Of a DNA stretch of 64,000 nt, positions 1-64,000 are shown piece after piece (positions within the stretch are counted from its first letter, which is position 1; every line of letters starts with the position of its first letter). The stretch lies in assembly GCF_041355105.1 (NCBI RefSeq), contig NZ_JBFUPK010000002.1, positions 1,308,037 through 1,372,036 of the forward strand, read 5' to 3'. The position numbers and the translations under genes are program-made. The notes under the pieces were generated by a model. That model was not told the origin of the DNA. It ran no database searches and saw nothing but the letters and a program-made list of their open reading frames with translations. The DNA is from Terriglobus sp. RCC_193 (GTDB lineage Bacteria; Acidobacteriota; Terriglobia; Terriglobales; Acidobacteriaceae).

Positions 1-665
1 ACCATATCCAGCAGGCGTTTCCCGAGCATCTGCGCGGTTGCTGCATCAATGCCGCGCAGCGGTCCATCCAGCATCAGCAGCGCCATGCCATGCACCGTGG
101 ACCACGCCAGAAACTCCGCTCCCGGCCTGTCTTTTGCCTTCAAAATCCCCGCAGCCAACATCCGATTCAATGCCAGGCTAAGCAACTGAAACGGATTCAG
201 CCCGGTAGCGCCTGCATTCGCAGGGTTCGGCGTCTCAAACACCGGCGCAGGAACGCTGAATCCTGTTTTGAACAGCCCCGGCTCGCTCAGCGCAAAGGTA
301 AGGTAGCCCGTACCCACGGCACGCAGGCTGCGTCGCGCGTAACTCGCGGGATCCTTACCCGGTCGCAGGCTGTTCATCTCCGCTTCAATTGCCACGGCCA
401 ATCTTGCAATGCACTCGGACCGGACCGCCGCCAGCAGATCATTCTGGTTGGCAAAGTGGCGATATGCCGCATTGGGCACCACTCCCGCCCGTCGCGTTGC
501 TTCCCGCAAAACCACGGCTTGCGGACCACCGGCCCGTGCCATTTCAATAGCCGCATCCAGCAGCGCACGCCGGAGATCGCCATGTCGAAACGTGTCACGT
601 GGGGTGCCCGTCGCGGCTCGTTTTGCAGGACTTCGTCCTCGCGACTTCGATTCTGTTTTGGCCAT
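1..665 (-). CDS. TetR/AcrR family transcriptional regulator (3' end outside window)
   Basis: A one-component repressor-type regulator, read from the ATG at 665 to the window edge. The frame stays open for 221 codons and the stop lies beyond base 1. A basic tail (residues 1-25) precedes the helix-turn-helix at about residues 27-75. The helix-turn-helix shows FRHGDLRRALLDAA and then VPNAAYRHFANQNDLL, in which NAAYRHF matches the TetR recognition helix. The remainder is an alpha-helical ligand domain resembling the WHG-type C-terminal domain. It diverges from the VOC gene at 778 across 112 bp, so control of that gene is a reasonable inference, but I found no clean operator. The effector is unknown. 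Confidence 0.85.
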   Translation of the reverse strand, partial: MAKTESKSRGRSPAKRAATGTPRDTFRHGDLRRALLDAAIEMARAGGPQAVVLREATRRAGVVPNAAYRHFANQNDLLAAVRSECIARLAVAIEAEMNSLRPGKDPASYARRSLRAVGTGYLTFALSEPGLFKTGFSVPAPVFETPNPANAGATGLNPFQLLSLALNRMLAAGILKAKDRPGAEFLAWSTVHGMALLMLDGPLRGIDAATAQMLGKRLLDM

Positions 666-777
666 GATTGCTAAAACCAATTCTAAATCGAAGTTTCATC
701 AAATCGCATGGACAAAACGTATGTCCGGTGGTTCAATGTGGACACCGTACACATGCGGTGAAATGAGGGAGCGGAAA

Positions 778-1554
778 ATGGCAGGCAAGGCAGGATTCGT
801 CTGGTATGAACTGACAACCAGCGGCGATGTGGATGCCGCTGCAAAGTTTTATGGCGACGTGGTGGGCTGGGACGTGCGCGACGCCGGAATGCCCGGCATG
901 AAATATCTCCTCTTCGGCAAGGGCGGCAAGGACGTTGGCGGCATGATGAGCTGGCAGTCCATCGGCATGAACGGCCCCAGCGTGTGGAAGGCTCATATCT
1001 ACACGCCGGACGTTGATAAGGAAGCCGAAGCCGTCAAGCGCGACGGCGGCACGGTGCATCGTCCGCCGCAGGATATTCCCAACATCGGTCGTTTCGCTGT
1101 GGTTGCTGATCCGCAGGGCGTGGAATACCTGCTGTTTCAACCCTCCACGCAATATGCTCCGCCACGCCTGGCGCAGAATGAGGTGGGCAACGTCGGCTGG
1201 CACGAACTCCTCACCTCTGACGGGGAGAAGGCGTGGGAGTTCTATTCCAAGCATTATGGCTGGGAGAAGGACTTTGCCATGGACATGGGAGCGATGGGTG
1301 TCTATCAGACCTTCCGCATCGACACTGACCGCTACACCGGCGCCATGATGAATCTTCCTCCCGATGGCAGCATGGGGCAGCCGCGCTGGGTCTACTACTT
1401 TCAGGTGGAAGATGTGGACGCGGCAGTGCCGAAAATCGAAGCAGGCGGCGGTAAGATCACGCTGCCGGCTATGGATGTTCCTGGTGGATCACGCATCCTG
1501 CAGGCAACCGATCCGCAGGGCGGCGCCTTCGCGCTGGTGTCCTCCAAAGCGTAA
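778..1554 (+). CDS. VOC superfamily protein with two glyoxalase-like modules
   Basis: A 258-residue cytoplasmic protein made of two tandem vicinal-oxygen-chelate modules (about 7-125 and 132-256). Each ends in the usual DPQG turn (ADPQGVEYLLF and TDPQGGAFALV). The start at 778 has a GAGGGAG ribosome-binding site ending about 7 bases upstream. The frame is open well upstream to 409, but that part overlaps the divergent TetR gene and is a shadow. The family includes CFP30B/CatB-like dioxygenase or resistance-like proteins. No substrate can be assigned here. The neighbouring TetR gene suggests an inducible, possibly detoxification-related role (inference). Confidence 0.85.
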   Translation: MAGKAGFVWYELTTSGDVDAAAKFYGDVVGWDVRDAGMPGMKYLLFGKGGKDVGGMMSWQSIGMNGPSVWKAHIYTPDVDKEAEAVKRDGGTVHRPPQDIPNIGRFAVVADPQGVEYLLFQPSTQYAPPRLAQNEVGNVGWHELLTSDGEKAWEFYSKHYGWEKDFAMDMGAMGVYQTFRIDTDRYTGAMMNLPPDGSMGQPRWVYYFQVEDVDAAVPKIEAGGGKITLPAMDVPGGSRILQATDPQGGAFALVSSKA

Positions 1555-1593
1555 CGGTGCTTGCTGCGCGTAAGGAAACACAGCGAAGCTCAA

Positions 1594-1742
1594 ACGAACG
1601 AAGTTCGTCATCCTGAGCGAAACGAAGTGAAGTCGAAGGACCTGCATTCTTCTGTGCCCTCTGCCATGCGCCAAGAAAACCACAGGATGGTTTTCATGAA
1701 GCATTCCCATCGGGGACAAGAAAAGCAGGTCCTTCGGCTGAC
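1594..1742. repeat. Modular hairpin repeat, B type, roughly paired unit
   Basis: A perfect 6-bp stem ACGAAC-gaa-GTTCGT (1594-1608) runs directly into the conserved CATCCTGAGCGAA motif and then GGACCTGCATTC. A degenerate inverted copy (GCAGGTCCTTCGG) sits at about 1725-1740. The next hairpin, ACGCGC-ttt-GCGCGT at 1741-1755, belongs to the inverted copy. The unit lies between the VOC gene and the convergent ggt gene and contains no plausible gene. The same modules recur at nine other places in the window. Confidence 0.85.
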
Positions 1743-1751
1743 GCGCTTTGC

Positions 1752-1886
1752 GCGTATGAGCTTCGCTTCGTGCGTACAATTTGCTTTGCGCGTACGAGCT
1801 TCGCTTCGCGCGTGCAAGCTTCGCTTCGTGCGTGCAAGCTTCGCTTCGTGCGTGCAAGCTGCGCTTCGTGCGTGCAAGCTGCGCTT
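1752..1886. repeat. Tandem array of about 20-bp units
   Basis: About 6.5 copies of a 20-bp unit containing CGTGCAAGCTTCGCTTCG. The last four units (from 1811, 1831, 1851 and 1871) are nearly identical, and the first three are diverged. The unit equals the reverse complement of the GCGAAGCTCGTACGCG-type flank found next to the hairpin repeats (for example at 63740), so the array looks like a local amplification of that flank. The period is not a multiple of three and all frames give repetitive peptides, so it is not coding. It abuts the stop codon of ggt, and 1555-1912 holds nothing else. Confidence 0.85.
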
Positions 1887-1912
1887 AGATACGAGCGATG
1901 GTGCAAGCCGTA

Positions 1913-3694
1913 TCAATACCCATCCGCCTTGCCATACGGCTTGCGCGTGTCATGCCCGCCCAGCAGCTCACCCGTCTTCGGATCGACAGCAATCAACTCG
2001 CTATCGCCCCATACGCCGGGGTTCTTTTCATCAAACTCGCCGGAACGTTTGATGACGTAGCCGCTGGCCTTTAAAGCATCCGCCGTCGTCGCCGGGAACT
2101 TCTTCTCCACCTGCAATTCATCGGGCAGATACTGATGATGAAAGCGCGGAGCATCCGCTGCTTCCTGAATGTTCAGCCCGTTATCCAGGACGCTGATCAT
2201 GTCGTTGGCCACGGTGGTAATAATCGTCGGCCCACCCGGCGATCCCAGCACCAGCCGCACCTTGCCACGCTTGGTCACAATCGTTGGCGTCATCGCGGAC
2301 AGCGGCCGTTTGTAAGGAGCAATCGAGTTATTCGGCCCCTGAATCAGGCCAAATCCATTCGGCACACCTACCTTGCTGGTGAAGTCATCCATCTCGTCGT
2401 TCATGGCAAATCCTGCGCCCTTGATCACGACTCCTGAACCAAACAAAAAGTTCAGCGTGTAAGTATTCGAAACAGCGTTGCCATCCGCATCCACCACGCT
2501 GAAGTGTGTGGTCTGCGTGCTCTCATGCTTGTCGGTTTGTTTCGGCGGTTCCGGCATAAATCCTGCCGGACGGACCAGGTCTTTGGAAGCAGTCGGCTTC
2601 ACCGGATCAATCGTCTTGCGCCATGCCTTGGCATAGTTTTTATCGGCCATCTGCTTCAGCGGCATGGTGGTGAAATCCGGATCGCCCAGGTAGTCGCTGC
2701 GATCCATAAACGCACGCCGATACGCTTCCGTGATGATGTGTACCTGCCCCGGCGAACGGTCCGCGCCCAGCTTCTTCAGGTCATAGCCGGTCAGGATGTT
2801 CAGCACCTCCTGCAGCACAATACCGCCGGAAGAAGGCGGCGGAGCCGTCACGAATTTGTAGCCGTGATACTTGCCCTCCAGCGGAACGCGATCTTTCACC
2901 TGATACGCGGCCAGATCAGCCTTCGTCATGTTGCCGTCATGCGCGGCCATATCTGCGGCAATCGCATCGGCAATCGAACCCTTATAAAAATCATCGGGGT
3001 CATTCGAAATCCGTTCCAGTGTCGCGGCCAGATCCGGCAGCTTCACAGTCTCGCCACCTTTGTAGAAATTGCCATCGCGCTGATAGATCCTGCGCCCTTC
3101 CGGATTCGCCGCCAGTACCTTGCTCTTCCACGTACCCAATTCTTCTTCGGTAGCCACATAGCCATCGCGAGCGTATCGGATCGCCGGCTGCATCGCGGCT
3201 TTCAAACCCAGCTTGCCGTAATGCTTCTCCGCATACGCCATGCCTGCCACGGTGCCGGGAACACCGCTGGCTTTGTATCCCTGACGGCTCATCCCATTGA
3301 TCACCTTGCCGTCTTTGTCCAGGTACATATCGCGGAACGCCGCTGCCGGAGCCTCTTCGCGATAGTCAATGAAGTGCGCCTTGCCATCGCCCAGTTTCTT
3401 TTTCCCATGCTTGTGCGCCGGACGAATCAACATGAATCCGCCGCCGCCAATGTTGCCTGCCTGCGGATACACCACTGCCAGCGCAAACGCCACGGCCACG
3501 GCGGCATCCACGGCATTACCGCCCTGCTTCAGCACTTCCACGCCAGCGTCTGTTGCCAGATGATGAATGCTCACCACCATCGCGTGTTGCGTGCGGACGG
3601 GCTGAGGCGTGGGCGAAACCTGCGCCACCAACGCGGAAAACGGCGAAACGGCAACAGCCAGCGATACACATGCAGCAAGCCAACGAGTCTTCAT
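1913..3694 (-). CDS. ggt: Gamma-glutamyltransferase (glutathione hydrolase) precursor
   Basis: A secreted or periplasmic Ntn-hydrolase that cleaves and transfers the gamma-glutamyl group of glutathione and related peptides. It is 593 residues, normal for the family, with a signal peptide at residues 1-24. The precursor cleaves itself before the catalytic threonine, here Thr395 in the motif TTHFSVVDADGNAV. The GSPGG substrate loop lies in the C-terminal subunit (GSPGGPTIITT), and GGIVLQEVLN is in the large subunit. The gene is monocistronic, convergent with the VOC gene and divergent from the MHYT kinase at 3851. All family landmarks are present, so the assignment is secure. Confidence 0.95.
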   Translation of the reverse strand: MKTRWLAACVSLAVAVSPFSALVAQVSPTPQPVRTQHAMVVSIHHLATDAGVEVLKQGGNAVDAAVAVAFALAVVYPQAGNIGGGGFMLIRPAHKHGKKKLGDGKAHFIDYREEAPAAAFRDMYLDKDGKVINGMSRQGYKASGVPGTVAGMAYAEKHYGKLGLKAAMQPAIRYARDGYVATEEELGTWKSKVLAANPEGRRIYQRDGNFYKGGETVKLPDLAATLERISNDPDDFYKGSIADAIAADMAAHDGNMTKADLAAYQVKDRVPLEGKYHGYKFVTAPPPSSGGIVLQEVLNILTGYDLKKLGADRSPGQVHIITEAYRRAFMDRSDYLGDPDFTTMPLKQMADKNYAKAWRKTIDPVKPTASKDLVRPAGFMPEPPKQTDKHESTQTTHFSVVDADGNAVSNTYTLNFLFGSGVVIKGAGFAMNDEMDDFTSKVGVPNGFGLIQGPNNSIAPYKRPLSAMTPTIVTKRGKVRLVLGSPGGPTIITTVANDMISVLDNGLNIQEAADAPRFHHQYLPDELQVEKKFPATTADALKASGYVIKRSGEFDEKNPGVWGDSELIAVDPKTGELLGGHDTRKPYGKADGY

Positions 3695-3850
3695 CGGTCC
3701 GGAAGCACCTCAGTAATGGATGGGATTGGTTCTGAGCATATCGCGAGTACACAGTCCCCGCGCTTTTTCGCTGGTAAAACATCCCGTCTCTGCGCATACA
3801 GTAGGAAGGCGCAACGTCAATAGACGCGTTCGCAAGGAAAGTAATTTTTC

Positions 3851-5305
3851 GTGCCTGGCACATTTGATCTCTGGACTGTGTTGTTCTCATTCACCATTGC
3901 CTCGCTTGCGGGGTTTGTGGCGTTTGAGTCCATGGAGCACACCCGTTACAGCCCCCGCCCTGCCGTGTGGACCATGATCAGCGGCCTCACACTTGGCCTT
4001 GGCATCTGGTCCATGCATTTTGTCGGCATGTTGGCCTGGCAGCCACCTTTCCCGCTCTATTACGCCGTCACTCCGACACTGCTTAGCGTTCTGGTGGCGA
4101 TTCTTTCGTCCTGGCTGGCCATGCATCTCGCCGTCACTCATCGCACCAGTACCCGCAACATCGTTCTGGGATCGTTTGCGGTGGGCGCCGGTATCTGTGC
4201 CATGCATTACATCGGCATGGACGCCCTGCGGTTCTCCCAGCCCATCATGTGGAGCATCCCGGGCGTGGCGCTGTCTTTTGTGATCGCCATCTTTGCATCG
4301 CTCGGTGCCATGTCCATGCTGCGTCACAGCGGCACATTCAGCATCCCTCGCCAGATCGCGGCATCGCTGGTCATCGGCATTGCCATCTGCGGCATGCATT
4401 ACACCGGCATGCTCGCCATGATGCTGCCTGCCGGAGCTGTTTCCATTCAGCAGTCTCACGAATTCTTCGGAACATCGCTGGCGCGCGTCGGCGTGGGCAA
4501 CGCGCTGGTCTTCATGGCGTGCCTGTTGGTCGTCTTCTATCGCGATAAGGTGCGCCTGCTGCAAACAACCTCCGCCGCGCAGAACAAGGCGATCGACGCG
4601 CAGCGAACCGCGGAACGCATGAGCGCGGCAGGACGCATCGCCGCCTCCATCGCGCATGAAATCAACAACCCGCTCGAAGCCGTCACCAATCTGCTCTACC
4701 TGGCGGAGCAAGGGAATGTCGGTGACGAGGAGCGCAGATTCCTGCAAACGGCACAGAACGAACTGCGCCGCGTTGCCGAAATCACCACGCACACCCTGAA
4801 GTTCTACCGCCAGCCCTCCGGCCCGGCGCTAACCTCGTTGGCGGAACTCATGGAATCCACCCTGGCCGTCTTCCAGAACCGGCTGGAGAAGCATCACATC
4901 GCGCTCGTACGCCAGTGGGATCCAGCCACGCCTTCTGTTCCTTGCCGTGCGGGAGAAATCCGCCAGGTGCTGGCAAACCTGGTGGGCAACGCCATCGACG
5001 CCATGAACGCCCACGGCGGCACGCTCACTCTGAAAATCCGCCCAACCGCTTCCGGTGGCGCTGAAATTATCGTTGCCGACACGGGCGCAGGCATCTCTCA
5101 GGAGACCCAGAAACGCATCCTGGAACCCTTCTTTACCACCAAGGGAGCCAGCGGCACCGGCCTCGGACTTTCCATCTGCGCGGAAATTATCCAGCATCAC
5201 GGCGGCACCCTGACCTTTGAAAGCAGCACCACCCCTGGCCACAGCGGCACCACATTCCATATCCTGCTGCCTGCACGGGTGACCTCCGACCCGGCTAAAG
5301 CATAG
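3851..5305 (+). CDS. MHYT-domain sensor histidine kinase
   Basis: A membrane sensor kinase of 484 residues. The start is GTG at 3851, chosen because AAGGAAAG lies about 10 bases upstream. The N-terminal half is an MHYT sensor with seven predicted membrane helices and the three diagnostic motifs MHFVGM (55), MHYIGM (118) and MHYTGM (182), proposed in this family to bind copper and sense a diatomic gas or redox state. A short linker leads to a HisKA domain with phospho-acceptor His269 in AHEINNP. The ATPase domain has NLVGNAIDAM, DTGAGIS and TGLGLSI. There is no PAS, GGDEF or receiver domain and no adjacent response regulator, so its partner is encoded elsewhere. Confidence 0.92.
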   Translation: MPGTFDLWTVLFSFTIASLAGFVAFESMEHTRYSPRPAVWTMISGLTLGLGIWSMHFVGMLAWQPPFPLYYAVTPTLLSVLVAILSSWLAMHLAVTHRTSTRNIVLGSFAVGAGICAMHYIGMDALRFSQPIMWSIPGVALSFVIAIFASLGAMSMLRHSGTFSIPRQIAASLVIGIAICGMHYTGMLAMMLPAGAVSIQQSHEFFGTSLARVGVGNALVFMACLLVVFYRDKVRLLQTTSAAQNKAIDAQRTAERMSAAGRIAASIAHEINNPLEAVTNLLYLAEQGNVGDEERRFLQTAQNELRRVAEITTHTLKFYRQPSGPALTSLAELMESTLAVFQNRLEKHHIALVRQWDPATPSVPCRAGEIRQVLANLVGNAIDAMNAHGGTLTLKIRPTASGGAEIIVADTGAGISQETQKRILEPFFTTKGASGTGLGLSICAEIIQHHGGTLTFESSTTPGHSGTTFHILLPARVTSDPAKA

Positions 5306-5583
5306 TGCTCGTACGGTCGCAGACCGTCATCCTGAACGAAGCGAAGCGGAGCTGAAGGACCTGCATTCCTCTCAACCCTCGACAATGCGCCAGGAAGCCC
5401 AAACGAACCAGCAGCCCAAAACGGGTGCCCCAGGTTCACGAAGCTAACCTGGGTATTCGTGCGAAGCACGAACCAGCGAAGCTCCAACGCACCAGGCGCG
5501 TCCCTTTCAACGGGCATGAACCGTACCAACCATAACGAGCAAGGGACTTTAGCCATCGAGGGAATTTCCAGTCGCAATCACCC
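5306..5583. repeat. Hairpin-repeat cluster between MHYT kinase and rplU
   Basis: This intergenic stretch has no gene. It contains the variable stem ACGGTC-gca-GACCGT (5313-5327) fused to the B motif (CATCCTGAACGAA ... GGACCTGCATTC). A string of further hairpins follows: CCCAGGTT with AACCTGGG (5429-5453), TTCGTGC-gaa-GCACGAA (5456-5472) and ACGCAC-cag-GCGCGT (5490-5504, one mismatch). The CCCAGGTT hairpin and its flank recur almost unchanged at 51036-51060. Confidence 0.85.
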
Positions 5584-5612
5584 TTGACCCCACCTCCGAT
5601 TCACGATATTCT
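5584..5612 (+). promoter_or_regulatory. Sigma-70-type promoter for rplU-rpmA
   Basis: TTGACC at 5584-5589 and TATTCT at 5607-5612 are separated by exactly 17 bases, a close match to the housekeeping -35/-10 pattern. It predicts a start near 5619 and a leader of about 147 bases before rplU. The leader (5619-5765) has no gene. It could carry autoregulatory structure for L21, but I recognise no known leader motif. Confidence 0.65.
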
Positions 5613-5765
5613 TGTCAGGTTTGGCGCATCTGGCGCATGGCTGTGGGGCATCCGGCCGCGTCGTGGTGGGGTCTGTACAAAGATCACTCCGCATCGCCTC
5701 TCATTTTATTGAGCTCAATGGTGTTTCAGGCGCACCGGCAACACGGCCGGGCGTGGAGGTTTGTG

Positions 5766-6098
5766 ATGTACGCAGTGATTCGTACCGGTGGTAAGCAGTA
5801 CCGTGTCGCCCCCGGCGACACCCTGAAGATTGAAACGGCAGCACACAACGACGGCGCGATCGAGTTCGCAGACGTCCTGGCTGTCAGCGCCGAAGAAGGC
5901 AAGTTTGAGCAGGAACTGGGCGGAGCCAAGGTGCTCGCTTCCGTTGTCGGCGAAGGCCGCGGCGACAAGATCCTGGTCTTCCACTACAAGCGCAAGAAGC
6001 AGTACAAGAAGCTGCAGGGCCACCGCCAGAACTTCGTTGAAGTAAAGATCAACGAGATCCTGGTCAACGGCAAGAGCTTCAAGGTCGAGAGCAAGTAA
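5766..6098 (+). CDS. rplU: Large ribosomal subunit protein bL21
   Basis: A structural protein of the 50S subunit that contacts 23S rRNA near bL20. It is 110 residues, the normal size. The start MYAVIRTGGKQYRV is the canonical L21 N terminus and is preceded by GGAGG at 5755-5759. The C-terminal basic KRKKQYKKLQGHRQ segment, which binds rRNA, is present. Longer frames starting upstream are not needed. It forms the usual pair with rpmA, 113 bp downstream, read from the promoter at 5584. Confidence 0.97.
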   Translation: MYAVIRTGGKQYRVAPGDTLKIETAAHNDGAIEFADVLAVSAEEGKFEQELGGAKVLASVVGEGRGDKILVFHYKRKKQYKKLQGHRQNFVEVKINEILVNGKSFKVESK

Positions 6099-6211
6099 CT
6101 CGCGCCCTCTGCGTTTTTGATTTTTGTTGTTTCGCCGCGTCAGCGGCACCTATTTCTGAATATTCGCGGACCACGTCTTAATGACGACGGCAACCGCAAC
6201 GAGGCAAAGCA

Positions 6212-6469
6212 ATGGCACATAAAAAAGGTGGCGGTTCCTCTTCCAACGGTCGTGACTCTAACGCGCAGCGCCTGGGCGTGAAGCGCTTCGCGGGTGAACA
6301 GGTCACGGGTGGCAGCATCCTCGTGCGTCAGCGTGGGACACCGCTCAAGGCTGGCCTGAACGTCGGTCGCGGCAAGGATGACACCCTCTTCGCCAAGGTC
6401 GGCGGACGCGTGATCTTCTCAGATCGTGGCAACCACGGCCGCTTCGTCTCCATCGAGCCGGCTGCTTAA
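6212..6469 (+). CDS. rpmA: Large ribosomal subunit protein bL27
   Basis: A 50S protein at the peptidyl-transferase centre, 85 residues long. It begins directly with [16 protein letters not shown], so it has the short N terminus of E. coli type, without the cleavable extension found in Firmicutes. The conserved GVKRFAGE and [10 protein letters not shown] segments are intact. A GAGG ribosome-binding site lies near 6200. It follows rplU, as in most bacteria. Confidence 0.97.
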
Positions 6470-6491
6470 GCACCGTATCAATCTCTTCGCG

Positions 6492-6515
6492 ATGGCCCTG
6501 CTTTGGCGGGGCCAT
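6492..6515 (+). terminator. Possible terminator after rpmA
   Basis: A 7-bp perfect stem, ATGGCCC (6492-6498) with GGGCCAT (6509-6515), lies 22 bases after the rpmA stop. The downstream tract is only moderately T-rich (TCGCATTTCC), so this is a weak intrinsic terminator at best. Confidence 0.45.
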
Positions 6516-6603
6516 TCGCATTTCCATGTTCAGCCGCACAAACGAGCGAAGCACGGAACCGCAGCCTAACACCTCACGTACTCCATACGGAGGCTGGCCG
6601 ACC

Positions 6604-7353
6604 ATGCGACTTCCCACCATCTGTGCACTCTTCTTTGCGTTTGCGATCCCCGCACTGCACGCGCATACACAGCCCATCCACATCGATGTCGCCGCAGTCC
6701 ATCCACACAAATCCACCGGTGATGATCCATCCAATCGGCAGGTTATCGGCGGACGTTTCATCGCCACAGCAACCTCCGTGCAGACGCTCATCCGCACCGC
6801 CTTCGGCATCGACCCGAAAGCCATCGTCAATGCGCCTGCGTGGACCGAGAGCGAACTCTTCGACATGCAGGCCACCATCGCCGACCACGCAGAGATCACC
6901 ACCCCGGAACAGTTCCAGCAACTGATCCTCTCGCTGTTGCAGGATCAGTTCGGCTTCCGCTTTCACCGCGAGCAGCGCGAAGGCCCTGTCTATTGGCTGG
7001 TCGTGGACAAGCCGGGTAAAACCGGCCCGGCGCTGAAGGAAACCAAACCCGGTACGCCGATGAACATGAGCATGAATGGCGACCGCCGCATCGACATGCG
7101 CGTGACCAATGCCTCCATGACAGACTTCGCCAAGTCCATTCAGAAGCGCGCAGGCCGCACCATCGAAGACCACACCGGCCTCTCCGGCAGGTACGACTTC
7201 CAACTCCGCTGGGCCACCGACCCGTCGCCGGAGTCCGACGACGCCACTCTCTTCGCCGTCATCCGCGAACAACTTGGCCTCCGCCTGCAATCTGCCAAAG
7301 GCCCCATCGAAGTCATCGTCGTCGACAACGTGAACCGGCCCGTCTCCGAATAA
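6604..7353 (+). CDS. TIGR03435 family secreted protein
   Basis: A 249-residue exported protein of unknown function from a family strongly expanded in soil Acidobacteria. The start at 6604 has GGAGG about 10 bases upstream and gives a clean signal peptide (MRLPTICALFFAFAIPALHA). The family landmarks are the early DVAAVHPHKS segment, IRTAFGID in the first third, the DHTGLSGRYDF motif, and the closing LGLRLQSAKGPIEVIVVDNV segment. The recognition rests on these motifs; no biochemical role is established. No M56/BlaR1 peptidase gene, a frequent neighbour of this family, is adjacent. Confidence 0.85.
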   Translation: MRLPTICALFFAFAIPALHAHTQPIHIDVAAVHPHKSTGDDPSNRQVIGGRFIATATSVQTLIRTAFGIDPKAIVNAPAWTESELFDMQATIADHAEITTPEQFQQLILSLLQDQFGFRFHREQREGPVYWLVVDKPGKTGPALKETKPGTPMNMSMNGDRRIDMRVTNASMTDFAKSIQKRAGRTIEDHTGLSGRYDFQLRWATDPSPESDDATLFAVIREQLGLRLQSAKGPIEVIVVDNVNRPVSE

Positions 7354-7403
7354 TGGTCGTCGTGAGGCTTGGCTTGTGGTCGCCCGGAGCGTTGGAGTGG
7401 CAC

Positions 7404-7455
7404 AGGGGGAATGCAGGTCCTTCAGCTTCGCTGCGCTTCGTTCAGGATGACGGCC
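7404..7455. repeat. B-type repeat, inverted single copy
   Basis: Reverse orientation of the B motif: GAATGCAGGTCCTTCAGC at one end and TTCAGGATGACGG at the other. It fills most of the gap between the convergent TIGR03435 and GH3 genes. The variable stem-loop seen at other copies is absent here. Confidence 0.8.
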
Positions 7456-7472
7456 TAGTTGGTTAGTCCCGG

Positions 7473-10187
7473 CTAGCGAGGTAGCTCCTGCATCCCGTCA
7501 ATGGTGAAACCAGCCGTCTGGGCGGGAGTTGTGGCCCGCGCCTCCTTCGGCTGTGCACCCCCAACGGCCACGGAGTAGCTACCCGGCTGCACCGCTCGCA
7601 CGCCCTGCGCATCCACCTCGGAAAGCTGCCGCGGCGAAAGTGTAAAGGTGATCTTCTTCGCTTCACCCGGTTTCAGCGAAACACGTTGGAAGCCCTCAAG
7701 CTGCTTTGGCGAAAGCCCGCCGTTGCCATCCGCAGGCGGCAGAAGGTAAAGCTGCGCCACTTCCTCGCCAGCTACTTTGCCCGTGTTCTTCACCGTCACC
7801 TCGGCAGTCAGCGGCTCGCCCGCCTTCAGCTTCGCGGTGGACAGCTTCAGCCCGGAATAGCCGAAGCGTGTATAGCTCAGGCCGTAGCCAAAGCCGTACA
7901 GCGGCGTTCCCGTGAAGTAGCGATAGGTTCGGTTCTTCATGGAGTAGTCATCGAAGTCCGGCAGATCACTCTCTGCCTTATAGAAGGTCACTGGCAAACG
8001 GCCGCTGGGGTTGTTCCTGCCCAGCAGCGTGTCCGCAATAGCCTGCGCGCCGGCCTCGCCCGGATACCAGGCTTCCAGTACGGCGTTGGCATGTTCATCG
8101 GCGAAGTTCACGGCGAGCGCGGAACCGTTCAGCAGCACGACAATCGTCGGTTTGCCTGTGGCGACGATCTCCTTCAGCAACTCCTCCTGCGATGCGGGCA
8201 GGTTGATGTCGGAACGGTCGCCACCAACGAATCCCGGCAGCTTCACCGGCATCTCCTCGCCTTCCAGGTCGGGTGAAAGGCCCAGCATGGCGATAACAAG
8301 GTCCGCCTGTTTTGCCGTGGCAATGGCTTCCGGCAGCAGTGTTTCCGGCTTCGGTGTCCACTCCAGGCGGATGCCGGAACCAGCGGAGGCAGAGTCGCGG
8401 GCGAACTCGACCGTGATCTCGTGTTCCTGCTTCGCGTCATCAAAGGTGATCTGGAACGCGCCGGGACGATTAGGACGATCGGCTTCCGGCATCCCGGTGG
8501 TGCCATTGATGCGCCCTCCCGGAGCGACGGGGGCCTGACGCTTCAGCTCCGTCACCTGCTTGCCATCTACGGTGACCGTGTACGCCTGCGACGAACCGCA
8601 ACCGCGGCAACGCCCGGTCTTCACCAGAAACTCATACGTACCCGCAGCCGGTGCGCTGATGGTGCCACTCCACCGTACGGCAAAGGGCCCATCCGGGGCA
8701 GCACGCAAAGGGCTGACGCCTGACCAGTCGAAGTTCAGCTCCGGATCGACACGTGTGATGACGGGTGAGCCACTGAAGCTGGAGGAGGCGAAGTATTCCG
8801 CCTTCAGCCCATGCTCCTGCGAACCCTTAGCGGGATGCAGCATGGTGCGCGACACAGGCATGGCGAAGCCTGCAACATACGGCGCGCCCGGCGCATAGAG
8901 CACACGCGTGCCACTCAATGAGGTGCGCAGGGCATCCACCGGCATCACCGGATCATGCGGCTGACCGTTGTAGTTGCCCTCCAGCGAGGACAGCGCCGCG
9001 CCATTGGGGCCAATGACGGCGACGGTCTTGTACTTACCCCCACGCAGCGGCAGAATGCCATCGTTCTTCAGCAGCACCATCGACTCTTCCGCAGCGCGCC
9101 TGGCTACTGCGGCATTCGCAGGCGAGTTCACCGCGCTGAAGGGAATCTGAGTGTAGGGAACCATCGAAGGAGGATCGAAGAGCCCGAGGCGAATGCGTGC
9201 CTCGAAGAGTCGGCGCAGACTTACGTCAATGTCTGACTCCTTGATGAGTCCGGCCTTCACCGCGGCATCCAGCTTCTTATAGGTTCCGCCGCAGTTGGTG
9301 TCAGTGCCTGCAAGCAATGCAGTCTTGTCGGCATGTTCGGCGTCAGGATCGGTTTTGTGGCCGTAGCTGCGGTAGAAGTCGTCGATGGCGCCACAGTCGG
9401 AGGTGACAAAGCCCTGGAACTTCCAGTCTTTGCGCAGGATGTCCTGCAGCAGCATCTTGCTGCCGCATGCGGGTTCACCGTCGATGCGGTTGTAAGCGCA
9501 CATGATGGAGTCGGCCCTGGCATCCACAATGGCCGCGCGGAACTGCGGCAGGTAGGTGTCCCACAGATCATGCGGCGAGGGCTGCACGTCAAAGCGGTGG
9601 CGGCTTTCCTCCGGGCCGGAGTGCACGGCAAAGTGCTTCGGCGTGGCGATCACCTTGTAGTACTTCGGGTTGATCCCTTGCAGACCCTCCACGAAGTTCA
9701 CGCCAAGCTGTGCGGTCAGGTGCGGGTCTTCACCATATGTCTCCTGCCCGCGCCCCCAGCGGGGATCACGAAAGATATTGATGTTCGGCGACCAGAATGT
9801 GAGGCCGAAGTAGATGTCGTGATTGTTATGCCGCAGGGCTTCGTTGTTCTTGGCACGTGCCTCGGTGGAAATGGCATCGCCAATGGTCTTCAGCAGCGGC
9901 GCGTCCCACGTGGCGGCCATGCCAATGGCTTGCGGAAACATGGTCGCGTATCCAGAGCGGGCTACGCCATGCAGCGCTTCGTTCCAGTAGTCATATGCGG
10001 GAACATTCAAGCGGGGGATAGCGGCGGCCCCATTGACCATCTGCGCAGCTTTCTCCTCCAATGTCATACGGCCCACCAGGTCTGCGGCGCGCTGCGCGGG
10101 AGAAAGTGACGTGTTTTGATATGCAGGCTGCTGCGCTTTGGCAGATAGTACGGTGGTGAAAAGAAGTGCCGCGATCAAACGTCGCAT
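7473..10187 (-). CDS. Glycoside hydrolase family 3 with inserted PA14 domain
   Basis: A secreted beta-glycosidase (beta-glucosidase or beta-xylosidase type) acting on plant or microbial oligosaccharides. I chose ATG 10187 (904 residues) because it begins a good signal peptide, MRRLIAALLFTTVLSAKAQ, with GGAG upstream; the frame also opens further upstream. The (beta/alpha)8 domain carries KHFAVHSGPEESRH and the nucleophile Asp264 in TSDCGAIDDF. The second alpha/beta domain is interrupted by a PA14 carbohydrate-binding insert (from about GLKAEYFASSSF), and a fibronectin-III-like domain closes the protein. The SDCGAI context and PA14 fit the xylosidase-like branch. It follows the kinase gene by 95 bp on the same strand and may be partly co-transcribed. 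Confidence 0.92.
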   Translation of the reverse strand: MRRLIAALLFTTVLSAKAQQPAYQNTSLSPAQRAADLVGRMTLEEKAAQMVNGAAAIPRLNVPAYDYWNEALHGVARSGYATMFPQAIGMAATWDAPLLKTIGDAISTEARAKNNEALRHNNHDIYFGLTFWSPNINIFRDPRWGRGQETYGEDPHLTAQLGVNFVEGLQGINPKYYKVIATPKHFAVHSGPEESRHRFDVQPSPHDLWDTYLPQFRAAIVDARADSIMCAYNRIDGEPACGSKMLLQDILRKDWKFQGFVTSDCGAIDDFYRSYGHKTDPDAEHADKTALLAGTDTNCGGTYKKLDAAVKAGLIKESDIDVSLRRLFEARIRLGLFDPPSMVPYTQIPFSAVNSPANAAVARRAAEESMVLLKNDGILPLRGGKYKTVAVIGPNGAALSSLEGNYNGQPHDPVMPVDALRTSLSGTRVLYAPGAPYVAGFAMPVSRTMLHPAKGSQEHGLKAEYFASSSFSGSPVITRVDPELNFDWSGVSPLRAAPDGPFAVRWSGTISAPAAGTYEFLVKTGRCRGCGSSQAYTVTVDGKQVTELKRQAPVAPGGRINGTTGMPEADRPNRPGAFQITFDDAKQEHEITVEFARDSASAGSGIRLEWTPKPETLLPEAIATAKQADLVIAMLGLSPDLEGEEMPVKLPGFVGGDRSDINLPASQEELLKEIVATGKPTIVVLLNGSALAVNFADEHANAVLEAWYPGEAGAQAIADTLLGRNNPSGRLPVTFYKAESDLPDFDDYSMKNRTYRYFTGTPLYGFGYGLSYTRFGYSGLKLSTAKLKAGEPLTAEVTVKNTGKVAGEEVAQLYLLPPADGNGGLSPKQLEGFQRVSLKPGEAKKITFTLSPRQLSEVDAQGVRAVQPGSYSVAVGGAQPKEARATTPAQTAGFTIDGMQELPR

Positions 10188-10282
10188 CGGATCTGCTCCG
10201 GGAAGTTCAGGTGGGTAATGCTCGCCTGAAGCATAGCCGGAAGGGCATGGCTGTGGCAATTACTTCGCGGGGCGAACGAAAG

Positions 10283-11698
10283 TCACGCCGGAATGGTGAT
10301 GCTGACGACACAGCCTTGTCCAGAGGGGTGGTTTGCAAGCTGCACGGTGCCGCTGTGGGCCTCCACTACGTGCTGCGTCAGCAGCAGGCCAATGCCGCTT
10401 CCTTCCGGCTTGGTGGTGTAGAAGGGCACAAACAGGTTCGATTCATTGAGCACGCCCAGGCCGTAGTCGCGGATTTCAATGACAAGGTCATCGCCAGCGA
10501 CTCGCCACATGACTTCAATTGGGCGAGCGGCGCTGCCTTCCTGCGCAGAACGCTCCAGTGTGGCTTCTGCTGCATTCTTGAGCAGGTTAATCATTGCCTG
10601 TTCCATCAGCACCGGGTCAATCAAAGCAACACGATCTTCAGATTCGGTGATGGTCACTGGAACGCCATGATCCAGAGCCGTGACCTGCTGCATGAATGCA
10701 AGGACTGCAACGGGTTGACGTTGCAAAGCGGGTAGCGCGGAGAGTTTGCGATAGCCCTGAAGGAATCGATTCAACGAGTCGGCACGCGACTCGATGATCC
10801 CCAGCCCCTTGCGCAACTGGGCATCGCGCGATGGATTGCTTTCAGCGTCTGTTTCAGGGGCGAGACGCAGTTGCAGCGTTCCGGCAATGGACTTGATCGG
10901 GGCAAGCGAATTATTAATCTCGTGCCCCAGAACTCGAATGAGACGTTGCCATGCCTGGCGTTCTTCTTCGCGGAGTGCTGAGCCGATCTCTGTCAGCATC
11001 ACGAGCCAATGCCTGCGTCCCTGCAGGCGGAAAGCGCTGCGCCGCAGCATCCATCTTCCGGCAAGGCCGCGAGGCGGTTGCGGCATAAGTGTGCTGTCTT
11101 CCAATTCGAGGAGCGATTCGACTTGAAGCTCCTCCGCGGAGCAGCCCATATCCGTGAGCTGCAATCCCAACGCGGTGCGTGCCGCGCGATTGACCATGGC
11201 CAATGCACCGTCTTCTGCAAACGCGAGCACCGGCGCATCCATGGTGGAGAGGACACGATCCACCAATGCTCTTGCTTCGGTCGCGTCACGTTTCTGCGCC
11301 TGCAACGACTCAGAGAGTCGATTGATTTCCATGGCGAGATCGCCTGCCGCATCCCCACGACGCGCACCACGCACACGAAATGAAAAGTCCTCGCTGCGAA
11401 TGGCCGCAATGACATTGGTGAGTGTTTGCAGTGGTGTGACGATGCGGTGAAGCGCGCGTTCTGCAAGGAAGAGCCAGAGGATGGCGAGAGTGAGAAGGCA
11501 GATGAAGATGGTGAAGCTATCAACGCCCCATGTGTGGAGCAACGTGCCACACAGCACCAGAAGCAGCGTTCCAATGGCGGCCAGCCACAGGCGCATGCGC
11601 AATTCGTAGCTCACGCTGCGTGAGGAGGCTGCGCCGTTCTGTCCGGGTTTCCAGGGCGCGGAGTCCAGAAAAACTTCGGAACGCTCTTCTTCCTTCAT
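10283..11698 (-). CDS. NtrY-like sensor histidine kinase
   Basis: A 471-residue membrane kinase, the last gene of the export operon. Two membrane helices (about residues 36-80) flank almost no periplasmic loop, followed by a HAMP segment, a PAS-like domain (from about 150) and a HisKA domain with His259 in GHEINNSLAPI. The ATPase domain has NLLKNAAEAT, RDYGLGV and SGIGLLL. The GHEINN box and PAS-HAMP order are typical of the NtrY family, which partners NtrC-type regulators. The regulator gene ends 39 bp upstream on the same strand, so the two are a cognate pair by position. With so little periplasmic sequence it probably senses within the membrane or cytoplasm (inference). Confidence 0.92.
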   Translation of the reverse strand: MKEEERSEVFLDSAPWKPGQNGAASSRSVSYELRMRLWLAAIGTLLLVLCGTLLHTWGVDSFTIFICLLTLAILWLFLAERALHRIVTPLQTLTNVIAAIRSEDFSFRVRGARRGDAAGDLAMEINRLSESLQAQKRDATEARALVDRVLSTMDAPVLAFAEDGALAMVNRAARTALGLQLTDMGCSAEELQVESLLELEDSTLMPQPPRGLAGRWMLRRSAFRLQGRRHWLVMLTEIGSALREEERQAWQRLIRVLGHEINNSLAPIKSIAGTLQLRLAPETDAESNPSRDAQLRKGLGIIESRADSLNRFLQGYRKLSALPALQRQPVAVLAFMQQVTALDHGVPVTITESEDRVALIDPVLMEQAMINLLKNAAEATLERSAQEGSAARPIEVMWRVAGDDLVIEIRDYGLGVLNESNLFVPFYTTKPEGSGIGLLLTQHVVEAHSGTVQLANHPSGQGCVVSITIPA

Positions 11699-11737
11699 GG
11701 AGTTACTCCAGCGGGTAGCGCAAAGAGCATACTTCCG

Positions 11738-13147
11738 CTAAAGGCCATATTTTTCCATGCGGCGATACAAAGCGCCACGACTTAGTCCCAAAGCCTCCGC
11801 CGCAGCACTCACGTTGCCCTGATAACGGTTAAGCGCCTTGCGTACCAGGTGCGCTTCCACTGCCTCCAGATCCATCTCATCCAAAGAGTTCGTTGTTGCG
11901 GGACCATCCGACTGAAGCGCAAGGTCTGAGAGCGAGATGTATTCAGCACGTGCCATCAGGACGGCACGCTCCACCGTGTGATCCAGTTCGCGCACGTTAC
12001 CGGGCCACGCGTAGTGCAACATACGCTCCAGTGCGGCGGGTTCAAAGCCATGCACGGGACGCCGATACTGTGCGGCATAGCGCGAAAGAAAATGCGCTGC
12101 CAGCAAAGGAATATCTTCGCGGCGCTCACGCATGGGCGGCAGAGCGATCTCCACGGTATTCAAACGAAAGAGAAGATCGGGGCGGAAGGTGCCTGCGGCT
12201 GCAGCGGCACGAAGGTCAGCATTGGTGGCGGATAGCACGCGGACGTCGGCTCTTTGTGTACGTGAAGAACCGAGACGTTCAAATTCTCCTGTTTCGAGTA
12301 CGCGTAGCAGCTTGGCCTGCTGACGCAGTGGGACGTTCGCGATCTCATCCAGAAAGAGTGTGGAGCTGTGCGCGAGTTCGAATCGGCCAACGCGCTCTGC
12401 ACGAGCGTCAGTGAATGCGCCTTTGACGTGGCCAAAGAGTTCGCTTTCGAAGGTGCCTTCTGAGAGTGCGCCAGTATTGACGGCGACCATGGTGCGCTGC
12501 GAACGGAGCGAGATGCGATGCAGTGTTTGTGCCACGACTTCTTTGCCGCTGCCATGTTCGCCGGTGATGAGAACGTTGGCATCCGATGGGCCAACGCGCG
12601 AGATCAGTTCCATCACGCGCTGCATGGAAGGCGCGGTCGCGATCATAACCGGCGCGCCTTCTGCATGGAGCATCTTGTTCTCTGCTTCCAGCAGTGCCGC
12701 AGAACGCTGCATGCGGTACAGCTCAAGCTGTGTACGCAGCACGGTGAGTAGGCGCGTGTTGTCCCATGGCTTTTGAATGAAATCGCTCGCGCCACTGTGC
12801 ATCGCCTTTACCGCAAGGTCGATGTTTCCCCACGCCGTCATCACAATGATCGGGAGGTGCGCGTGGTGCCCGCGAATGCGTTCGATGAGTGCAAGACCCT
12901 CTTCGCCGCTGGTCGTGTCGCGGGTGTAGTTCAGGTCCATCAGGATGCCGTCAAAGTCTTCGCTGGACAGTGCGGACATCAGCAGCGCAGGTGTGCCTGC
13001 GCGCTCCAGCACATATCCTTCCGGTTCCAGAAGAAGTTCCAGCGCATCCAGAATGTGTGGCTGATCATCCGCCAGCAACAGACGGCAGGGGCGCTGCTGC
13101 GTTGCCAGGGAAGCAGCGTGAGGCGACGAGTTTGATGCAGTGTCCAA
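11738..13147 (-). CDS. Sigma-54-type response regulator (NtrC family)
   Basis: A 469-residue regulator with three parts. The receiver domain has phospho-acceptor Asp71 (ILMDLNY) and acidic pocket ADD. The AAA+ domain has Walker A GEHGSGKE and Walker B LFLDEIAN. The Fis-type helix-turn-helix at the C terminus reads NVSAAAEALGLSRGALYRRM. The sigma-54 contact loop reads GAFTDA (residues 243-248) instead of the canonical GAFTGA. It lies between the TolC gene (18 bp) and the kinase gene (39 bp). By architecture it activates sigma-54 promoters from upstream dyads; the two TGTCC dyads at 23014-23048 are the best local candidates (inference). Confidence 0.93.
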   Translation of the reverse strand: MDTASNSSPHAASLATQQRPCRLLLADDQPHILDALELLLEPEGYVLERAGTPALLMSALSSEDFDGILMDLNYTRDTTSGEEGLALIERIRGHHAHLPIIVMTAWGNIDLAVKAMHSGASDFIQKPWDNTRLLTVLRTQLELYRMQRSAALLEAENKMLHAEGAPVMIATAPSMQRVMELISRVGPSDANVLITGEHGSGKEVVAQTLHRISLRSQRTMVAVNTGALSEGTFESELFGHVKGAFTDARAERVGRFELAHSSTLFLDEIANVPLRQQAKLLRVLETGEFERLGSSRTQRADVRVLSATNADLRAAAAAGTFRPDLLFRLNTVEIALPPMRERREDIPLLAAHFLSRYAAQYRRPVHGFEPAALERMLHYAWPGNVRELDHTVERAVLMARAEYISLSDLALQSDGPATTNSLDEMDLEAVEAHLVRKALNRYQGNVSAAAEALGLSRGALYRRMEKYGL

Positions 13148-13165
13148 TGGTGTTTCCTGATGCGG

Positions 13166-15208
13166 CTAGGGGGTTTGGGTTTGCGGAGCCGCCGTGGCGG
13201 TTAGCTGCGCTTGTCCCTGCTTAGCCGATTCTATCGAGATACCGTTGTTTTCCAATGTCATTCCGCCGGCACGTTCCAGTTCGACGCGAGCTTTTTCGCG
13301 TGCATCCACGGCAGCGAAGTAGGCGGACTCGGCGGTCGTAAGATCATTGCGGGCTGCGAGAGTTTGCACAGCGCTGCCCGCACCAAAGCTTTGTTCCTGC
13401 TGCATGATGTCAAAGGTGCGGCGCGCCAGATCACGTGCTTTATCCGCGGAGACAACGCGTGCTTCGGCCTGTCGCAGGGCGTATTCCGCATTACGGACTT
13501 CGATACGAATCTGCTTCTTCAACTGCTGCAGCAGAAGTTCAGCCTGGCGGTATTCCAGCTCTGAACGATACTGATCGCTCTTGTTTACGCGGTTGCGGAT
13601 AGGAATATTTACATTGACGCCCACGTAGTAATCCGGTGCGCTTCCGTTGAAAGCGTTGCGGAGCGCTCCGCCATAGTCCGACGGAACAGCAGACGTGACA
13701 CCGGCAAGCGGGTTGTTTACGCCGGCAAGACCTGTACCCGCCCAGTACCCGGTGAGTGCAACGGTGGGAAGCAGAGCGTTGTTGGCTGCTTTGCGGCTGA
13801 TCTGGCGGTTCGACAGATCCAATTGCTGCTCTTCCATTTCCAACCGCGAGGCCAATGCGCGTGTAACAAGCTCATCGCCGCTGGGCATCGGTTGCAGAGG
13901 ACGCGACACATCCATGGGAACCACGGGCATGGCTTCCAGCGTGGGATCGTCCAGGTTGCGTGTCAATGCGTTCTTCAGCAACAGCGACTGAAACTCCAGC
14001 GTGGATTTTGCAATGCTGAGGTCTTGCTCGCGCTTGGCGACTTCCGCCTCGTCCTTGAGGACATCCATGGCGGGAATGGCCTGCAGCGCAAGCTGCTGAC
14101 GCCCGGTTTCAAGAGTCTTCTGCGCGAAGTCAAGCGATTCCTGTTTCACGCGTTCATCCTGCCATGCGCTGACAAGATCCCAGTACATGTTTTCAATCTG
14201 GGAAACCGTGGCAATGATTTGCAGGCGGAACGCCGCATCAGAAATCTTCTGGTTGTTCTTTGCGATGCGCAGATAACGAAGGTTGGGGCCAAGGCCAAAA
14301 CCTGCGAGCAATTGTTGTTGCACAAGCACGCGGAAGTAGCTGTCGAGCTGCGGATTCAGGAAGTTTCCCTTACTGTTCGTAGCCACGCGGTCACCGGAGA
14401 AACTGACCTTCACGCTGGTTCCGGTAGCAAAGGCCTGTGTTACGCTCATGTCGCCCGCAACGGTATTGGATTGCAGGATGGGTACGCCGTTGAGCAACAG
14501 GTTAGAGAGCGGCTCGGCAAAGTGATGCACATTGAAATCTCCTGCAAACATAGGGTCATACGAAGACACAGTAGTACCCGTACCGAGTGTGGATTGCACG
14601 AGACCGGATGCGCCAGCACCCGCACCACCCGCGCCGGCACTGGTGCCACCTGCGCCGCCACCGCCAGAGTTGCCGGAACCTGCGGAGCCGCCGCTGGGTG
14701 TGTTTGAGACGATGCCCGTATTCACGCCGCGGGTTGATCCGCCAGCGCGCGTACGCATCACGTCTGCTTCCGCAATGGGAAGGTTGTAGCGCGCAATGGC
14801 GAGATCAAGGTTATTTTCCAGTGCGAGTTCGATCGCATCGCGAAGATGCAGTTCAATCTTGCCATCGCGCGTGAGCGTTTCCAGGCGTGGCGAATTGGCG
14901 ATGCTGGCCGGTGCCACGGAGCTTGGCATATAGGCGCGGAAGGGATTCCACGAATGCGGCACGGTGTCGGGCAGCGGCGGCGGCAACACGGCTGCAGTGC
15001 CTTTTAATTGCGTCGTCGTGGGCGCAGGATTCTGTGGCAGCGGAGCAGCAGCTCCCTGCGCATGCAGGTGCACAGCAGAGAACGCGAGCGTCAGCGCTCC
15101 TATGCATGTTGTGTGGAGAAGTTCGCGGTATCGGTCGTGTTTTGCAGATGCCATCAGTCGATCCTTCATAGATTGCGGTTGTTCTGTTGGGGAAGAAAAG
15201 AATGTCAT
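13166..15208 (-). CDS. TolC-family outer membrane efflux protein
   Basis: The outer-membrane channel of the tripartite exporter, 680 residues. The ATG at 15208 overlaps the stop of the upstream ATPase gene (ATGA), implying translational coupling, although internal methionines at residues 14 and 19 would shorten the N terminus before the hydrophobic signal segment (about 33-50). Two OEP repeats are visible (about 118-400 and 440-660), with coiled-coil stretches such as QAELLLQQLKKQIRIEVRNA. An unusual Gly/Ala/Ser-rich insert occupies residues 156-203 in the first repeat. This makes the protein longer than most TolC homologues (about 450-500). Confidence 0.93.
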   Translation of the reverse strand: MTFFSSPTEQPQSMKDRLMASAKHDRYRELLHTTCIGALTLAFSAVHLHAQGAAAPLPQNPAPTTTQLKGTAAVLPPPLPDTVPHSWNPFRAYMPSSVAPASIANSPRLETLTRDGKIELHLRDAIELALENNLDLAIARYNLPIAEADVMRTRAGGSTRGVNTGIVSNTPSGGSAGSGNSGGGGAGGTSAGAGGAGAGASGLVQSTLGTGTTVSSYDPMFAGDFNVHHFAEPLSNLLLNGVPILQSNTVAGDMSVTQAFATGTSVKVSFSGDRVATNSKGNFLNPQLDSYFRVLVQQQLLAGFGLGPNLRYLRIAKNNQKISDAAFRLQIIATVSQIENMYWDLVSAWQDERVKQESLDFAQKTLETGRQQLALQAIPAMDVLKDEAEVAKREQDLSIAKSTLEFQSLLLKNALTRNLDDPTLEAMPVVPMDVSRPLQPMPSGDELVTRALASRLEMEEQQLDLSNRQISRKAANNALLPTVALTGYWAGTGLAGVNNPLAGVTSAVPSDYGGALRNAFNGSAPDYYVGVNVNIPIRNRVNKSDQYRSELEYRQAELLLQQLKKQIRIEVRNAEYALRQAEARVVSADKARDLARRTFDIMQQEQSFGAGSAVQTLAARNDLTTAESAYFAAVDAREKARVELERAGGMTLENNGISIESAKQGQAQLTATAAPQTQTP

Positions 15209-15885
15209 GCGGGCGTTTCGTTTTCCGGCGTCATCCAGCCGTCACGCAGCTCGATGATGCGTGAGCCGAAGCGCGCGTTTTCAATGGAATGACTTACCTG
15301 GACAATGGTGGTGCCTGCACGATTCAGTTCTGTGAAGAGTTCCATGACCTCTGCAGCCTGTGCTGAATGCAGATTGCCGGTTGGCTCATCGGCAAGCAGA
15401 AGTTCAGGCTTATGGATGACAGCGCGTGCCACACCCACGATCTGTTGTTGACCGCCCGAAAGCTGCGAAGGATACAAGTCCTTCTTGCCGACAATCTGGA
15501 AGCGATCGAGCGTGTCCGCTACCAGTGCCTGCCGTTCGCCTCGAGGCATGTTCTTGTAGCTGAGCGGAAGCTCAATGTTTTCCGCCACAGTGAGGTCATC
15601 CAGCAGGTGAAAACTTTGAAAGACCATGCCGATCTTGCGGCGAGCAATCTCTGCGCGTTGCTTGCGATTCATGACATGGATAGGTTCGTTACCTAACCAG
15701 TATTCGCCGCGCCAGCCATCGTCAAGCATGGCGAGTACGTTCAGCAGCGTGGACTTGCCAGCACCGCTGGGACCCATCAGCGTGACGAATTCGCCCGGAC
15801 GAATGGAGATGTTGATGCGGCGCAGAACCCATGTCTCGCCGACGGCGTGCTTGTAGCTTCGTTCGATGTTCTTGAGTTCAATCAT
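15205..15885 (-). CDS. ABC transporter ATP-binding protein (LolD/MacB type), second ATPase of the operon
   Basis: A 226-residue cytoplasmic ATPase. ATG 15885 was chosen because MIELKNIERSY is the family N terminus; the open frame further upstream lies over the permease gene. Walker A is GPSGAGKST (38-46), Walker B is LLLADE (162-167), and the H-loop is His199. Two positions differ from the sister ATPase at 20921: the signature reads LSGGQQQIV with Ile149 where Arg is usual, and the D-loop reads NLHS with His173 in place of Asp. Walker residues and the catalytic Glu are intact, so activity is possible but may be altered. It starts 13 bp after the permease stop. Confidence 0.92.
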   Translation of the reverse strand: MIELKNIERSYKHAVGETWVLRRINISIRPGEFVTLMGPSGAGKSTLLNVLAMLDDGWRGEYWLGNEPIHVMNRKQRAEIARRKIGMVFQSFHLLDDLTVAENIELPLSYKNMPRGERQALVADTLDRFQIVGKKDLYPSQLSGGQQQIVGVARAVIHKPELLLADEPTGNLHSAQAAEVMELFTELNRAGTTIVQVSHSIENARFGSRIIELRDGWMTPENETPA

Positions 15886-15898
15886 GGTGTTCCTGACC

Positions 15899-18352
15899 TT
15901 ATTCGGAGCGAAGGGCCTGCATGAGTTCTGTGGAAGCGGCGCGTCTGCTGGGGATGGCGGTGGCTGCGACCGCAAGGGCAAAGACGATTGCCGCTGCGAT
16001 GGTGAAGGAGAGTGCGTCTGCCGGTGGCAGCTTGCCTGCAGCTGCACTGACGATGCGAACCAGTCCGATGCTGAAGACGATGCCTGCAAGGATGCCGAGT
16101 GCGGCGGTAATGGCGGCGTGGCGAAGCACCATGCCTGCGAGTTGTCCGCGCTGTGCGCCGAGAGCAAAGCGCAGGGCAAACTCAAAGCGTCGCTGGGCCA
16201 CGGTGTATGCGGTGACGCCGTACATGCCGATGGCTGCGAGCAACAGGCTGACTGCTGCAAACGATGCGAGCAGCGTGCTGCGGAAGCGGTCAGAACGCTG
16301 GCTTTCGCCGATGTTCTGTTGCAGTGTGGTGACGGTGGTGGCGACTTCGGGGAAGTTCCGCTGGATGGAGGCGCGCAGAGATCCGGTCATGACGCCGGGG
16401 TCGGACTTGGTGCGGACGATGAGTTGAATGTCTGTGGCGCGATTGGGATGTTGCGCCAGCGGGACGTAGAAGGCGGGTGATGCAGGTGTGCCGGGTGCGT
16501 CATGACGCACGTTGCCGACGACACCAACGATGGTCCACCATCCGAGCGTGCTGTCAAAGCCGCACATGATCTGCTGGCCGACGGGGTCCGTGCCGGGGAA
16601 CTGCTCGTCGGCGAGTGCCTGGTTGATGACGAGGACTTTGGCGGCGTCGAAGTTGTCGGCGACGGCGAGGTTGCGTCCGCGCAGAACAGGAACACCCATG
16701 GTGGAGAAGGCTTCGGGGGTGATGGCGTGGATATCTGCGATGGGCAGTGTGCTGCCGGGTGCAAAGACGGTGCGTCCGTGTATGGCATAGCCCACGTTGG
16801 GGAAGCCGCCGCCCATGGGCGCGCCGTCGATGGCTGCTGCTGCTTCTACGCCCGGAGTGTTACGGACAGAGGCGACTAATGCGTCAAGGCGTGCAGTGTT
16901 GCGCAGACGCCATGCCTGGCGCATGGCAAGCTGCTCCGGTGTGGGATCGCCACTGTCGAAGGTGGGATAGGCGTCGCTGGAGACGTGGTGCGTGTCGACC
17001 ATGAGCAGATGTTGCGGCTGGAAGCCGAGTTGCTGCTGTGCATCGTGCATGAGCTGACGTGTGAGTGTGACAGCGGTGACGGAGAGCGCAAGGGTGAAAG
17101 CAACTTCCGCAATGATGAGGCCGTCGCGCAGGCGCACGGAACGGCGGCTTTCGCTGGTGCGCTCAGAGTCCGCGCGCAGGACCGTGGCGGGATCAAGCCG
17201 CCAGGAACGCCACACGGGCAGAATGGATGTCAGCAGCATCAGCACAGCACTGACGGCGAGTGAGAAGAAAAAAACATCGCGGTTGAGGTGAATGTCTGCG
17301 AGTCGTGGTGTGTCCGGCGGGGCCATGTGCGTGAGTGCACGCAGGCCGATGGAGGCAATGCCAAGTGCGGCGACACCACCGGCGAGTGCGAGTAGGAGAG
17401 ACTCCGTGATGGCGCGGAGGAGGAGATCTTTGCGCGTGGCTCCGAGTGCGGAACGGACGCTGAGCGCACGGCGCATGCGCGTGGAACGCACCAGTTGCAG
17501 ATGCGTGATGTTGGCGCAGACAATGAGCAACACCACGCCGACGGATCCCATGAGCAGACGTAGTGTTGGGCGCAGATTACCGACGATAAATTCTTGCAGA
17601 GAGAGCGCGGTGAGCGCATGGAGCTTCTCTTCCGGATAGGTGGCTTGGAGGCGATGCGAAAGGCTGTCGAGCTCCGCATCGAGCTGCTGCTGCGAGACTC
17701 CTTCACGACGTATGCCGATGGCTCGCTGATTGTAGGCGGTGCGGTTCTGAACGTCTGGCCTGGGAGCCTCTTCCAGCCATATCTGGCTTTGTTTGGGGAA
17801 GTTGAATCCGGTGGGAAGCACACCAACGATGGTGTAGGTGCCGAGAGACTTTACGGTTTGCCCGAGTGCGGCCTCAGCGGAGCCAAAATGCTCGCGCGCA
17901 AAGGCCTCGCTGACCATGGCCTTGTTGGCTGCGGTATCACTTTCAAGGAAAACGGTTCCGGCAACGGGCGCGACTCCCATGACCTTTGCAAAGGCGGGGC
18001 TGACCCAGCCCATCGGCAGAAAGTATGCATGGCCGTTGACGGAGACGCCAGATTCGCCCGCGTTGTAATACGCGACAGATTCAAGGCCATGAACCTGCTG
18101 CAGATCGGTAAAGTCAGCGCCGCCAATGCGTGTGTTGACATGGCCACTCTTGAGGTTGAGCGTGTTGAGGGCGACGATGCGGTCCGCGTCATGATAGCCG
18201 AGCGGACGCAGCAGGACGGAGTCCACCATGGTGAAGATGGCAGTGTTCAGACCCACGCCGATAGCCAGCGTAAGGATGACCGCAGAGGTAAACAGCGGAG
18301 CGTTGCGCAGGCTGCGCCATCCATAACGAATGTTCTGAAGAAGCTCGTTCAT
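15899..18352 (-). CDS. ADOP-class ABC permease (FtsX/MacB_PCD), second permease
   Basis: An 817-residue inner-membrane permease with the duplicated FtsX architecture of acidobacterial permeases. It has an N-terminal helix, a MacB_PCD periplasmic domain (about 45-245), three FtsX helices (about 265-400), a second periplasmic domain and a second set of three helices near the C terminus. It ends with the family signature PSRRAASTELMQALRSE. Members usually lie far from an ATPase gene; here the ATPase begins 13 bp downstream. The gene starts 20 bp after the preceding permease. It likely works with MacB-like ATPases to drive substrate from the periplasm through TolC, but the substrate is unknown. 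Confidence 0.92.
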   Translation of the reverse strand: MNELLQNIRYGWRSLRNAPLFTSAVILTLAIGVGLNTAIFTMVDSVLLRPLGYHDADRIVALNTLNLKSGHVNTRIGGADFTDLQQVHGLESVAYYNAGESGVSVNGHAYFLPMGWVSPAFAKVMGVAPVAGTVFLESDTAANKAMVSEAFAREHFGSAEAALGQTVKSLGTYTIVGVLPTGFNFPKQSQIWLEEAPRPDVQNRTAYNQRAIGIRREGVSQQQLDAELDSLSHRLQATYPEEKLHALTALSLQEFIVGNLRPTLRLLMGSVGVVLLIVCANITHLQLVRSTRMRRALSVRSALGATRKDLLLRAITESLLLALAGGVAALGIASIGLRALTHMAPPDTPRLADIHLNRDVFFFSLAVSAVLMLLTSILPVWRSWRLDPATVLRADSERTSESRRSVRLRDGLIIAEVAFTLALSVTAVTLTRQLMHDAQQQLGFQPQHLLMVDTHHVSSDAYPTFDSGDPTPEQLAMRQAWRLRNTARLDALVASVRNTPGVEAAAAIDGAPMGGGFPNVGYAIHGRTVFAPGSTLPIADIHAITPEAFSTMGVPVLRGRNLAVADNFDAAKVLVINQALADEQFPGTDPVGQQIMCGFDSTLGWWTIVGVVGNVRHDAPGTPASPAFYVPLAQHPNRATDIQLIVRTKSDPGVMTGSLRASIQRNFPEVATTVTTLQQNIGESQRSDRFRSTLLASFAAVSLLLAAIGMYGVTAYTVAQRRFEFALRFALGAQRGQLAGMVLRHAAITAALGILAGIVFSIGLVRIVSAAAGKLPPADALSFTIAAAIVFALAVAATAIPSRRAASTELMQALRSE

Positions 18353-18372
18353 CCTTTGTCGTCCTTTCGGTT

Positions 18373-20871
18373 TTATTCGCTGCGAAGCGCGCGCATGGGG
18401 TCAATGGAAGCGGCACGGCGCGCGGGAAGCACGCTGGCAATCGCTGCAATCAAAAGCATCATCGCCAGCGCAATGGCGCCTGCATTCACCTGTTGCAGAA
18501 GCGGCATGTGCAGGCTGCCGTCCGGTGTGAAGATAAAGTCCGACAGAATGCGGTCAATCAATCGCGGCATGTAGGAGGCGGCCAGCATACCGATGCAGAG
18601 GCCAATGGCGGTAAGGCCCATGCCCTGCCACATTACATCGGTCAGAACGCGGCTGCGGCTGGCGCCCAGCGCCATGCGAACGCCGATTTCGCGCGTGCGC
18701 TGCACCACCTGATAACTCAGCAACCCAAAGACACCAATGGAGGTAAGCAGGAGCGTGAATGAAGCGAAAGCGCTGGACATCCAGGAGAAGAAGCGCGGCG
18801 CAGCCACGGTTTCATCCACCACCGATTGCATACGTTCAAACTTCGCGACAGGAAGCTCCGGGTCAGCGTGCTGAATGGCACCTGCCACTGCTGCAGATAG
18901 ATCCATACCTCCTGCCTGCCGTATGACGAAGCTGGTGGGAAACCAGCCGTTGATCATGGACATGAACTTGTCATCGATCTGTGTCAGCGGGATATAGAAG
19001 AGAACACGCGGCTGATCCAACAGTGAATGCTCATGTGTATCGTGGGCGATTCCGACGATTTCAAACTCACCCGCGGAGCCAATGGAGATGCGCTGCCCGA
19101 TCGCTGATTTTCCGGGCCACCATTTCTTTGCCGCTGTCTCGCTGGCAATGGCAATGTGTGGTGTGTCGGAGCGGTCTGCATCCGTCACGTCACGTCCCTG
19201 CAAGAGTGCGATGCCCAGTGCCTGCATATAGTGCGGCGTAATGAAACGTGCATTGATGACTTGCTGCTGCTCTTTGCGTTCTACGGGAGCGCCGCCCAGG
19301 TTCAGGCCGCGGTCCAGAGGAAGGCCATTGACCGCGCCCACCTGTCTGACTCCGGGTTGTTGCTGAAGGCTCTGCAGCACGCTCTGAACAAACTGTACTG
19401 TGTGCTTCGCGTTGGCGTACGCGTCACCTTTCAATGTCACTTGCGCAATAGAGATCTGCTTCGTATCAAAACCGGGAGCAACGGAACGCATGCTCAGGAA
19501 GGCATGCAGTGTGAGAGAAGCTGCGGATAACAAGGTGAATGCCAGAGCCACCTGTGCCACAACGAGCACGCGGCCTGTGCGGCCGTAGCCTGCGGACTGG
19601 CCCTGTGAGCCTGCGTTGCGCAGGTTGTCATTCACGCCGCGGCGCAACACTACAAGTGCGGGCAACAGACCGAAGCAGAGTGTGGCACACATCGCCAGCG
19701 CACACTCCACCAGCGCCATCATCCAGAGATTGGAAGAGGGATGGAAATGGGGAAGTGTAATGGGCGCATAGGCAACGAATGCGACAGCCAATGTGCGTGC
19801 AAAGAAGAGGCCGAGCAGAGCACCGCCGAAGGCAAGCAGAATGCTCTCGGCAAGCATCAGGCGCAGCAGGTCCGAACGGCTGGCGCCCAATGCGGTGCGC
19901 ATGGCGAGTTCGCGTGAACGTGCAATGCTGCGCGCGACCGTGAGACCGGCCAGATTGAGGCACGCCACCAACAGCACCGCAGCGACCGCTCCCATCAGGA
20001 TGATGAGGCTGCCGCGCACTTCACCGACAAGTGCCGTCTGCAGCGGCCAGACACGGAACTCATTCAATGCACCGTTGGGTGCTTTCCAGCGGTAATACCA
20101 TGCATTCTGCTGCGCGAATGCGGGCAGCAGCGACTGCATCTCTGCCTGTGCCTGCGGAAGCGTAACGCCATCGCGCAGCCGCGCGATCATCTGGTAGTTG
20201 TCGCCTTCGTATCCTGGGTCTTTCGCTCCAAGTTGAAGCGGCTGCCACAGGCCCGCGGGAGGAGCTTGCGTAGTCCCGCCGTAGAGATCGCCTAGCACGC
20301 CTTCTGGAAGAATGCCGACGACGGGAACATCGTCACCGTTGATGCGTATTGTGCGACCCACGATGGTGGGGTCACTCTGAAAGGCGGTCTGCCACAGGCG
20401 ATAACTCATCAGCGCCGCTCGCGGACCGCCGCTGCGGTCTTCCTCCGGAGTGAAGAAGCGACCCAGCGCGGGATGCAGTCCCAGTGTGGATAGGAAATCA
20501 CGCGATACGCGCAGTTGCTGTACCTGGAACGGCCGTCCGCCTGTCGCGGCGGATGTGGCAAGATTCACACCCGTCGTGCCGCCATCCGAAATGCCGAAGG
20601 AGGAGAAGGAGTGGGCATGCTCCATCAGGAAGTCGGCAACAGAACCCACCTGCGATGTGGAAGGCTTTTCCTTCGGGAACTGAAATGCAATCGCGACAAG
20701 ACGATCCGGCTGCGTGTAAGGCAGCGGTTCCAGCAGCAGCGATTGCACCACGCTGTACATGGCCGTGGTGACGCCAATGCCAAGCGCCAGCGTGAGTAGT
20801 GCAGTTGCTGTAAACACGGGGCTGCGCCGCAACTGCCGAAATGCGTACTGAAAATTTTGACCAAGCATCAT
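18373..20871 (-). CDS. ADOP-class ABC permease (FtsX/MacB_PCD), first permease
   Basis: An 832-residue paralogue of the next gene, with the same order: N-terminal helix (LRRSPVFTATALLTLALGIG), MacB_PCD, FtsX triplet, second periplasmic domain, FtsX triplet. It ends in LPARRAASIDPMRALRSE. The two permeases resemble each other in layout and in their end motifs but diverge clearly elsewhere, so they are not a recent duplication. The gene lies 49 bp after the first ATPase gene on the same strand. A pair of such full-length permeases would supply four FtsX modules, so heterodimer or alternative-partner arrangements are both possible (inference). Confidence 0.92.
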   Translation of the reverse strand: MMLGQNFQYAFRQLRRSPVFTATALLTLALGIGVTTAMYSVVQSLLLEPLPYTQPDRLVAIAFQFPKEKPSTSQVGSVADFLMEHAHSFSSFGISDGGTTGVNLATSAATGGRPFQVQQLRVSRDFLSTLGLHPALGRFFTPEEDRSGGPRAALMSYRLWQTAFQSDPTIVGRTIRINGDDVPVVGILPEGVLGDLYGGTTQAPPAGLWQPLQLGAKDPGYEGDNYQMIARLRDGVTLPQAQAEMQSLLPAFAQQNAWYYRWKAPNGALNEFRVWPLQTALVGEVRGSLIILMGAVAAVLLVACLNLAGLTVARSIARSRELAMRTALGASRSDLLRLMLAESILLAFGGALLGLFFARTLAVAFVAYAPITLPHFHPSSNLWMMALVECALAMCATLCFGLLPALVVLRRGVNDNLRNAGSQGQSAGYGRTGRVLVVAQVALAFTLLSAASLTLHAFLSMRSVAPGFDTKQISIAQVTLKGDAYANAKHTVQFVQSVLQSLQQQPGVRQVGAVNGLPLDRGLNLGGAPVERKEQQQVINARFITPHYMQALGIALLQGRDVTDADRSDTPHIAIASETAAKKWWPGKSAIGQRISIGSAGEFEIVGIAHDTHEHSLLDQPRVLFYIPLTQIDDKFMSMINGWFPTSFVIRQAGGMDLSAAVAGAIQHADPELPVAKFERMQSVVDETVAAPRFFSWMSSAFASFTLLLTSIGVFGLLSYQVVQRTREIGVRMALGASRSRVLTDVMWQGMGLTAIGLCIGMLAASYMPRLIDRILSDFIFTPDGSLHMPLLQQVNAGAIALAMMLLIAAIASVLPARRAASIDPMRALRSE

Positions 20872-20920
20872 CGTTGTCGCTCCCTCTGGGCAACCGGCGC
20901 CGAACCATATCCGCAGTGGT

Positions 20921-21646
20921 TTATGCCAATGCCGCTTCGCTTAATAGCGCGTTCAACTCTCCTTCGCTGACCACGCGACCATCGAAGAGATGAATCTGAC
21001 GCTCTGCATGCGCGGCAAAGCGCGGGTCATGCGTCACCATGCAGATGGTGGCGCCGTCCGAGTGCAATTCCTTCAGCAGCGTCATCACTGCTTCGCCGTT
21101 CTTCGAATCAAGGTTTCCGGTCGGTTCGTCTGCCAGCAGGATGCTGGGTGAACCCGCTAATGCACGCGCCACAGCCACGCGCTGCTGCTGACCACCGGAA
21201 AGCTGCGCAGGGTAATGCCGCATACGATGCGCCATGTTCACGCGCTCCAACGCTTCCTGTGCGCGACGCTTGCGTTCCGTGGAAGACATCCCTGCCCGAT
21301 AGGTGAGCGGCAGTTCCACGTTCTCTGCAACGGTCAGGTCGCCGATCAGGTTGAAGCTTTGGAAGATGAAGCCGATCTCCTGGTTGCGGATGCGCGAACG
21401 CTCCGCAAAATCCAGGCCGGCAACTTCGCGTCCGTTCAGCAGATAACTGCCGGCGGTGGCGGTATCCAGCAATCCCACAATGGACAGCAGCGTGGATTTG
21501 CCGCAGCCGGAGGGACCGCTCATGGCCACGTATTCTCCGCGGCCAATCTCAAGCTGGACGCCGCTGAGCGCATGCGTTTCCACTTCATCGGTGTAGAAGA
21601 CCTTCGTGAGTCCATCAATGTGGATGACGGGTTGCGTGCTTGACAT
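20921..21646 (-). CDS. ABC transporter ATP-binding protein (MacB/LolD type), first ATPase
   Basis: A 241-residue ATPase with all canonical motifs: Walker A GPSGCGKST (44-52), Q-loop FQSFNL, signature LSGGQQQRV (149-157), Walker B ILLADEPTG (169-177), D-loop NLDS and H-loop His206 in MVTHD. This is the LolD/MacB/FtsE-type ATPase that couples with FtsX-fold permeases working as mechanotransmitters. It lies 13 bp after the adaptor gene and 49 bp before the first permease. Compared with the second ATPase of the operon it is the fully canonical partner. Confidence 0.95.
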   Translation of the reverse strand: MSSTQPVIHIDGLTKVFYTDEVETHALSGVQLEIGRGEYVAMSGPSGCGKSTLLSIVGLLDTATAGSYLLNGREVAGLDFAERSRIRNQEIGFIFQSFNLIGDLTVAENVELPLTYRAGMSSTERKRRAQEALERVNMAHRMRHYPAQLSGGQQQRVAVARALAGSPSILLADEPTGNLDSKNGEAVMTLLKELHSDGATICMVTHDPRFAAHAERQIHLFDGRVVSEGELNALLSEAALA

Positions 21647-21659
21647 GCGTTTCTTCTCC

Positions 21660-22919
21660 TTATTCCAGGCGAATGCGGTCTGTGTTGTCGTATTTGGACA
21701 TGTCCGACAGGATGACGGTGTCGCCAGCCTGCAGTCCGTTCAGAACCCGAAGGTTGTTTACCGAGCCCCGTCCAACCTGTACAGGGACTCTTACGGCGGT
21801 TTTGCCATCGGAGTTCAATTTGAAGAGGCTGATCGTGCTGTTTTCTGCGCCGTTGGCGGGCCGGCCAATCTGCAGGACGCTGCCCATGTTTTCCAGGTTG
21901 ATGGTGCCGTCCACGCTCAGGTCAGGCCGCGCACCCTGCGGCAACGCGCCTGCCAGCTCCACATCCACGGTGACGGTGCCGTTCACCACGGCCGGATCGA
22001 TACGCATGACCTGTCCGGAGATCACGCCGTTATGCGTGTCCACTTCCGCAGGTTGGCCAATCTGGATGTCGCGCGCCTGTGTTTCCGGAATCTTCAGGCT
22101 GGCCTTCAACTGGTCCGGTTGAACCACCTTGGCCAATGTGGTGCCCACGGCAATGTGTTCACCCACCTGGTGCGGCAGATCCACCAGAACACCGTCAATT
22201 CCGGCGCGAACCGTCAGGGCTGCCTGCTGCTTCTCTTTCAGGCCCAACAGCGCATGTGCCTGATCCACCTTGGTCTGTTGCACTGCAAGCTGTGTCTGGA
22301 TCGCGCGTTCATTCAGCGTCAGGCGCTGGCCTTCAATGCCGTTGCGCGTGTTCAATTCCTCAGCCTTGCCCCGGGAGGCGGAATAGGTCAGACCGCTGAT
22401 TACGCCAAGATCGAACAGGTGCTTGTCGGTTTCAGCCTGCAGCTTGGCCTGCTTCTCGTCCTGGGTTACGGTAGCCGCCGCAGCGCGCTGCGTCATCAGG
22501 TCACTCTGCAGCTTGGCCTTGGTGTTCACCAGGTCCGCTTCCGCAGCTTTCAGTTGCAGTTGCGCATCCATAAGCTCCTGCGACAGTTGCGGGTCCACCA
22601 GCTCCATCAGCGGTGTGTCCTGCGACACATGAGCGCCCGGCAGCACCAGGATGCGCACCACGGTGGCCTCCGTTTGCGACGGAACCAGCCGTAACTTATC
22701 TTCGCGGGGCGTCAGTGTCCCCGGTCCGCGCACCTGCCTCAGCAGTGGGCCGTTTTTCACGGTGTCCGTCCAGATGGACGCTCGGTCCACCTCAGGAGCC
22801 CCGGGCTTCAGGCGGGAGACGAAGTAAACGATGACAGCAACGGCAATCGCCGCAACGATGCCGATTACCAACCGGCGGCGAGCCCTTGTACGCTTTAGAT
22901 CTGGCCTTGCGATGTCCAT
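21660..22919 (-). CDS. Periplasmic adaptor (HlyD/MacA family)
   Basis: A membrane-fusion protein that bridges the inner-membrane permease and the TolC channel. From ATG 22919 it is 419 residues. ATGs at 22952 and 22937 are in frame, but none has a clear ribosome-binding site, and MDIARPDLKR is the usual N terminus for this group. One membrane helix (LVIGIVAAIAVAVIVYFV) anchors it. A lipoyl half-motif around EDKLRLVPSQTEATVVRILVLPGAHV is followed by a coiled-coil hairpin (about 115-230), then the second lipoyl half (AGIDGVLVDLPHQVGEHI) and a beta-barrel. It is the first gene of the eight-gene operon. Confidence 0.9.
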   Translation of the reverse strand: MDIARPDLKRTRARRRLVIGIVAAIAVAVIVYFVSRLKPGAPEVDRASIWTDTVKNGPLLRQVRGPGTLTPREDKLRLVPSQTEATVVRILVLPGAHVSQDTPLMELVDPQLSQELMDAQLQLKAAEADLVNTKAKLQSDLMTQRAAAATVTQDEKQAKLQAETDKHLFDLGVISGLTYSASRGKAEELNTRNGIEGQRLTLNERAIQTQLAVQQTKVDQAHALLGLKEKQQAALTVRAGIDGVLVDLPHQVGEHIAVGTTLAKVVQPDQLKASLKIPETQARDIQIGQPAEVDTHNGVISGQVMRIDPAVVNGTVTVDVELAGALPQGARPDLSVDGTINLENMGSVLQIGRPANGAENSTISLFKLNSDGKTAVRVPVQVGRGSVNNLRVLNGLQAGDTVILSDMSKYDNTDRIRLE

Positions 22920-22936
22920 GGTTACGTAATGAATAC

Positions 22937-22951
22937 GCATGCCATGCACCA
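22937..22951 (-). promoter_or_regulatory. Weak -24/-12-like element ahead of the adaptor gene
   Basis: On the minus strand TGGTGC-atggc-ATGC keeps the GG and GC dinucleotides exactly 10 bases apart, as sigma-54 promoters require, but matches the TGGCAC/TTGC consensus only partly. Initiation would fall near 22925, leaving almost no leader before ATG 22919. The two dyads would then be centred about 97 and 116 bases upstream, a normal enhancer distance. Weak evidence on its own. Confidence 0.25.
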
Positions 22952-23013
22952 TCCCGCAGCAAAATTAAGATGCTGGTTTCATAGAACTTACGCTCAGAGC
23001 CCAAAAGTCCACG

Positions 23014-23048
23014 TGTCCATAAATGGATAAAGTGTCCATAAACGGACA
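23014..23048. promoter_or_regulatory. Tandem TGTCC dyads, likely operator/enhancer of the export operon
   Basis: Two 16-bp dyads, TGTCCAT-AA-ATGGATA (23014-23029) and TGTCCAT-AA-ACGGACA (23033-23048), each have 7-bp arms with one mismatch and start 19 bp apart. They lie in the 162-bp gap between the adaptor gene and the divergent alpha-E gene. Tandem dyads at this distance are typical enhancer sites for NtrC-type regulators. The operon's own response regulator is the natural candidate, but control of the alpha-E genes is also possible. Confidence 0.6.
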
Positions 23049-23114
23049 AAAAGCAGGCGATTCCTTCTGGTCTTGGTACTCTATACTCCACTCTCCACAG
23101 GAGTTGTTCCCCAA

Positions 23115-24101
23115 ATGCTTTCACGCGTTGCTGACAGTCTGTACTGGATGAGCCGCTATTTGGAGCGGGCGGAGCACACCACACGTCTTCTGGACGTGAA
23201 CCTGAACCTGATGCTGGATGAACCCAGCAACGTGGCTGATCGCCGGTGGCAGCGTGTGCTGCAGGCGCTGGGTGCGCCGCGCGATGTGCAGTTTGAAGGC
23301 GATGCCATTGCCCTTGTGCGCAGGCTCACGTTCGATGCTTCCAATGGCTCCAGCGTGCTGGGATGCATCATCGGGGCCCGCGAAAATGCGCGGCATGTGC
23401 GTGAGCAGATTTCCACGGAGATGTGGCAGCGTTTGAACTCACTGTATTTGCAGGTAACACGGCCTGAGATGCAGAGCGAAACTCATGCCGAGTCATCATT
23501 GCAACATAACGAAGGCCCCACAGAGTTTCTTGGCCAGGTGATGGAGGGTGTCCACCAGTTTCAGGGTGTGACTGATTCCACCATGAGCCACGGCGAAGGA
23601 TGGCAGTTTATCCAGGTGGGGCGATTCATGGAACGCGCATCCGCAACGGCCATGTTGCTGGAGGCGTATCAGCCGGAGTTGTGGGCGAACACCGATGCTC
23701 TGCCGGATTCGAATGAGTACCTGGAATGGATGGGGCTGCTCCGCAGTGCAACTGCGTTCGAGGCTTATTGCAAGGTGTACACCGCCGATTTATCGCCCGA
23801 ATGGATTCTGGAGTTCCTGCTGCTGGATGCGGACTTTCCGCATTCGCTGCGCTTCTCCATTGATGCCATGCAGCAGGCGCTGGAGGTGATTCAGGATCTG
23901 AGCGGAGGAACACGCGGCGATAAGTTGACGCGCATCTCCGGCCGTCTGCGCGCTGCGTTGAGTTACTCCAGCGTGGAAGAGATTATGAGTGGCGATGTGG
24001 TGACATACCTGCGCGATATCCAGCGGCAATGCCGTGAAATTCATAACGCCATCTACGAACTGTATGTGGACTACTCTATTCAGGCTGCACTTGCAGGTTA
24101 G
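23115..24101 (+). CDS. Alpha-E domain protein (DUF403)
   Basis: A 328-residue, largely helical cytoplasmic protein of uncertain function. The start MLSRVADSLYWMSRYLERAEH is the hallmark N terminus; GGAG lies about 12 bases upstream, and the frame open to 23073 is not needed. The C-terminal region keeps the family's conserved helices (LLDADFPHSLRFSID). In many bacteria it is encoded with a transglutaminase-like protein and a circularly permuted ATP-grasp enzyme, a set suspected to make or modify a peptide. Here the transglutaminase follows 15 bp downstream, but no ATP-grasp gene is adjacent. Confidence 0.92.
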   Translation: MLSRVADSLYWMSRYLERAEHTTRLLDVNLNLMLDEPSNVADRRWQRVLQALGAPRDVQFEGDAIALVRRLTFDASNGSSVLGCIIGARENARHVREQISTEMWQRLNSLYLQVTRPEMQSETHAESSLQHNEGPTEFLGQVMEGVHQFQGVTDSTMSHGEGWQFIQVGRFMERASATAMLLEAYQPELWANTDALPDSNEYLEWMGLLRSATAFEAYCKVYTADLSPEWILEFLLLDADFPHSLRFSIDAMQQALEVIQDLSGGTRGDKLTRISGRLRAALSYSSVEEIMSGDVVTYLRDIQRQCREIHNAIYELYVDYSIQAALAG

Positions 24102-24116
24102 TGAGGAAAACGAACT

Positions 24117-25118
24117 ATGTATTACACCGTGCGGCATCTGACCAAGTTCGTTTATTCCAATTCCGTGAGCGAGAGCATCATGGAGACGCGCATGCATCCT
24201 CGTTCGGATACGTTGCAGCGCTGCCTGAACTTTCAGCTTTCGGTGTCACCCCGTTGCCGCGTATTTTCCTATCGCGATCATCTGAGCAACCATGTACATC
24301 ATTTCGATATCCCGGGCGCACATGAGCAGCTTGTGATCGTTGCGGAAAGTCTTGTGGAGATGGGCGAGACTGCACCCGTGCCATCGTTTCTGTCGCCCGA
24401 CGCCTGGGTCGCTCTGGATAACGATGTGCAGGCAGGGGACTTCTGGGAATTCCTCTTCCCCAGTGAATTTGCAAAGCCTTCGCCATTGCTGGCAGAGCTG
24501 GCAAAGACTCTGGATGTGCGCCGCCGCGACGATCCACTGATGGTGTTGCACGACCTGAATCAGAAGCTCTTCCACTACTTTGATTACGTTCCCAAATCCA
24601 CAGATGTGGACTCCCCGATTGATGTCGCGATGACGCAGAAGTGTGGTGTGTGCCAGGACTTTTCGCATGTCATGATCGCACTGGTGCGTGAGTATCTGAA
24701 GATTCCATGCCGCTATGTAAGTGGCTATCTCTATCATGGCGAACGTGACAACGACCGCAGCATCAACTCGGCAACGCACGCGTGGGTGGAATGCTATCTG
24801 CCACAGCTTGGATGGGTAGGATTCGATCCTACAAACTGGCTTGTGACGGGCGACCGTCACATCCGAACAGCCATTGGCCGCGATTATGCAGATGTGCCAC
24901 CGACGCACGGCATCTTTCGCGGCTCTACCCATTCGGAACTGGCGGTGGCCGTGCATGTCAGTCCCAGTCAGGGGAATCCGCTGCCTGACCAGGAGATGCC
25001 GGTACCGGAAGACTGGTCCATGCTGGTGGAAAAAGCACAGCAGCTTCCTGCACCGCCAAACCCAGTTGCCGATCACATTAAACACATGCAACAGATGCAG
25101 CAGGCACAACAACAGTAA
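24117..25118 (+). CDS. Transglutaminase-like cysteine peptidase family protein
   Basis: A 333-residue protein with an N-terminal beta domain (begins MYYTVRHLTKFVYS) and a transglutaminase core. The putative catalytic triad is Cys179 (GVCQDFSH), His221 (THAWVECYLP) and Asp237 (GFDPTNW), all present, so it should be active as a peptidase or amide-exchange enzyme. It lies 15 bp behind the alpha-E gene and is surely co-transcribed. The last 30 residues are Gln/Met-rich (HIKHMQQMQQAQQQ), which is unusual for the family. The natural substrate is unknown. Confidence 0.92.
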   Translation: MYYTVRHLTKFVYSNSVSESIMETRMHPRSDTLQRCLNFQLSVSPRCRVFSYRDHLSNHVHHFDIPGAHEQLVIVAESLVEMGETAPVPSFLSPDAWVALDNDVQAGDFWEFLFPSEFAKPSPLLAELAKTLDVRRRDDPLMVLHDLNQKLFHYFDYVPKSTDVDSPIDVAMTQKCGVCQDFSHVMIALVREYLKIPCRYVSGYLYHGERDNDRSINSATHAWVECYLPQLGWVGFDPTNWLVTGDRHIRTAIGRDYADVPPTHGIFRGSTHSELAVAVHVSPSQGNPLPDQEMPVPEDWSMLVEKAQQLPAPPNPVADHIKHMQQMQQAQQQ

Positions 25119-25191
25119 GCTCCGCACTCTGTTGTCGAGCAATTTCCGAACGGTTCATCGTGCGTTGATTGCTTTAGCAGAAGCTGCATGT

Positions 25192-26094
25192 ATGCAAATC
25201 AAATGCGTCTTTACTTTGTTGCTATGCGCCGCTGCGTGCCCTGCGCAAATGGTCGTGGTGCATGGGCATCGTGGCTCTCGTGCTACCCGGCCGGAAAACA
25301 CCATCCCAGCCTTTCAGTACGCCATTGCTCACGGAGCCGATGTTCTGGAGCTGGACCTCGCCGTCACCAAGGACAATGTCCTGGTGGTGTCGCATTCACC
25401 GGTGTTGAATGCAAGCTTTCCCGGCGAGCGCGAGTGTGTTGGCCCACCGCTCTCAAAAGACACTCCTATCCATACACTGACGCTTCAGCAGTTGCAGCAA
25501 TATGACTGCGGAGCGAAGACGCTGACAACATTTCCAAAGCAGGTGGCCGTGCCGCACACGCACATCCCCACATTCGATGAAGTGCTGGATCTGGCACCGC
25601 AGGGCAACTTCCAATTCAATGTGGAGACAAAGATTTTTCCGTTGCATCCGGAGATGACGCCTCCGCCTGAGGTCTTCGTGGAGATGATCGACACCGCAGT
25701 GCGGAAACACCATCTGCAGCAGCGCGTGATTCTTCAGAGCTTTGATTTCCGCACGCTGCACGCCATGCAGACACTTGATCCGGCGATTCGCCGCTCCGCA
25801 CTTTTTGGCCAGGCAAAATACGACAAGCTGATGGGCATCAATGAACCGGACAAGAGCTACGCGAACATGGCGAAGGTGTCCGGCGCAAATATTCTCAGCC
25901 CCGATGCCAGCCTCGTCACGCCGGAAGAAGTTGCCGTGGCGCACAAGCTTGGCTTGCAGGTGTTGCCTTACACGCCCAACACTCCGGAAGAATGGAAGCG
26001 GCTGACGGACGCGCATGTGGATGGCATCATCACGGACGATCCCGAGGCATTGCGGGATTGGCTGCGCAAGCAGACCCCGCCACTACACCAGTAA
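25192..26094 (+). CDS. Secreted glycerophosphodiester phosphodiesterase
   Basis: Hydrolyses glycerophosphodiesters to glycerol-3-phosphate and an alcohol in the periplasm. I chose ATG 25192 (300 residues) because it gives a signal peptide, MQIKCVFTLLLCAAACPAQ; the upstream open frame overlaps the transglutaminase gene. The GDPD TIM barrel begins at once with HGHRGSRATRPENT (catalytic His26, metal ligand Glu36). LELDLAVTKDNVLVVSHS supplies further metal and catalytic residues. The gene stands alone and ends at a strong bidirectional terminator shared with galU. Confidence 0.92.
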   Translation: MQIKCVFTLLLCAAACPAQMVVVHGHRGSRATRPENTIPAFQYAIAHGADVLELDLAVTKDNVLVVSHSPVLNASFPGERECVGPPLSKDTPIHTLTLQQLQQYDCGAKTLTTFPKQVAVPHTHIPTFDEVLDLAPQGNFQFNVETKIFPLHPEMTPPPEVFVEMIDTAVRKHHLQQRVILQSFDFRTLHAMQTLDPAIRRSALFGQAKYDKLMGINEPDKSYANMAKVSGANILSPDASLVTPEEVAVAHKLGLQVLPYTPNTPEEWKRLTDAHVDGIITDDPEALRDWLRKQTPPLHQ

Positions 26095-26098
26095 TGCA

Positions 26099-26141
26099 AA
26101 AGTCAGAGGGGATGCGAACAGATCGCATCCCCTCTGACTTT
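26099..26141. terminator. Bidirectional intrinsic terminator between GDPD and galU
   Basis: A perfect 19-bp stem (26099-26117 with 26123-26141) around the 5-base loop ACAGA, with A-runs on one side and T-runs on the other. It lies between two convergent genes, 4 bases after the first stop. Its inner arms GGGATGCGA/TCGCATCCC are shared with the terminator at 41585. Confidence 0.92.
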
Positions 26142-26153
26142 GCTGCGTGTCGA

Positions 26154-27029
26154 TTACAAGGGAAAGTTCTTCAGCCATTCGCGGAACTTCGGTCCCAGGT
26201 CGGGCCGCTGCAGTGCGAACTCAACCGTTGCCTTCAGGAAGCCAAGCTTGTCGCCCGCATCGTGGCGCTTGCCTTCGTACGTGAAGCCGTAGACTTTTTC
26301 GTATTGCAGCAGGGCCTTGATGCCATCGGTAAGCTGCAGTTCGCCGCCCGCACCGGGCGTGATGGTTTCCAGCATCTCAAAGATGCGTGGCGTCAGAATA
26401 TAGCGGCCAATGATCGCATTCTGGCTTGGTGCTTCGCTGGGTTTCGGTTTCTCCACCATGTCAGAAACCTTTAGCAAGCGCGGATCAGAAGCATCCGGTG
26501 TGCAGTCCAGGCAGCCGTAGTTTTGAATGGCATCGCCTTCCACCACTTCGCTGCCCAGGATAGACGAGCCTGTCTTGGCGAAGGCTTCCACCATCTGTTT
26601 CATGCATGGTGTCTTCGCGTCGACGATGTCATCTGGTAGCAGAACAGCAAAAGGCTCATCGCCTACGAGTTCCTTTGCCATCAGCACGGCATGGCCCAGG
26701 CCAAGCGCCTCAGGCTGGCGCACGTAGGTGATCTTCGCCAGCCTCGTGGTTGACAGTGCTATCTCCAGCAATGCGTGCTTGCCACGTTTTTCCAATGAAG
26801 CTTCAAGCTCGGGCGCGCGGTCAAAGTGGTCTTCCATCGTGCCCTTGCCGCGACCGGTCACAATGATGATTTCGGTGCATCCAGCGGCCACGGCCTCTTC
26901 CACGCCGTACTGAATCAATGGCTTGTCCACCAGAGGAAGCATCTCCTTCGGTGTCGCCTTGGTTGCGGGCAAAAAGCGTGTGCCCATGCCTGCAGCGGGA
27001 AAAACAGCTTTACGAATGGTCTTGGTCAT
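26154..27029 (-). CDS. galU: UTP--glucose-1-phosphate uridylyltransferase
   Basis: Makes UDP-glucose from UTP and glucose-1-phosphate for surface polysaccharide and trehalose synthesis. From ATG 27029 it is 291 residues and starts MTKTIRKAVFPAAGMGTRFL, the standard GalU N terminus; ATG 27044 would add five residues. The nucleotide-binding loop GMGTRFLPATKATPKEMLP is intact. DKPLIQYGVEEA, the LLPDD metal site and the EGKRHDAGDKLGFLKA segment are also present. It is convergent with the GDPD gene and monocistronic. Confidence 0.95.
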   Translation of the reverse strand: MTKTIRKAVFPAAGMGTRFLPATKATPKEMLPLVDKPLIQYGVEEAVAAGCTEIIIVTGRGKGTMEDHFDRAPELEASLEKRGKHALLEIALSTTRLAKITYVRQPEALGLGHAVLMAKELVGDEPFAVLLPDDIVDAKTPCMKQMVEAFAKTGSSILGSEVVEGDAIQNYGCLDCTPDASDPRLLKVSDMVEKPKPSEAPSQNAIIGRYILTPRIFEMLETITPGAGGELQLTDGIKALLQYEKVYGFTYEGKRHDAGDKLGFLKATVEFALQRPDLGPKFREWLKNFPL

Positions 27030-27143
27030 CTCTGGCTTATCCATGAAGTTTTCGTAACAAGACACTGGGACGATTTCGTCATGCTATCGGATTTAACTGC
27101 GTTAACCAAATAGGCTTTCATGAAAACTTGTCGTTCGCTGTAA

Positions 27144-28898
27144 TTACAGTACCGGCGAATTGTCATGAAGCATGGCCTGGCGCATGATCTTGATCGGCAC
27201 AGGCCCCAGCCGCATAAAGTTATCGTGAAACTGTTGAAGATTAAATGCCGCACCCTGTTTTGCTTTCAGATCGACGCGCAATTTCAATATCTCCAGTTTG
27301 CCCAGCGTGTAGTACAGATAGGTTGGATCGGAGGTGCCTCGCTTCGTCTCCATCTTTGCAACGGAGGGGGATTGGTATCCCTCCGTCACAAAATACTGCT
27401 CGGCCTGCTCCGTGCTCCAACCTTCGGTATGCATCTTGATGCCAACTGTGAACCGCGCGTTGCGTAGCAGTGCATCCTGAAGTTGTCCCAGGCGGATTAA
27501 CTTCTGCGTACGAGCATCCGCGCCGGGTGTCTGAAAGCCTTCGTCCAGCATCATCTGTTCGGTGTAGTGCGCCCAGCCTTCCACGTTGGTATTTGCTCCG
27601 ATCAGTTTGCGAACGCGCGATGGAAACTGGCCTTGCCACAGGAATTGTGTGAAGTGCCCAGGATAGGCCTCATGCACGCTGGTGCTCACAATCGTGCCCA
27701 CGTTGAACTCTGCCATGTGCTCGGCAATGTGTTCGGGAGTCCAGTTCTTATCTGGCAGAGTCACGTTGAAATAAGCCTTGGTGGAGCGCGTTTCAAACGG
27801 ACCCGGCGGATCCATGCTGGCTGATGTGGTGGCGCGCATGAACGGCGGTGTCTCCTGTAGCACAGGTCGCTCATCATTCGGCAGCGTGATGATGTGGTGA
27901 TCTTTGATGAACGCAATCTCTGCAGCAAAGCTGTCGCGGAAGGCATCCAGCAGCTTATCCGGTGCGGGGTGAATGGTGGCTAGCTCTGCCAGTACCTGCA
28001 CAGGAGTCTTATTCGGATCAAGCTCCTTCGCAACGCGCGCAAACTCAGCCCGGTTCTGCCGCATGTTCACTTCATTCACTGCAAGCAGCCTGTCCAGCGG
28101 CGTGTCCACCATCTCGTCATACAGCAGTTTCTTGCGATAGTTGTCCGCGCCCAGGCGGAAGTCACCATTCGAACGCAGCAGCAGATCAGACTTCATCCAT
28201 GCGCTGTAATCCTTCAGCACCTGAATTACCGTGGCATTCGTCTTTGCAAACTGTAACTTTGCAATACGGTCTGTCGCATCGTTAAAGGCGGAGGGAACGT
28301 CGCTCTGGAAAAAACTGACGATACCGTCAATCTGTTCCAGCGCGATTTCCGTGGAAATCTTTGCGGGATTATGCAGGTTCTTCTTCGCTTCTTCAAACAC
28401 CTGCGGAATCAATCGTTCGCGCGCAATCACATCACGCAAACGGACATTGGATGGAGCGAAGGGACGTTCCATCAACACAAAGATGCTGTTGGTAACACCG
28501 GACGAATAAGCATCCGGGTTCTTGTCCAAAGGGCGAATCACTTCCAGTGTCAGAAGCTGCGACCGAATGGAGTTCAGCAGAATCTCGCGATCCACAGCAA
28601 CAGAAGCATCAAGTCCATCCGCCGGAATCTCTTCAAACTTCTTTTCCCAGTCATGCAATCCGGCAATCTGCTTCGCGCGTGCCGCAGCAGAGTAATCCTC
28701 CAGCCGCGTATCAAACTGGTGATAGCCGACGGCTGTTCCGGACGTCGGTGCGTTTGGAAAATAAAACTCATCGAAGTATTGATTCGACAGCACATCAAAG
28801 GTCTGCATGGCGCCATCGGCAGAGATGCGTTGCGCATGCAGATTGCATGTGGTAATGGCTAGAAGGGAAGCGGTAAGAGTGCATAGAAGCAGTCGCAT
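27144..28898 (-). CDS. DUF885 family secreted putative metallopeptidase
   Basis: A 584-residue exported helical protein. Start ATG 28898 gives the signal peptide MRLLLCTLTASLLAITTCNLHA; upstream frame up to 28970 overlaps the preceding gene. The DUF885 hallmark HEAYPGH, beginning at His409, with downstream NVEGWAHYTEQ, resembles a zinc-binding peptidase site (HExxxxH-like plus a distal Glu), and members are annotated as carboxypeptidase-like. Activity on a defined substrate is not established. It is the last gene of mfd - DUF1905 - DUF885 on the minus strand, 38 bp behind its neighbour. Confidence 0.88.
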   Translation of the reverse strand: MRLLLCTLTASLLAITTCNLHAQRISADGAMQTFDVLSNQYFDEFYFPNAPTSGTAVGYHQFDTRLEDYSAAARAKQIAGLHDWEKKFEEIPADGLDASVAVDREILLNSIRSQLLTLEVIRPLDKNPDAYSSGVTNSIFVLMERPFAPSNVRLRDVIARERLIPQVFEEAKKNLHNPAKISTEIALEQIDGIVSFFQSDVPSAFNDATDRIAKLQFAKTNATVIQVLKDYSAWMKSDLLLRSNGDFRLGADNYRKKLLYDEMVDTPLDRLLAVNEVNMRQNRAEFARVAKELDPNKTPVQVLAELATIHPAPDKLLDAFRDSFAAEIAFIKDHHIITLPNDERPVLQETPPFMRATTSASMDPPGPFETRSTKAYFNVTLPDKNWTPEHIAEHMAEFNVGTIVSTSVHEAYPGHFTQFLWQGQFPSRVRKLIGANTNVEGWAHYTEQMMLDEGFQTPGADARTQKLIRLGQLQDALLRNARFTVGIKMHTEGWSTEQAEQYFVTEGYQSPSVAKMETKRGTSDPTYLYYTLGKLEILKLRVDLKAKQGAAFNLQQFHDNFMRLGPVPIKIMRQAMLHDNSPVL

Positions 28899-28936
28899 GG
28901 CTTGCGAACATCTTACTGTGCGTCCTGCGATGTGAA

Positions 28937-29605
28937 TTATTTTTCGGCGCGTTTTTCCGCTTCGTCGCACAACTTCTGAATGCGCCTGGCGCGTGCTTCC
29001 GGTGTTTGGTAATAGCCCACAGCCAGCAGCCCGTTCCGCTGCTGCAATGCGGTCATCTTTGCCCAGCCAGCCTTCGCCTTGGGACGGGCATTGAGTGCTT
29101 TGGCAATCGCAGGTGGAAGCTCCTCTTCACCTTCTTTGGCAAACAGCAAGCGTTCCGCCATCTGTTGTGCGCGGCGCATGCGTGCTTCGTCGCTCTTCAC
29201 ACCCAGCACCCATTTGCCCATTTCGCGGCGTGTGTATTCGGTAAAGGACTCGTAGTATTCACGCAGCCCGGGCTCGTCGTCGAGCAACGCATCAAGTTCT
29301 TCGGGGAGTTCCGCAGGACGCGGATCGAGGTCCGGCTCCAACGTGAAGGAGGCCACCTGCCCCGCAGCTACTTTGCCGCCCTGCTGCATCGCGCGATTTA
29401 CCAGCAGGAAGTAAGTGCCCGTTTTCCCCGTGACAGGGAAGAGTGAAGTGCGAAATGCAAAGCCGTTGACCGTGCCTTTCACGCGCTGACGAATCTTCTC
29501 CAGCCACACTTTCGCTGGATCAAACGGCACGGGAACAATCGTCCAACCAAGCGTGTCCTGCATCTTTTCGAGAGCGGCTTTAAAAGATTGCGGTTTTGTC
29601 TTCAT
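28937..29605 (-). CDS. DUF1905/YdeI (OmdA) family protein
   Basis: A 222-residue cytoplasmic protein with an N-terminal DUF1905 barrel (about 22-100, containing KGTVNGFAFRTSLFP) and a C-terminal YdeI/OmdA-type helical segment (about 145-215). In the latter, ELPPAIAKALNARPKAKAGW is the typical motif. The molecular function of this family is unknown. Its ATG overlaps the mfd stop by four bases (ATGA), so its translation is coupled to mfd. Confidence 0.82.
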   Translation of the reverse strand: MKTKPQSFKAALEKMQDTLGWTIVPVPFDPAKVWLEKIRQRVKGTVNGFAFRTSLFPVTGKTGTYFLLVNRAMQQGGKVAAGQVASFTLEPDLDPRPAELPEELDALLDDEPGLREYYESFTEYTRREMGKWVLGVKSDEARMRRAQQMAERLLFAKEGEEELPPAIAKALNARPKAKAGWAKMTALQQRNGLLAVGYYQTPEARARRIQKLCDEAEKRAEK

Positions 29606-32600
29606 GCAGTCACCGGCGTCAGGTCAAGTTGTTCCAGCAATGATTTCGTTTCTGCAATAACATCTGCTGACTGCGCGCTGCTGAGAGGCCAGTACAGCAC
29701 GCCCTGCGGTGTAAATTTCGCGCCCTTCTTCGTATTGCGCGAAACCAGTTTCATCAGCATGCCGGGATCGATCTTTGCCTTGGGATCGAACTTGATGATG
29801 ATCATCTCGCGGAAGACCTTCTGCCGGTTTTCTTCCATCTGCACACGTTTGCGATCAAGCTGCGCAATGCTGATGTGTTCGCTCTGCAAACGAATCTCGG
29901 CAGCGGCAAGCAGGTTCGCAACAGAGTCAGGAAGCTCGCCATAGCGATCGATCATCTCGGAACGCACGTCTGCGAGCACACCTGTATCCGTTGCACCGGC
30001 AATGCGTTTGTACATGCGCAGGCGTTGATTCTCTTCGGCGATATAGGTTGGATCAATGCGCAGCGAAATGCCAAGATTCAGCACCATACCTGGGCGTTCA
30101 TCCTTCAGCTCACCCTTAATCCGGCTCACGGCCTCCTGCAGCATCGACGTGTACATTTCAAAGCCGATGGCTTCAATGTGGCCGCTCTGCTCACCGCCGA
30201 GCATGTTGCCCGCACCGCGCAGCTCCAGATCAAGCGCAGCAATCTTGAAGCCCGCGCCCAGGTCGCTGAACTCTTTCAATGCGGCAAGGCGTCTGCGTGC
30301 AATCTCAGTAAGTTCGTTCTCTGGCGGAATCAGCAGGTACGCATAAGCACGACGATCGCTGCGTCCCACGCGACCACGAAGCTGATACAGCTCGCTCAAT
30401 CCATGACGGTCCGCGCGGTTAATGATGATCGTATTCGCGCGAGAAATGTCGAGTCCATTTTCAATAATGCTGGTGGCGCACAGCACATCGTACTCGCCAT
30501 TCATAAAGGCAAGCATGGCCTTTTCCAACTCGCCCTCGGCCATCTGTCCATGCGCTGTAATCACACGTGCCTGCGGCACTAGTTCACGAATCTTCGACGC
30601 AAGCTCGTAAATCGTCTCCACGCGATTGTGTACGAAATATGTTTGCCCATTGCGTTCGAGCTCTAACTCAATCGCGGTGCGCAGCAGCTTTTCATCAAAC
30701 TTGGCCACGATAGTTTGAATCGCCATACGATCTTTGGGTGGCGTTTCAATCACGCTCATATCGCGCAGGCCCAGCAGGCTCATGTGTAGTGTGCGCGGAA
30801 TCGGTGTGGCACTCATGGCAAGCACATCAATGTGTGCACGCATCTGCTTCAGGCGTTCTTTGTGCCGTACACCAAAGCGCTGCTCTTCATCGACGACGAG
30901 AAGGCCAAGATCCTGGAAGACAATGTCTTTCGACAACAAGCGGTGCGTGCCGATGAGAATATCGACCTTGCCCTCTGCAGCGTCTTCCAGAATTCTCTTC
31001 TGTTCTTTTGCAGAGCGGAAACGGGAGATAAGTTCAATGTTGACGGGAAAGCGGGCAAAGCGTTTTTTGAACGATTGAAAGTGTTGAAACGCAAGAACCG
31101 TCGTCGGTGTAAGTACCGCGACCTGCTTGGAATCCTGCACCGCTTTGAATGCGGCACGCATTGCTACTTCGGTTTTGCCATAACCCACATCGCCGCATAA
31201 TAGCCGATCCATCGGCTGATTCGATTCCATGTCGCGCTTGATGTCGGCAATGGCAGCAATCTGGTCATCGGTCTCGTTATAGTCGAAGGCATCTTCAAAC
31301 TCGCGCATCATCTGCGTGTCCGGTGTGTAGGAAAAACCCATGGCGGCCTGCCGCTGCGCATATAGCTTCAGCAACTCCTCCGTCATGTCCTGCATGGCCT
31401 TCTTCACGCGAGCCTTGGTCTTGGCCCATGCCTGCCCGCCCAGTTTGTTCAGCTCTGGTGCTGGCCCGGCTTCACTGCTGCGGTACTTCTGAATCAGATC
31501 AAGACGCGTCAGCGGCACATAGAGCTTTGCCTCATCGGCAAACTCCAGGATCATTAGCTCCAGCGGCGCGCCTTCCTGATCAATGGTGCGCAGGCCCATG
31601 TACTTCGCGATGCCGTGCTCCACATGAACGACGTAGTCGCCCACGGTGAGATCGCGGAAATCGCTGATGAAAGCCGCAGTCTTTGATTTACGCTGCACAG
31701 GGCGTGCATGTACGTCTGCTTCATCGTTCAGGTCCTGCGCGCCGAAGATGATGAGCTGCCGGGCAGTTGCTTTATCCAGATCAAGAAACTGCACGCCAGC
31801 AGCGAGCGGCGTGCGCACAATAACAGGCGTGCGAATGTCGCCGGTGAGATAGCTGCTCTCTTCGTACACTGTCGCGGAACCGCTCTGTTGCTGCACACGC
31901 GAACCAATGCGATACGCCAGTCCGTATTCCTGCAACAGGCTCGCAAGGCGTTCCACTTCGCCCTGATTCGGTGCGGCAATCATCACACGTGCATCGGCCT
32001 GCTGCAGCGATTTCAGATGTTCCGTGAAAGCAGGAATGGAGCCGTGAAAACGCATCGTAGGACGCGATGCAAATTCAATCTCTGCCTGCGAAGACGTGTC
32101 CACATCCAGAATATCGACAGCGCCAAGCTGATCCAGCTCCACGCCGGGATAGCGGCGAATACGATCCTCAAGATCCCACGGCGAGATATAAATATCGCCC
32201 GGCTTTACAAGATTGCCAATGCCGCTGCGATCATGACGCTGTTCAATCTTGTTCCACCAGCGTTCGCCCTGGTTCTTCACCATGGCGGGCTCTTCCACGT
32301 AGATGCGCGTCTTCGGTCCCATCAGGTCCAGCAATGTACTAGCCGCACCTGCAACGGGCGCAAAGAACTCCCATCCCGGAAAAACCGACACATTCCCTAC
32401 GCTTGATACGATTTCGCGCGGTTCATCGCCGCCTTCCAGTTCCGCGCCTGCAGCACCGCCGCGCACAAGTCGCGCATGCACTGCGCCCAGCAGTTTTTCT
32501 GTGACTGGAGTTTCTGTCAACGGCAGCAGCGTGATTTCATCCACGGGCGATGAGGAGCGCTGTGTCTCCGGATCAAACTTGCGCATGGACTCAATCTCGT

Positions 32601-33228
32601 CGCCAAAGAAATCAATGCGAACAGGCCGATCCATCTCTGGCGAATACACATCCATGATGCCGCCACGCAGCGTCACCTGTCCGGGCATTTCCACCACATC
32701 CACGCGCGTGTAACCCACCGTCAGCAGATGTTCCAGCAGCATGGTGGTGTCGTGTTCTTCGCCGCGCTTCAACTCAAGGGTGAGTGCCGCATAGTAATCG
32801 CGACCAAACAGGATCATGCACGCGGCTTCCAGCGGCGCAATCACCACGCGCGCTGCGCCGGTGCAGATCTTCCATAAGGTACTTGCTCGCTGCTCTGCAA
32901 TTTCTGCGTGCGGTGACAGATTCTCAAATGGAAGAACGTCATGCGCGGGCAGTCGAAGAATCTCTTCGCACTTCAGCGCGCCGGTCAACTCGCAGGTGGC
33001 ATTCAGTTGCGCATGAAGCGCTTCCGCAGCCTTGTTGTCGCTGACCAGAACCAGCGCCGGAGCATTGCTGGCGCGAATCATCAGCGGCAGATAAATGGCG
33101 CGGGCTGTCGCCGTCAGTCCCGAGACGCGGCGTCGCCCGGAGCCGCCGGACAGATGGCGGCGCAGGCGCTCAAACGGTTCCGTGTGTTCCAGATCCGCGA
33201 TCATTTCGCGAACAAAGGGGAGAATCAT
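29602..33228 (-). CDS. mfd: Transcription-repair coupling factor
   Basis: A DNA translocase that removes RNA polymerase stalled at lesions and recruits UvrA. I chose ATG 33228 (1208 residues); an in-frame TTG at 33300 would add 24 residues. The order is UvrB-like N-terminal domains (1-340), RNA-polymerase-interacting domain (about 480-570), RecG-like helicase motor and TRCF C-terminal domain (about 1050-1200). Walker A Lys685 is in GDVGYGKTE and Walker B is Asp780 in DEEQRFGVRHKE. HGQM and QLRGRVGRSDR motifs follow. It is the first gene of an mfd-DUF1905 pair. Confidence 0.96.
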   Translation of the reverse strand: MILPFVREMIADLEHTEPFERLRRHLSGGSGRRRVSGLTATARAIYLPLMIRASNAPALVLVSDNKAAEALHAQLNATCELTGALKCEEILRLPAHDVLPFENLSPHAEIAEQRASTLWKICTGAARVVIAPLEAACMILFGRDYYAALTLELKRGEEHDTTMLLEHLLTVGYTRVDVVEMPGQVTLRGGIMDVYSPEMDRPVRIDFFGDEIESMRKFDPETQRSSSPVDEITLLPLTETPVTEKLLGAVHARLVRGGAAGAELEGGDEPREIVSSVGNVSVFPGWEFFAPVAGAASTLLDLMGPKTRIYVEEPAMVKNQGERWWNKIEQRHDRSGIGNLVKPGDIYISPWDLEDRIRRYPGVELDQLGAVDILDVDTSSQAEIEFASRPTMRFHGSIPAFTEHLKSLQQADARVMIAAPNQGEVERLASLLQEYGLAYRIGSRVQQQSGSATVYEESSYLTGDIRTPVIVRTPLAAGVQFLDLDKATARQLIIFGAQDLNDEADVHARPVQRKSKTAAFISDFRDLTVGDYVVHVEHGIAKYMGLRTIDQEGAPLELMILEFADEAKLYVPLTRLDLIQKYRSSEAGPAPELNKLGGQAWAKTKARVKKAMQDMTEELLKLYAQRQAAMGFSYTPDTQMMREFEDAFDYNETDDQIAAIADIKRDMESNQPMDRLLCGDVGYGKTEVAMRAAFKAVQDSKQVAVLTPTTVLAFQHFQSFKKRFARFPVNIELISRFRSAKEQKRILEDAAEGKVDILIGTHRLLSKDIVFQDLGLLVVDEEQRFGVRHKERLKQMRAHIDVLAMSATPIPRTLHMSLLGLRDMSVIETPPKDRMAIQTIVAKFDEKLLRTAIELELERNGQTYFVHNRVETIYELASKIRELVPQARVITAHGQMAEGELEKAMLAFMNGEYDVLCATSIIENGLDISRANTIIINRADRHGLSELYQLRGRVGRSDRRAYAYLLIPPENELTEIARRRLAALKEFSDLGAGFKIAALDLELRGAGNMLGGEQSGHIEAIGFEMYTSMLQEAVSRIKGELKDERPGMVLNLGISLRIDPTYIAEENQRLRMYKRIAGATDTGVLADVRSEMIDRYGELPDSVANLLAAAEIRLQSEHISIAQLDRKRVQMEENRQKVFREMIIIKFDPKAKIDPGMLMKLVSRNTKKGAKFTPQGVLYWPLSSAQSADVIAETKSLLEQLDLTPVTA

Positions 33229-33552
33229 TGCCTTTTCAGTGTAGTCTGCCGTCGTCCGGAAAGTAGTGTCAGGTTGTGCCGTGGAGGCAGGCAACTCCAA
33301 GGGGAATTCTTACAGCCATAGCGGTTGCACAGTGGGCGTCGCTCCAGCCGCTGCACAGCCCATGGTGGATCTAACGCGTGAGTGATCGCAATGCCAGCAG
33401 GTTTTTCAGACGGATGCACTCTGGGAGGTGCCACGTGGTCACCGGATGGCAAATACTTCATCGCAAATTCAGGACGGATGGTCTATCACATAGGCCCGTA
33501 GCCGATTCCCGAAACGGTCCGCCATCCGCCTTCGCTAGAATGGAAGATAAAT
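33229..33552. other. Intergenic region between mfd and gatB with a possible gene remnant
   Basis: The divergent promoters of mfd and gatB must lie here, but I see no convincing boxes. Bases 33391-33501 encode, on the plus strand, a short frame with GGATWSPDGKYFIANSGRM, which resembles one blade of a WD40/PD40 propeller. It has no ribosome-binding site and an in-frame stop just upstream at 33379, so it is probably a leftover of a decayed gene or chance. No repeat copy is present. Confidence 0.4.
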
Positions 33553-35034
<1,482 letters not shown>

Positions 35035-35069
35035 TCCTCCGATGCTTCCTGCTCGTTCCGGCGGGCACC

Positions 35070-35208
35070 GTCATTCTGAGGAGCATAGCGACGAAGAATC
35101 CCGACGAAGCTGCATCCCTGCGATGCAGCTTCTGTCTTTTGCGCGGAACTTTCGACTGCATTGCGAGGATCGAGTGTCGTTGGGATTCTTCGCTGCGCTC
35201 AGAATGAC
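35070..35208. repeat. A-type MITE-like inverted-repeat unit
   Basis: A 139-bp unit bounded by GTCATTCTGAGG and its inverted partner TCAGAATGAC. The inner ends are GAAGAATCCCGAC and GTTGGGATTCTTC. An internal perfect 10-bp stem (35106-35115 with 35123-35132) sits near the left end. There is no open frame of note and no transposase. It separates gatB from the lipoprotein gene. The rest of 35035-35303 shows no further feature. Confidence 0.85.
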
Positions 35209-35303
35209 AGCGGAGGGATAGGGAGAGCTGTGCTCTGCCCGTTGTATTTTCTGGTGCATGCCTGGGTCACCTCAGCAATGTTCTGGTGCATCGTATTAGT
35301 TGC

Positions 35304-36773
35304 ATGCGCGCATGGAACGTTTTCCGTCTCTCCACTCTCTTGCTTCTCGCCGGATGTGCGACGAAGGCAGATGTTGCGCGGAACATCGCCAACGATCAGG
35401 CAGCATTGCCGCCAAACACGGTTGCGCTTTCGCAAATGATGCGCGAGCTTTCGGCCCAGCCAGGCTTCACGGATCAGCTCTTGAATTATCTGAACAAGGG
35501 CGGCAAGAACGGTGCGTATCTGACACCGAAACTCTTTGACACACTGCGACAGATGATTCTGGGTAAGGACTGGACCGGTCTGGATCGCTTTCCAGGATGG
35601 ACGATTCATCACGTCACGCAAACCGTGGATGTCGGAAGCCGCCTGATCAAAACGGACGACCAGCCCTATGACGTTGCCGCCGGCGTGAACATCGGTCCAT
35701 ACAACCTGCATCAATCGCAGACAGAGTCGCTCGATGCGCCGAGTGATCGCCCCGGATTTCAGGCAGACATTACGCCTTTGCTGGCGGGCGTAACGCATGG
35801 AGACGGCCCCGATCCGAAGATTGCGCCGATGCACAGTGAAAGCGCGCGTCTGGCCGAGGTGATGAACCGGCTCTCGCTGAATGGCTATCGCGATACGGCT
35901 CCGTTTACTGTCACGCTACAGCAGAACACCGCGCACACGCCGCAGGAACTGGTGCAGGCGCTCGTGGCCACGGGGCATACCGTGACCGTTGCCAATGCTC
36001 GTTACTTCGCAAACTTCGGCCACTTCCACTACAACGGCAAAGATGTCGAAATGCCATTCTTCCTCGACAGCCAGTTGCTGGTACCGCGCGATCACTGGTG
36101 GCAAAAGAAGCACCGCCTGCTGATCCCCGTAGCACACGCTGAGTACGAGTGGATCATCAACGGACCGAAGATCAATGCAAACGTCGCGTTCTATTTCGGC
36201 ATCGACGGTCGTGCGGAATTTCGTACGAATGACGAACAGAATCAACCGTGGGTAATGGGGCACCACGCGCATGAATATCACGATGCAGATGCAGTTGAAG
36301 TCACACGGCTGACAGGTAACATGCTGCGTGCCTACGCGTATCTCCACGCAGCCCATGCGCAGTTGCCGTTCGGTGGCTATTACACACTGGGCGTTTGCCA
36401 GGATGTAGTGAATGCGATTGAGTTCAAGATGACAGGAAAGACCACACTCTTTCCCAGCACGGCACAGACTGAGCTATTCCACGATCAGCCGGATGCAGAG
36501 ATTACGAAACTGATGGAGGCTGTACCGAAAGACACGGGCGGCACGCCACCCGATCCAGCGCGCATCTTCGGATCGCTCCCCACAACGGACTATGCCTCAC
36601 TCACCGTTCCCGGTCTGCGCGACGATGTGCAGCGGAGCTATGACGCGTGGCAGAACGGAACGCTCGATCGTCGTGTCGTGCTCACCGGCGAACAGATGAC
36701 AATCCTGGGCATTGTCGCTGCAACAGGATTGGTCTTGTGGGTACTGCGCAGAAGGCGCAGCGCCAATCGCTAA
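35304..36773 (+). CDS. Putative lipoprotein with C-terminal membrane anchor, family not recognised
   Basis: A 489-residue envelope protein. ATG 35304 is preferred over an in-frame GTG at 35286 because it puts the lipobox LLAG-Cys18 at the right distance. The mature part has no motif I recognise. It is rich in His and aromatic residues (FANFGHFHYNG, HHAHEYHDADAVEV, PVAHAEYEWIINGP). A hydrophobic helix (MTILGIVAATGLVLWVL) followed by RRRRSANR ends the protein, so it could be tethered at both ends. It is followed 52 bp downstream by the histone-like gene on the same strand. Function unknown. Confidence 0.75.
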   Translation: MRAWNVFRLSTLLLLAGCATKADVARNIANDQAALPPNTVALSQMMRELSAQPGFTDQLLNYLNKGGKNGAYLTPKLFDTLRQMILGKDWTGLDRFPGWTIHHVTQTVDVGSRLIKTDDQPYDVAAGVNIGPYNLHQSQTESLDAPSDRPGFQADITPLLAGVTHGDGPDPKIAPMHSESARLAEVMNRLSLNGYRDTAPFTVTLQQNTAHTPQELVQALVATGHTVTVANARYFANFGHFHYNGKDVEMPFFLDSQLLVPRDHWWQKKHRLLIPVAHAEYEWIINGPKINANVAFYFGIDGRAEFRTNDEQNQPWVMGHHAHEYHDADAVEVTRLTGNMLRAYAYLHAAHAQLPFGGYYTLGVCQDVVNAIEFKMTGKTTLFPSTAQTELFHDQPDAEITKLMEAVPKDTGGTPPDPARIFGSLPTTDYASLTVPGLRDDVQRSYDAWQNGTLDRRVVLTGEQMTILGIVAATGLVLWVLRRRRSANR

Positions 36774-36825
36774 CGCAGCAGAGTCACCGCACGAAATGTA
36801 CTACCGCAGTCAGGGAGAAGTGATT

Positions 36826-37200
36826 ATGGCAACGAAAAAGGCAAGCAAGAAATCTGCAACGAAGAAATCCCCCGCAAAGAAGACCACGGCAAAGAAGTCG
36901 TCCGTGAAGAAGTCCGCAACGAAAAAAGCTCCGGCAAAGAAGACAGCAAGCAAGAAAACGTCTGCAAAGAAGACTGCCGCGAAGAAGTCTACGGCAAAGA
37001 AAGCCGCGAAGAAGAGCAGCACACGCAAGTATTCGCCCGCTGCCGGCAAGAAGGTGCATAGGGAAATGCGCGAAATGAAAAAGGGCACGCTGAAGAGCGG
37101 TCGCAGCGGTAAGAAAGTGACCAGCCGCAAGCAGGCCATTGCCATTGGCCTCAGCGAAGCGCGCAAGGCAGGCAAGAAGGTCCCGGCAAAGAAGAAGTAA
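36826..37200 (+). CDS. Histone-H1-like lysine-rich protein with DUF6496 domain
   Basis: A 124-residue, very basic protein. Start ATG 36826 has AGGGAGAAG just upstream. Residues 1-64 are about a dozen degenerate pentapeptides of the xxKKx type (ATKKS, PAKKT, SAKKT), as in bacterial H1-like DNA-binding tails. Residues 66-120 form the conserved DUF6496 segment (KVHREMREMKKGTLKSG, then KQAIAIGLSEARKAGKK). It is probably nucleoid-associated, judged by composition only. It ends at a clear terminator at 37218. Confidence 0.85.
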   Translation: MATKKASKKSATKKSPAKKTTAKKSSVKKSATKKAPAKKTASKKTSAKKTAAKKSTAKKAAKKSSTRKYSPAAGKKVHREMREMKKGTLKSGRSGKKVTSRKQAIAIGLSEARKAGKKVPAKKK

Positions 37201-37217
37201 CGTCTGCTTCAAATTAA

Positions 37218-37247
37218 GAAGGCCGCAGATATTTACCTGCGGCCTTC
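37218..37247 (+). terminator. Intrinsic terminator after the H1-like gene
   Basis: A perfect 11-bp GC-rich stem, GAAGGCCGCAG (37218-37228) with CTGCGGCCTTC (37237-37247), has an 8-base loop and is followed by TGTTCTTT. It starts 17 bases after the stop codon. Confidence 0.9.
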
Positions 37248-37259
37248 TGTTCTTTACCT

Positions 37260-37401
37260 GTCATTCTGAGGAGCATTGCGATGAAGAATCCCGACGATGC
37301 TTCCTTCTGGAAACGAAGCGCCAGGTTTCCCTGCAAGAAACCTTCAATGGTCTTGCAGGGCGAAGCTGTGTTCGGGATTCTTCGCTTCGCTCAGAAATGA
37401 C
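37260..37401. repeat. A-type MITE-like inverted-repeat unit
   Basis: A 142-bp sister of the unit at 35070. It opens with GTCATTCTGAGGAGCAT and GAAGAATCCCGAC and closes with GGGATTCTTCGC...CTCAGAAATGAC (one extra A). The interior differs from the 35070 copy but again holds a hairpin, CCCTGCAAG (37329-37337) with CTTGCAGGG (37352-37360). It lies between convergent genes. Confidence 0.85.
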
Positions 37402-37415
37402 AGCCTTCGTGGCGA

Positions 37416-37736
37416 TTACTTTGTTGTGCTGCTGCTCGTGGAAGGCGCAGGCGATGGAGCAGAAGCAGGCGCATTGCTGCTCGACGAAGAAGAGTCCGAC
37501 GCGGTGGTGGTGGTTGCCGCCGCCCCCGTGTCTCCACTGGATTTCTTCGCACCCTTCGACGACGAGTAAAGGTCGGCATACCACCCGCCGCCCTTGAACT
37601 GCACCGCCGGTGCAGAGATCAGTTTTTCCAGCTTGCCGCTGCAGTGCGGGCATTCGGTCAATTCCGGATCAGAGAACTTCTGCCGCTTTTCGAACGTGCG
37701 GCTGCAGTTCTGACATTGGTATTCGTACAGTGGCAT
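37416..37736 (-). CDS. FmdB-type zinc ribbon protein
   Basis: A 106-residue protein. Residues 1-45 are the FmdB/CxxC_CXXC_SSSS zinc ribbon MPLYEYQCQNC...CPHC (Cys8, Cys11, Cys29, Cys32), a putative regulatory or metal-binding module. Residues 60-106 are a low-complexity Ser/Thr/Ala/Pro tail, probably disordered. The gene starts 24 bp after serA ends on the same strand, so it is likely co-transcribed, although no functional link to serine synthesis is known. Confidence 0.88.
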   Translation of the reverse strand: MPLYEYQCQNCSRTFEKRQKFSDPELTECPHCSGKLEKLISAPAVQFKGGGWYADLYSSSKGAKKSSGDTGAAATTTTASDSSSSSSNAPASAPSPAPSTSSSTTK

Positions 37737-37760
37737 CGGTGACTCCTTTCCTGAAATGCC

Positions 37761-39353
37761 TTACGAGAGTTCTACGGTGCGAACGCTGGCAATCGCGTCC
37801 ACCTTGCGCAGCGCAGTGATGAGTTCCGAAACCTTCTCCGGCGACGCTTCAATCTGCACCACGGCCATGGCCTGTCCCTGCGGCACACGCTGCGAACGAA
37901 CGCTGCGGCCCAGGGCGAAGTTGGCAATGTTCACGCCGTGTTCGCCAATCACGGTGCCAATGCGGCCAATGACGCCCGGCACATCATGATTGCGGAAGAC
38001 CAGCAGCGTGCCGGTCAGCGGCGCTTCAATGTCAATGCCATCCAGCGACAACAGGCGCGGAGCATTGCCGTGCAGCACAGTGGCGGAGGCTGATGCATCG
38101 CCCTCGGCCGAGTGCAGCGTCAGCTTCAGCACCGAACCCGCACCACCGCTGGCGAATTCCTTCTTGTCTTCCTGTACGCGGATGCCGCGTTCGTTGGCAA
38201 TCGCGGTCGCGTTGATGTTGTTCACGTCCGAATCATTCAGCACGCCGCTGATGACGGCATTGCGAATCAGGTCGGTCTTGCCGCTGGCAATGCGGCCAGC
38301 ATAGGCAATGTCCATGTTCTCCAGGTTGCCGGGCGTAGCAAGTCCCAGGAAGGTGCCCAGTCGATGCGCCAGATCAATGTACGGCGCCACTTCAACGTAT
38401 TCTTCACGCGACAGCGACGGCACGTTGACCGCGTTCTGCACCACGCCATCCTTCAGATACGCGCTCACCTGCTCAGCCAACTGGATGCCGATGGCTTCCT
38501 GTGCCTCGTCCGTCGATCCGCCCAGATGCGGCGTCAGGATGATGTTGTTGATGCCGAAGTAGGGCGATTCCTTCAGCGGCTCCTGCCGGAAAACATCCAG
38601 TGCAGCGCCGCCCACGGTGCCGTCCTGCAGACCCTCTGCCAGCGCGTCATCCACAATCAGTTCACCGCGTGCGCAGTTCACAATGCGGATGCCCTTCTTC
38701 ATGATGGCGATGGAGTGCTTGTTGATCAGGCCTTCCGTCTGCGGCGTCAGACCCACGTGCAGTGTCAGGTAGTCGCTGCCCTTGAAGATGGTGTCAATGT
38801 CGACCAGCGTCACACCGTTTTCGCGTGCAATCACCGGCGCAACAAATGGGTCATACCCGATCAGGTCCATACCGAAAGCGCGTGCACGGCGAGCCACTTC
38901 CAGGCCAATGCGGCCCAGACCCACAATGCCCAGCGTCTTGCCGCGCAGTTCGGTGCCCTGCAGCGACTTCTTTTCCCACTTGCCGTTGTGCAGTGCGGCG
39001 TTTGCCTTGGGGATCTGGCGCGCCATGGTGATCATCAGGCCCAGCGTCAGCTCAGCCACGGCCACGGCATTCGCGCCGGGCGTGTTCATCACCACAATGC
39101 CCCGCTTGGTGGCAGCGTCCGCATCGATGTTGTCCACGCCCACACCAGCGCGGCCAATCACACGCAATTTCGGCGCATGCTCCAGCAGTTCCGCCGTCAC
39201 CTGCACGGCAGAGCGGACAACCAGCGCATCCGCATCGGCCAATTCAGCTTCCAGGTTGGTGATCTTGTCTGCGGTGACAACCTTCCAGCTTGGTTCCTCC
39301 TGGAAGACGGCTAGGGTGGCGGGCGAAACCTTCTCGGCAAGTACGATCTTCAT
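37761..39353 (-). CDS. serA: D-3-phosphoglycerate dehydrogenase, long ACT-containing form
   Basis: First step of serine synthesis: oxidises 3-phosphoglycerate with NAD+. ATG 39353 (530 residues) begins the standard MKIVLAEKVSP and has AAGGA upstream; the frame open to 39476 is not needed. The substrate domain (1-95 and 285-315) surrounds the Rossmann domain with GIVGLGRIGLEVARR. The catalytic Arg-Glu-His set includes the His of LTPHLGGS. It has the long form's allosteric substrate-binding domain (about 325-450) and a C-terminal ACT domain (about 455-530), as in Mycobacterium SerA, which suggests feedback by serine. Confidence 0.96.
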   Translation of the reverse strand: MKIVLAEKVSPATLAVFQEEPSWKVVTADKITNLEAELADADALVVRSAVQVTAELLEHAPKLRVIGRAGVGVDNIDADAATKRGIVVMNTPGANAVAVAELTLGLMITMARQIPKANAALHNGKWEKKSLQGTELRGKTLGIVGLGRIGLEVARRARAFGMDLIGYDPFVAPVIARENGVTLVDIDTIFKGSDYLTLHVGLTPQTEGLINKHSIAIMKKGIRIVNCARGELIVDDALAEGLQDGTVGGAALDVFRQEPLKESPYFGINNIILTPHLGGSTDEAQEAIGIQLAEQVSAYLKDGVVQNAVNVPSLSREEYVEVAPYIDLAHRLGTFLGLATPGNLENMDIAYAGRIASGKTDLIRNAVISGVLNDSDVNNINATAIANERGIRVQEDKKEFASGGAGSVLKLTLHSAEGDASASATVLHGNAPRLLSLDGIDIEAPLTGTLLVFRNHDVPGVIGRIGTVIGEHGVNIANFALGRSVRSQRVPQGQAMAVVQIEASPEKVSELITALRKVDAIASVRTVELS

Positions 39354-39482
39354 CGCTGCAATATTTTCCTTCTTGGATGGACGGAACGACGCATGGACAC
39401 GGTGAAAATAGCCGGTCCGGAATGGAACAGGTTCCCCTTCATTGTAGCCAACCGTTCCGTCCTGTCCGAAGGACACGCATAT

Positions 39483-40118
39483 TTAGTGCAATGCAGCGGT
39501 TGCTGGCACACCGCTGCCTGTCAGCGCCTCCCGCAAAAACTGCTCAAAAAATCCAATCGCCCGATACAGCCGGGATTTCACCGTCGGCATGTGAATACCG
39601 GTCTTTTCGGCAATCTCGCGCATCGTCAGGTCCTCGTAAAAATGCATCTGCAGCACCTCCCGATGAATGGGTTGCAGGCGGTCCATCGTGGCATGCAGCA
39701 GGCAGGCCTGTTCGGCCAGCCGGAAGGCCTCCAGCGGCGACAGATCGGCCGCGGGCGGGTCAAATGCGGCGGAACCTTCATCGTCCGGATGCATCATCTC
39801 GTCCAGGGAAACCGTGCTGCGGCGCCGGAAATGGTCCAGCGCGCGGTTGCGGGCCACGGTAAACAGCCAGGCGTCAAAGTCGCCACGGTCGTCATACAGG
39901 TGACCACGCTCCAGCACGCGAATCCACGTTTCCTGGAACAGGTCTTCGGCCAGATCGGTGCGGCCGGTCAGGCTGCACAGGTAGCGCAACAGGCGGTGTT
40001 TGTAGCGGTCAATCAATTCGTGCAGCAGCTCCGGATCCTGGAGGCGGAGACCTGTGGCAATGCGGCGGCGTTCGGTAAGGATTTCGGCGGGGGAAAGGGT
40101 TGTTTCCGTTTGGGCCAT
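39483..40118 (-). CDS. ECF-type RNA polymerase sigma factor
   Basis: A 211-residue sigma-70 family factor. Region 2 is at about residues 33-100 (DLFQETWIRVLER, then FDAWLFTVARNRALDHFRRR). Region 4 is at about 145-200 (HREVLQMHFYEDLTMREIAEKTG and TVKSRLYRAI). No anti-sigma gene is adjacent; downstream is serA (129 bp) and upstream is a divergent MarR gene. The intergenic region carries a 10-bp perfect dyad at 40135-40169, so MarR control of this sigma gene is possible (inference). Confidence 0.9.
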   Translation of the reverse strand: MAQTETTLSPAEILTERRRIATGLRLQDPELLHELIDRYKHRLLRYLCSLTGRTDLAEDLFQETWIRVLERGHLYDDRGDFDAWLFTVARNRALDHFRRRSTVSLDEMMHPDDEGSAAFDPPAADLSPLEAFRLAEQACLLHATMDRLQPIHREVLQMHFYEDLTMREIAEKTGIHMPTVKSRLYRAIGFFEQFLREALTGSGVPATAALH

Positions 40119-40134
40119 GGCGAAGCAACTCCGG

Positions 40135-40169
40135 TACTTCGATTTTTCAATAGTACGACAATCGAAGTA
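40135..40169. promoter_or_regulatory. Long inverted repeat between ECF sigma and MarR genes
   Basis: TACTTCGATT (40135-40144) and AATCGAAGTA (40160-40169) form perfect 10-bp arms 15 bases apart. They are 17 bases upstream of the sigma factor start and 77 upstream of the MarR start. This is the best operator candidate for the MarR protein encoded at 40246, controlling itself and possibly the sigma gene. Confidence 0.6.
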
Positions 40170-40245
40170 TCCCGGTTCCGTATTATTTTGGAAAATTTTG
40201 TGTCATTACGGCATCGAACCTTTTCAAGCGGGGAGAAGTGCGCTT

Positions 40246-40731
40246 ATGCTGAGCCAAGAGATGTCGCGCACGCCGAAAACACCGCCCGTTGAAGACAAGA
40301 CTCCCATGGAGTTCCTGATCGCCCTGTATGGCATGTTCCGGCAGATGTCGATGGCCCCGGGTTCGCGTTCACTGCAGAAGATCAGGACCACGCCGCAGGA
40401 AGGCCGCGCATTGGGCTGGCTCAACCAGCGTGGCCCCGCGCTCATGTCAGAACTGGCAGACTTCATGGATATCCCGCTCAGCACTGCCACCAGCCTGGTA
40501 AATCGCCTTGTGGAAAAGAAACAGGTCATGCGCCAGCGCTCTGAGGAAGACCGCCGCATCGTGCGCGTCCATCTCACACCTGCGGGGCAGCGCCTCAGCC
40601 AGCGCATGTTGGACGTTCATCTGGAAGCCAGCAAATTATTGATGCAAAAGCTTGGCCGGGACGAGCAGCAGACCCTCATCGCGCTGCTGCGAAAGGCTGG
40701 CTATAACCCGCCTGCCAAGGACGTTTGTTAG
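40246..40731 (+). CDS. MarR family transcriptional regulator
   Basis: A 161-residue winged-helix regulator. ATG 40246 has GGGGAGAAG seven bases upstream; the longer open frame upstream overlaps the sigma gene. The wing region shows SELADFMDIPLSTATSLVNRL, then VEKKQVMRQRSEEDRRIVRVHLT, with the DxRxxxxxLT signature of MarR. It is followed 25 bp later by an SDR gene in the same direction, so the two form an operon. The ligand is unknown. Confidence 0.9.
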   Translation: MLSQEMSRTPKTPPVEDKTPMEFLIALYGMFRQMSMAPGSRSLQKIRTTPQEGRALGWLNQRGPALMSELADFMDIPLSTATSLVNRLVEKKQVMRQRSEEDRRIVRVHLTPAGQRLSQRMLDVHLEASKLLMQKLGRDEQQTLIALLRKAGYNPPAKDVC

Positions 40732-40756
40732 TCTCCTCTTTGAGGAACGACAAACG

Positions 40757-41557
40757 ATGGCCGAGACGACAATCGCATTGGAAACACCCCTGCCGCCGCG
40801 TGATCTTTCGCATAACCCCAAGCGTTACCTGGTTTTAGGTGCCACCAGCGGCATCGCGGAAGCCACCTGCCGCATCTGGGCCTCAGAGGGAGCCAACATC
40901 TTCCTTGTAGGCCGTTCTGAAGAAAAACTACGCGCCATGGCGGGCGATCTCCGTGTTCGTGGAGCGGCGTTCGTCGATATCGCTGCCGCCGATCTGGATC
41001 GTCTCGAAGACCATCCCGGCCTGCTGGCCCATGCCATCACCCAACTCGGTGGTCTGGACGTGGCGTATCTTGCCTTCGGCATTCTGGGCGAACAACCCAA
41101 AGCCGAGACGGATGTGGCCCACGCCGAACAGATTCTGCACACCAATCTCACAGCCCCGGTCAGCATGCTCACATGGCTGGCTAACTTCTGCCTGAAGCAG
41201 GGGCGCGGCACGCTGGCGGTTCTGTCATCGGTCGCAGGTGACCGTGGACGCAAGAGCAATTATGTCTACGGCGCGTCTAAAGCCGGTCTGACAGCTTTCG
41301 TCGACGGCCTGCGCAACCGCATCGACCGCGAGGGGGTGGCGGTCCTCACCATCAAGCCCGGCCCGGTAAAGACAGCCATGACGGCGAGCATGCCCGGCAG
41401 CGAGAAGTTCGCCGATGTAAACGCCGTGGCAAAGGACATTGCCAATGCAATTGCCAAGGGTGAAGGCGGCGTCATGTACGTCCCCGCCAAGTGGCGCCCC
41501 ATCATGGCCGTCGTCCGTGCCATCCCGGACTCCGTCTTCAAGAAGCTGAACCTCTGA
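40757..41557 (+). CDS. SDR family oxidoreductase, DprE2-like
   Basis: A 266-residue classical short-chain dehydrogenase/reductase. The dinucleotide-binding motif is GATSGIA at residues 28-34, and the catalytic Tyr171-xxx-Lys175 is in YVYGASKAG, preceded by the active Ser of VLSSVAG. The context RGRKSNYVYGASKAG and the TIKPGPVKTAMT segment resemble decaprenyl-phospho-ribose epimerase subunit DprE2, but the DprE1 partner is not adjacent, so the substrate remains open. It is the second gene of the MarR-SDR operon and ends at a palindromic terminator. Confidence 0.85.
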   Translation: MAETTIALETPLPPRDLSHNPKRYLVLGATSGIAEATCRIWASEGANIFLVGRSEEKLRAMAGDLRVRGAAFVDIAAADLDRLEDHPGLLAHAITQLGGLDVAYLAFGILGEQPKAETDVAHAEQILHTNLTAPVSMLTWLANFCLKQGRGTLAVLSSVAGDRGRKSNYVYGASKAGLTAFVDGLRNRIDREGVAVLTIKPGPVKTAMTASMPGSEKFADVNAVAKDIANAIAKGEGGVMYVPAKWRPIMAVVRAIPDSVFKKLNL

Positions 41558-41584
41558 TCCGCAGCAAAGTCATCACGAAACAGA

Positions 41585-41615
41585 AAAAGGGATGCGACCG
41601 GATCGCATCCCTTTT
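41585..41615. terminator. Bidirectional intrinsic terminator between SDR gene and ilvA
   Basis: A perfect 13-bp stem, AAAAGGGATGCGA (41585-41597) and TCGCATCCCTTTT (41603-41615), with loop CCGGA, between convergent genes. The core GGGATGCGA/TCGCATCCC is identical to that of the terminator at 26099, about 15.5 kb away. Confidence 0.9.
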
Positions 41616-41659
41616 CGTTTGTCATCACGCCGAAGGCGTCGAGAACGGTACGAAGTACC

Positions 41660-42892
41660 CTACAGCACCCGCGAGTGGCGATAGCCACCCTCGGTCAACG
41701 CATTCAGCAACTCTTCCACCTGGTCACGTCCGCGCGTTTCCATGGTGATGTCAATGGTCGTATCGCCCAGGTTCACGCCGTAATAGGCGCGGTTATAGAG
41801 CGTATCGACGATATTCACGCCATGTTTCGCAATCAGCGTGGTCAGGTCCTGCAGAGCACCCGCACGATCCAGCAAGTGAATACGCAGCCGGATCAAACGT
41901 CCATCCTGTACCAGACCGCGTTCAATAATGCGGCTCAGCAGGGTGACGTCGATATTGCCGCCGCCCACCAGAACGGCAGTTTTCGCATTCTTCAGCGACG
42001 TTCGTTTCTGCAGCAGCGCAGCCAGCGCAGCAGCACCGGCACCCTCGGCCAGTGTCTTTTCGCGTTCCAGCAGGACGAGGATCGCAGCAGCAATCTCGTC
42101 TTCATCCACCGTGACAATCTCATCCACATACCGCTGCACCAGCGGCAGGGTAATGTCGCCGCTACGGCGCACGGCAATGCCGTCGCCAATGGTGGTCGCA
42201 GCATCAATTGTGACGGGATGGCCCGCTTCCACAGCGGCCTTCATGCTGGGCAGCCGCGACGTCTGCACACCCACCACGCGAATGTTCGGGTTGCGCGACT
42301 TCACCGCGCAGGCAATGCCGCCAATCAGGCCGCCACCGCCAATGGGGACGATCACAGCTTCCAGCCCATCCACCTGCTCCAGCAGCTCCAGGCCAATCGT
42401 GCCTTGACCGGCGATGACTTCTGGATCATCGAAGGGATGAATGAAGGTAAGCCCCTCGGCATCGCATAGCCTGCGAGCTTCGGCGTAGGCGGCATCATAG
42501 TTCGGCCCGTGCAGAATCACGTTCGCGCCAAACCGCCGTGTGGCGTTCACCTTCACCATCGGCGTTGGTTCGGGCATCACGATGGTGGAACGAATACCCC
42601 GACGCGTCGCGTGATACGCCACACCCTGCGCATGGTTTCCGGCTGATGCGGCAATCACGCCGCGCTGCGATTGTTCCGGCGTCAGCAGCGAGATGCGGTT
42701 CAGCGCACCCCGCTCTTTGAACGCGCCGGTCATCTGCAGATTTTCCAGTTTCAGGTGAACCTGTTGTCCGGTCAGTTCCGTCAGTGTGTGTGAAAAGGCG
42801 CAGGGCGTGTAATACACGGCGTCGCGTACGCGTTCCCGTGCGGCCTCTACGTCGGCAAGTGTGATGGCGAGATCAGTCTCTGTGGCTGGCAT
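41660..42892 (-). CDS. ilvA: Threonine ammonia-lyase with C-terminal ACT domain
   Basis: A PLP enzyme that deaminates threonine to 2-oxobutanoate, the entry to isoleucine synthesis. It is 410 residues. The PLP-binding lysine is Lys59 in GAFKERGALN. AASAGNHAQGVAYHA and the phosphate loop PIGGGGLIGG are present. The C terminus (about 335-410) is a single ACT-like domain (LRIHLLDRAGALQDL). This short form resembles the TdcB-plus-ACT type, so allosteric behaviour may differ from the long E. coli IlvA. The gene stands alone. Confidence 0.92.
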   Translation of the reverse strand: MPATETDLAITLADVEAARERVRDAVYYTPCAFSHTLTELTGQQVHLKLENLQMTGAFKERGALNRISLLTPEQSQRGVIAASAGNHAQGVAYHATRRGIRSTIVMPEPTPMVKVNATRRFGANVILHGPNYDAAYAEARRLCDAEGLTFIHPFDDPEVIAGQGTIGLELLEQVDGLEAVIVPIGGGGLIGGIACAVKSRNPNIRVVGVQTSRLPSMKAAVEAGHPVTIDAATTIGDGIAVRRSGDITLPLVQRYVDEIVTVDEDEIAAAILVLLEREKTLAEGAGAAALAALLQKRTSLKNAKTAVLVGGGNIDVTLLSRIIERGLVQDGRLIRLRIHLLDRAGALQDLTTLIAKHGVNIVDTLYNRAYYGVNLGDTTIDITMETRGRDQVEELLNALTEGGYRHSRVL

Positions 42893-42926
42893 GGCTCTGC
42901 CATTCAGACTACCGGAAAGCGCTGAT

Positions 42927-43424
42927 TCAGGCGGATTTTCGCTTGGCGGACTGGCGTTGGTGCAGGTCGTCCAGCCGCGGTTGCAGGCGATCCACGGCAG
43001 CGCTCAATACGGCATTTAACTCCTGCATCTGCTCCAGCTTTGTTTCCGCCCACATATCGTGGCTGAGCACTGCCCAAAGCTCAATGGCGCGTTCGTACGC
43101 CTTTTTCCCTTTGGGCGTGAGGACGGTAGTGAGGATGCGGCGATTCCTGGGAGAAGGCGAGCGCTTGATCCAGCCTTCGCGCTCTGCGCGCACCACAAGA
43201 CTCTGCATACTTTGCGGGGTGATGTAGCAGGTGCGGGCCAGCTCTGCGGAGGAAATATCCGATTCTTCATGCACAGCGTTTAACATGCGGAGTTGCGCCA
43301 GGGTCATGCCGTCTGACTCCAACTCGGCTTCCAGCAGCAGGCGCATGTTCGTCATCAGCCGCTTCATGGTCAGCGAAATGGCTTTTGCGGCATCGTCGCG
43401 ATTTTCCTGTTTCGATTTCCGCAT
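42927..43424 (-). CDS. MarR family transcriptional repressor of the adjacent efflux gene
   Basis: A 165-residue winged-helix protein with SSAELARTCYITPQSMQSLVVRAE as the helix-turn-helix region and RNRRILTTVLTPKGKKAYERA as the wing. It is unusually rich in Lys at both ends (MRKSKQENRDDAAK; QSAKRKSA). It is divergent from a DHA2 drug exporter with only 39 bp between the start codons. Two 18-bp dyads (43427 and 43448) occupy that gap, the classical layout of a MarR-controlled efflux pump. The inducer is unknown. Confidence 0.92.
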   Translation of the reverse strand: MRKSKQENRDDAAKAISLTMKRLMTNMRLLLEAELESDGMTLAQLRMLNAVHEESDISSAELARTCYITPQSMQSLVVRAEREGWIKRSPSPRNRRILTTVLTPKGKKAYERAIELWAVLSHDMWAETKLEQMQELNAVLSAAVDRLQPRLDDLHQRQSAKRKSA

Positions 43425-43426
43425 CC

Positions 43427-43465
43427 GTATCAGTCCCCTGATACTCTATATCAGTATTCTGATAT
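43427..43465. promoter_or_regulatory. Double MarR operator between the divergent MarR and MFS genes
   Basis: GTATCAG-tccc-CTGATAC (43427-43444) and ATATCAG-tatt-CTGATAT (43448-43465) are both perfect 7-bp-arm dyads with 4-base spacers. Their starts are 21 bp apart, two helical turns. The first ends three bases from the MarR start codon and the second overlaps the MFS start codon, so a bound repressor would block both genes. Confidence 0.85.
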
Positions 43466-45056
43466 GGCTGCAACGACCATAACTCATCACGAAGCGGTAT
43501 GGAAACCGAAGCACAACCCGTGGCTGGTAGCCATGACGGTGACCATAGCCACCTTTATGGAGGTTCTGGATACCTCCATTGCGAACGTGGCCCTGCCGCA
43601 CATCGCAGGCTCCGTAGGCGCTTCGCAGGAAGAGGCGACATGGGTGCTCACCAGCTATCTGGTCGCATCGGCCGTGATTCTTCCCATCTCCGGATGGATC
43701 TCCAACCGCATCGGGCGTAAGCGTTTTTACATGACCTGTGTGGTCATGTTCACGGTGTGCTCGCTGCTCTGCGGCATTGCTCCCACGCTGCCATTCCTCA
43801 TCCTTGCGCGGATTCTTCAGGGCCTGGGCGGTGGTGGTTTGGCGCCCAGCGAACAGGCCATCCTGGCCGACACTTTCCCCATTGAAAAGCGCGGTCAGGC
43901 ATTCGCCATGTACGGCGCGGCGGTCGTCGTTGCGCCCGCCATCGGCCCCACATTGGGCGGTTGGCTTACCGACAACTACAACTGGCACTGGATCTTCTTC
44001 ATCAACCTGCCGTTCGGCCTGTTGTCGCTGTACCTGTCGAACCGCATGGTTGAGGACCCACCAGAACTGGTGGCGCGCACCAAGCGTCGAGACCCCGTGG
44101 ACTTCATCGGCCTCATCAGTGTTGCCCTCGGCGTAGGTCTGCTGGAGTTCACACTGGATAAGGGCCAGGAAAAGGACTGGTTCGGCTCCGGTGAGATTCA
44201 GCTCACCACGGCGCTCGCCGTCATCATCCTCGTCTTCTTTGTCTTCTGGGAATGGCGTCATCCTGACCCCATTGTGGATTTGAAGCTGCTGAAGAACCGT
44301 AATTTCGGCACCGCTGTCTTCCTGCAACTGGTGCTCGGCATGGTGCTGTTCGGGTCAACCGTGCTCATCCCGCAGTATCTACAAACCATGCTTGGTTACA
44401 CCGCAGAACTCGCAGGTAAAGTGCTCAGTCCTGCCGGCCTGGTCATGATGGTGATGATGGCGGTTGCAGGCAGGACGCTGGGCAAGGGTGATCCACGCCT
44501 AACGGTGATGCTCGGCTATCTCGCCGTCGCTGCGGGGCTGTACAACCTCACACGACTTGATCTTTACAGTTCATTCGGAACGGTCACACTGTGGCGCATG
44601 TTGCAGGTCATCGGCTTGCCGTTTATCTTCATCCCCATCTCCACGCTGAATTACGTGGGTGTGCCGCGCGAAAAGAGCAACCAGATTTCGTCCCTGTCGA
44701 ACTTCGCTCGAAACATCGGCGGATCGGCGGGAACAGCCTTGCTTACTACGTACCTGGCGCGTTCGGCGCAGGTGCACATGAGCAACCTGGGCGCAAATAT
44801 CACGGCAGGCAGCTACGCCTTGCAGGCCTACATCAGCCGCTTCGCCGCGGCCACACACATGACCTATGCGCAGGCACAACCGCTGGCTATGGCATCTGCC
44901 TTCGGGCAGATGGCGCAGCAGGCCACCATGATCGCCTACAAGAACGCCTTCGCCATGCTTGCATGGGTGGTCATGGCACTGTCGCCACTGGTGTGGCTCA
45001 TGCGTCTGCCGCCCAAGAACGCCAAGGTGGACCCGGAACAGATGGCCGGTCACTGA
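43464..45056 (+). CDS. DHA2 family multidrug efflux MFS transporter (EmrB type)
   Basis: A 530-residue inner-membrane proton-driven exporter with 14 predicted helices. DHA2 marks include LDTSIANVALPHIAG in helix 1 and the motif-A loop GWISNRIGRKRF. The motif-C-like segment GAAVVVAPAIGPTLGGWLTDNYNW is also present. No ribosome-binding site precedes ATG 43464, since an operator occupies that position, so translation may be leaderless. EmrB-type pumps usually work with an EmrA adaptor and TolC, and no adaptor gene is adjacent. Repression by the divergent MarR protein is strongly suggested by the operators. Confidence 0.93.
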   Translation: MAATTITHHEAVWKPKHNPWLVAMTVTIATFMEVLDTSIANVALPHIAGSVGASQEEATWVLTSYLVASAVILPISGWISNRIGRKRFYMTCVVMFTVCSLLCGIAPTLPFLILARILQGLGGGGLAPSEQAILADTFPIEKRGQAFAMYGAAVVVAPAIGPTLGGWLTDNYNWHWIFFINLPFGLLSLYLSNRMVEDPPELVARTKRRDPVDFIGLISVALGVGLLEFTLDKGQEKDWFGSGEIQLTTALAVIILVFFVFWEWRHPDPIVDLKLLKNRNFGTAVFLQLVLGMVLFGSTVLIPQYLQTMLGYTAELAGKVLSPAGLVMMVMMAVAGRTLGKGDPRLTVMLGYLAVAAGLYNLTRLDLYSSFGTVTLWRMLQVIGLPFIFIPISTLNYVGVPREKSNQISSLSNFARNIGGSAGTALLTTYLARSAQVHMSNLGANITAGSYALQAYISRFAAATHMTYAQAQPLAMASAFGQMAQQATMIAYKNAFAMLAWVVMALSPLVWLMRLPPKNAKVDPEQMAGH

Positions 45057-45078
45057 GCCATATCGTGCTATCTATGCC

Positions 45079-45221
45079 GTCATTCTGAGGAGCATAGCGA
45101 CGAAGAATCCCCACGGAGCTTCGTCGCACCACTATCGTTCTGGGCTTTCTCACAAGGAACTTTGGGACATTCCGATGAAGTGTGAAATCGCCGTCATCCT
45201 GAGCGAAACGAAGAATGACGG
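45079..45221. repeat. Mixed A/B repeat copy after the MFS gene
   Basis: It starts with the A motif (GTCATTCTGAGGAGCATAGC, then GAAGAATCCCC). It ends with a short B fragment arranged as a hairpin: CCGTCAT (45191-45197) and ATGACGG (45215-45221) around CCTGAGCGAAACGAAG. It lies between the convergent MFS and PDZ genes and holds no gene. Confidence 0.75.
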
Positions 45222-45243
45222 CGACAAATGGATCAGAAGCGGC

Positions 45244-46182
45244 TTACCGCATCATGAGCATTGGTCCGCTCTCCGCGCCAAATTTCGGTTCGGAGACTTC
45301 GCTGCGTTTCTTTCCGTCGGACACCATCGTCAGGGTCTGTTCCTTACGATCGCGTACAACGGTCATGGTGATGGGCTTGCCTTTGCCCTCATGCAGCGCG
45401 CGCGTCCAGTCCTTCTCGGTATTCACGCGGTTGCCGTTCATGCGCGTAATCACATCGCCTGCATGTAGTCCCGCAGCGGCAGCTGGGCTGTTGCTTTCCA
45501 CTGCGTGCACCAGCAGGCCGTTGCCATCCTTCACGCCAAAGTAATCCGCAAGCTGTGCCCCCATGGTGTCCACGGTAGCGCCGGTGTAAATCGGCAACAG
45601 CGGTAACAGATGTCCCGACATAAACGAGCGACCGAAGACGCCGCTACTCTTCGGCGCTGCCGGTGGAGGAGCAGGTTCCGTAGAAGCCGCACTTTCATCG
45701 GGATTGGGCACAGTCCAGCGTTGCAACCGTGCCTGACGATCCACTTCTTCGCGAGTCGAAAGCGTAGCGGATACAGAACGTTCCATACCGTCGCGCCAGA
45801 CGGTAAGCGAAATCGTTTTGCTCGGCTGCAGATCGTGCAGCAACTTGCGCAGTTGCTCTTCGCCCTCAACAGCCGTGCCATTCAGGCTCAACACCACATC
45901 GTGTTCGCGCAGACCAGCCTTACCGGCAGGACCATCGTGGTCTACCATCACGATCTCTGCGCCGCGTTTGTCTTTCAGGTGTTGCGAGTTGTACGTGGCA
46001 TCCGAAACATCATGAAACATGATGCCCAGGTAACCCTGCGCAGGTGTGCTGTGACCACCGGCTCCGCCGCCATACATGGGTGGAGTTTCCAATGAAGACA
46101 CCAGCACCTGCTGCGCTTGTGCAACCGGGGCCGCAAGCAACGAGAGGAAAATCGCGGCCGCAGCCAGGTTACTGAATGCCAT
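45244..46182 (-). CDS. Secreted protein with two PDZ domains, no protease domain
   Basis: A 312-residue periplasmic protein. ATG 46182 gives the signal peptide MAFSNLAAAAIFLSLLAAPVAQAQ and overlaps the end of the anti-sigma gene by 14 bases. PDZ 1 (about 48-135) reads GYLGIMFHDVSD...AGKAGLREHDVVLSLNG and PDZ 2 (about 210-290) has AAAAGLHAGDVITRMNG. There is no trypsin-like or metalloprotease domain and no catalytic motif, unlike DegP/DegS/RseP. As the third gene of a sigma/anti-sigma cluster it may act as an envelope-stress sensor or adaptor for a protease encoded elsewhere (inference). Confidence 0.85.
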   Translation of the reverse strand: MAFSNLAAAAIFLSLLAAPVAQAQQVLVSSLETPPMYGGGAGGHSTPAQGYLGIMFHDVSDATYNSQHLKDKRGAEIVMVDHDGPAGKAGLREHDVVLSLNGTAVEGEEQLRKLLHDLQPSKTISLTVWRDGMERSVSATLSTREEVDRQARLQRWTVPNPDESAASTEPAPPPAAPKSSGVFGRSFMSGHLLPLLPIYTGATVDTMGAQLADYFGVKDGNGLLVHAVESNSPAAAAGLHAGDVITRMNGNRVNTEKDWTRALHEGKGKPITMTVVRDRKEQTLTMVSDGKKRSEVSEPKFGAESGPMLMMR

Positions 46183-47134
46183 CGATGTTACCCAGCGCCT
46201 GCATCGATGCATTGCGGATGTAGGGGTTATCGTCCTGCGTGGAAACCGTGTGCAGCACCTGCCGTACGCTGGTATCGCCTTCTACCGGTTCCAGCATCGC
46301 AATGGCGTGTGTGCGCACATCGGCACTGGAATCGTGCATCAGGCTTTCCAGCACGGCATCGCGCACGCGCAGGTCTTCGCCAATAAAGCGCTGCAGACCT
46401 TCCAGTGCGCGCAGACGAACTGAGGGACTTTTGTCATAGCGAAGGCTTACCAGCAGCGCATCCCGCACGCCGGTCCGGTCTCCATCACCGTGTTCGCAAC
46501 GATGGCCCGCGACACATTCCTTCGCCAGCAGGTCCACGCTGGTTTCGCGCACGTCATTGTTCAGGCCCTTCTGCGCCGCCAGCGTCAGCAGTTGACGCAC
46601 CTGCGGATCATCCAGACGGCCCTGAATGGTCATGGGAACCACGCGGTTATAACGAACTTCCACGCGGTCGGCATCGGGCAGGGGAAGAATGCCGCTGATA
46701 TTGCTCACGCCACCTTCCGCATCGTTCATGGAGACCACGGCGGGCTGCGGAATCGGGGCGGTGGCCAGTTGATAACGTGTGAGCAGGTTGCCGCTTAGAA
46801 ACCCAACGCCCACCAGCAGAGTCGCCAAAGCGGGCGCGGCATACAGATGCTGCCATGTACCCACCAGGCTGTTTCGCAGGCGCATCCGCCACGTGCTCTG
46901 GGCTGCTTCGTCCAGAGCTTCGTCCAGTCGCAGTCGGCTGGCGGCCAGCAGGTTGGCGGGAATCTCGGGTCGGGTCTGCTCGGCAAGAAGAGTGGTCAGC
47001 TCGGCCATGGCATCCGCCTCGGCCTGGCAATCGCTACAATTCCGCAGATGCAGCTGAAGCTCCGCGTGATCCTCTTCGGGGATCTCGTCGTAAGCCAGCA
47101 GAATCAGTTGGTCTTTTACCTCATCGCACTTCAT
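46169..47134 (-). CDS. Anti-sigma factor with zinc finger, membrane helix and HEAT-like repeats
   Basis: A 321-residue predicted membrane protein. The N-terminal zf-HC2 domain has the Cys3...His29-xxx-Cys33-xx-Cys36 pattern (HLRNCSDCQ) that binds ECF sigma factors. One membrane helix is at about 98-118 (ATLLVGVGFLSGNLL). The outer part (about 170-320) is built of HEAT-type helical repeats (DDPQVRQLLTLAAQKGLNN; SADVRTHAIAMLEPVEGD; DDNPYIRNASMQALGNIDG). This output-domain choice is uncommon for an anti-sigma factor and suggests sensing by protein-protein contact. The sigma gene lies 164 bp upstream and the PDZ gene overlaps its end. Confidence 0.88.
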   Translation of the reverse strand: MKCDEVKDQLILLAYDEIPEEDHAELQLHLRNCSDCQAEADAMAELTTLLAEQTRPEIPANLLAASRLRLDEALDEAAQSTWRMRLRNSLVGTWQHLYAAPALATLLVGVGFLSGNLLTRYQLATAPIPQPAVVSMNDAEGGVSNISGILPLPDADRVEVRYNRVVPMTIQGRLDDPQVRQLLTLAAQKGLNNDVRETSVDLLAKECVAGHRCEHGDGDRTGVRDALLVSLRYDKSPSVRLRALEGLQRFIGEDLRVRDAVLESLMHDSSADVRTHAIAMLEPVEGDTSVRQVLHTVSTQDDNPYIRNASMQALGNIDGIQ

Positions 47135-47298
47135 GACGCTTGTGTTCCTTGTGTATGGCTTCCTGAAAATTGCTGCTTGCGGCGACCGGTCGTAACGTTT
47201 CGAGAACGTTATCGCCTGCCGTCTGATTGGCCCCCGGACTTTGCCGGTGGGGTGCTGCTGCGTCGTGCCGCGGAACGCTTGTGCGTTCTTGGTGCTTT

Positions 47299-48069
47299 TT
47301 ATGCGTCTGCCAGATTGGCGCGCAGCTTGCGTGTTGCTCGGAAGAGTGTGTTCTTCGCCGTCTCTTCCGTGGTCTGCAGCATCTCGCCAATGGCGCGAAG
47401 CTTCAGGCCCTGGTAGTGCTTCAGTTCAAACACCGTCCGCTCGCGCGGAGTCAGTTGATCCAGCGCTTCCTGAATGCGCAGGTTCAAAGTGTTGCGTCGC
47501 AACTCCAGATCCGGGTTGGCCCCGGCGCGGTCGTCACTCACGCTGCTCATCAGGTCAATCGTGTCGCCCGAACTGTCGGTGACGATGCTCGGATCTTCGC
47601 GGCGGCTCTTACGCCGACGCAGCGCGTCCAGGCAAAGGTTCGTCACAATCCGGTACAGCCACGTATAAAACGAGCACTCAAACCGAAAATTCTGTAGATG
47701 GCGGTATGCCTTCAGGAACGCTTCCTGATGCACGTCCTGCGCATCTTGTTCATTTCCCAGCATATGCAGCGCCAGCCGCAATACCGCGCCGTCGTATCGC
47801 CGCACAAGCTGGTCAAACGCGCCACGCTGGCCTTTTTGGGCCTGCCGGATCAGCTCGTCATCTTCCAGACGCTGCTGTGCCCGCGCTTCCATCTGCGCCG
47901 GTGTCAGCGCCGCTCGTCCTGCCCGACCTGCCGCTACTTTCGCCACTGCTGGCGATTCTACCGCGACCACGCCCGGTCCGATTGCACCGCCCGTGTTGAA
48001 GACACTTCCTACGGTCGGGTCGCTCAAAGTACCCGCCGCCAAACCACTGCCAACAATCTGTGTACCCAT
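47299..48069 (-). CDS. ECF sigma factor (RpoE-like)
   Basis: A 256-residue sigma factor. ATG 48069 is preferred, with CGGAG upstream; further upstream frame reaches 48156. It carries an unusual Ala/Gly/Val-rich N-terminal extension of about 65 residues before region 2 (about 75-150; AQKGQRGAFDQLVRRYDG, FYTWLYRIVTNLCLDALRRR). Region 4 (about 195-250) reads LTPRERTVFELKHYQGLKL, then TEETAKNTLFRATRKLR. Its partner is the zf-HC2 anti-sigma encoded 164 bp downstream. The LolA-like gene 129 bp upstream may be in the same regulon. Confidence 0.9.
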   Translation of the reverse strand: MGTQIVGSGLAAGTLSDPTVGSVFNTGGAIGPGVVAVESPAVAKVAAGRAGRAALTPAQMEARAQQRLEDDELIRQAQKGQRGAFDQLVRRYDGAVLRLALHMLGNEQDAQDVHQEAFLKAYRHLQNFRFECSFYTWLYRIVTNLCLDALRRRKSRREDPSIVTDSSGDTIDLMSSVSDDRAGANPDLELRRNTLNLRIQEALDQLTPRERTVFELKHYQGLKLRAIGEMLQTTEETAKNTLFRATRKLRANLADA

Positions 48070-48198
48070 CGTGCGCTGACTCCGGAAGCCAGAAGATCGA
48101 TCTTGTAGTGATAGACCAGCGCCAGTGGAAAAGGTTAGTAGCAAGAAAATCGGCACAGCGTCCGCTATGCCGATTCAGGACGTCAAATTCGAAAAACG

Positions 48199-48870
48199 CT
48201 ACTTCTTCGCGTACTTTTTCGTATCCACCTTCGTGTTGTAGCGGATGTTCGTGTAATACGCCGTACGCGTGTCGCCCTCGGGCGTATACGAAAGCTGCTT
48301 CAGCGAGACGCCGCGCGTTGTATCCACCCAGATCGTGATGTGCGTAAACATGTTCGCCACAGACGCGTCTTTCGGTACCAGGTCCAGCTTCGCGGTGGGC
48401 ACGCCGTCCACCGTCTCAGTGCCCTGCTGCGTGATCGTCCACGCCTTCTCCAGGTCCTTGCCACTGCCGCCAAAACCCAGCGTTAGGAAGCTCTCCGCAC
48501 GAGCCTTGTCCTGCCCGGCGTTGAAGGGCGTGGACTTCTTGGAAATGGTGTCGTACATATCGCCCTTGCCATTGGCAAAGTGCAGATACTTCGTAGGCGG
48601 CGAGCCTGCCTTTGGCGAAAGCAGTGCTCCCGTCTCTGTATAGCCGGACTTGCGAATGAAGTAGATGGAACCGAACTGCGAGGTCGTTTCGCGCACCACT
48701 TTTTCAAACTGGTCCCAGCGCAGGTCGGCCTCGGCGCTCTGGAACTTCGTGGAGGCAGTATCCAGAGCGCGCAATGTCTTATCCAGTGCCGGATCATTGG
48801 CCGCATGCGCGGCAGTGAAAGTGCTCAGAACAATGGCGGCTGCGACAGTTGTACGTGCGAAAAAGGTCAT
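48199..48870 (-). CDS. LolA-like outer-membrane lipoprotein carrier family protein
   Basis: A 223-residue secreted protein. ATG 48870 has a strong AGGAGTAAG ribosome-binding site and gives the signal peptide MTFFARTTVAAAIVLSTFTAAHA. The rest has the single-domain LolA/LolB-like half-barrel pattern: a helix (LDKTLRALDTASTKFQSAEADL), strands (GSIYFIRKSGYTETG; KYLHFANGKGDMYD), and a C-terminal TRTAYYTNIRYNTKVDT segment. Such proteins carry lipids or lipoproteins through the periplasm. It precedes the sigma-E-like cluster on the same strand, consistent with an envelope-maintenance role, but is not proven to be LolA itself. Confidence 0.78.
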   Translation of the reverse strand: MTFFARTTVAAAIVLSTFTAAHAANDPALDKTLRALDTASTKFQSAEADLRWDQFEKVVRETTSQFGSIYFIRKSGYTETGALLSPKAGSPPTKYLHFANGKGDMYDTISKKSTPFNAGQDKARAESFLTLGFGGSGKDLEKAWTITQQGTETVDGVPTAKLDLVPKDASVANMFTHITIWVDTTRGVSLKQLSYTPEGDTRTAYYTNIRYNTKVDTKKYAKK

Positions 48871-48953
48871 CTTACTCCTGTGTCCCTCAAACCAATTCAT
48901 TAGACACAGGTTTGAGCGGGATGGCTGCGTCCGTATCTGGATTGTTCTGTGCT

Positions 48954-49036
48954 GTCATTCTGACCCTGAGCTTGTCGAAGGGGAAGAATCCCGACAATGT
49001 TGGTCCCGCGAAAACCGCGTCAGGCTTTCTTGCGAA
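48954..49036. repeat. A-type repeat half copy
   Basis: GTCATTCTGA followed by the hairpin CCCTgagcttgtcgaAGGG and then GAAGAATCCCGACAATGTTGG. There is no inverted partner. It fills most of the gap between the LolA-like gene and the small membrane protein gene at 49040. Confidence 0.75.
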
Positions 49037-49039
49037 AAC

Positions 49040-49420
49040 CTAGCGATGCGCCCAGACGCGGTACGCCGTAGTCTGCCCATCCGCGCCAGCGACGGGCTCA
49101 TAGCGTTCGATCAGGACATCCCCCGCAATCGGCTCAATCAGCCGTCGCAGTGCCCTGCGCATACGTTTTTCCGGATCGTTGCTGGAGACATGCTGCAGGC
49201 TCTGCTGCACGTCGGCTGCTTTCACCTCGTAGGTGATGCTGCCCGTGCCGTCGTTCTGCACCATAATCTGCGACGGCAGGTTGTACACCGGCCGGTCGCG
49301 GAAGTTGATCACATGGGGCGACACAAAGATGAACAGCAGAATCAGCGTCACCATCACGTCATAGTGAAAGCTGCCGCGTTCGTACGTCCAGAACAGGTAG
49401 CTGCGCAGTGTCTTCAGCAT
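49040..49420 (-). CDS. Small single-pass membrane protein, family not recognised
   Basis: A 126-residue protein. One membrane helix near the N terminus (about 21-37, VMVTLILLFIFVSPHVI) is followed by a basic-acidic soluble domain ending YEPVAGADGQTTAYRVWAHR. It starts 4 bases after the serS stop on the same strand and is certainly read with it. Nothing in it suggests a link to tRNA charging. Its conservation as a neighbour of serS in related genomes would be the informative test. Function unknown. Confidence 0.75.
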   Translation of the reverse strand: MLKTLRSYLFWTYERGSFHYDVMVTLILLFIFVSPHVINFRDRPVYNLPSQIMVQNDGTGSITYEVKAADVQQSLQHVSSNDPEKRMRRALRRLIEPIAGDVLIERYEPVAGADGQTTAYRVWAHR

Positions 49421-49424
49421 CGTT

Positions 49425-50744
49425 TTATAGCCCTGCCTGCTTGGTAATTACGGTCAATCCGCCCATGTACGGCACCAGCACATCCGGCACACGGACAGAG
49501 CCATCTTCCTGTAGATAGTTTTCCAGAATTGCCAGATACGTGCGTCCCACGGCCAGACCGCTGCCATTCAGCGTGTGCACATACTCCGTCTTCTTCTGCC
49601 CTGCAGGACGATAGCGGATGTTCGCGCGCCGCGCCTGGAAGCTGCCCATGTTGCTGCACGAAGAAATCTCGCGATAGGTGTTCTGGCTCGGCAGCCACAC
49701 TTCCAGATCGTAGGTCTTCATCGACCCAAAACCCATATCGCCCGTGCAAAGCAGCATACGCCGATAGGGAAGTCCCAGCTTCTCCAGAACCGCCTCAGCA
49801 TGCAGCGTCAGTTTCTCCAGTTCGGCCATGCTGTTGTCCGGCGTGGTGAACTTTACAAGTTCGACTTTCTGAAACTGGTGCTGGCGAATCATGCCGCGCA
49901 CATCGCGCCCATAGCTGCCCGCCTCGCTGCGGAAGCATGGCGTGTAGGCGCAGTAGCTGATGGTCGGATTCAGCTCAATCGTCTCGTCGCGATACAGGTT
50001 CGTCACCGGCACTTCTGCGGTCGGAATCAGCCAGTGATCGTTGTCCTGTAACTCTCCGGCAACATACGCGCCCTTGTCATCGCAATGGAACAGGTCTTCC
50101 GCAAACTTCGGCAACTGGCCCGTACCAAACAGGCTTTGTGAATTCACCATCACCGGCGGCATCACTTCCGTGTAGCCGTGCTCGTTGATGTGCAGGTCCA
50201 GCATGAAGTTGGCCAGAGCGCGTTCCAGCCGCGCACCCGCACCCACCTGCACCACAAAACGGCTGCCGGAAATCTTCGCGGCACGCTGAAAGTCCAGCAC
50301 GCCCAGCGACTCGCCAATCTCCCAGTGCGGCTTCGCATGGGCCAACGTCTTCGGTTCACCCCACGTCTTTTCCAGCTTGTTGCCGGTTTCATCCTTGCCA
50401 TCGGGAACGCTGGCATCGGGAATGTTGGGGATGGCCTCAAGAATGGCGCGCAGCTTCGCGTCGTGCGCGGTGGCTGTGGCTTCCAGCGACTCGGATTCTT
50501 CGCGCAGTGCGCGGACTTCCTCGGTCAGCGCGGTGGCATCGCCACCTGTGCGTTTCAGCTTGCCAATCTTTTCCGACAGGCGGTTACGCTTCGCCTTCAA
50601 CTGCTCCACGGCAGTAATGGCTTCGCGGCGGGCGGAGTCGATGGCGGCAAAATCGCCCAACAGGGCGGCGGGGTCGGCGTTACGGCGGCGAAGCGCGGCT
50701 TCCACCTCCGGGAGATTGCCCCGGACGTATGCAAGATCAAGCAT
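49425..50744 (-). CDS. serS: Seryl-tRNA synthetase
   Basis: A class II aminoacyl-tRNA synthetase, 439 residues. The N-terminal antiparallel coiled coil (about 25-105; [20 protein letters not shown]) reaches the long arm of tRNA(Ser). The catalytic domain has motif 2, [20 protein letters not shown], and motif 3, [14 protein letters not shown] with GSGLAVGRT. It begins [15 protein letters not shown], the standard start. It heads a two-gene unit with the small membrane protein behind it. The upstream side is a repeat-rich gap. Confidence 0.97.
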
Positions 50745-51309
50745 GTCCTCTATGGTATCGGTTCCGGGCGCTTTAGGGCATCCGCCATATTCCCACTGTC
50801 TTGAATGAGTGTCATTCTGAGCGAAGCGAAGAATCCCAACGACTTTTCAATGAGCACAACAGTTCAAAGTTTTCTGCCACAGAACCAAACCAGCTTCGCA
50901 AAACCAGCTTCGCAAAGCGAAGCTCCAACGGCCGAAGGCCGTCATCCTGAGCGAAGCCGAAGGACCTGCATTCCTACACACCCTCTACAACGCACCAGGA
51001 AACCCCAACAAACCACCAGCCAAAAAACCGGGTGCCCCAGGTTCGCGAAGCTAACCTGGGTATCGCTCCAAAGGAGCGATCTAACGCACCAAGTGCGTCC
51101 AGCGAAGCTTCAAGGCACGAAAATGTGTTCCCAGCGAAGCTCCAACGGCCGAAGGCCATCATCCTGAGCGAAACGAAGGACCTGCATTCTTCTCTGCTCA
51201 CTACTAATGCTCCGGGTGGCCACGCGCAAGGCTGGCCCAAACCTCTTGCCTGACGCAATTGTCAGAATCCTGTAAGGATTCGCCGCACTCATCGCAGTAC
51301 CATGTCTGC
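50745..51309. repeat. Largest hairpin-repeat cluster (serS to phosphatase gene)
   Basis: A gene-free gap holding, in order: an A motif (from 50811); the constant stem AGCTTCGC-aaa-GCGAAGCT (50906-50924); the variable stem ACGGCC-gaa-GGCCGT (50928-50942); and a B motif to about 50977. Next come the hairpin string CCCAGGTT/AACCTGGG (51036-51060), ATCGCTCC-aaa-GGAGCGAT (51062-51080) and ACGCAC-caa-GTGCGT (51084-51098). Last is another variable stem ACGGCC-gaa-GGCCAT (51145-51159) with a second B motif to about 51195. The promoter of the phosphatase gene must lie downstream of this, but I see no clear boxes. Confidence 0.88.
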
Positions 51310-52989
51310 ATGCGTTCGTTCCGATCTTTTGCTGCCTCTCTGCTCGTTGCTGCCCTTGCGTCTGCAGCCGTGCCCACGCTCCACGCACAGGCGTACACCG
51401 GCTCGCCCAAACTCGTCGTGGAACTCGTCTTCGACCAGCTCCGCGGCGACTATCTGGACCGCTGGCGCACCGACTTCAAGGCAAAGAACGGCTGGAACCT
51501 GTTCCTGAAACAGGGCGTGCATTACACCGACTGCTATTACGACTACGCGAACCTCGTCACCGGCCCCGGCCACTCCACCATTGGCACCGGCGCCTATACC
51601 GACGGCCACGGCATCCCCGTCAACGACTGGTATGAGAAAGGCCCCGACGGCAAGATTCGCTCCGTCCAGTCCATTGACGACGACCGCTACACCCTTGTGG
51701 GTGAAGCCCCCGGCGCAAAGATGTCTCCCGGAGCCTCGCCGCACTTCCAGGTGGCCTCCACTCTGGGTGACGAACTTGTCCTGGCAACCAGCGGCAAGGC
51801 CCGCGTCTTCGGTGTCTCGCTGAAAGATCGCGCAGCCATCCTCACCAGCGGCCACGCCACCCGGGGAGCCTTCTGGACCGATCACGAATCCGGTCGCTGG
51901 ATCACCTCCACCTACTGGACGAATCAGCTCCCGGCGTGGGTGGAAGCCTTCAACAGCGGTGACGAAGTCGCCAGGGCGCGTGCCGCCTCCAACATCCCGG
52001 ACGGCAGCTTTTACGAGAAGGTCGGCGCAACACAGCAGGGCGTGGCCTATCAGCTTGACTTCGCCAAGGCGCTCATCCAGAACGAGCACCTCGGCCACAA
52101 CCCGGACGGCGTCACTGACCTCATCACCATCTCCATCTCGTCCACGGACATTGCCGGTCACCGTTACGGCCCGGACGAAGGCCACCAGCGCGCGCTGATC
52201 GACGGCACAGACGTAGAACTCGACCGCTTCTTTACGTGGATCGACCAGACCGTTGGCCTGAAGAACGTCTTCGTCTCCCTGACCGGCGACCACGGCGTTT
52301 CCGCCAGCGTCAACGCGGCAGTTGGCATGGGCATGCCCGCACGCGGCATCGCCACCAGGCCGCTGTATGACTTCGTGGAAAAAGCCCTGCACGACAAGTT
52401 CAAGCCCAAGGGCAACGTGAAGTACGTCCTCGGCGGTGAATCGCCCTGGCTACAAATTGACCCCGAACCGTTTGAGGCGCAGGGCATCGCCGAAGATCAG
52501 GCAGAGGAAGCCACCGCCAAGGCCGTCTTTGACTACTTCGCCAGCCAGCCCCGCGACACCGCGCAGCACGCCGGAGCCGTCGGCGGACGCCTGCCCGAAC
52601 CCATGCGCGTGCAGTACGTCTACACCGCATCGCAGCTTCGCCGTGGCGACGTGCCCAACACGGACCAGGGTCGCCGAGAACTGCACAGCTACTCACCGGT
52701 CGTCCGCTGGGCAGTGCATCTGAACTTCGGCGCGTACCAGTATTACGGCTCGGAAACCGGAACCACGCACTACTCGCAGAACTCATACGACCGCCACGTG
52801 CCGCTGGACTTCTACGGCGCAGCCTTCGTTCCTGGTACGTATCACAACATGGTGCAACCCGTGGACATTGCAGCCACGTTTGCCTCGCTGCTGCGCATCA
52901 ACCGCCCGTCCGCAGCGGTAGGAACGGTGCGCACGGAAGCGTTGAAACCGGAACGGACCACGGTGCCAGCCACTACACTGAAGAAGTGA
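51310..52989 (+). CDS. Secreted alkaline phosphatase superfamily protein (PafA/nucleotide pyrophosphatase type)
   Basis: A 559-residue exported metal-dependent phosphohydrolase. ATG 51310 gives the signal peptide MRSFRSFAASLLVAALASAAVPTLHAQ. The fold starts KLVVELVFDQLRGDYL, with a metal-binding Asp at about 43. The probable nucleophile is Thr84 in NLVTGPGHSTIGTG, as in the PafA-like threonine phosphatases. ISISSTDIAGHRYGP and LTGDHGVSAS supply the remaining metal ligands (Asp, His, Asp-His). It could release phosphate from organic esters in the periplasm. Its stop overlaps the pyrD start (GTGA), which is unexpected for an exported enzyme. Confidence 0.9.
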   Translation: MRSFRSFAASLLVAALASAAVPTLHAQAYTGSPKLVVELVFDQLRGDYLDRWRTDFKAKNGWNLFLKQGVHYTDCYYDYANLVTGPGHSTIGTGAYTDGHGIPVNDWYEKGPDGKIRSVQSIDDDRYTLVGEAPGAKMSPGASPHFQVASTLGDELVLATSGKARVFGVSLKDRAAILTSGHATRGAFWTDHESGRWITSTYWTNQLPAWVEAFNSGDEVARARAASNIPDGSFYEKVGATQQGVAYQLDFAKALIQNEHLGHNPDGVTDLITISISSTDIAGHRYGPDEGHQRALIDGTDVELDRFFTWIDQTVGLKNVFVSLTGDHGVSASVNAAVGMGMPARGIATRPLYDFVEKALHDKFKPKGNVKYVLGGESPWLQIDPEPFEAQGIAEDQAEEATAKAVFDYFASQPRDTAQHAGAVGGRLPEPMRVQYVYTASQLRRGDVPNTDQGRRELHSYSPVVRWAVHLNFGAYQYYGSETGTTHYSQNSYDRHVPLDFYGAAFVPGTYHNMVQPVDIAATFASLLRINRPSAAVGTVRTEALKPERTTVPATTLKK

Positions 52990-53906
52990 GCAAGCCAAAC
53001 ATGACGGTAGAGGTGGCCGGCGTATCCATGCGATCGCCGGTCATCGCCGCCAGTGGCACCTTCGGTTATGGCGTGGAATTTGAGGAAATCCTCGACCTCG
53101 CAAAGATCGGCGCTTTCGTCACCAAGGGTCTTTCCCTCCACCCCATGGACGGCAACAAGGCGCCCCGTATCATCGAAACTTCCTCTGGCATGATGAACGC
53201 CATCGGACTGCAGAACATCGGCGTCGACGCCTTCCTTAAGGACAAGCTTCCCGGCATCCGCCGCATGCCCGGCGTGGTCTGCATTGCCAATGTTTTCGGC
53301 TACACCATCGAAGATTGCCTTGGCGTCATCGAGCGCCTGAACGACGCCGAAGGCATCGCCATGTACGAGCTGAACGCAAGCTGCCCCAACACGAAACACG
53401 GCGGCATGGTCTTCGGCACAGACCCCGACTCACTCGGCGACCTGGTGCACCAATGCAGGGTCATCTCGAAACGGCCGCTGATGGTGAAGCTCTCACCCAA
53501 CGTCACCAACATCGGCGGCATGGCGCGCGTGGCTCAGGCGGCAGGTGCCGACGCGGTATCGCTCGTGAACACCTTCCTCTCACTGGCTATCGACGTGAAA
53601 ACACGCAAACCGAAGATCGCCAACGTCACCGGGGGCCTCAGCGGCCCCGCCATCAAGCCCATCGCGGTGCGTATGGTGTGGGAGGTAGCGCGCTCCGTTA
53701 ATATCCCCATCGTAGGCATGGGCGGTATCGTGAAGCCGGAAGACGCGGTGGAGTTCCTCCTGGCAGGCGCGACCGCAGTGGAAGTAGGCACCGCCAGCTA
53801 CGCCGACCCACGCGCCGTAGAGAAGATCAGCACCGGCCTCGAGCACTGGTGCGCCGCCAACGGAGTGGCCAACACAGCCGATTTAACGGGCGGTCTGCGC
53901 ACGTAG
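52986..53906 (+). CDS. pyrD: Dihydroorotate dehydrogenase, class 1 (PyrDB-like)
   Basis: Oxidises dihydroorotate to orotate in pyrimidine synthesis. It is 306 residues from the GTG at 52986; ATG 53001 is a possible alternative. Cys in ELNASCPN is the catalytic base of class 1 enzymes (class 2 has Ser). The FMN site shows AASGTFGYG, KLSPN, VNTF and GMGGIVKPEDA. IETSSGMMNAIGLQN is the substrate loop of the NAD-linked 1B type, which normally needs a PyrK subunit; none is adjacent. The start codon overlaps the phosphatase stop, so the genes are translationally coupled. Confidence 0.93.
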   Translation: MSKPNMTVEVAGVSMRSPVIAASGTFGYGVEFEEILDLAKIGAFVTKGLSLHPMDGNKAPRIIETSSGMMNAIGLQNIGVDAFLKDKLPGIRRMPGVVCIANVFGYTIEDCLGVIERLNDAEGIAMYELNASCPNTKHGGMVFGTDPDSLGDLVHQCRVISKRPLMVKLSPNVTNIGGMARVAQAAGADAVSLVNTFLSLAIDVKTRKPKIANVTGGLSGPAIKPIAVRMVWEVARSVNIPIVGMGGIVKPEDAVEFLLAGATAVEVGTASYADPRAVEKISTGLEHWCAANGVANTADLTGGLRT

Positions 53907-53935
53907 CGCCTGTATCCACTTGCTAAACTATTGCT

Positions 53936-54250
53936 ATGAACGGCCGTCACGAGATCGAATCGCGCCGCGAACAGATAGCAGCCATCTGCCGCGAGCACGG
54001 CGTCGCGCGCCTTCTCGTCTTCGGCTCGGTGCTGCGGGATGACTTCAACCCTGAGACCAGCGATATTGATTTTCTGGTGCAGTTCCTCCCCGAGGCTTCG
54101 AAGGCATGGGCAGGGGAATACACCGATCTGAAAGAAGCTCTGGAAGAGTTACTGAAACGTCCGGTCGATGTGGTGGGGGAAACCTGGATCAAGAACCCAT
54201 ACATTCTCCGCCACGTAGAGCGTGAAAAGGAGTTGCTCTATGCAGCATGA
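53936..54250 (+). CDS. mntA: MNT-type nucleotidyltransferase (antitoxin of HepT)
   Basis: A 104-residue minimal nucleotidyltransferase. The catalytic signature GS-x11-DxD is intact (Gly30-Ser31 ... Asp43, Asp45 in GSVLRDDFNPETSDIDFLVQF, read in parts: GSVLRDD, then SDIDFL). In this family the enzyme AMPylates a tyrosine of its HEPN partner and so silences it. The gene follows pyrD by 29 bp and overlaps the HEPN gene by 11 bp. It is a plausible type VII toxin-antitoxin unit placed inside a nucleotide-synthesis gene string. Confidence 0.93.
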   Translation: MNGRHEIESRREQIAAICREHGVARLLVFGSVLRDDFNPETSDIDFLVQFLPEASKAWAGEYTDLKEALEELLKRPVDVVGETWIKNPYILRHVEREKELLYAA

Positions 54251-54593
54251 GTGTATTGCGTTTCTTGATGCAGTACGTAAGGCTGCGGCAGAGCTTACGT
54301 CGTACATTGATGGCTACACAGAGCAGCAGTATTTGAGTGATGGCCGTACGCAACGGGCCGTTGAGCGTTGTATTGAAATTATCGGTGAAGGCCTGGTTCA
54401 AATCCGCAATACGGATCTGTCCTTGCTGAATAAGCTGCCCCATGCCAGCCGAATCATCGGTATGCGAAACATCATCGTTCATGAATATGGTGACATTGAC
54501 GGCACTCTTGTCTGGCATGCGGTAAGCACGCAGCTTGCAGGACTAATTGCAGCAGTACAAAACGAAATAGATGGGTTGGAAAGTAATGAGTAA
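54240..54593 (+). CDS. hepT: HEPN domain RNase-like toxin (HepT/DUF86)
   Basis: A 117-residue helical protein. AAGGAG lies 7 bases upstream of ATG 54240, inside the MNT gene. The RNase motif Rx4HxY is complete: Arg76, His81 and Tyr83 in MRNIIVHEYGD. Tyr83 is the residue expected to be AMPylated by MntA. Its stop overlaps the purH start by 8 bases. Family knowledge: HepT cleaves RNA (for example tRNA) when unmodified. Activity here is inferred from the intact motif. Confidence 0.92.
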   Translation: MQHECIAFLDAVRKAAAELTSYIDGYTEQQYLSDGRTQRAVERCIEIIGEGLVQIRNTDLSLLNKLPHASRIIGMRNIIVHEYGDIDGTLVWHAVSTQLAGLIAAVQNEIDGLESNE

Positions 54594-56166
54594 GATCACA
54601 CGAGCGCTGCTGAGCGTTACGGACAAGACAGGACTTCTGGACTTTGCAAAGCGCCTCAACGCGCAGGGTGTGGAACTGGTCTCCACCGGTGGCACTGCAA
54701 AGATGCTGCGTGACGGCGGCCTCTCCGTCAGCGATATCAGCGACCTGACCGGCTTCCCGGAGATGCTCGATGGCCGCGTGAAGACGCTGCATCCCAAGGT
54801 CCACGGTGGCATCCTGCACATCCGTTCCAACGCCGAGCACGTCGCCGCGGTGAACGAGCACGCCATCCAGCCCATCGACATGGTCGTGGTCAATCTCTAT
54901 GCCTTTGAGAAGACCGCCTCCAGGCCCGGCGTCAAACTGGCGGAAATCGTCGAAAACATCGACATCGGCGGCCCCAGCATGGTGCGCAGCGCGGCCAAGA
55001 ACTATCAGGACGTAGCTATTGTCACCGACGCGGCAGACTACGCCGCTATCGCCGACGAGATGGAAGCCAACGGCGGCTCGCTCTCTCTGCCCACTAAGTG
55101 GCGTCTCGCCAAGGCAGCCTTCGCCACCACTGCGGCGTATGACACCGCCATTGCCAACGCGCTGGAAAAGCTCCCCGAGCCGGACGGCACGCACGAGCAG
55201 CCCGCGACCTTCGAAGACGTGTTGCCCAAGGCCCTCCGCCTGAACCTGTCTCTGAAGGGCACGCTCCGCTACGGCGAGAACCCGCACCAGAAAGCCGCCG
55301 TCTACACCGACGGCACGGACAAGGGCATCGCCAACGCGAAGCAGCTCCAGGGCAAGGAACTCTCCTTCAATAACCTGGTCGATCTCGACGCCTGCTGGGA
55401 TCTCGCCAGCGAGTTCACCGAACCTGCCGTCGCCATCATCAAGCACACCAACCCCTGCGGCGTAGCCACAGGCGACACCGTAGCCGACGCCTACCGCAAC
55501 GCGCTTGCCGCAGACCCCATCTCTGCCTTCGGAGGCGTGATCGGTATCAACCGCGAAGTGGGCGCAGACGCGGCAGAGGAAATCGCCAGGCTCTTCGTGG
55601 AAGCCATCGTGGCTCCTAAATTCACGGCGGAAGCGGTCGAAGTCTTCGCCAGGAAGAAAAACCTTCGCCTCATCGAAATTGATCCCGCCCCGGCCAGGAT
55701 CGCGCTCAAGCAGATTTCCGGCGGTATGCTCCTTCAGGACGCGGATCGCGGCTCGCTGGCTGACGTGGAACTGAAAGTCGTCACCAGGCGCCAGCCCACA
55801 CCGGAAGAACTGACCGCCCTGAAGTTCGCGTGGACGGTCTGCAAGTACGTGAAATCAAATGCCATCGTCTACGCTCGCACACACGAGCGCCACGGCCAGT
55901 CTGTGGGCATCGGCGCAGGTCAGATGAGCCGTGTCGACGCAGCAAAGTTTGGCGCGCAGAAGGCAGTTCTTCCGCTCACCGGCACGGTCGCTGCATCAGA
56001 CGCTTTCTTCCCCTTCGCCGACGGCCTGGAAACCGTGGCTCAGGCTGGCGCAACCGCCATCATTCAGCCGGGCGGCAGCGTGCGTGACAATGAAGTCATT
56101 GAAGCAGCAGACAAATTGGGGATTGCAATGATTTTCACCGGAATGCGACACTTCCGTCACGGCTGA
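54586..56166 (+). CDS. purH: Bifunctional AICAR transformylase / IMP cyclohydrolase
   Basis: Catalyses the last two steps of purine synthesis to IMP. It is 526 residues from ATG 54586 ([21 protein letters not shown]). The N-terminal MGS-like cyclohydrolase domain (1-200) has [14 protein letters not shown] and [15 protein letters not shown]. The C-terminal transformylase domain has [16 protein letters not shown] and the catalytic Lys-His of [14 protein letters not shown]. The start lies inside the end of hepT, so it is translated from the same transcript as the toxin-antitoxin pair. Confidence 0.97.
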
Positions 56167-56290
56167 GGTGTCTGTATCTGCAGGTACGCATCCACCGGAG
56201 CTCCGTCTTCGTCTAACCTGCTAGCACACATCTGTTGCAAGCCTGGTCGCGCGAGCGAGCGGACGCCGGGCAGAAGGATTGGTTCTTCTG

Positions 56291-58429
56291 ATGATTGGTC
56301 CGCAGAACGCTGTTTATTTGTCTTCCCTCCGGCGGCTTGCTTCTCGAAGCGTAGCCCGCTGGATGCCTCTGGCCGCTGCGGCACTCCTTGTGTCCGCGGC
56401 GCCGCTGTCTGCCCAGAAGAACGCGAACGCTCCCGCGCCGCTGCCCCCGGTTACAGCATCGCAGGATGCCTCAGGCCCCAGTGCGGCTTATTACCACTAT
56501 GGTCTGGCGCACATCTATGAAGACCTTGCCACCACGCAGGGTCGCAGCGACTACGCCACGCAGGCCATCGAACAGTACAAGCTTGCGCTGGACGCTGATC
56601 CCTCCTCCACCTATCTGCAGGACGGACTCGCCAGCCTGTACTTCAAGCTGGGCCGCATCCGCGAAGCTGTTCAGGTAGCGCAGGACCAGGTGAAGAAGAA
56701 CAATGACGACCTGGAAGCACATCGCCTCCTCGGTCGCATCTATTACCGTTCCCTCGGCGACGCGCAGGGTCCGCAGCAGCAACAGATGGTTGAACTTGCA
56801 CGCGCGGAATACGAGATGCTCGTCAAACTTGAACCCAACGTCGCGGAAAACCATCTCCTGTTGGGCCAGTTGTACGAGGTAAGCCATGATTCGGTGAAAG
56901 CCGAAGAGCAGTTCAAAGCAGCGCAGACACTCGACGGCGGTACAGAAGAATCGCTGTTGAACCTCGCTCGCCTCTACAGTGAACAGGGTGACACGCAGCG
57001 CGTGGTCAACACGCTTTCTGCTCTCCCGGTAGAAGACCGCACCGCACGCATCGAACTCGCCATCGGCGCCAGCTACGACCAGTTGCACAAGCCGAAAGAA
57101 GCCGCCGCAGCCTATCAGCGCGCGCTGGACAGCGAAGGCGACAACATGGACGCCATGCACGGTCTTGCGAACGCGCTGCTCGCGCAGGACAAGCTGGATG
57201 ACGCGTTGAAGGTATACAACGACATCCTCGCTGCCGAACCGCAGGACGCGCAGACCCACATCAAGATATCGGAAATCCAGCGTCGCCAGGGCCATTACGA
57301 CACTGCTCTCGCCACGCTGCAGAAGGCGAAAGCCTCCATTCCAGACAATGAAGAACTCATCTTCAACGAAGCTCTGCTCTATGACGCTCTCGGTCGTTAC
57401 GCCGACGCGGAGACCGCGCTGAAGGGTGTTCTGCAGACCACGGCAAAGTCAGACAACAGCTACACCGATGGTGAACGCAACAACCGCGCCATCTTCCTCG
57501 ACCGTCTCGCCACGCTCTATCGCGAAGAGAACAAGATCGACCTGGCCGTGGATACCTACAAGCAGATGACGGCTCTTGGCGGCGAGTTCAAATCGCGCGG
57601 CGTGGGCGGCGCAGTCGATGCCTATCGCGACGCGCATCAGTGGGACAAGGCAGAAGCAGTCGCCGCCGCAGCCGCCAAGGCAATGCCGGCCGATCGTGAT
57701 GCGCAGATGCTCTGGGCAGGCCAGCTTGCCGACACCGGCAAGGCGGAGGAAGGCATTGCGCTGCTCAAGAAACAGTTGAACGGCAAGGGCCCGGACGACC
57801 GCATCACTTACCTCACGCTGGCGCAGGCATATCTTCGTCTGCGCAAGTACGATGATGCGAACGCCGCGCTGGACAAGGCTGAACCGCTCTCCACACGCAA
57901 CGAAGACAAGCTCTACCTCTGGTTCCTGCGCGGCACCATTGACGACAAGCAGAACAAGAAAGACGAAGCGGAGACATGGTTCCGCAAATCGCTCGACGTG
58001 GACCCCAACAATGCGCAGACGCTCAACTATCTCGCATACATGTTCGCGGAACGCGGTGTGAAACTGCCGGAAGCACTCACTATGGTGAAGAAGGCCGTCG
58101 AGCTTGATCCGCAGAACTATGCTTATCTCGACACCGAGGGCTGGGTCTACTTCAAAATGGGCGAATACGCCATGGCCGAGAATCTGCTGCAGAAGGCTGT
58201 GGAACGCAACGCCACGGACCCTACCGTGCACGATCATCTGGGTCAGGCGCTGGAGAAGCAGAACAAGCTGAAGCCCGCCGTGGCACAGTGGGAACGTGCG
58301 CTGGTGGAATACAGCCGCTCGCTGCCTGCGGATATCGAACCGGACGACGTCAGCAATCTGCACAAGCGTCTGGATTCTGCAAAGGTAAAGCTCGCTAAGA
58401 ACGCAGCGGGAACGAAGGTGATGCCGTAG
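56291..58429 (+). CDS. Large TPR-repeat envelope protein
   Basis: A 712-residue protein. ATG 56291 is the best start (AAGGA about 12 bases upstream; a TTG at 56279 is in frame). A signal or anchor helix (WMPLAAAALLVSAAPLSAQ) precedes roughly 14 tetratricopeptide repeats covering 60-700, for example AIEQYKLALDADPSSTYLQD, AAAYQRALDSEGDNMDAMHG and AENLLQKAVERNATDPTVHD. TPR arrays form protein-binding scaffolds. No catalytic domain is visible. It follows purH by 124 bp and precedes the HD hydrolase gene by 47 bp. Function unknown. Confidence 0.88.
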   Translation: MIGPQNAVYLSSLRRLASRSVARWMPLAAAALLVSAAPLSAQKNANAPAPLPPVTASQDASGPSAAYYHYGLAHIYEDLATTQGRSDYATQAIEQYKLALDADPSSTYLQDGLASLYFKLGRIREAVQVAQDQVKKNNDDLEAHRLLGRIYYRSLGDAQGPQQQQMVELARAEYEMLVKLEPNVAENHLLLGQLYEVSHDSVKAEEQFKAAQTLDGGTEESLLNLARLYSEQGDTQRVVNTLSALPVEDRTARIELAIGASYDQLHKPKEAAAAYQRALDSEGDNMDAMHGLANALLAQDKLDDALKVYNDILAAEPQDAQTHIKISEIQRRQGHYDTALATLQKAKASIPDNEELIFNEALLYDALGRYADAETALKGVLQTTAKSDNSYTDGERNNRAIFLDRLATLYREENKIDLAVDTYKQMTALGGEFKSRGVGGAVDAYRDAHQWDKAEAVAAAAAKAMPADRDAQMLWAGQLADTGKAEEGIALLKKQLNGKGPDDRITYLTLAQAYLRLRKYDDANAALDKAEPLSTRNEDKLYLWFLRGTIDDKQNKKDEAETWFRKSLDVDPNNAQTLNYLAYMFAERGVKLPEALTMVKKAVELDPQNYAYLDTEGWVYFKMGEYAMAENLLQKAVERNATDPTVHDHLGQALEKQNKLKPAVAQWERALVEYSRSLPADIEPDDVSNLHKRLDSAKVKLAKNAAGTKVMP

Positions 58430-58476
58430 GCACGGTCGCTCCAATTGACGCCTGCTACGACCTGCGCGCGTGCAGC

Positions 58477-59589
58477 GTGCGCGGCACAGCAGAGCAGCCG
58501 CTTCTACAGCGCGAGTGGTCAGAAACCGCGGAGCTTCGCGCACCGGGCTTCGAACGCGACCGCGAACGTGTCGTGCAGGCGCGCGCTTTCCGTCGCCTCG
58601 CAGGCAAAACACAGGTTTTCACCAGCCGCGAATCCGATCACTTCCGTTCACGTCTCACCCACACTATTGAAGTCGTGCAGATCGCGCGTGAAGTGGCGCG
58701 CTCACTCGGCCTGAATGAAGAACTCGTCGAAACCCTCGCGCTCGTTCATGACATCGGCCATCCGCCCTTTGGCCACGCGGGCGAACGCGCGCTGGATCAG
58801 TGCCTGCGGAAACACGGTCTGCGCTTCGATCACAATCTGCACGCCCTCCGCATCGTGGAACACTTTGAAGATTGGTACGCTGCGCACCGCGGGTTGAATC
58901 TCACACTCGGCGTACGCGAAGGCATCGTGAAACACTCGCGCGATTACAGCATCATCGACTATCCCGCGCTGCAGCCGTACTTCCTCGATCAGCGCCCGCC
59001 ACTCGAAGCGCAGGTGATCGATCTCGCCGATGAAATCGCTTACCTCACCGCCGATCTGGATGACGGCGTAGAGAGTGGCCTGCTTGAGATCGAACACATC
59101 TGTGCCAACATCGGCATCATGGGCCGCGCTTACGAAAAGGTGCAGGAGATCCATCCCGGCGTCTCGCAGAAGTTTCATTTTCACGAGGCGCTGCAGGTCA
59201 TGCAGAACGAACTCACCTCCGACCTCATCGAAACCACCGCAGCCAACGTCATGCAGCATCGCCTGCGTTCGCTCGACGATGTGCGCAACTGCCCGGAGCG
59301 TGTCGCTACCTTTTCTCCTGTCATGGAAGCACAGCGGCAGGAAGAAAAGGCGTATCTCTACGGCAAGCTCTACACCTGCGACTTTCTCGAAGCAGAACAC
59401 GCCAAGGCAGACCACGTGGTCACCACGCTCTTCCACTTCTACATGCAGGACCCTTCACGCATGCCCGCCAGCTACGTGGAAGAAAGCGCCGTCGACGGCC
59501 TGCCGCGTACCGTCGCCGATTACATCGCAGGCATGACAGACAACTACATCCTGCAGCAGTTCTGGATGGTCTCCAAACTCCGCCGCTAG
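58477..59589 (+). CDS. dgt: HD-domain dGTP triphosphohydrolase-like protein
   Basis: A 370-residue hydrolase of the dGTPase family, which releases tripolyphosphate from deoxynucleoside triphosphates. The metal-binding set H...HD...D is visible: His62 in SRLTHTIEV, His91-Asp92 in LVHDIGHPPFGHAGE, and a distal Asp in DLADEIAYLTADLDD. RVVQARAFRRLAGKTQVF is the family N-terminal segment. The start is uncertain: GTG 58477 is the only good candidate downstream of the TPR stop, no ribosome-binding site is evident, and the frame remains open upstream. The family's substrate specificity cannot be read from sequence. Confidence 0.9.
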   Translation: MRGTAEQPLLQREWSETAELRAPGFERDRERVVQARAFRRLAGKTQVFTSRESDHFRSRLTHTIEVVQIAREVARSLGLNEELVETLALVHDIGHPPFGHAGERALDQCLRKHGLRFDHNLHALRIVEHFEDWYAAHRGLNLTLGVREGIVKHSRDYSIIDYPALQPYFLDQRPPLEAQVIDLADEIAYLTADLDDGVESGLLEIEHICANIGIMGRAYEKVQEIHPGVSQKFHFHEALQVMQNELTSDLIETTAANVMQHRLRSLDDVRNCPERVATFSPVMEAQRQEEKAYLYGKLYTCDFLEAEHAKADHVVTTLFHFYMQDPSRMPASYVEESAVDGLPRTVADYIAGMTDNYILQQFWMVSKLRR

Positions 59590-59928
59590 GCGAGGCTGAG
59601 CCGGATTGCAGTGTCCGCGCTGGCGTATTGGATACCCGCGCCGTCATTCTGAGCGAAGCGAAGAATCCCGACCCACTTTACTGCGCCCATACCGTCCATC
59701 CCTTTCAGCCACAGACCCACACCAGCTTCGCAAAGCGAAGCTCAAACGACCGTAAGGTCGTCATCCTGAGCGAAGCCGAAGCCGAAGCATGCCCCTCGAG
59801 CGAAGCGAAGGGGACCTGCTTTCCCATCCTGGTCACGGATATCGTTCGGAAGAGATCAAGGGCAGCTGTCCCACGCAGAAACTGTCATAGCAAACTGCTG
59901 CCACCTCCGGTATGCTGCCAAAACAAGC
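59590..59928. repeat. Hairpin-repeat cluster before the amidohydrolase gene
   Basis: An A motif (from 59643, GTCATTCTGAGCGAAG, GAAGAATCCCGAC), then the constant stem AGCTTCGC-aaa-GCGAAGCT (59724-59742). The variable stem ACGACC-gtaa-GGTCGT (59746-59761) and a B motif follow. A further hairpin, CCCCT...AGGGG (about 59793-59813), is followed by GACCTGCTTTCCC. The last 100 bases before the amidohydrolase start show no clear promoter. No gene is present. Confidence 0.85.
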
Positions 59929-61197
59929 ATGAAGATCGCATCTCTAGCCTTCGCCCTGCTCTCTCCTGCGGCACTTCTCGCGCAGCAGTCGCAGCATTCC
60001 GTGGTGCTTCACGCGGCACGCATCCTCGACGTAACAGCAGGGAAGACACTCTCTCCCGGCGAAGTCCTCGTGGAAGGCAACAAAATCAAGGAAGCGGGAA
60101 CGCACGTCACCCATCCCGCAGGTGCAGAAGTCATTGACCTTGGCGACACCACGTTAATGCCCGGCCTCATCGATGCGCACACGCATCTCTTTCTCCACGT
60201 CGGCAACGAAGCAAATCAAACCGTCGATGAAAGCGTCCCGGAGCGCACACTCATCGCAGCCGACGCCGCAAAGCACGACCTCCTTGCAGGCTTCACCGCT
60301 GAACGTGATATGGGAACGGAAGGCGCAGGATGCGCCGACGTCGCGGTGCGCAACGCCATCAATCACGGACTCATTCCCGGCCCGCGCATGCGTGTGTCCT
60401 GCAACGCCATCGACATCACCGGCGGCCACGAAGACAACAGCGGCAAGAACCCTGAGCAGCATCTGTTAAGCAACGCCGACCGCGCGGACAACACAGACGA
60501 AGTTCTGCGCGTCATCCGCGAACAGCGCAAGCAGGGCGCGGATTTCACCAAGATGTACGAAACGGGACGCGACAGCCTCCACGACGACGTCTTCACCTCG
60601 CCATATCAATACACGCAGGAACAACTCGCAGCAGCCGTGTCAGAAACAAAGCGCACCGGCAGCCGCGTTGCCGTCCACGCCACAGCAGAACCCGGCACTG
60701 GCTACGCGGTGGCCGCAGGCGTTGCATCGGTCGATCACGCGGATTACCTCTCGCCTGAAACCATGAAGCAGATGAAGGAGAAGGGCATCTTCGCCGTGCC
60801 CACCTTTGCCATCAGCGAATACTTCGCAGAACATGCGGAATCACCCACTGCCGCGCAGCGCCGTCGCGAAAGCGAGGCTTTTCATGCGGCTGAATTCAAG
60901 AAGCAACTCGCTGCAGGCGTACCCTTCGCCGTCGGTTCTGACGTAGGCCCGTTCCCACACGGCACGCAGGCGCGCGAGATGGAACTCATGGTGAAGTACG
61001 GTATGAATCCTGCGGACGTACTTCGCGCAGACCTGATCAACGGCGCAAAACTTCTCGACTGGGAAAACAGCATCGGTCAGTTGAAGCCCGGTTTCTTTGC
61101 CGATGTCATTGCGGTTCCCGGCGATCCCATCAAGGACATCACCGCACTCGAACATGTGCAGTTCGTTATGAAAAACGGTGAGCTGATCAAACGATGA
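59929..61197 (+). CDS. Secreted metal-dependent amidohydrolase (imidazolonepropionase-like)
   Basis: A 422-residue periplasmic hydrolase. The signal peptide is MKIASLAFALLSPAALLAQ. The amidohydrolase barrel carries His84-x-His86 (IDAHTHLFLH). A probable carboxylated Lys at about 209 is in GADFTKMYETG. His in VAVHATAEPG, His in SVDHADYL and Asp in VGSDVGPFPHG complete the metal site. The C-terminal beta-sandwich closes with LKPGFFADVIAVPGDP. This pattern fits the Xaa-Pro dipeptidase/prolidase-like and organophosphate-cleaving group, so the substrate may be a dipeptide or other amide. Its last codon overlaps the start of the next gene (ATGA). Confidence 0.92.
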   Translation: MKIASLAFALLSPAALLAQQSQHSVVLHAARILDVTAGKTLSPGEVLVEGNKIKEAGTHVTHPAGAEVIDLGDTTLMPGLIDAHTHLFLHVGNEANQTVDESVPERTLIAADAAKHDLLAGFTAERDMGTEGAGCADVAVRNAINHGLIPGPRMRVSCNAIDITGGHEDNSGKNPEQHLLSNADRADNTDEVLRVIREQRKQGADFTKMYETGRDSLHDDVFTSPYQYTQEQLAAAVSETKRTGSRVAVHATAEPGTGYAVAAGVASVDHADYLSPETMKQMKEKGIFAVPTFAISEYFAEHAESPTAAQRRRESEAFHAAEFKKQLAAGVPFAVGSDVGPFPHGTQAREMELMVKYGMNPADVLRADLINGAKLLDWENSIGQLKPGFFADVIAVPGDPIKDITALEHVQFVMKNGELIKR

Positions 61198-61409
61198 GTC
61201 TCTTCAGTCGTGCACGTTACGACCAGAACGGAAAGCAGATCTGCACTCGTTGTGGCAGCGACCGCTTTGAGCGCGTCCTCCGCGAAGGCTTTCTAAAAAC
61301 GCACATCATGCCATTCTTCCATCGCTACCCGTGGCGCTGCGTTATCTGCCACCGGACTGTCTACCGCTCCATCCGCCGTAACTCAGAAGACCCCGCCGAC
61401 TGGCGCTGA
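61194..61409 (+). CDS. Small zinc-ribbon-like protein, family not recognised
   Basis: A 71-residue basic protein with two CxxC pairs (Cys17-Cys20 in CTRC, Cys49-Cys52 in CVIC), the spacing of a zinc ribbon. Between them lies a hydrophobic-aromatic stretch (KTHIMPFFHRYPWR). It overlaps the amidohydrolase stop by four bases and ends directly against the convergent ABC-F gene. It is probably a real gene because of the coupling and the cysteine pattern. Function unknown. Confidence 0.75.
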   Translation: MSLFSRARYDQNGKQICTRCGSDRFERVLREGFLKTHIMPFFHRYPWRCVICHRTVYRSIRRNSEDPADWR

Positions 61410-63215
61410 TTACATTGTGCGTTCGGCCAGCACTTCCCATCGTGCATACAGCTCCGCCAGCTCACCCTTCGCATTCGTCTGTTCCAGCAGCGCATTCTGC
61501 AGCGCGGCGGCATCGACTGCAACGGCAGGGGTTGCCAGCATAAGCTCCGCAGCTGCAACACGTGCTTCCACAGTCGCAATGCGATCTTCCAGCGTGTCCC
61601 ATTCGCGCTGTTCATTGAAGCTCAGCTTCTTCTTCGCAGCAGGAGCGGCCTCGACGGGTTCTGCGACCTTCGCAACTTCTGCAACCGGTGCAGCCGCAAC
61701 CGGCTTCGCATTCATCCAGTCTTCCCACTGCGCAAAGTCGGCAAACTGTTCCGTGTTGCCCTTGCCATCCAGTCCCAGAACAGTTGTGGCTACGCGATTC
61801 AGCATGTAGCGATCATGCGTCACCAGCACCAGCGCACCGGGATACTCCAGCAGACTCTCTTCCAGGATCTCCAGCGTCGGAATATCCAGATCGTTCGTCG
61901 GCTCATCCAGCAGCAGCAGGTCCGCAGGTTGCAGCATCAGCCGCGCAATCAGCACACGCGCACGTTCGCCGCCGCTCAACCGTTCCACCGGCTGATTCAA
62001 CTGTTCACCGGTAAACAGGAAACGCGCAGCCCAGCTGGCCACATGAATCTGCTGCCCATTGTGGACTACGGAGTCGCCCTCGGGCGAAAGCGCCTGCCGC
62101 AGCGTCAGCTTCGTATCAATCTCACGCGCCTGCGAGAAATACACCACGCGCAACTGATGCGCGCGTTTGATGGTGCCGGTCGTCGGCTCCAGATCGCCGG
62201 TCAACAAACGCAGAATCGTCGTCTTACCGCTGCCGTTCGGCCCCACCAGGCCAACGCGCGTACGCGCCGTCATCACATAGTTCAGATGGTTAACAATCGT
62301 CCTGCCGCCCAGCTCCAGCGACACATTCTCTGCTTCAATCAGCCGCTTCGTCTGACGATCCGTGGCAACAAAATCAATGTTGGCAGAAGACCTCTGCGCA
62401 CGAGAGTTGCGGTCCGCCAGTTCGCCAATCATCTCGTGCGCCTTATCAATGCGCGCCTTGCTCTTGGTGGTGCGCGCCTTCGGTCCACGCCGCAACCACT
62501 CAATCTCCGTCTTCACCTGGTTCTTCAGGCTTTCCGTTTGTTTGGCCTGTGCTGCCAGGTACAGCGCGCGCTCTTCCAGAAACTCGGAATACGCACCATG
62601 CACGCGGAAGATGCCGTCAGGATACACACGGTTCAACTCTGCCGTTTCGTTGCTCACAGCTTCCAGAAAGAAGCGGTCGTGCGAAATAATCACGCACGCG
62701 CTCGGGGTGTAGTTGAGCAAATCTTCCAGCCACTCAATGCCCCCCAGATCAAGATGGTTAGTCGGCTCGTCCAGGAGCAATACGTCAGGCTCAACGATGA
62801 CGCCTTCGCAGATGGCCAGACGCTTGCGCCAGCCCCCCGACAGGCTACGCGCTTCCGCATCTTCGTCAGGAAATCCGGTCCGGCCCATCAGTTCGCGCAG
62901 CCGCTGTTCATGCTCGTTTTCCGGCACGTTGCCATCCACTAACGCACGCTCCAGAATGCCGCGCACCGTCATGCCGGCAGGGAACTCGCTGATCTGGTGA
63001 ATCACACCCACACGCGCCCGTTTGCGCACAGCCACATCACCGGTATCAGGGTCTTCGCGTCCGGCAAGAATGTTCAACAGTGTCGATTTACCCGCGCCAT
63101 TGGGTCCCACCAGCCCAAGCCGTTCGCCATCCGAAACCACAAGCGAAACATTCTGGAAGAGGACACGAGCGCCATAGCGCTTCGAAACAGATTGCGCGTT
63201 AAGAATCGGCGGCAT
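61410..63215 (-). CDS. ABC-F family ATPase
   Basis: A 601-residue soluble protein with two ABC domains and no membrane part, acting on the ribosome in family members studied. Domain 1 has Walker A GPNGAGKST and signature LSGGWRKRL; domain 2 has Walker A GPNGSGKTT and signature LSGGERARV. Both have Glu-containing Walker B (LLLDEPTNHLD; LLLDEPTNDLD). A linker rich in charged residues connects them. The C-terminal tail (about 530-601) is a coiled coil after an Ala/Val-rich hinge, as in Uup-type members. Its stop abuts that of the zinc-ribbon gene. Confidence 0.93.
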   Translation of the reverse strand: MPPILNAQSVSKRYGARVLFQNVSLVVSDGERLGLVGPNGAGKSTLLNILAGREDPDTGDVAVRKRARVGVIHQISEFPAGMTVRGILERALVDGNVPENEHEQRLRELMGRTGFPDEDAEARSLSGGWRKRLAICEGVIVEPDVLLLDEPTNHLDLGGIEWLEDLLNYTPSACVIISHDRFFLEAVSNETAELNRVYPDGIFRVHGAYSEFLEERALYLAAQAKQTESLKNQVKTEIEWLRRGPKARTTKSKARIDKAHEMIGELADRNSRAQRSSANIDFVATDRQTKRLIEAENVSLELGGRTIVNHLNYVMTARTRVGLVGPNGSGKTTILRLLTGDLEPTTGTIKRAHQLRVVYFSQAREIDTKLTLRQALSPEGDSVVHNGQQIHVASWAARFLFTGEQLNQPVERLSGGERARVLIARLMLQPADLLLLDEPTNDLDIPTLEILEESLLEYPGALVLVTHDRYMLNRVATTVLGLDGKGNTEQFADFAQWEDWMNAKPVAAAPVAEVAKVAEPVEAAPAAKKKLSFNEQREWDTLEDRIATVEARVAAAELMLATPAVAVDAAALQNALLEQTNAKGELAELYARWEVLAERTM

Positions 63216-63254
63216 CGTTCTAGTTTATCGGTTTTATGCGGCAATGACGCGCTC

Positions 63255-63692
63255 TTACAGCATCTGCACAAAGAACCAGCGTTCATCCGGCTCATCACCC
63301 GGCTGAATCACCACCTGCCCGCGTGCCCGCTGCATCAGCGACGGAAACTTATCGCCCCACTCCACCAGCACCAGCGCATTCGGATCGGCTTCCATCTCCT
63401 CGATGCCGAGTGAGAGCAACTCCTCATCTCTCTCAAGACGATACAGATCCAGGTGATACAGCTTCAGCTTCGTGCCTTGATACTCATGCACTAGCGTGAA
63501 CGTGGGGCTGGTTACATCTTCCGCATTCGCGCCAATGCACTGTGCAATGCCTTTGACCAGCGTGGTCTTACCCGCGCCCAGGTCGCCCTTCAGAATCACG
63601 AGGCGCGGCGCAGGCAACATCAGTTCCATGATGTTCTGCGCCAGCGCCATCGTGCCATTCACGCTGCGTGTTTTCAGCCGTTTTTCAATCAT
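63255..63692 (-). CDS. tsaE: tRNA threonylcarbamoyladenosine biosynthesis ATPase TsaE
   Basis: A 145-residue P-loop ATPase that resets the TsaBD complex making t6A37 of ANN-decoding tRNAs. The P-loop is GDLGAGKTTLVKG and the TsaE-specific segment is DVTSPTFTLVHEY, then LYHLDLYRL. A Glu-Trp (VEWGDKF) closes the site. It lies 39 bp upstream of the ABC-F gene on the same strand and may be co-transcribed. tsaB and tsaD are not in the window. Confidence 0.96.
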   Translation of the reverse strand: MIEKRLKTRSVNGTMALAQNIMELMLPAPRLVILKGDLGAGKTTLVKGIAQCIGANAEDVTSPTFTLVHEYQGTKLKLYHLDLYRLERDEELLSLGIEEMEADPNALVLVEWGDKFPSLMQRARGQVVIQPGDEPDERWFFVQML

Positions 63693-64000
63693 CTGCGTTC
63701 ACTTTCCAGCGTCGTTCACAAAAAAGCTGCGTCCAGGGCGAAGCTCGTACGCGCAAAGCGCGTCATCCTGAACGGAGCGCAGCGGAGCTGAAGGACCTGC
63801 ATTTCTTTCCCACACGAGAATGTTTCCGGGAAACAGAAAAACTTCTCAACGAAGCATTCCAGGATGCACAGAAGAATGCAGGTCCTTCGACTTCACTCCG
63901 CTATGCTTCGTTTCGCTCAGGATGACGAAGTATCAGAGATTTTCGCGAAGTAGTAAAAATCCCCTGATACCCCGCGCACTCAGCGTTCCAAAAACTAGTC
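63693..64000. repeat. B-type paired inverted-repeat unit at the right end
   Basis: The variable stem ACGCGC-aaa-GCGCGT (63749-63763) leads into a 165-bp inverted-repeat unit (63762-63926). The left end is GTCATCCTGA...GGACCTGCATTTC and the right end is GAATGCAGGTCC...TCAGGATGAC. The interior (GAAGCATTCCAGGATG) resembles the interior of the 1607-1740 unit. From 63927 to 64000 I see no gene or signal. Confidence 0.88.

What the first reader, a model, noticed from the sequence alone, without database searches (positions are those of the whole stretch)
5313..63763. Intergenic hairpin family with a covarying stem fused to a constant tail
At 1594, 5313, 50928, 51145, 59746 and 63749 a small stem-loop of form ACGnnn-loop-n'n'n'CGT runs directly into the constant CATCCTGA(G/A)CGAA...GGACCTGCATT tail. 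The arms differ (AAC, GTC, GCC, GCC, ACC, CGC), but the opposite arm changes with them, giving perfect pairing in five of six copies, while the tail hardly changes. Compensatory change argues that the hairpin itself is maintained, as DNA cruciform or RNA. I know of short interspersed palindromes in bacteria, including ones with similar CCTGAGCGAA cores, but a constant-tail, variable-stem module of this kind is not something I can match to a described class.
Basis: seen in the sequence. Interest (0 to 1): 0.75.

Follow-up and report, generated by a model that had tools for sequence, protein, structure and literature searches.

The report
Strand-locked REP repeat with variable hairpin
The repeated small hairpins are real: they sit on a known class of tiny bacterial repeats (CGTC-tagged REPs), their two arms change together, and they nearly always lie on the same, cytosine-rich DNA strand, which hints that they spread as single-stranded DNA during replication.

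Summary
All six hairpins are where stated and five pair perfectly; the genome has 147 copies of the hairpin-slot+tail pattern. With anchors outside the stem, two of six pairs covary: 34 two-sided changes against 8.4 in shuffles (0/500), at most 3 when slid. Outer ACG/CGT and the closing C-G hardly vary.

The "constant tail" has a class: CGTC-tagged REPs (PMC3733652). The hairpin's 3' CGT is the REP tag. Compensatory hairpin changes are in print for REPINs (PMC3116915). New is the hairpin capping the tag (3 of 19 genus genomes).

Also new to me: orientation follows the chromosomal strand rather than transcription. Hairpin copies lie on the C-rich strand 86:3, 16:0 in two relatives; the exact core elsewhere 46:3, mostly Acidobacteriota; another genus was inconclusive, 15:8. 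Single mismatches show no G-U preference. I favour a folded single-stranded DNA intermediate at the replication fork over an RNA element. The enzyme is unknown; none of 34 Y1 loci examined has the core. Neutral template switching remains a rival for the covariation.

The parts
1594..1608 (+). companion hairpin, stem class AA (ACGAAC-GAA-GTTCGT); preceded by AGCGAAGCTC box 1582-1591
1606..1648 (+). CGTC-tagged REP (tag 1606-1609) to GGACCTGCATT
5302..5513 (+). lineage-specific insert; relative G125 has 13 nt here between the same two aligned flanks
5313..5327 (+). companion hairpin, stem class GT (ACGGTC-GCA-GACCGT)
5325..5367 (+). CGTC-tagged REP
7410..7452 (-). CGTC-tagged REP copy without companion hairpin
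45192..45207 (+). further CGTC core without companion hairpin and with a different downstream body
50810..50837 (+). CATTC-type REP (tag TGTC, palindrome ATTCT..AGAAT)
50928..50942 (+). companion hairpin, stem class GC
50940..50972 (+). CGTC-tagged REP
51145..51159 (+). companion hairpin, stem class GC, one mismatch (tag reads CATC)
51157..51188 (+). REP with changed tag CATC
59642..59669 (+). CATTC-type CGTC-tagged REP
59746..59761 (+). companion hairpin, stem class AC, 4-nt loop GTAA; preceded by hairpin AGCTTCGC-AAA-GCGAAGCT 59724-59742
59759..59822 (+). CGTC-tagged REP with an inserted stretch before GGACCTGCTTT
63749..63763 (+). companion hairpin, stem class CG (ACGCGC-AAA-GCGCGT)
63761..63803 (+). 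CGTC-tagged REP, left half of an inverted pair
63875..63927 (-). inverted REP partner without companion hairpin

Best explanation
The module is a mobile, non-coding element derived from the CGTC-tagged REP class. In this species it carries an extra hairpin just 5' of the REP palindrome, so that the normally unpaired tag (CGT of CGTC) is one foot of a 6-bp hairpin ACG-NN-C-loop-G-N'N'-CGT. The element spreads, or is retained, in one orientation relative to the chromosomal strand because an enzyme acts on it as folded single-stranded DNA, most likely at the replication fork. The hairpin's shape, its tag foot and the C-G closed purine loop are needed; the two middle pairs may drift as long as they pair, so that mainly paired variants go on to make copies. 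Shown: REP-class tail, insertion where relatives have none, covariation limited to two pairs, orientation locked to the C-rich strand independently of transcription in this genome. Inferred: that GC skew marks the replication strand, the single-stranded intermediate, the enzyme (a Y1/HUH transposase acting in trans is the guess), and that pairing is selected at the copying step.
For: Covariation: 34 two-sided cells against 8.4 shuffled, 0/500; covariation score 0.324 against 0.101, 0/500; slides at most 3; n=107. Insertion: window 5302-5513 is 13 nt in G125 with both flanks aligned; at 1.6k, 51k and 59.7k G125 and G031 have spacers of 25-80 nt, and no core was found in any of the ten 20-kb stretches of each. 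REP identity: tag CGTC in 34 of 45 hairpinless cores, TGTC in 4, against PMC3733652. Strand polarity in this genome: hairpin copies 86:3 at |skew| of 0.05 or more; stretches by majority 31:2 with 2 ties; tandem sites 45:3 and 27:2 whichever strand the genes are on; stretches not chosen for cores, p=2e-4. Control 8-mers with G=C: mean share 0.50, largest majority 0.77 of 164, against 143:14 for the core. Relatives 16:0. Exact core elsewhere 46:3 with strand-balanced gene skew; Acidobacteriota 33:1, other phyla 13:2. Single mismatches A-C/C-A 10, G-T/T-G 5. Five Y1 genes exist, three over the REP-associated cut-off. Precedent for strand-specific ssDNA recognition of REPs: PMC8266576, passages.
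Against: No enzyme is tied to it: 0 of 34 Y1 loci looked at carry the core (1 has a loose match). No clear target duplication at the empty sites shown. In another genus (G034, eight 9-kb stretches) orientation was 15:8, inconclusive. Without a skew threshold polarity is weaker: 101:8 with and 78:17 without hairpin, 67:27 for the exact core elsewhere. In the cross-genome set gene direction also matters: same 37, opposite 19; tandem sites with genes on the G-rich strand only 9:5. GC skew is a proxy; ori and ter were not located and skew changes sign often along the contigs. Stem class follows the tail tree partly (21 changes, shuffled mean 27.6, 0 of 200 as low), so copies are not independent; two of the five measures (pairs with two-sided change, further pair types) do not beat shuffles. 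In relatives 5 of 16 stems do not pair in this register. DNA folding energies do not beat shuffles (six folds of five stretches, z -1.1 to +0.7).
Confidence: 0.55

Rival explanations
1. Neutral quasi-palindrome correction: replication template switches copy one arm onto the other, so stems stay paired and change by several bases at once without any selection for pairing.
For: The mechanism can create and mend stems (PMC8794818, abstract). Several classes differ at both middle pairs (GT, AA, CG). Short stem and short loop are favourable (inference).
Against: Inversion of the whole hairpin would flip the loop; pyrimidine loops are 1 of 107. Outer ACG/CGT and the closing C-G stay nearly fixed while only the middle varies, which free correction does not predict. 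One-arm correction without loop inversion is not excluded.
Confidence: 0.25
2. RNA element: 3'-UTR hairpins that shield mRNA ends, stems kept paired by selection on the transcript.
For: Convergent sites are enriched and divergent ones depleted: 69 and 15 of 184 classed intergenic cores against 83 and 142 of 482 gaps of 150 nt or more. Di Nocera et al. argue that REPs are transcribed.
Against: In tandem sites orientation follows the C-rich strand even where the genes are on the other strand, 27:2. No G-U excess. The hairpin is followed by CATCCTGA, not by a run of T.
Confidence: 0.15
3. Few founder classes copied many times: the apparent covariation reflects a handful of old events, and pairing has no role now.
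For: About seven classes; GT makes 35 of 71 perfect stems; class partly follows tail type. Classes GT, GC, AA, AC and CA also occur in G031 or G125.
Against: At least 21 class changes on a tree of 57 tails; all four Watson-Crick types occur at pair 5; copies with one mismatch are a minority (20 of 107).
Confidence: 0.2
4. Polarity signal: the oriented repeats serve the cell as replication-direction markers, like FtsK-orienting sequences (recalled, not searched).
For: Orientation 86:3, 16:0.
Against: Copy number is 147, 10, 6 and, in the other 16 genus genomes, 0, and many stretches have none, unlike a needed chromosome signal.
Confidence: 0.05

Closest known systems
CGTC-tagged REPs (Di Nocera, De Gregorio, Rocco 2013, PMC3733652)
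   Same: Terminal CGTC (or TGTC) tag, palindrome beginning AT, short dispersed intergenic copies between convergent and unidirectional genes, stem subclasses with complementary changes, inverted dimers, no flanking tyrosine transposase.
   Different: There the tag is unpaired; here CGT is paired in a second hairpin with a variable stem. The palindrome is ATTCT/AGAAT or (A)TCCT/AGGA around GCGAAGC rather than a plain 8-9 bp stem with 4-5 nt loop; in the CATCC type the first A has no partner T. 3' end CCC or CCTGC instead of CCA. Direct neighbours outnumber inverted ones here (41 to 5 within 250 nt). Strand polarity: the words 'lagging' and 'leading strand' occur 0 times in the text.
REPINs and RAYTs (Bertels and Rainey 2011, PMC3116915)
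   Same: Conserved REP ends with a variable hairpin region in which compensatory changes are called common; miniature mobile DNA, with parallels drawn to single-strand transposition.
   Different: Associated with RAYTs; the hairpin there lies between two inverted REPs, here it lies outside, on the tag of one REP.
TnpAREP/REP substrates (PMC8266576) and IS200/IS605 ends (PMC6006769)
   Same: Folded ssDNA hairpin with a tetranucleotide foot, strand-specific recognition, use of the lagging-strand template.
   Different: No enzyme is linked to the present element.

Membership tests
CGTC-tagged REP superfamily | terminal CGTC tag (often changed to TGTC or CCTC) | tested here: met
   65 of 66 hairpin copies and 34 of 45 hairpinless copies have CGTC, 4 TGTC (864-kb sample)
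CGTC-tagged REP superfamily | tag not involved in base pairing | tested here: not met
   in this genome 71 of 107 anchored modules pair CGT perfectly in a second hairpin. In 130 exact-core sites of other genomes no hairpin of 5 bp or more ends on the tag. So the hairpin copies are a derived variant, not plain members
CGTC-tagged REP superfamily | stem 8-9 bp with complementary AT in first and second position, loop 4-5 nt | tested here: inconclusive
   AT start met by the CATTC type; the CATCC type ends AGGAC, so its first A is unpaired. Outer perfect stem 4-5 bp, then GA mismatches and GCGAAGC; the one CATTC-type fold tried was not the predicted minimum
CGTC-tagged REP superfamily | intergenic, convergent or unidirectional gene pairs preferred | tested here: met
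   tandem 100, convergent 69, divergent 15, in genes 7, unclassed 13 of 204 (own crude gene caller)
CGTC-tagged REP superfamily | no flanking tyrosine transposase | tested here: met
   0 of 34 Y1 loci (5 own, 29 of the best matches in 60 family genomes; gene plus about 1.5 kb each side), one loose match in L177
CGTC-tagged REP superfamily | head-to-head dimers predominant, clusters rare | tested here: not met
   5 inverted against 41 direct neighbours within 250 nt in this genome; inverted pairs about 60 nt apart are frequent in G028
REPIN/RAYT system | cognate RAYT gene flanked by the repeat | tested here: not met
   five Y1 genes in the genome, none with the core within about 1.5 kb
Rfam RNA families | match above gathering score | tested here: not met
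   0 matches in the window
Single-strand mobilised element (IS200/IS605-like process) | orientation tied to replication strand | tested here: inconclusive
   met by the GC-skew proxy in this genus and for the exact core elsewhere, 15:8 in G034; ori and ter not mapped
Single-strand mobilised element (IS200/IS605-like process) | HUH/Y1 enzyme that cuts the folded strand | not testable with these tools
   needs biochemistry

The most novel reading that the evidence does not exclude
CGTC-tagged REPs, the superfamily said to lack a dedicated transposase, are spread across bacterial phyla by a common single-strand, replication-coupled process, whose footprint is the strand-locked orientation seen here. 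In this genus the element gained a tag-capping hairpin whose shape is read by the machinery while its middle pairs are free to vary.
Probability: 0.35. Interest if true: 0.75.

Novelty: new variant of a known kind. Interest (0 to 1): 0.58.

Why it matters
How CGTC REPs spread was left open in the 2013 paper that defined them, since no transposase flanks them. A strong strand bias, independent of transcription in this genome, present in two relatives and for the exact core elsewhere, gives a direct, cheap test of replication-coupled single-strand mobility. The covarying hairpin also gives a natural series of stem variants for testing whether the shape or the letters of a REP-like hairpin are recognised.

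Tried and rejected
Rfam: no match in the window. An outer helix GCTC/GAGC suggested by some DNA folds: one pair fails in 21 of 52 while GCTC stays fixed; GCTC was my anchor, so the test is weak. Papers holding the letters CATCCTGAGCGAA or TCTGAGCGAAGCGAAGAAT: none in the held library. A REP paper on strand orientation: none evident in the listings (listings only), nor in the terms searched in PMC3733652 and PMC12306157; most subscription papers are not held. My first 10-mer control for polarity was contaminated by the repeats themselves (38 10-mers, median majority share 0.90) and was replaced by 8-mers outside masked repeats (among all 1034 8-mers of any make-up 2 reach 0.91). The full module in named genomes: 0 (the collection may leave out the own genome). 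A link between very stable DNA mini-hairpins of the GCGAAGC kind and the purine loops was considered: papers seen only as a listing, stability recalled, not tested. A coding origin was rejected: loops of 3 and 4 nt alternate among perfect stems, which breaks any frame.
Full report
What was checked. The core is far above chance in the window (18 against 3.5 expected). The window lies in a 4.22-Mb, 9-contig genome (G000:C2:1308037-1372036) with 179 exact CATCCTGARCGAA and none of the reversed control; the hairpin-slot+tail pattern, which does not ask for pairing of the middle bases, has 147 copies.

Covariation. I took modules by anchors outside the stem (GCTC NN upstream, CATYCTGARC downstream), so that all six pairs were free. 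The sample is 80 stretches of 20 kb plus the window, 1.66 Mb; 40 stretches were taken mostly around listed cores, 40 were not chosen for cores. It holds 107 such modules. Pairs 1, 2, 3 and 6 (ACG/CGT and the C-G closing the loop) hardly vary; pairs 4 and 5 are paired in 93 and 90 of 107 against shuffled means of 55.6 and 38.8, maxima 71 and 52. Seventy-one of 107 are perfect, in classes GT 35, GC 11, AA 10, AC 8, CG 4, AT 2, CA 1. On 52 distinct modules with a 3-nt loop, 96.2% of cells pair against 84.9% in shuffles; 34 cells change on both sides against 8.4 (0 of 500), and sliding the partner leaves at most 3. Two of the five measures, the number of pairs with a two-sided change (2, shuffled 2.0) and of further pair types (9, shuffled 7.7), do not beat shuffles. 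Related copies inflate such counts: on a tree of 57 tails from the first 40 stretches and the window, perfect stems only, the class changes at least 21 times, fewer than the 27.6 of shuffled labels (0 of 200 as low), so class and tail are linked but far from locked. Single mismatches (20 modules) are A-C or C-A 10, G-T or T-G 5, others 5: no sign of G-U tolerance on the tail strand.

What the tail is. CGTCATYCTGARCGAAG... has the tag and the AT start of the CGTC-tagged REPs (PMC3733652: abstract and outline; passages; sections 7, 15 and part 1 of 17). The tag is CGTC in 34 of 45 hairpinless cores and TGTC in 4; the paper reports TGTC and CCTC as common changes. The core is found in 83 of 100 genomes of the family. 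In G028 it forms inverted pairs about 60 nt apart, the REPIN arrangement. None of 34 Y1 transposase loci has the core nearby; these are the five own ones and 29 of the best matches in 60 family genomes, so a part of all Y1 genes there. The paper says the same of CGTC REPs. Two features of the class are not met by the hairpin copies: the tag is paired, and direct neighbours outnumber inverted ones 41 to 5. I therefore call it a variant derived from CGTC REPs, not a plain member.

What the hairpin is. It is a genus-level addition: the GCTC-anchored module is in 2 of 120 family genomes, one of them the window's own, and the hairpin-slot+tail pattern is in 3 of 19 genus genomes with 147, 10 and 6 copies. 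Of the 16 copies in the two relatives, 11 pair perfectly in this register and 5 do not. None of 130 exact-core sites in other genomes has a hairpin of 5 bp or more on the tag. It is one of several small hairpins in these arrays; others are GCTTCGC-AAA-GCGAAGC upstream and TCGNNC...GNNCGA after CCTGGGTA. The cassette was gained recently or lost in relatives: at window 5302-5513 G125 has 13 nt between the same aligned flanks, and at 1.6k, 51k and 59.7k both relatives have spacers of 25-80 nt; at 7.4k G125 has a longer, unrelated spacer. No core was found in the ten 20-kb stretches of either relative around this region.

Orientation. While checking strand preference I found that core orientation follows local GC skew. 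With skew measured after masking 500 nt around each core, copies with the hairpin slot lie on the C-rich strand 86 to 3 and those without it 57 to 11 at |skew| of 0.05 or more; without any threshold the figures are 101:8 and 78:17. By stretch it is 31 to 2 with 2 ties. The stretches not chosen for cores (40 plus the window in three parts) give 8:1 (+:-) in negative-skew and 12:44 in positive-skew stretches, p=2e-4. Strand-averaged third-position skew of genes gives 159:17. In tandem sites the result is the same whether the genes are on the C-rich strand (45:3) or the G-rich strand (27:2), so transcription is not the cause in this genome. Control 8-mers with equal G and C outside the repeats average 0.50 (sd 0.11, largest majority 0.77, n=164). 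In G031 and G125 all 16 listed hairpin loci agree, two of them about 440 bp apart. In other genomes the exact core, itself with 8 G and 8 C, agrees 57:7 by masked local skew and 46:3 by strand-balanced gene skew; without threshold 90:40 and 67:27. There gene direction plays a part too: same 37, opposite 19, and tandem sites with genes on the G-rich strand give only 9:5. Most of the 49 are Acidobacteriota (33:1), others 13:2. REPs of G034, another genus, gave 15:8 in eight stretches, inconclusive. Two Legionella loci were left out.

Mechanism. By convention the G-rich strand is the leading strand and so also the lagging-strand template (recalled). The element's complement would then be exposed single-stranded at the fork. 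IS200/IS605 elements use the lagging-strand template (passages of PMC6006769), and TnpAREP binds folded ssDNA REPs in a strand-specific manner (passages of PMC8266576). Five Y1 genes occur in the genome: two match the IS200 model, one of them below its cut-off, and three exceed the cut-off of the REP-associated model. I infer a folded ssDNA intermediate whose hairpin shape must be intact, which would also explain why only the middle pairs drift. Neutral template-switch correction (PMC8794818, outline and abstract) is the main rival for the covariation, though only 1 of 107 loops is pyrimidine-rich as an inversion would make it.

Verdict. Real, and of a known kind: REPINs with compensatory hairpin change were described before (PMC3116915, passages, section 10 part 1). 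The tag-capping hairpin is a new variant as far as the papers seen go. The strand lock, which I did not find in print in the searches or in the passages, is the part worth following.

Noticed in passing
L136, L201, L202, L203, L211, L212, L214 (other family genomes): Inside the REP, between CTGAGCGAAG and CGAAGTCGAAGGA, palindromic stretches of very different sequence and length are inserted: a second constant-frame, variable-stem position at the REP tip. A few short ones occur in the own genome too (L032, L048, L070).
   Followed up: partly
window 1740-1890: Tandem array of about 20-nt half-hairpin units (GCTTCGCTTCGTGCGTGCAA...) next to the first module.
   Followed up: no
G000:C1 about 200-640 kb: Most stretches sampled here carry no or one core while others carry about 10 in 20 kb; element-poor stretches tend to have lower GC, perhaps acquired DNA.
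   Followed up: partly
L060, L063, L046 (own genome): Third-codon-position GC skew reaches about 0.4-0.5 on both gene strands in some 20-kb stretches and is near zero in others, a patchy strand asymmetry.
   Followed up: partly
window 50813, 59645; L033-L038: A second REP type, GTCATTCTGAGCGAAGCGAAGAATCCC, often sits about 117 nt upstream of the CATCC type in the same direction, making a larger composite unit.
   Followed up: partly
L071-L075: Five Y1 transposase genes without the core at their flanks; which repeats they act on is open.
   Followed up: partly
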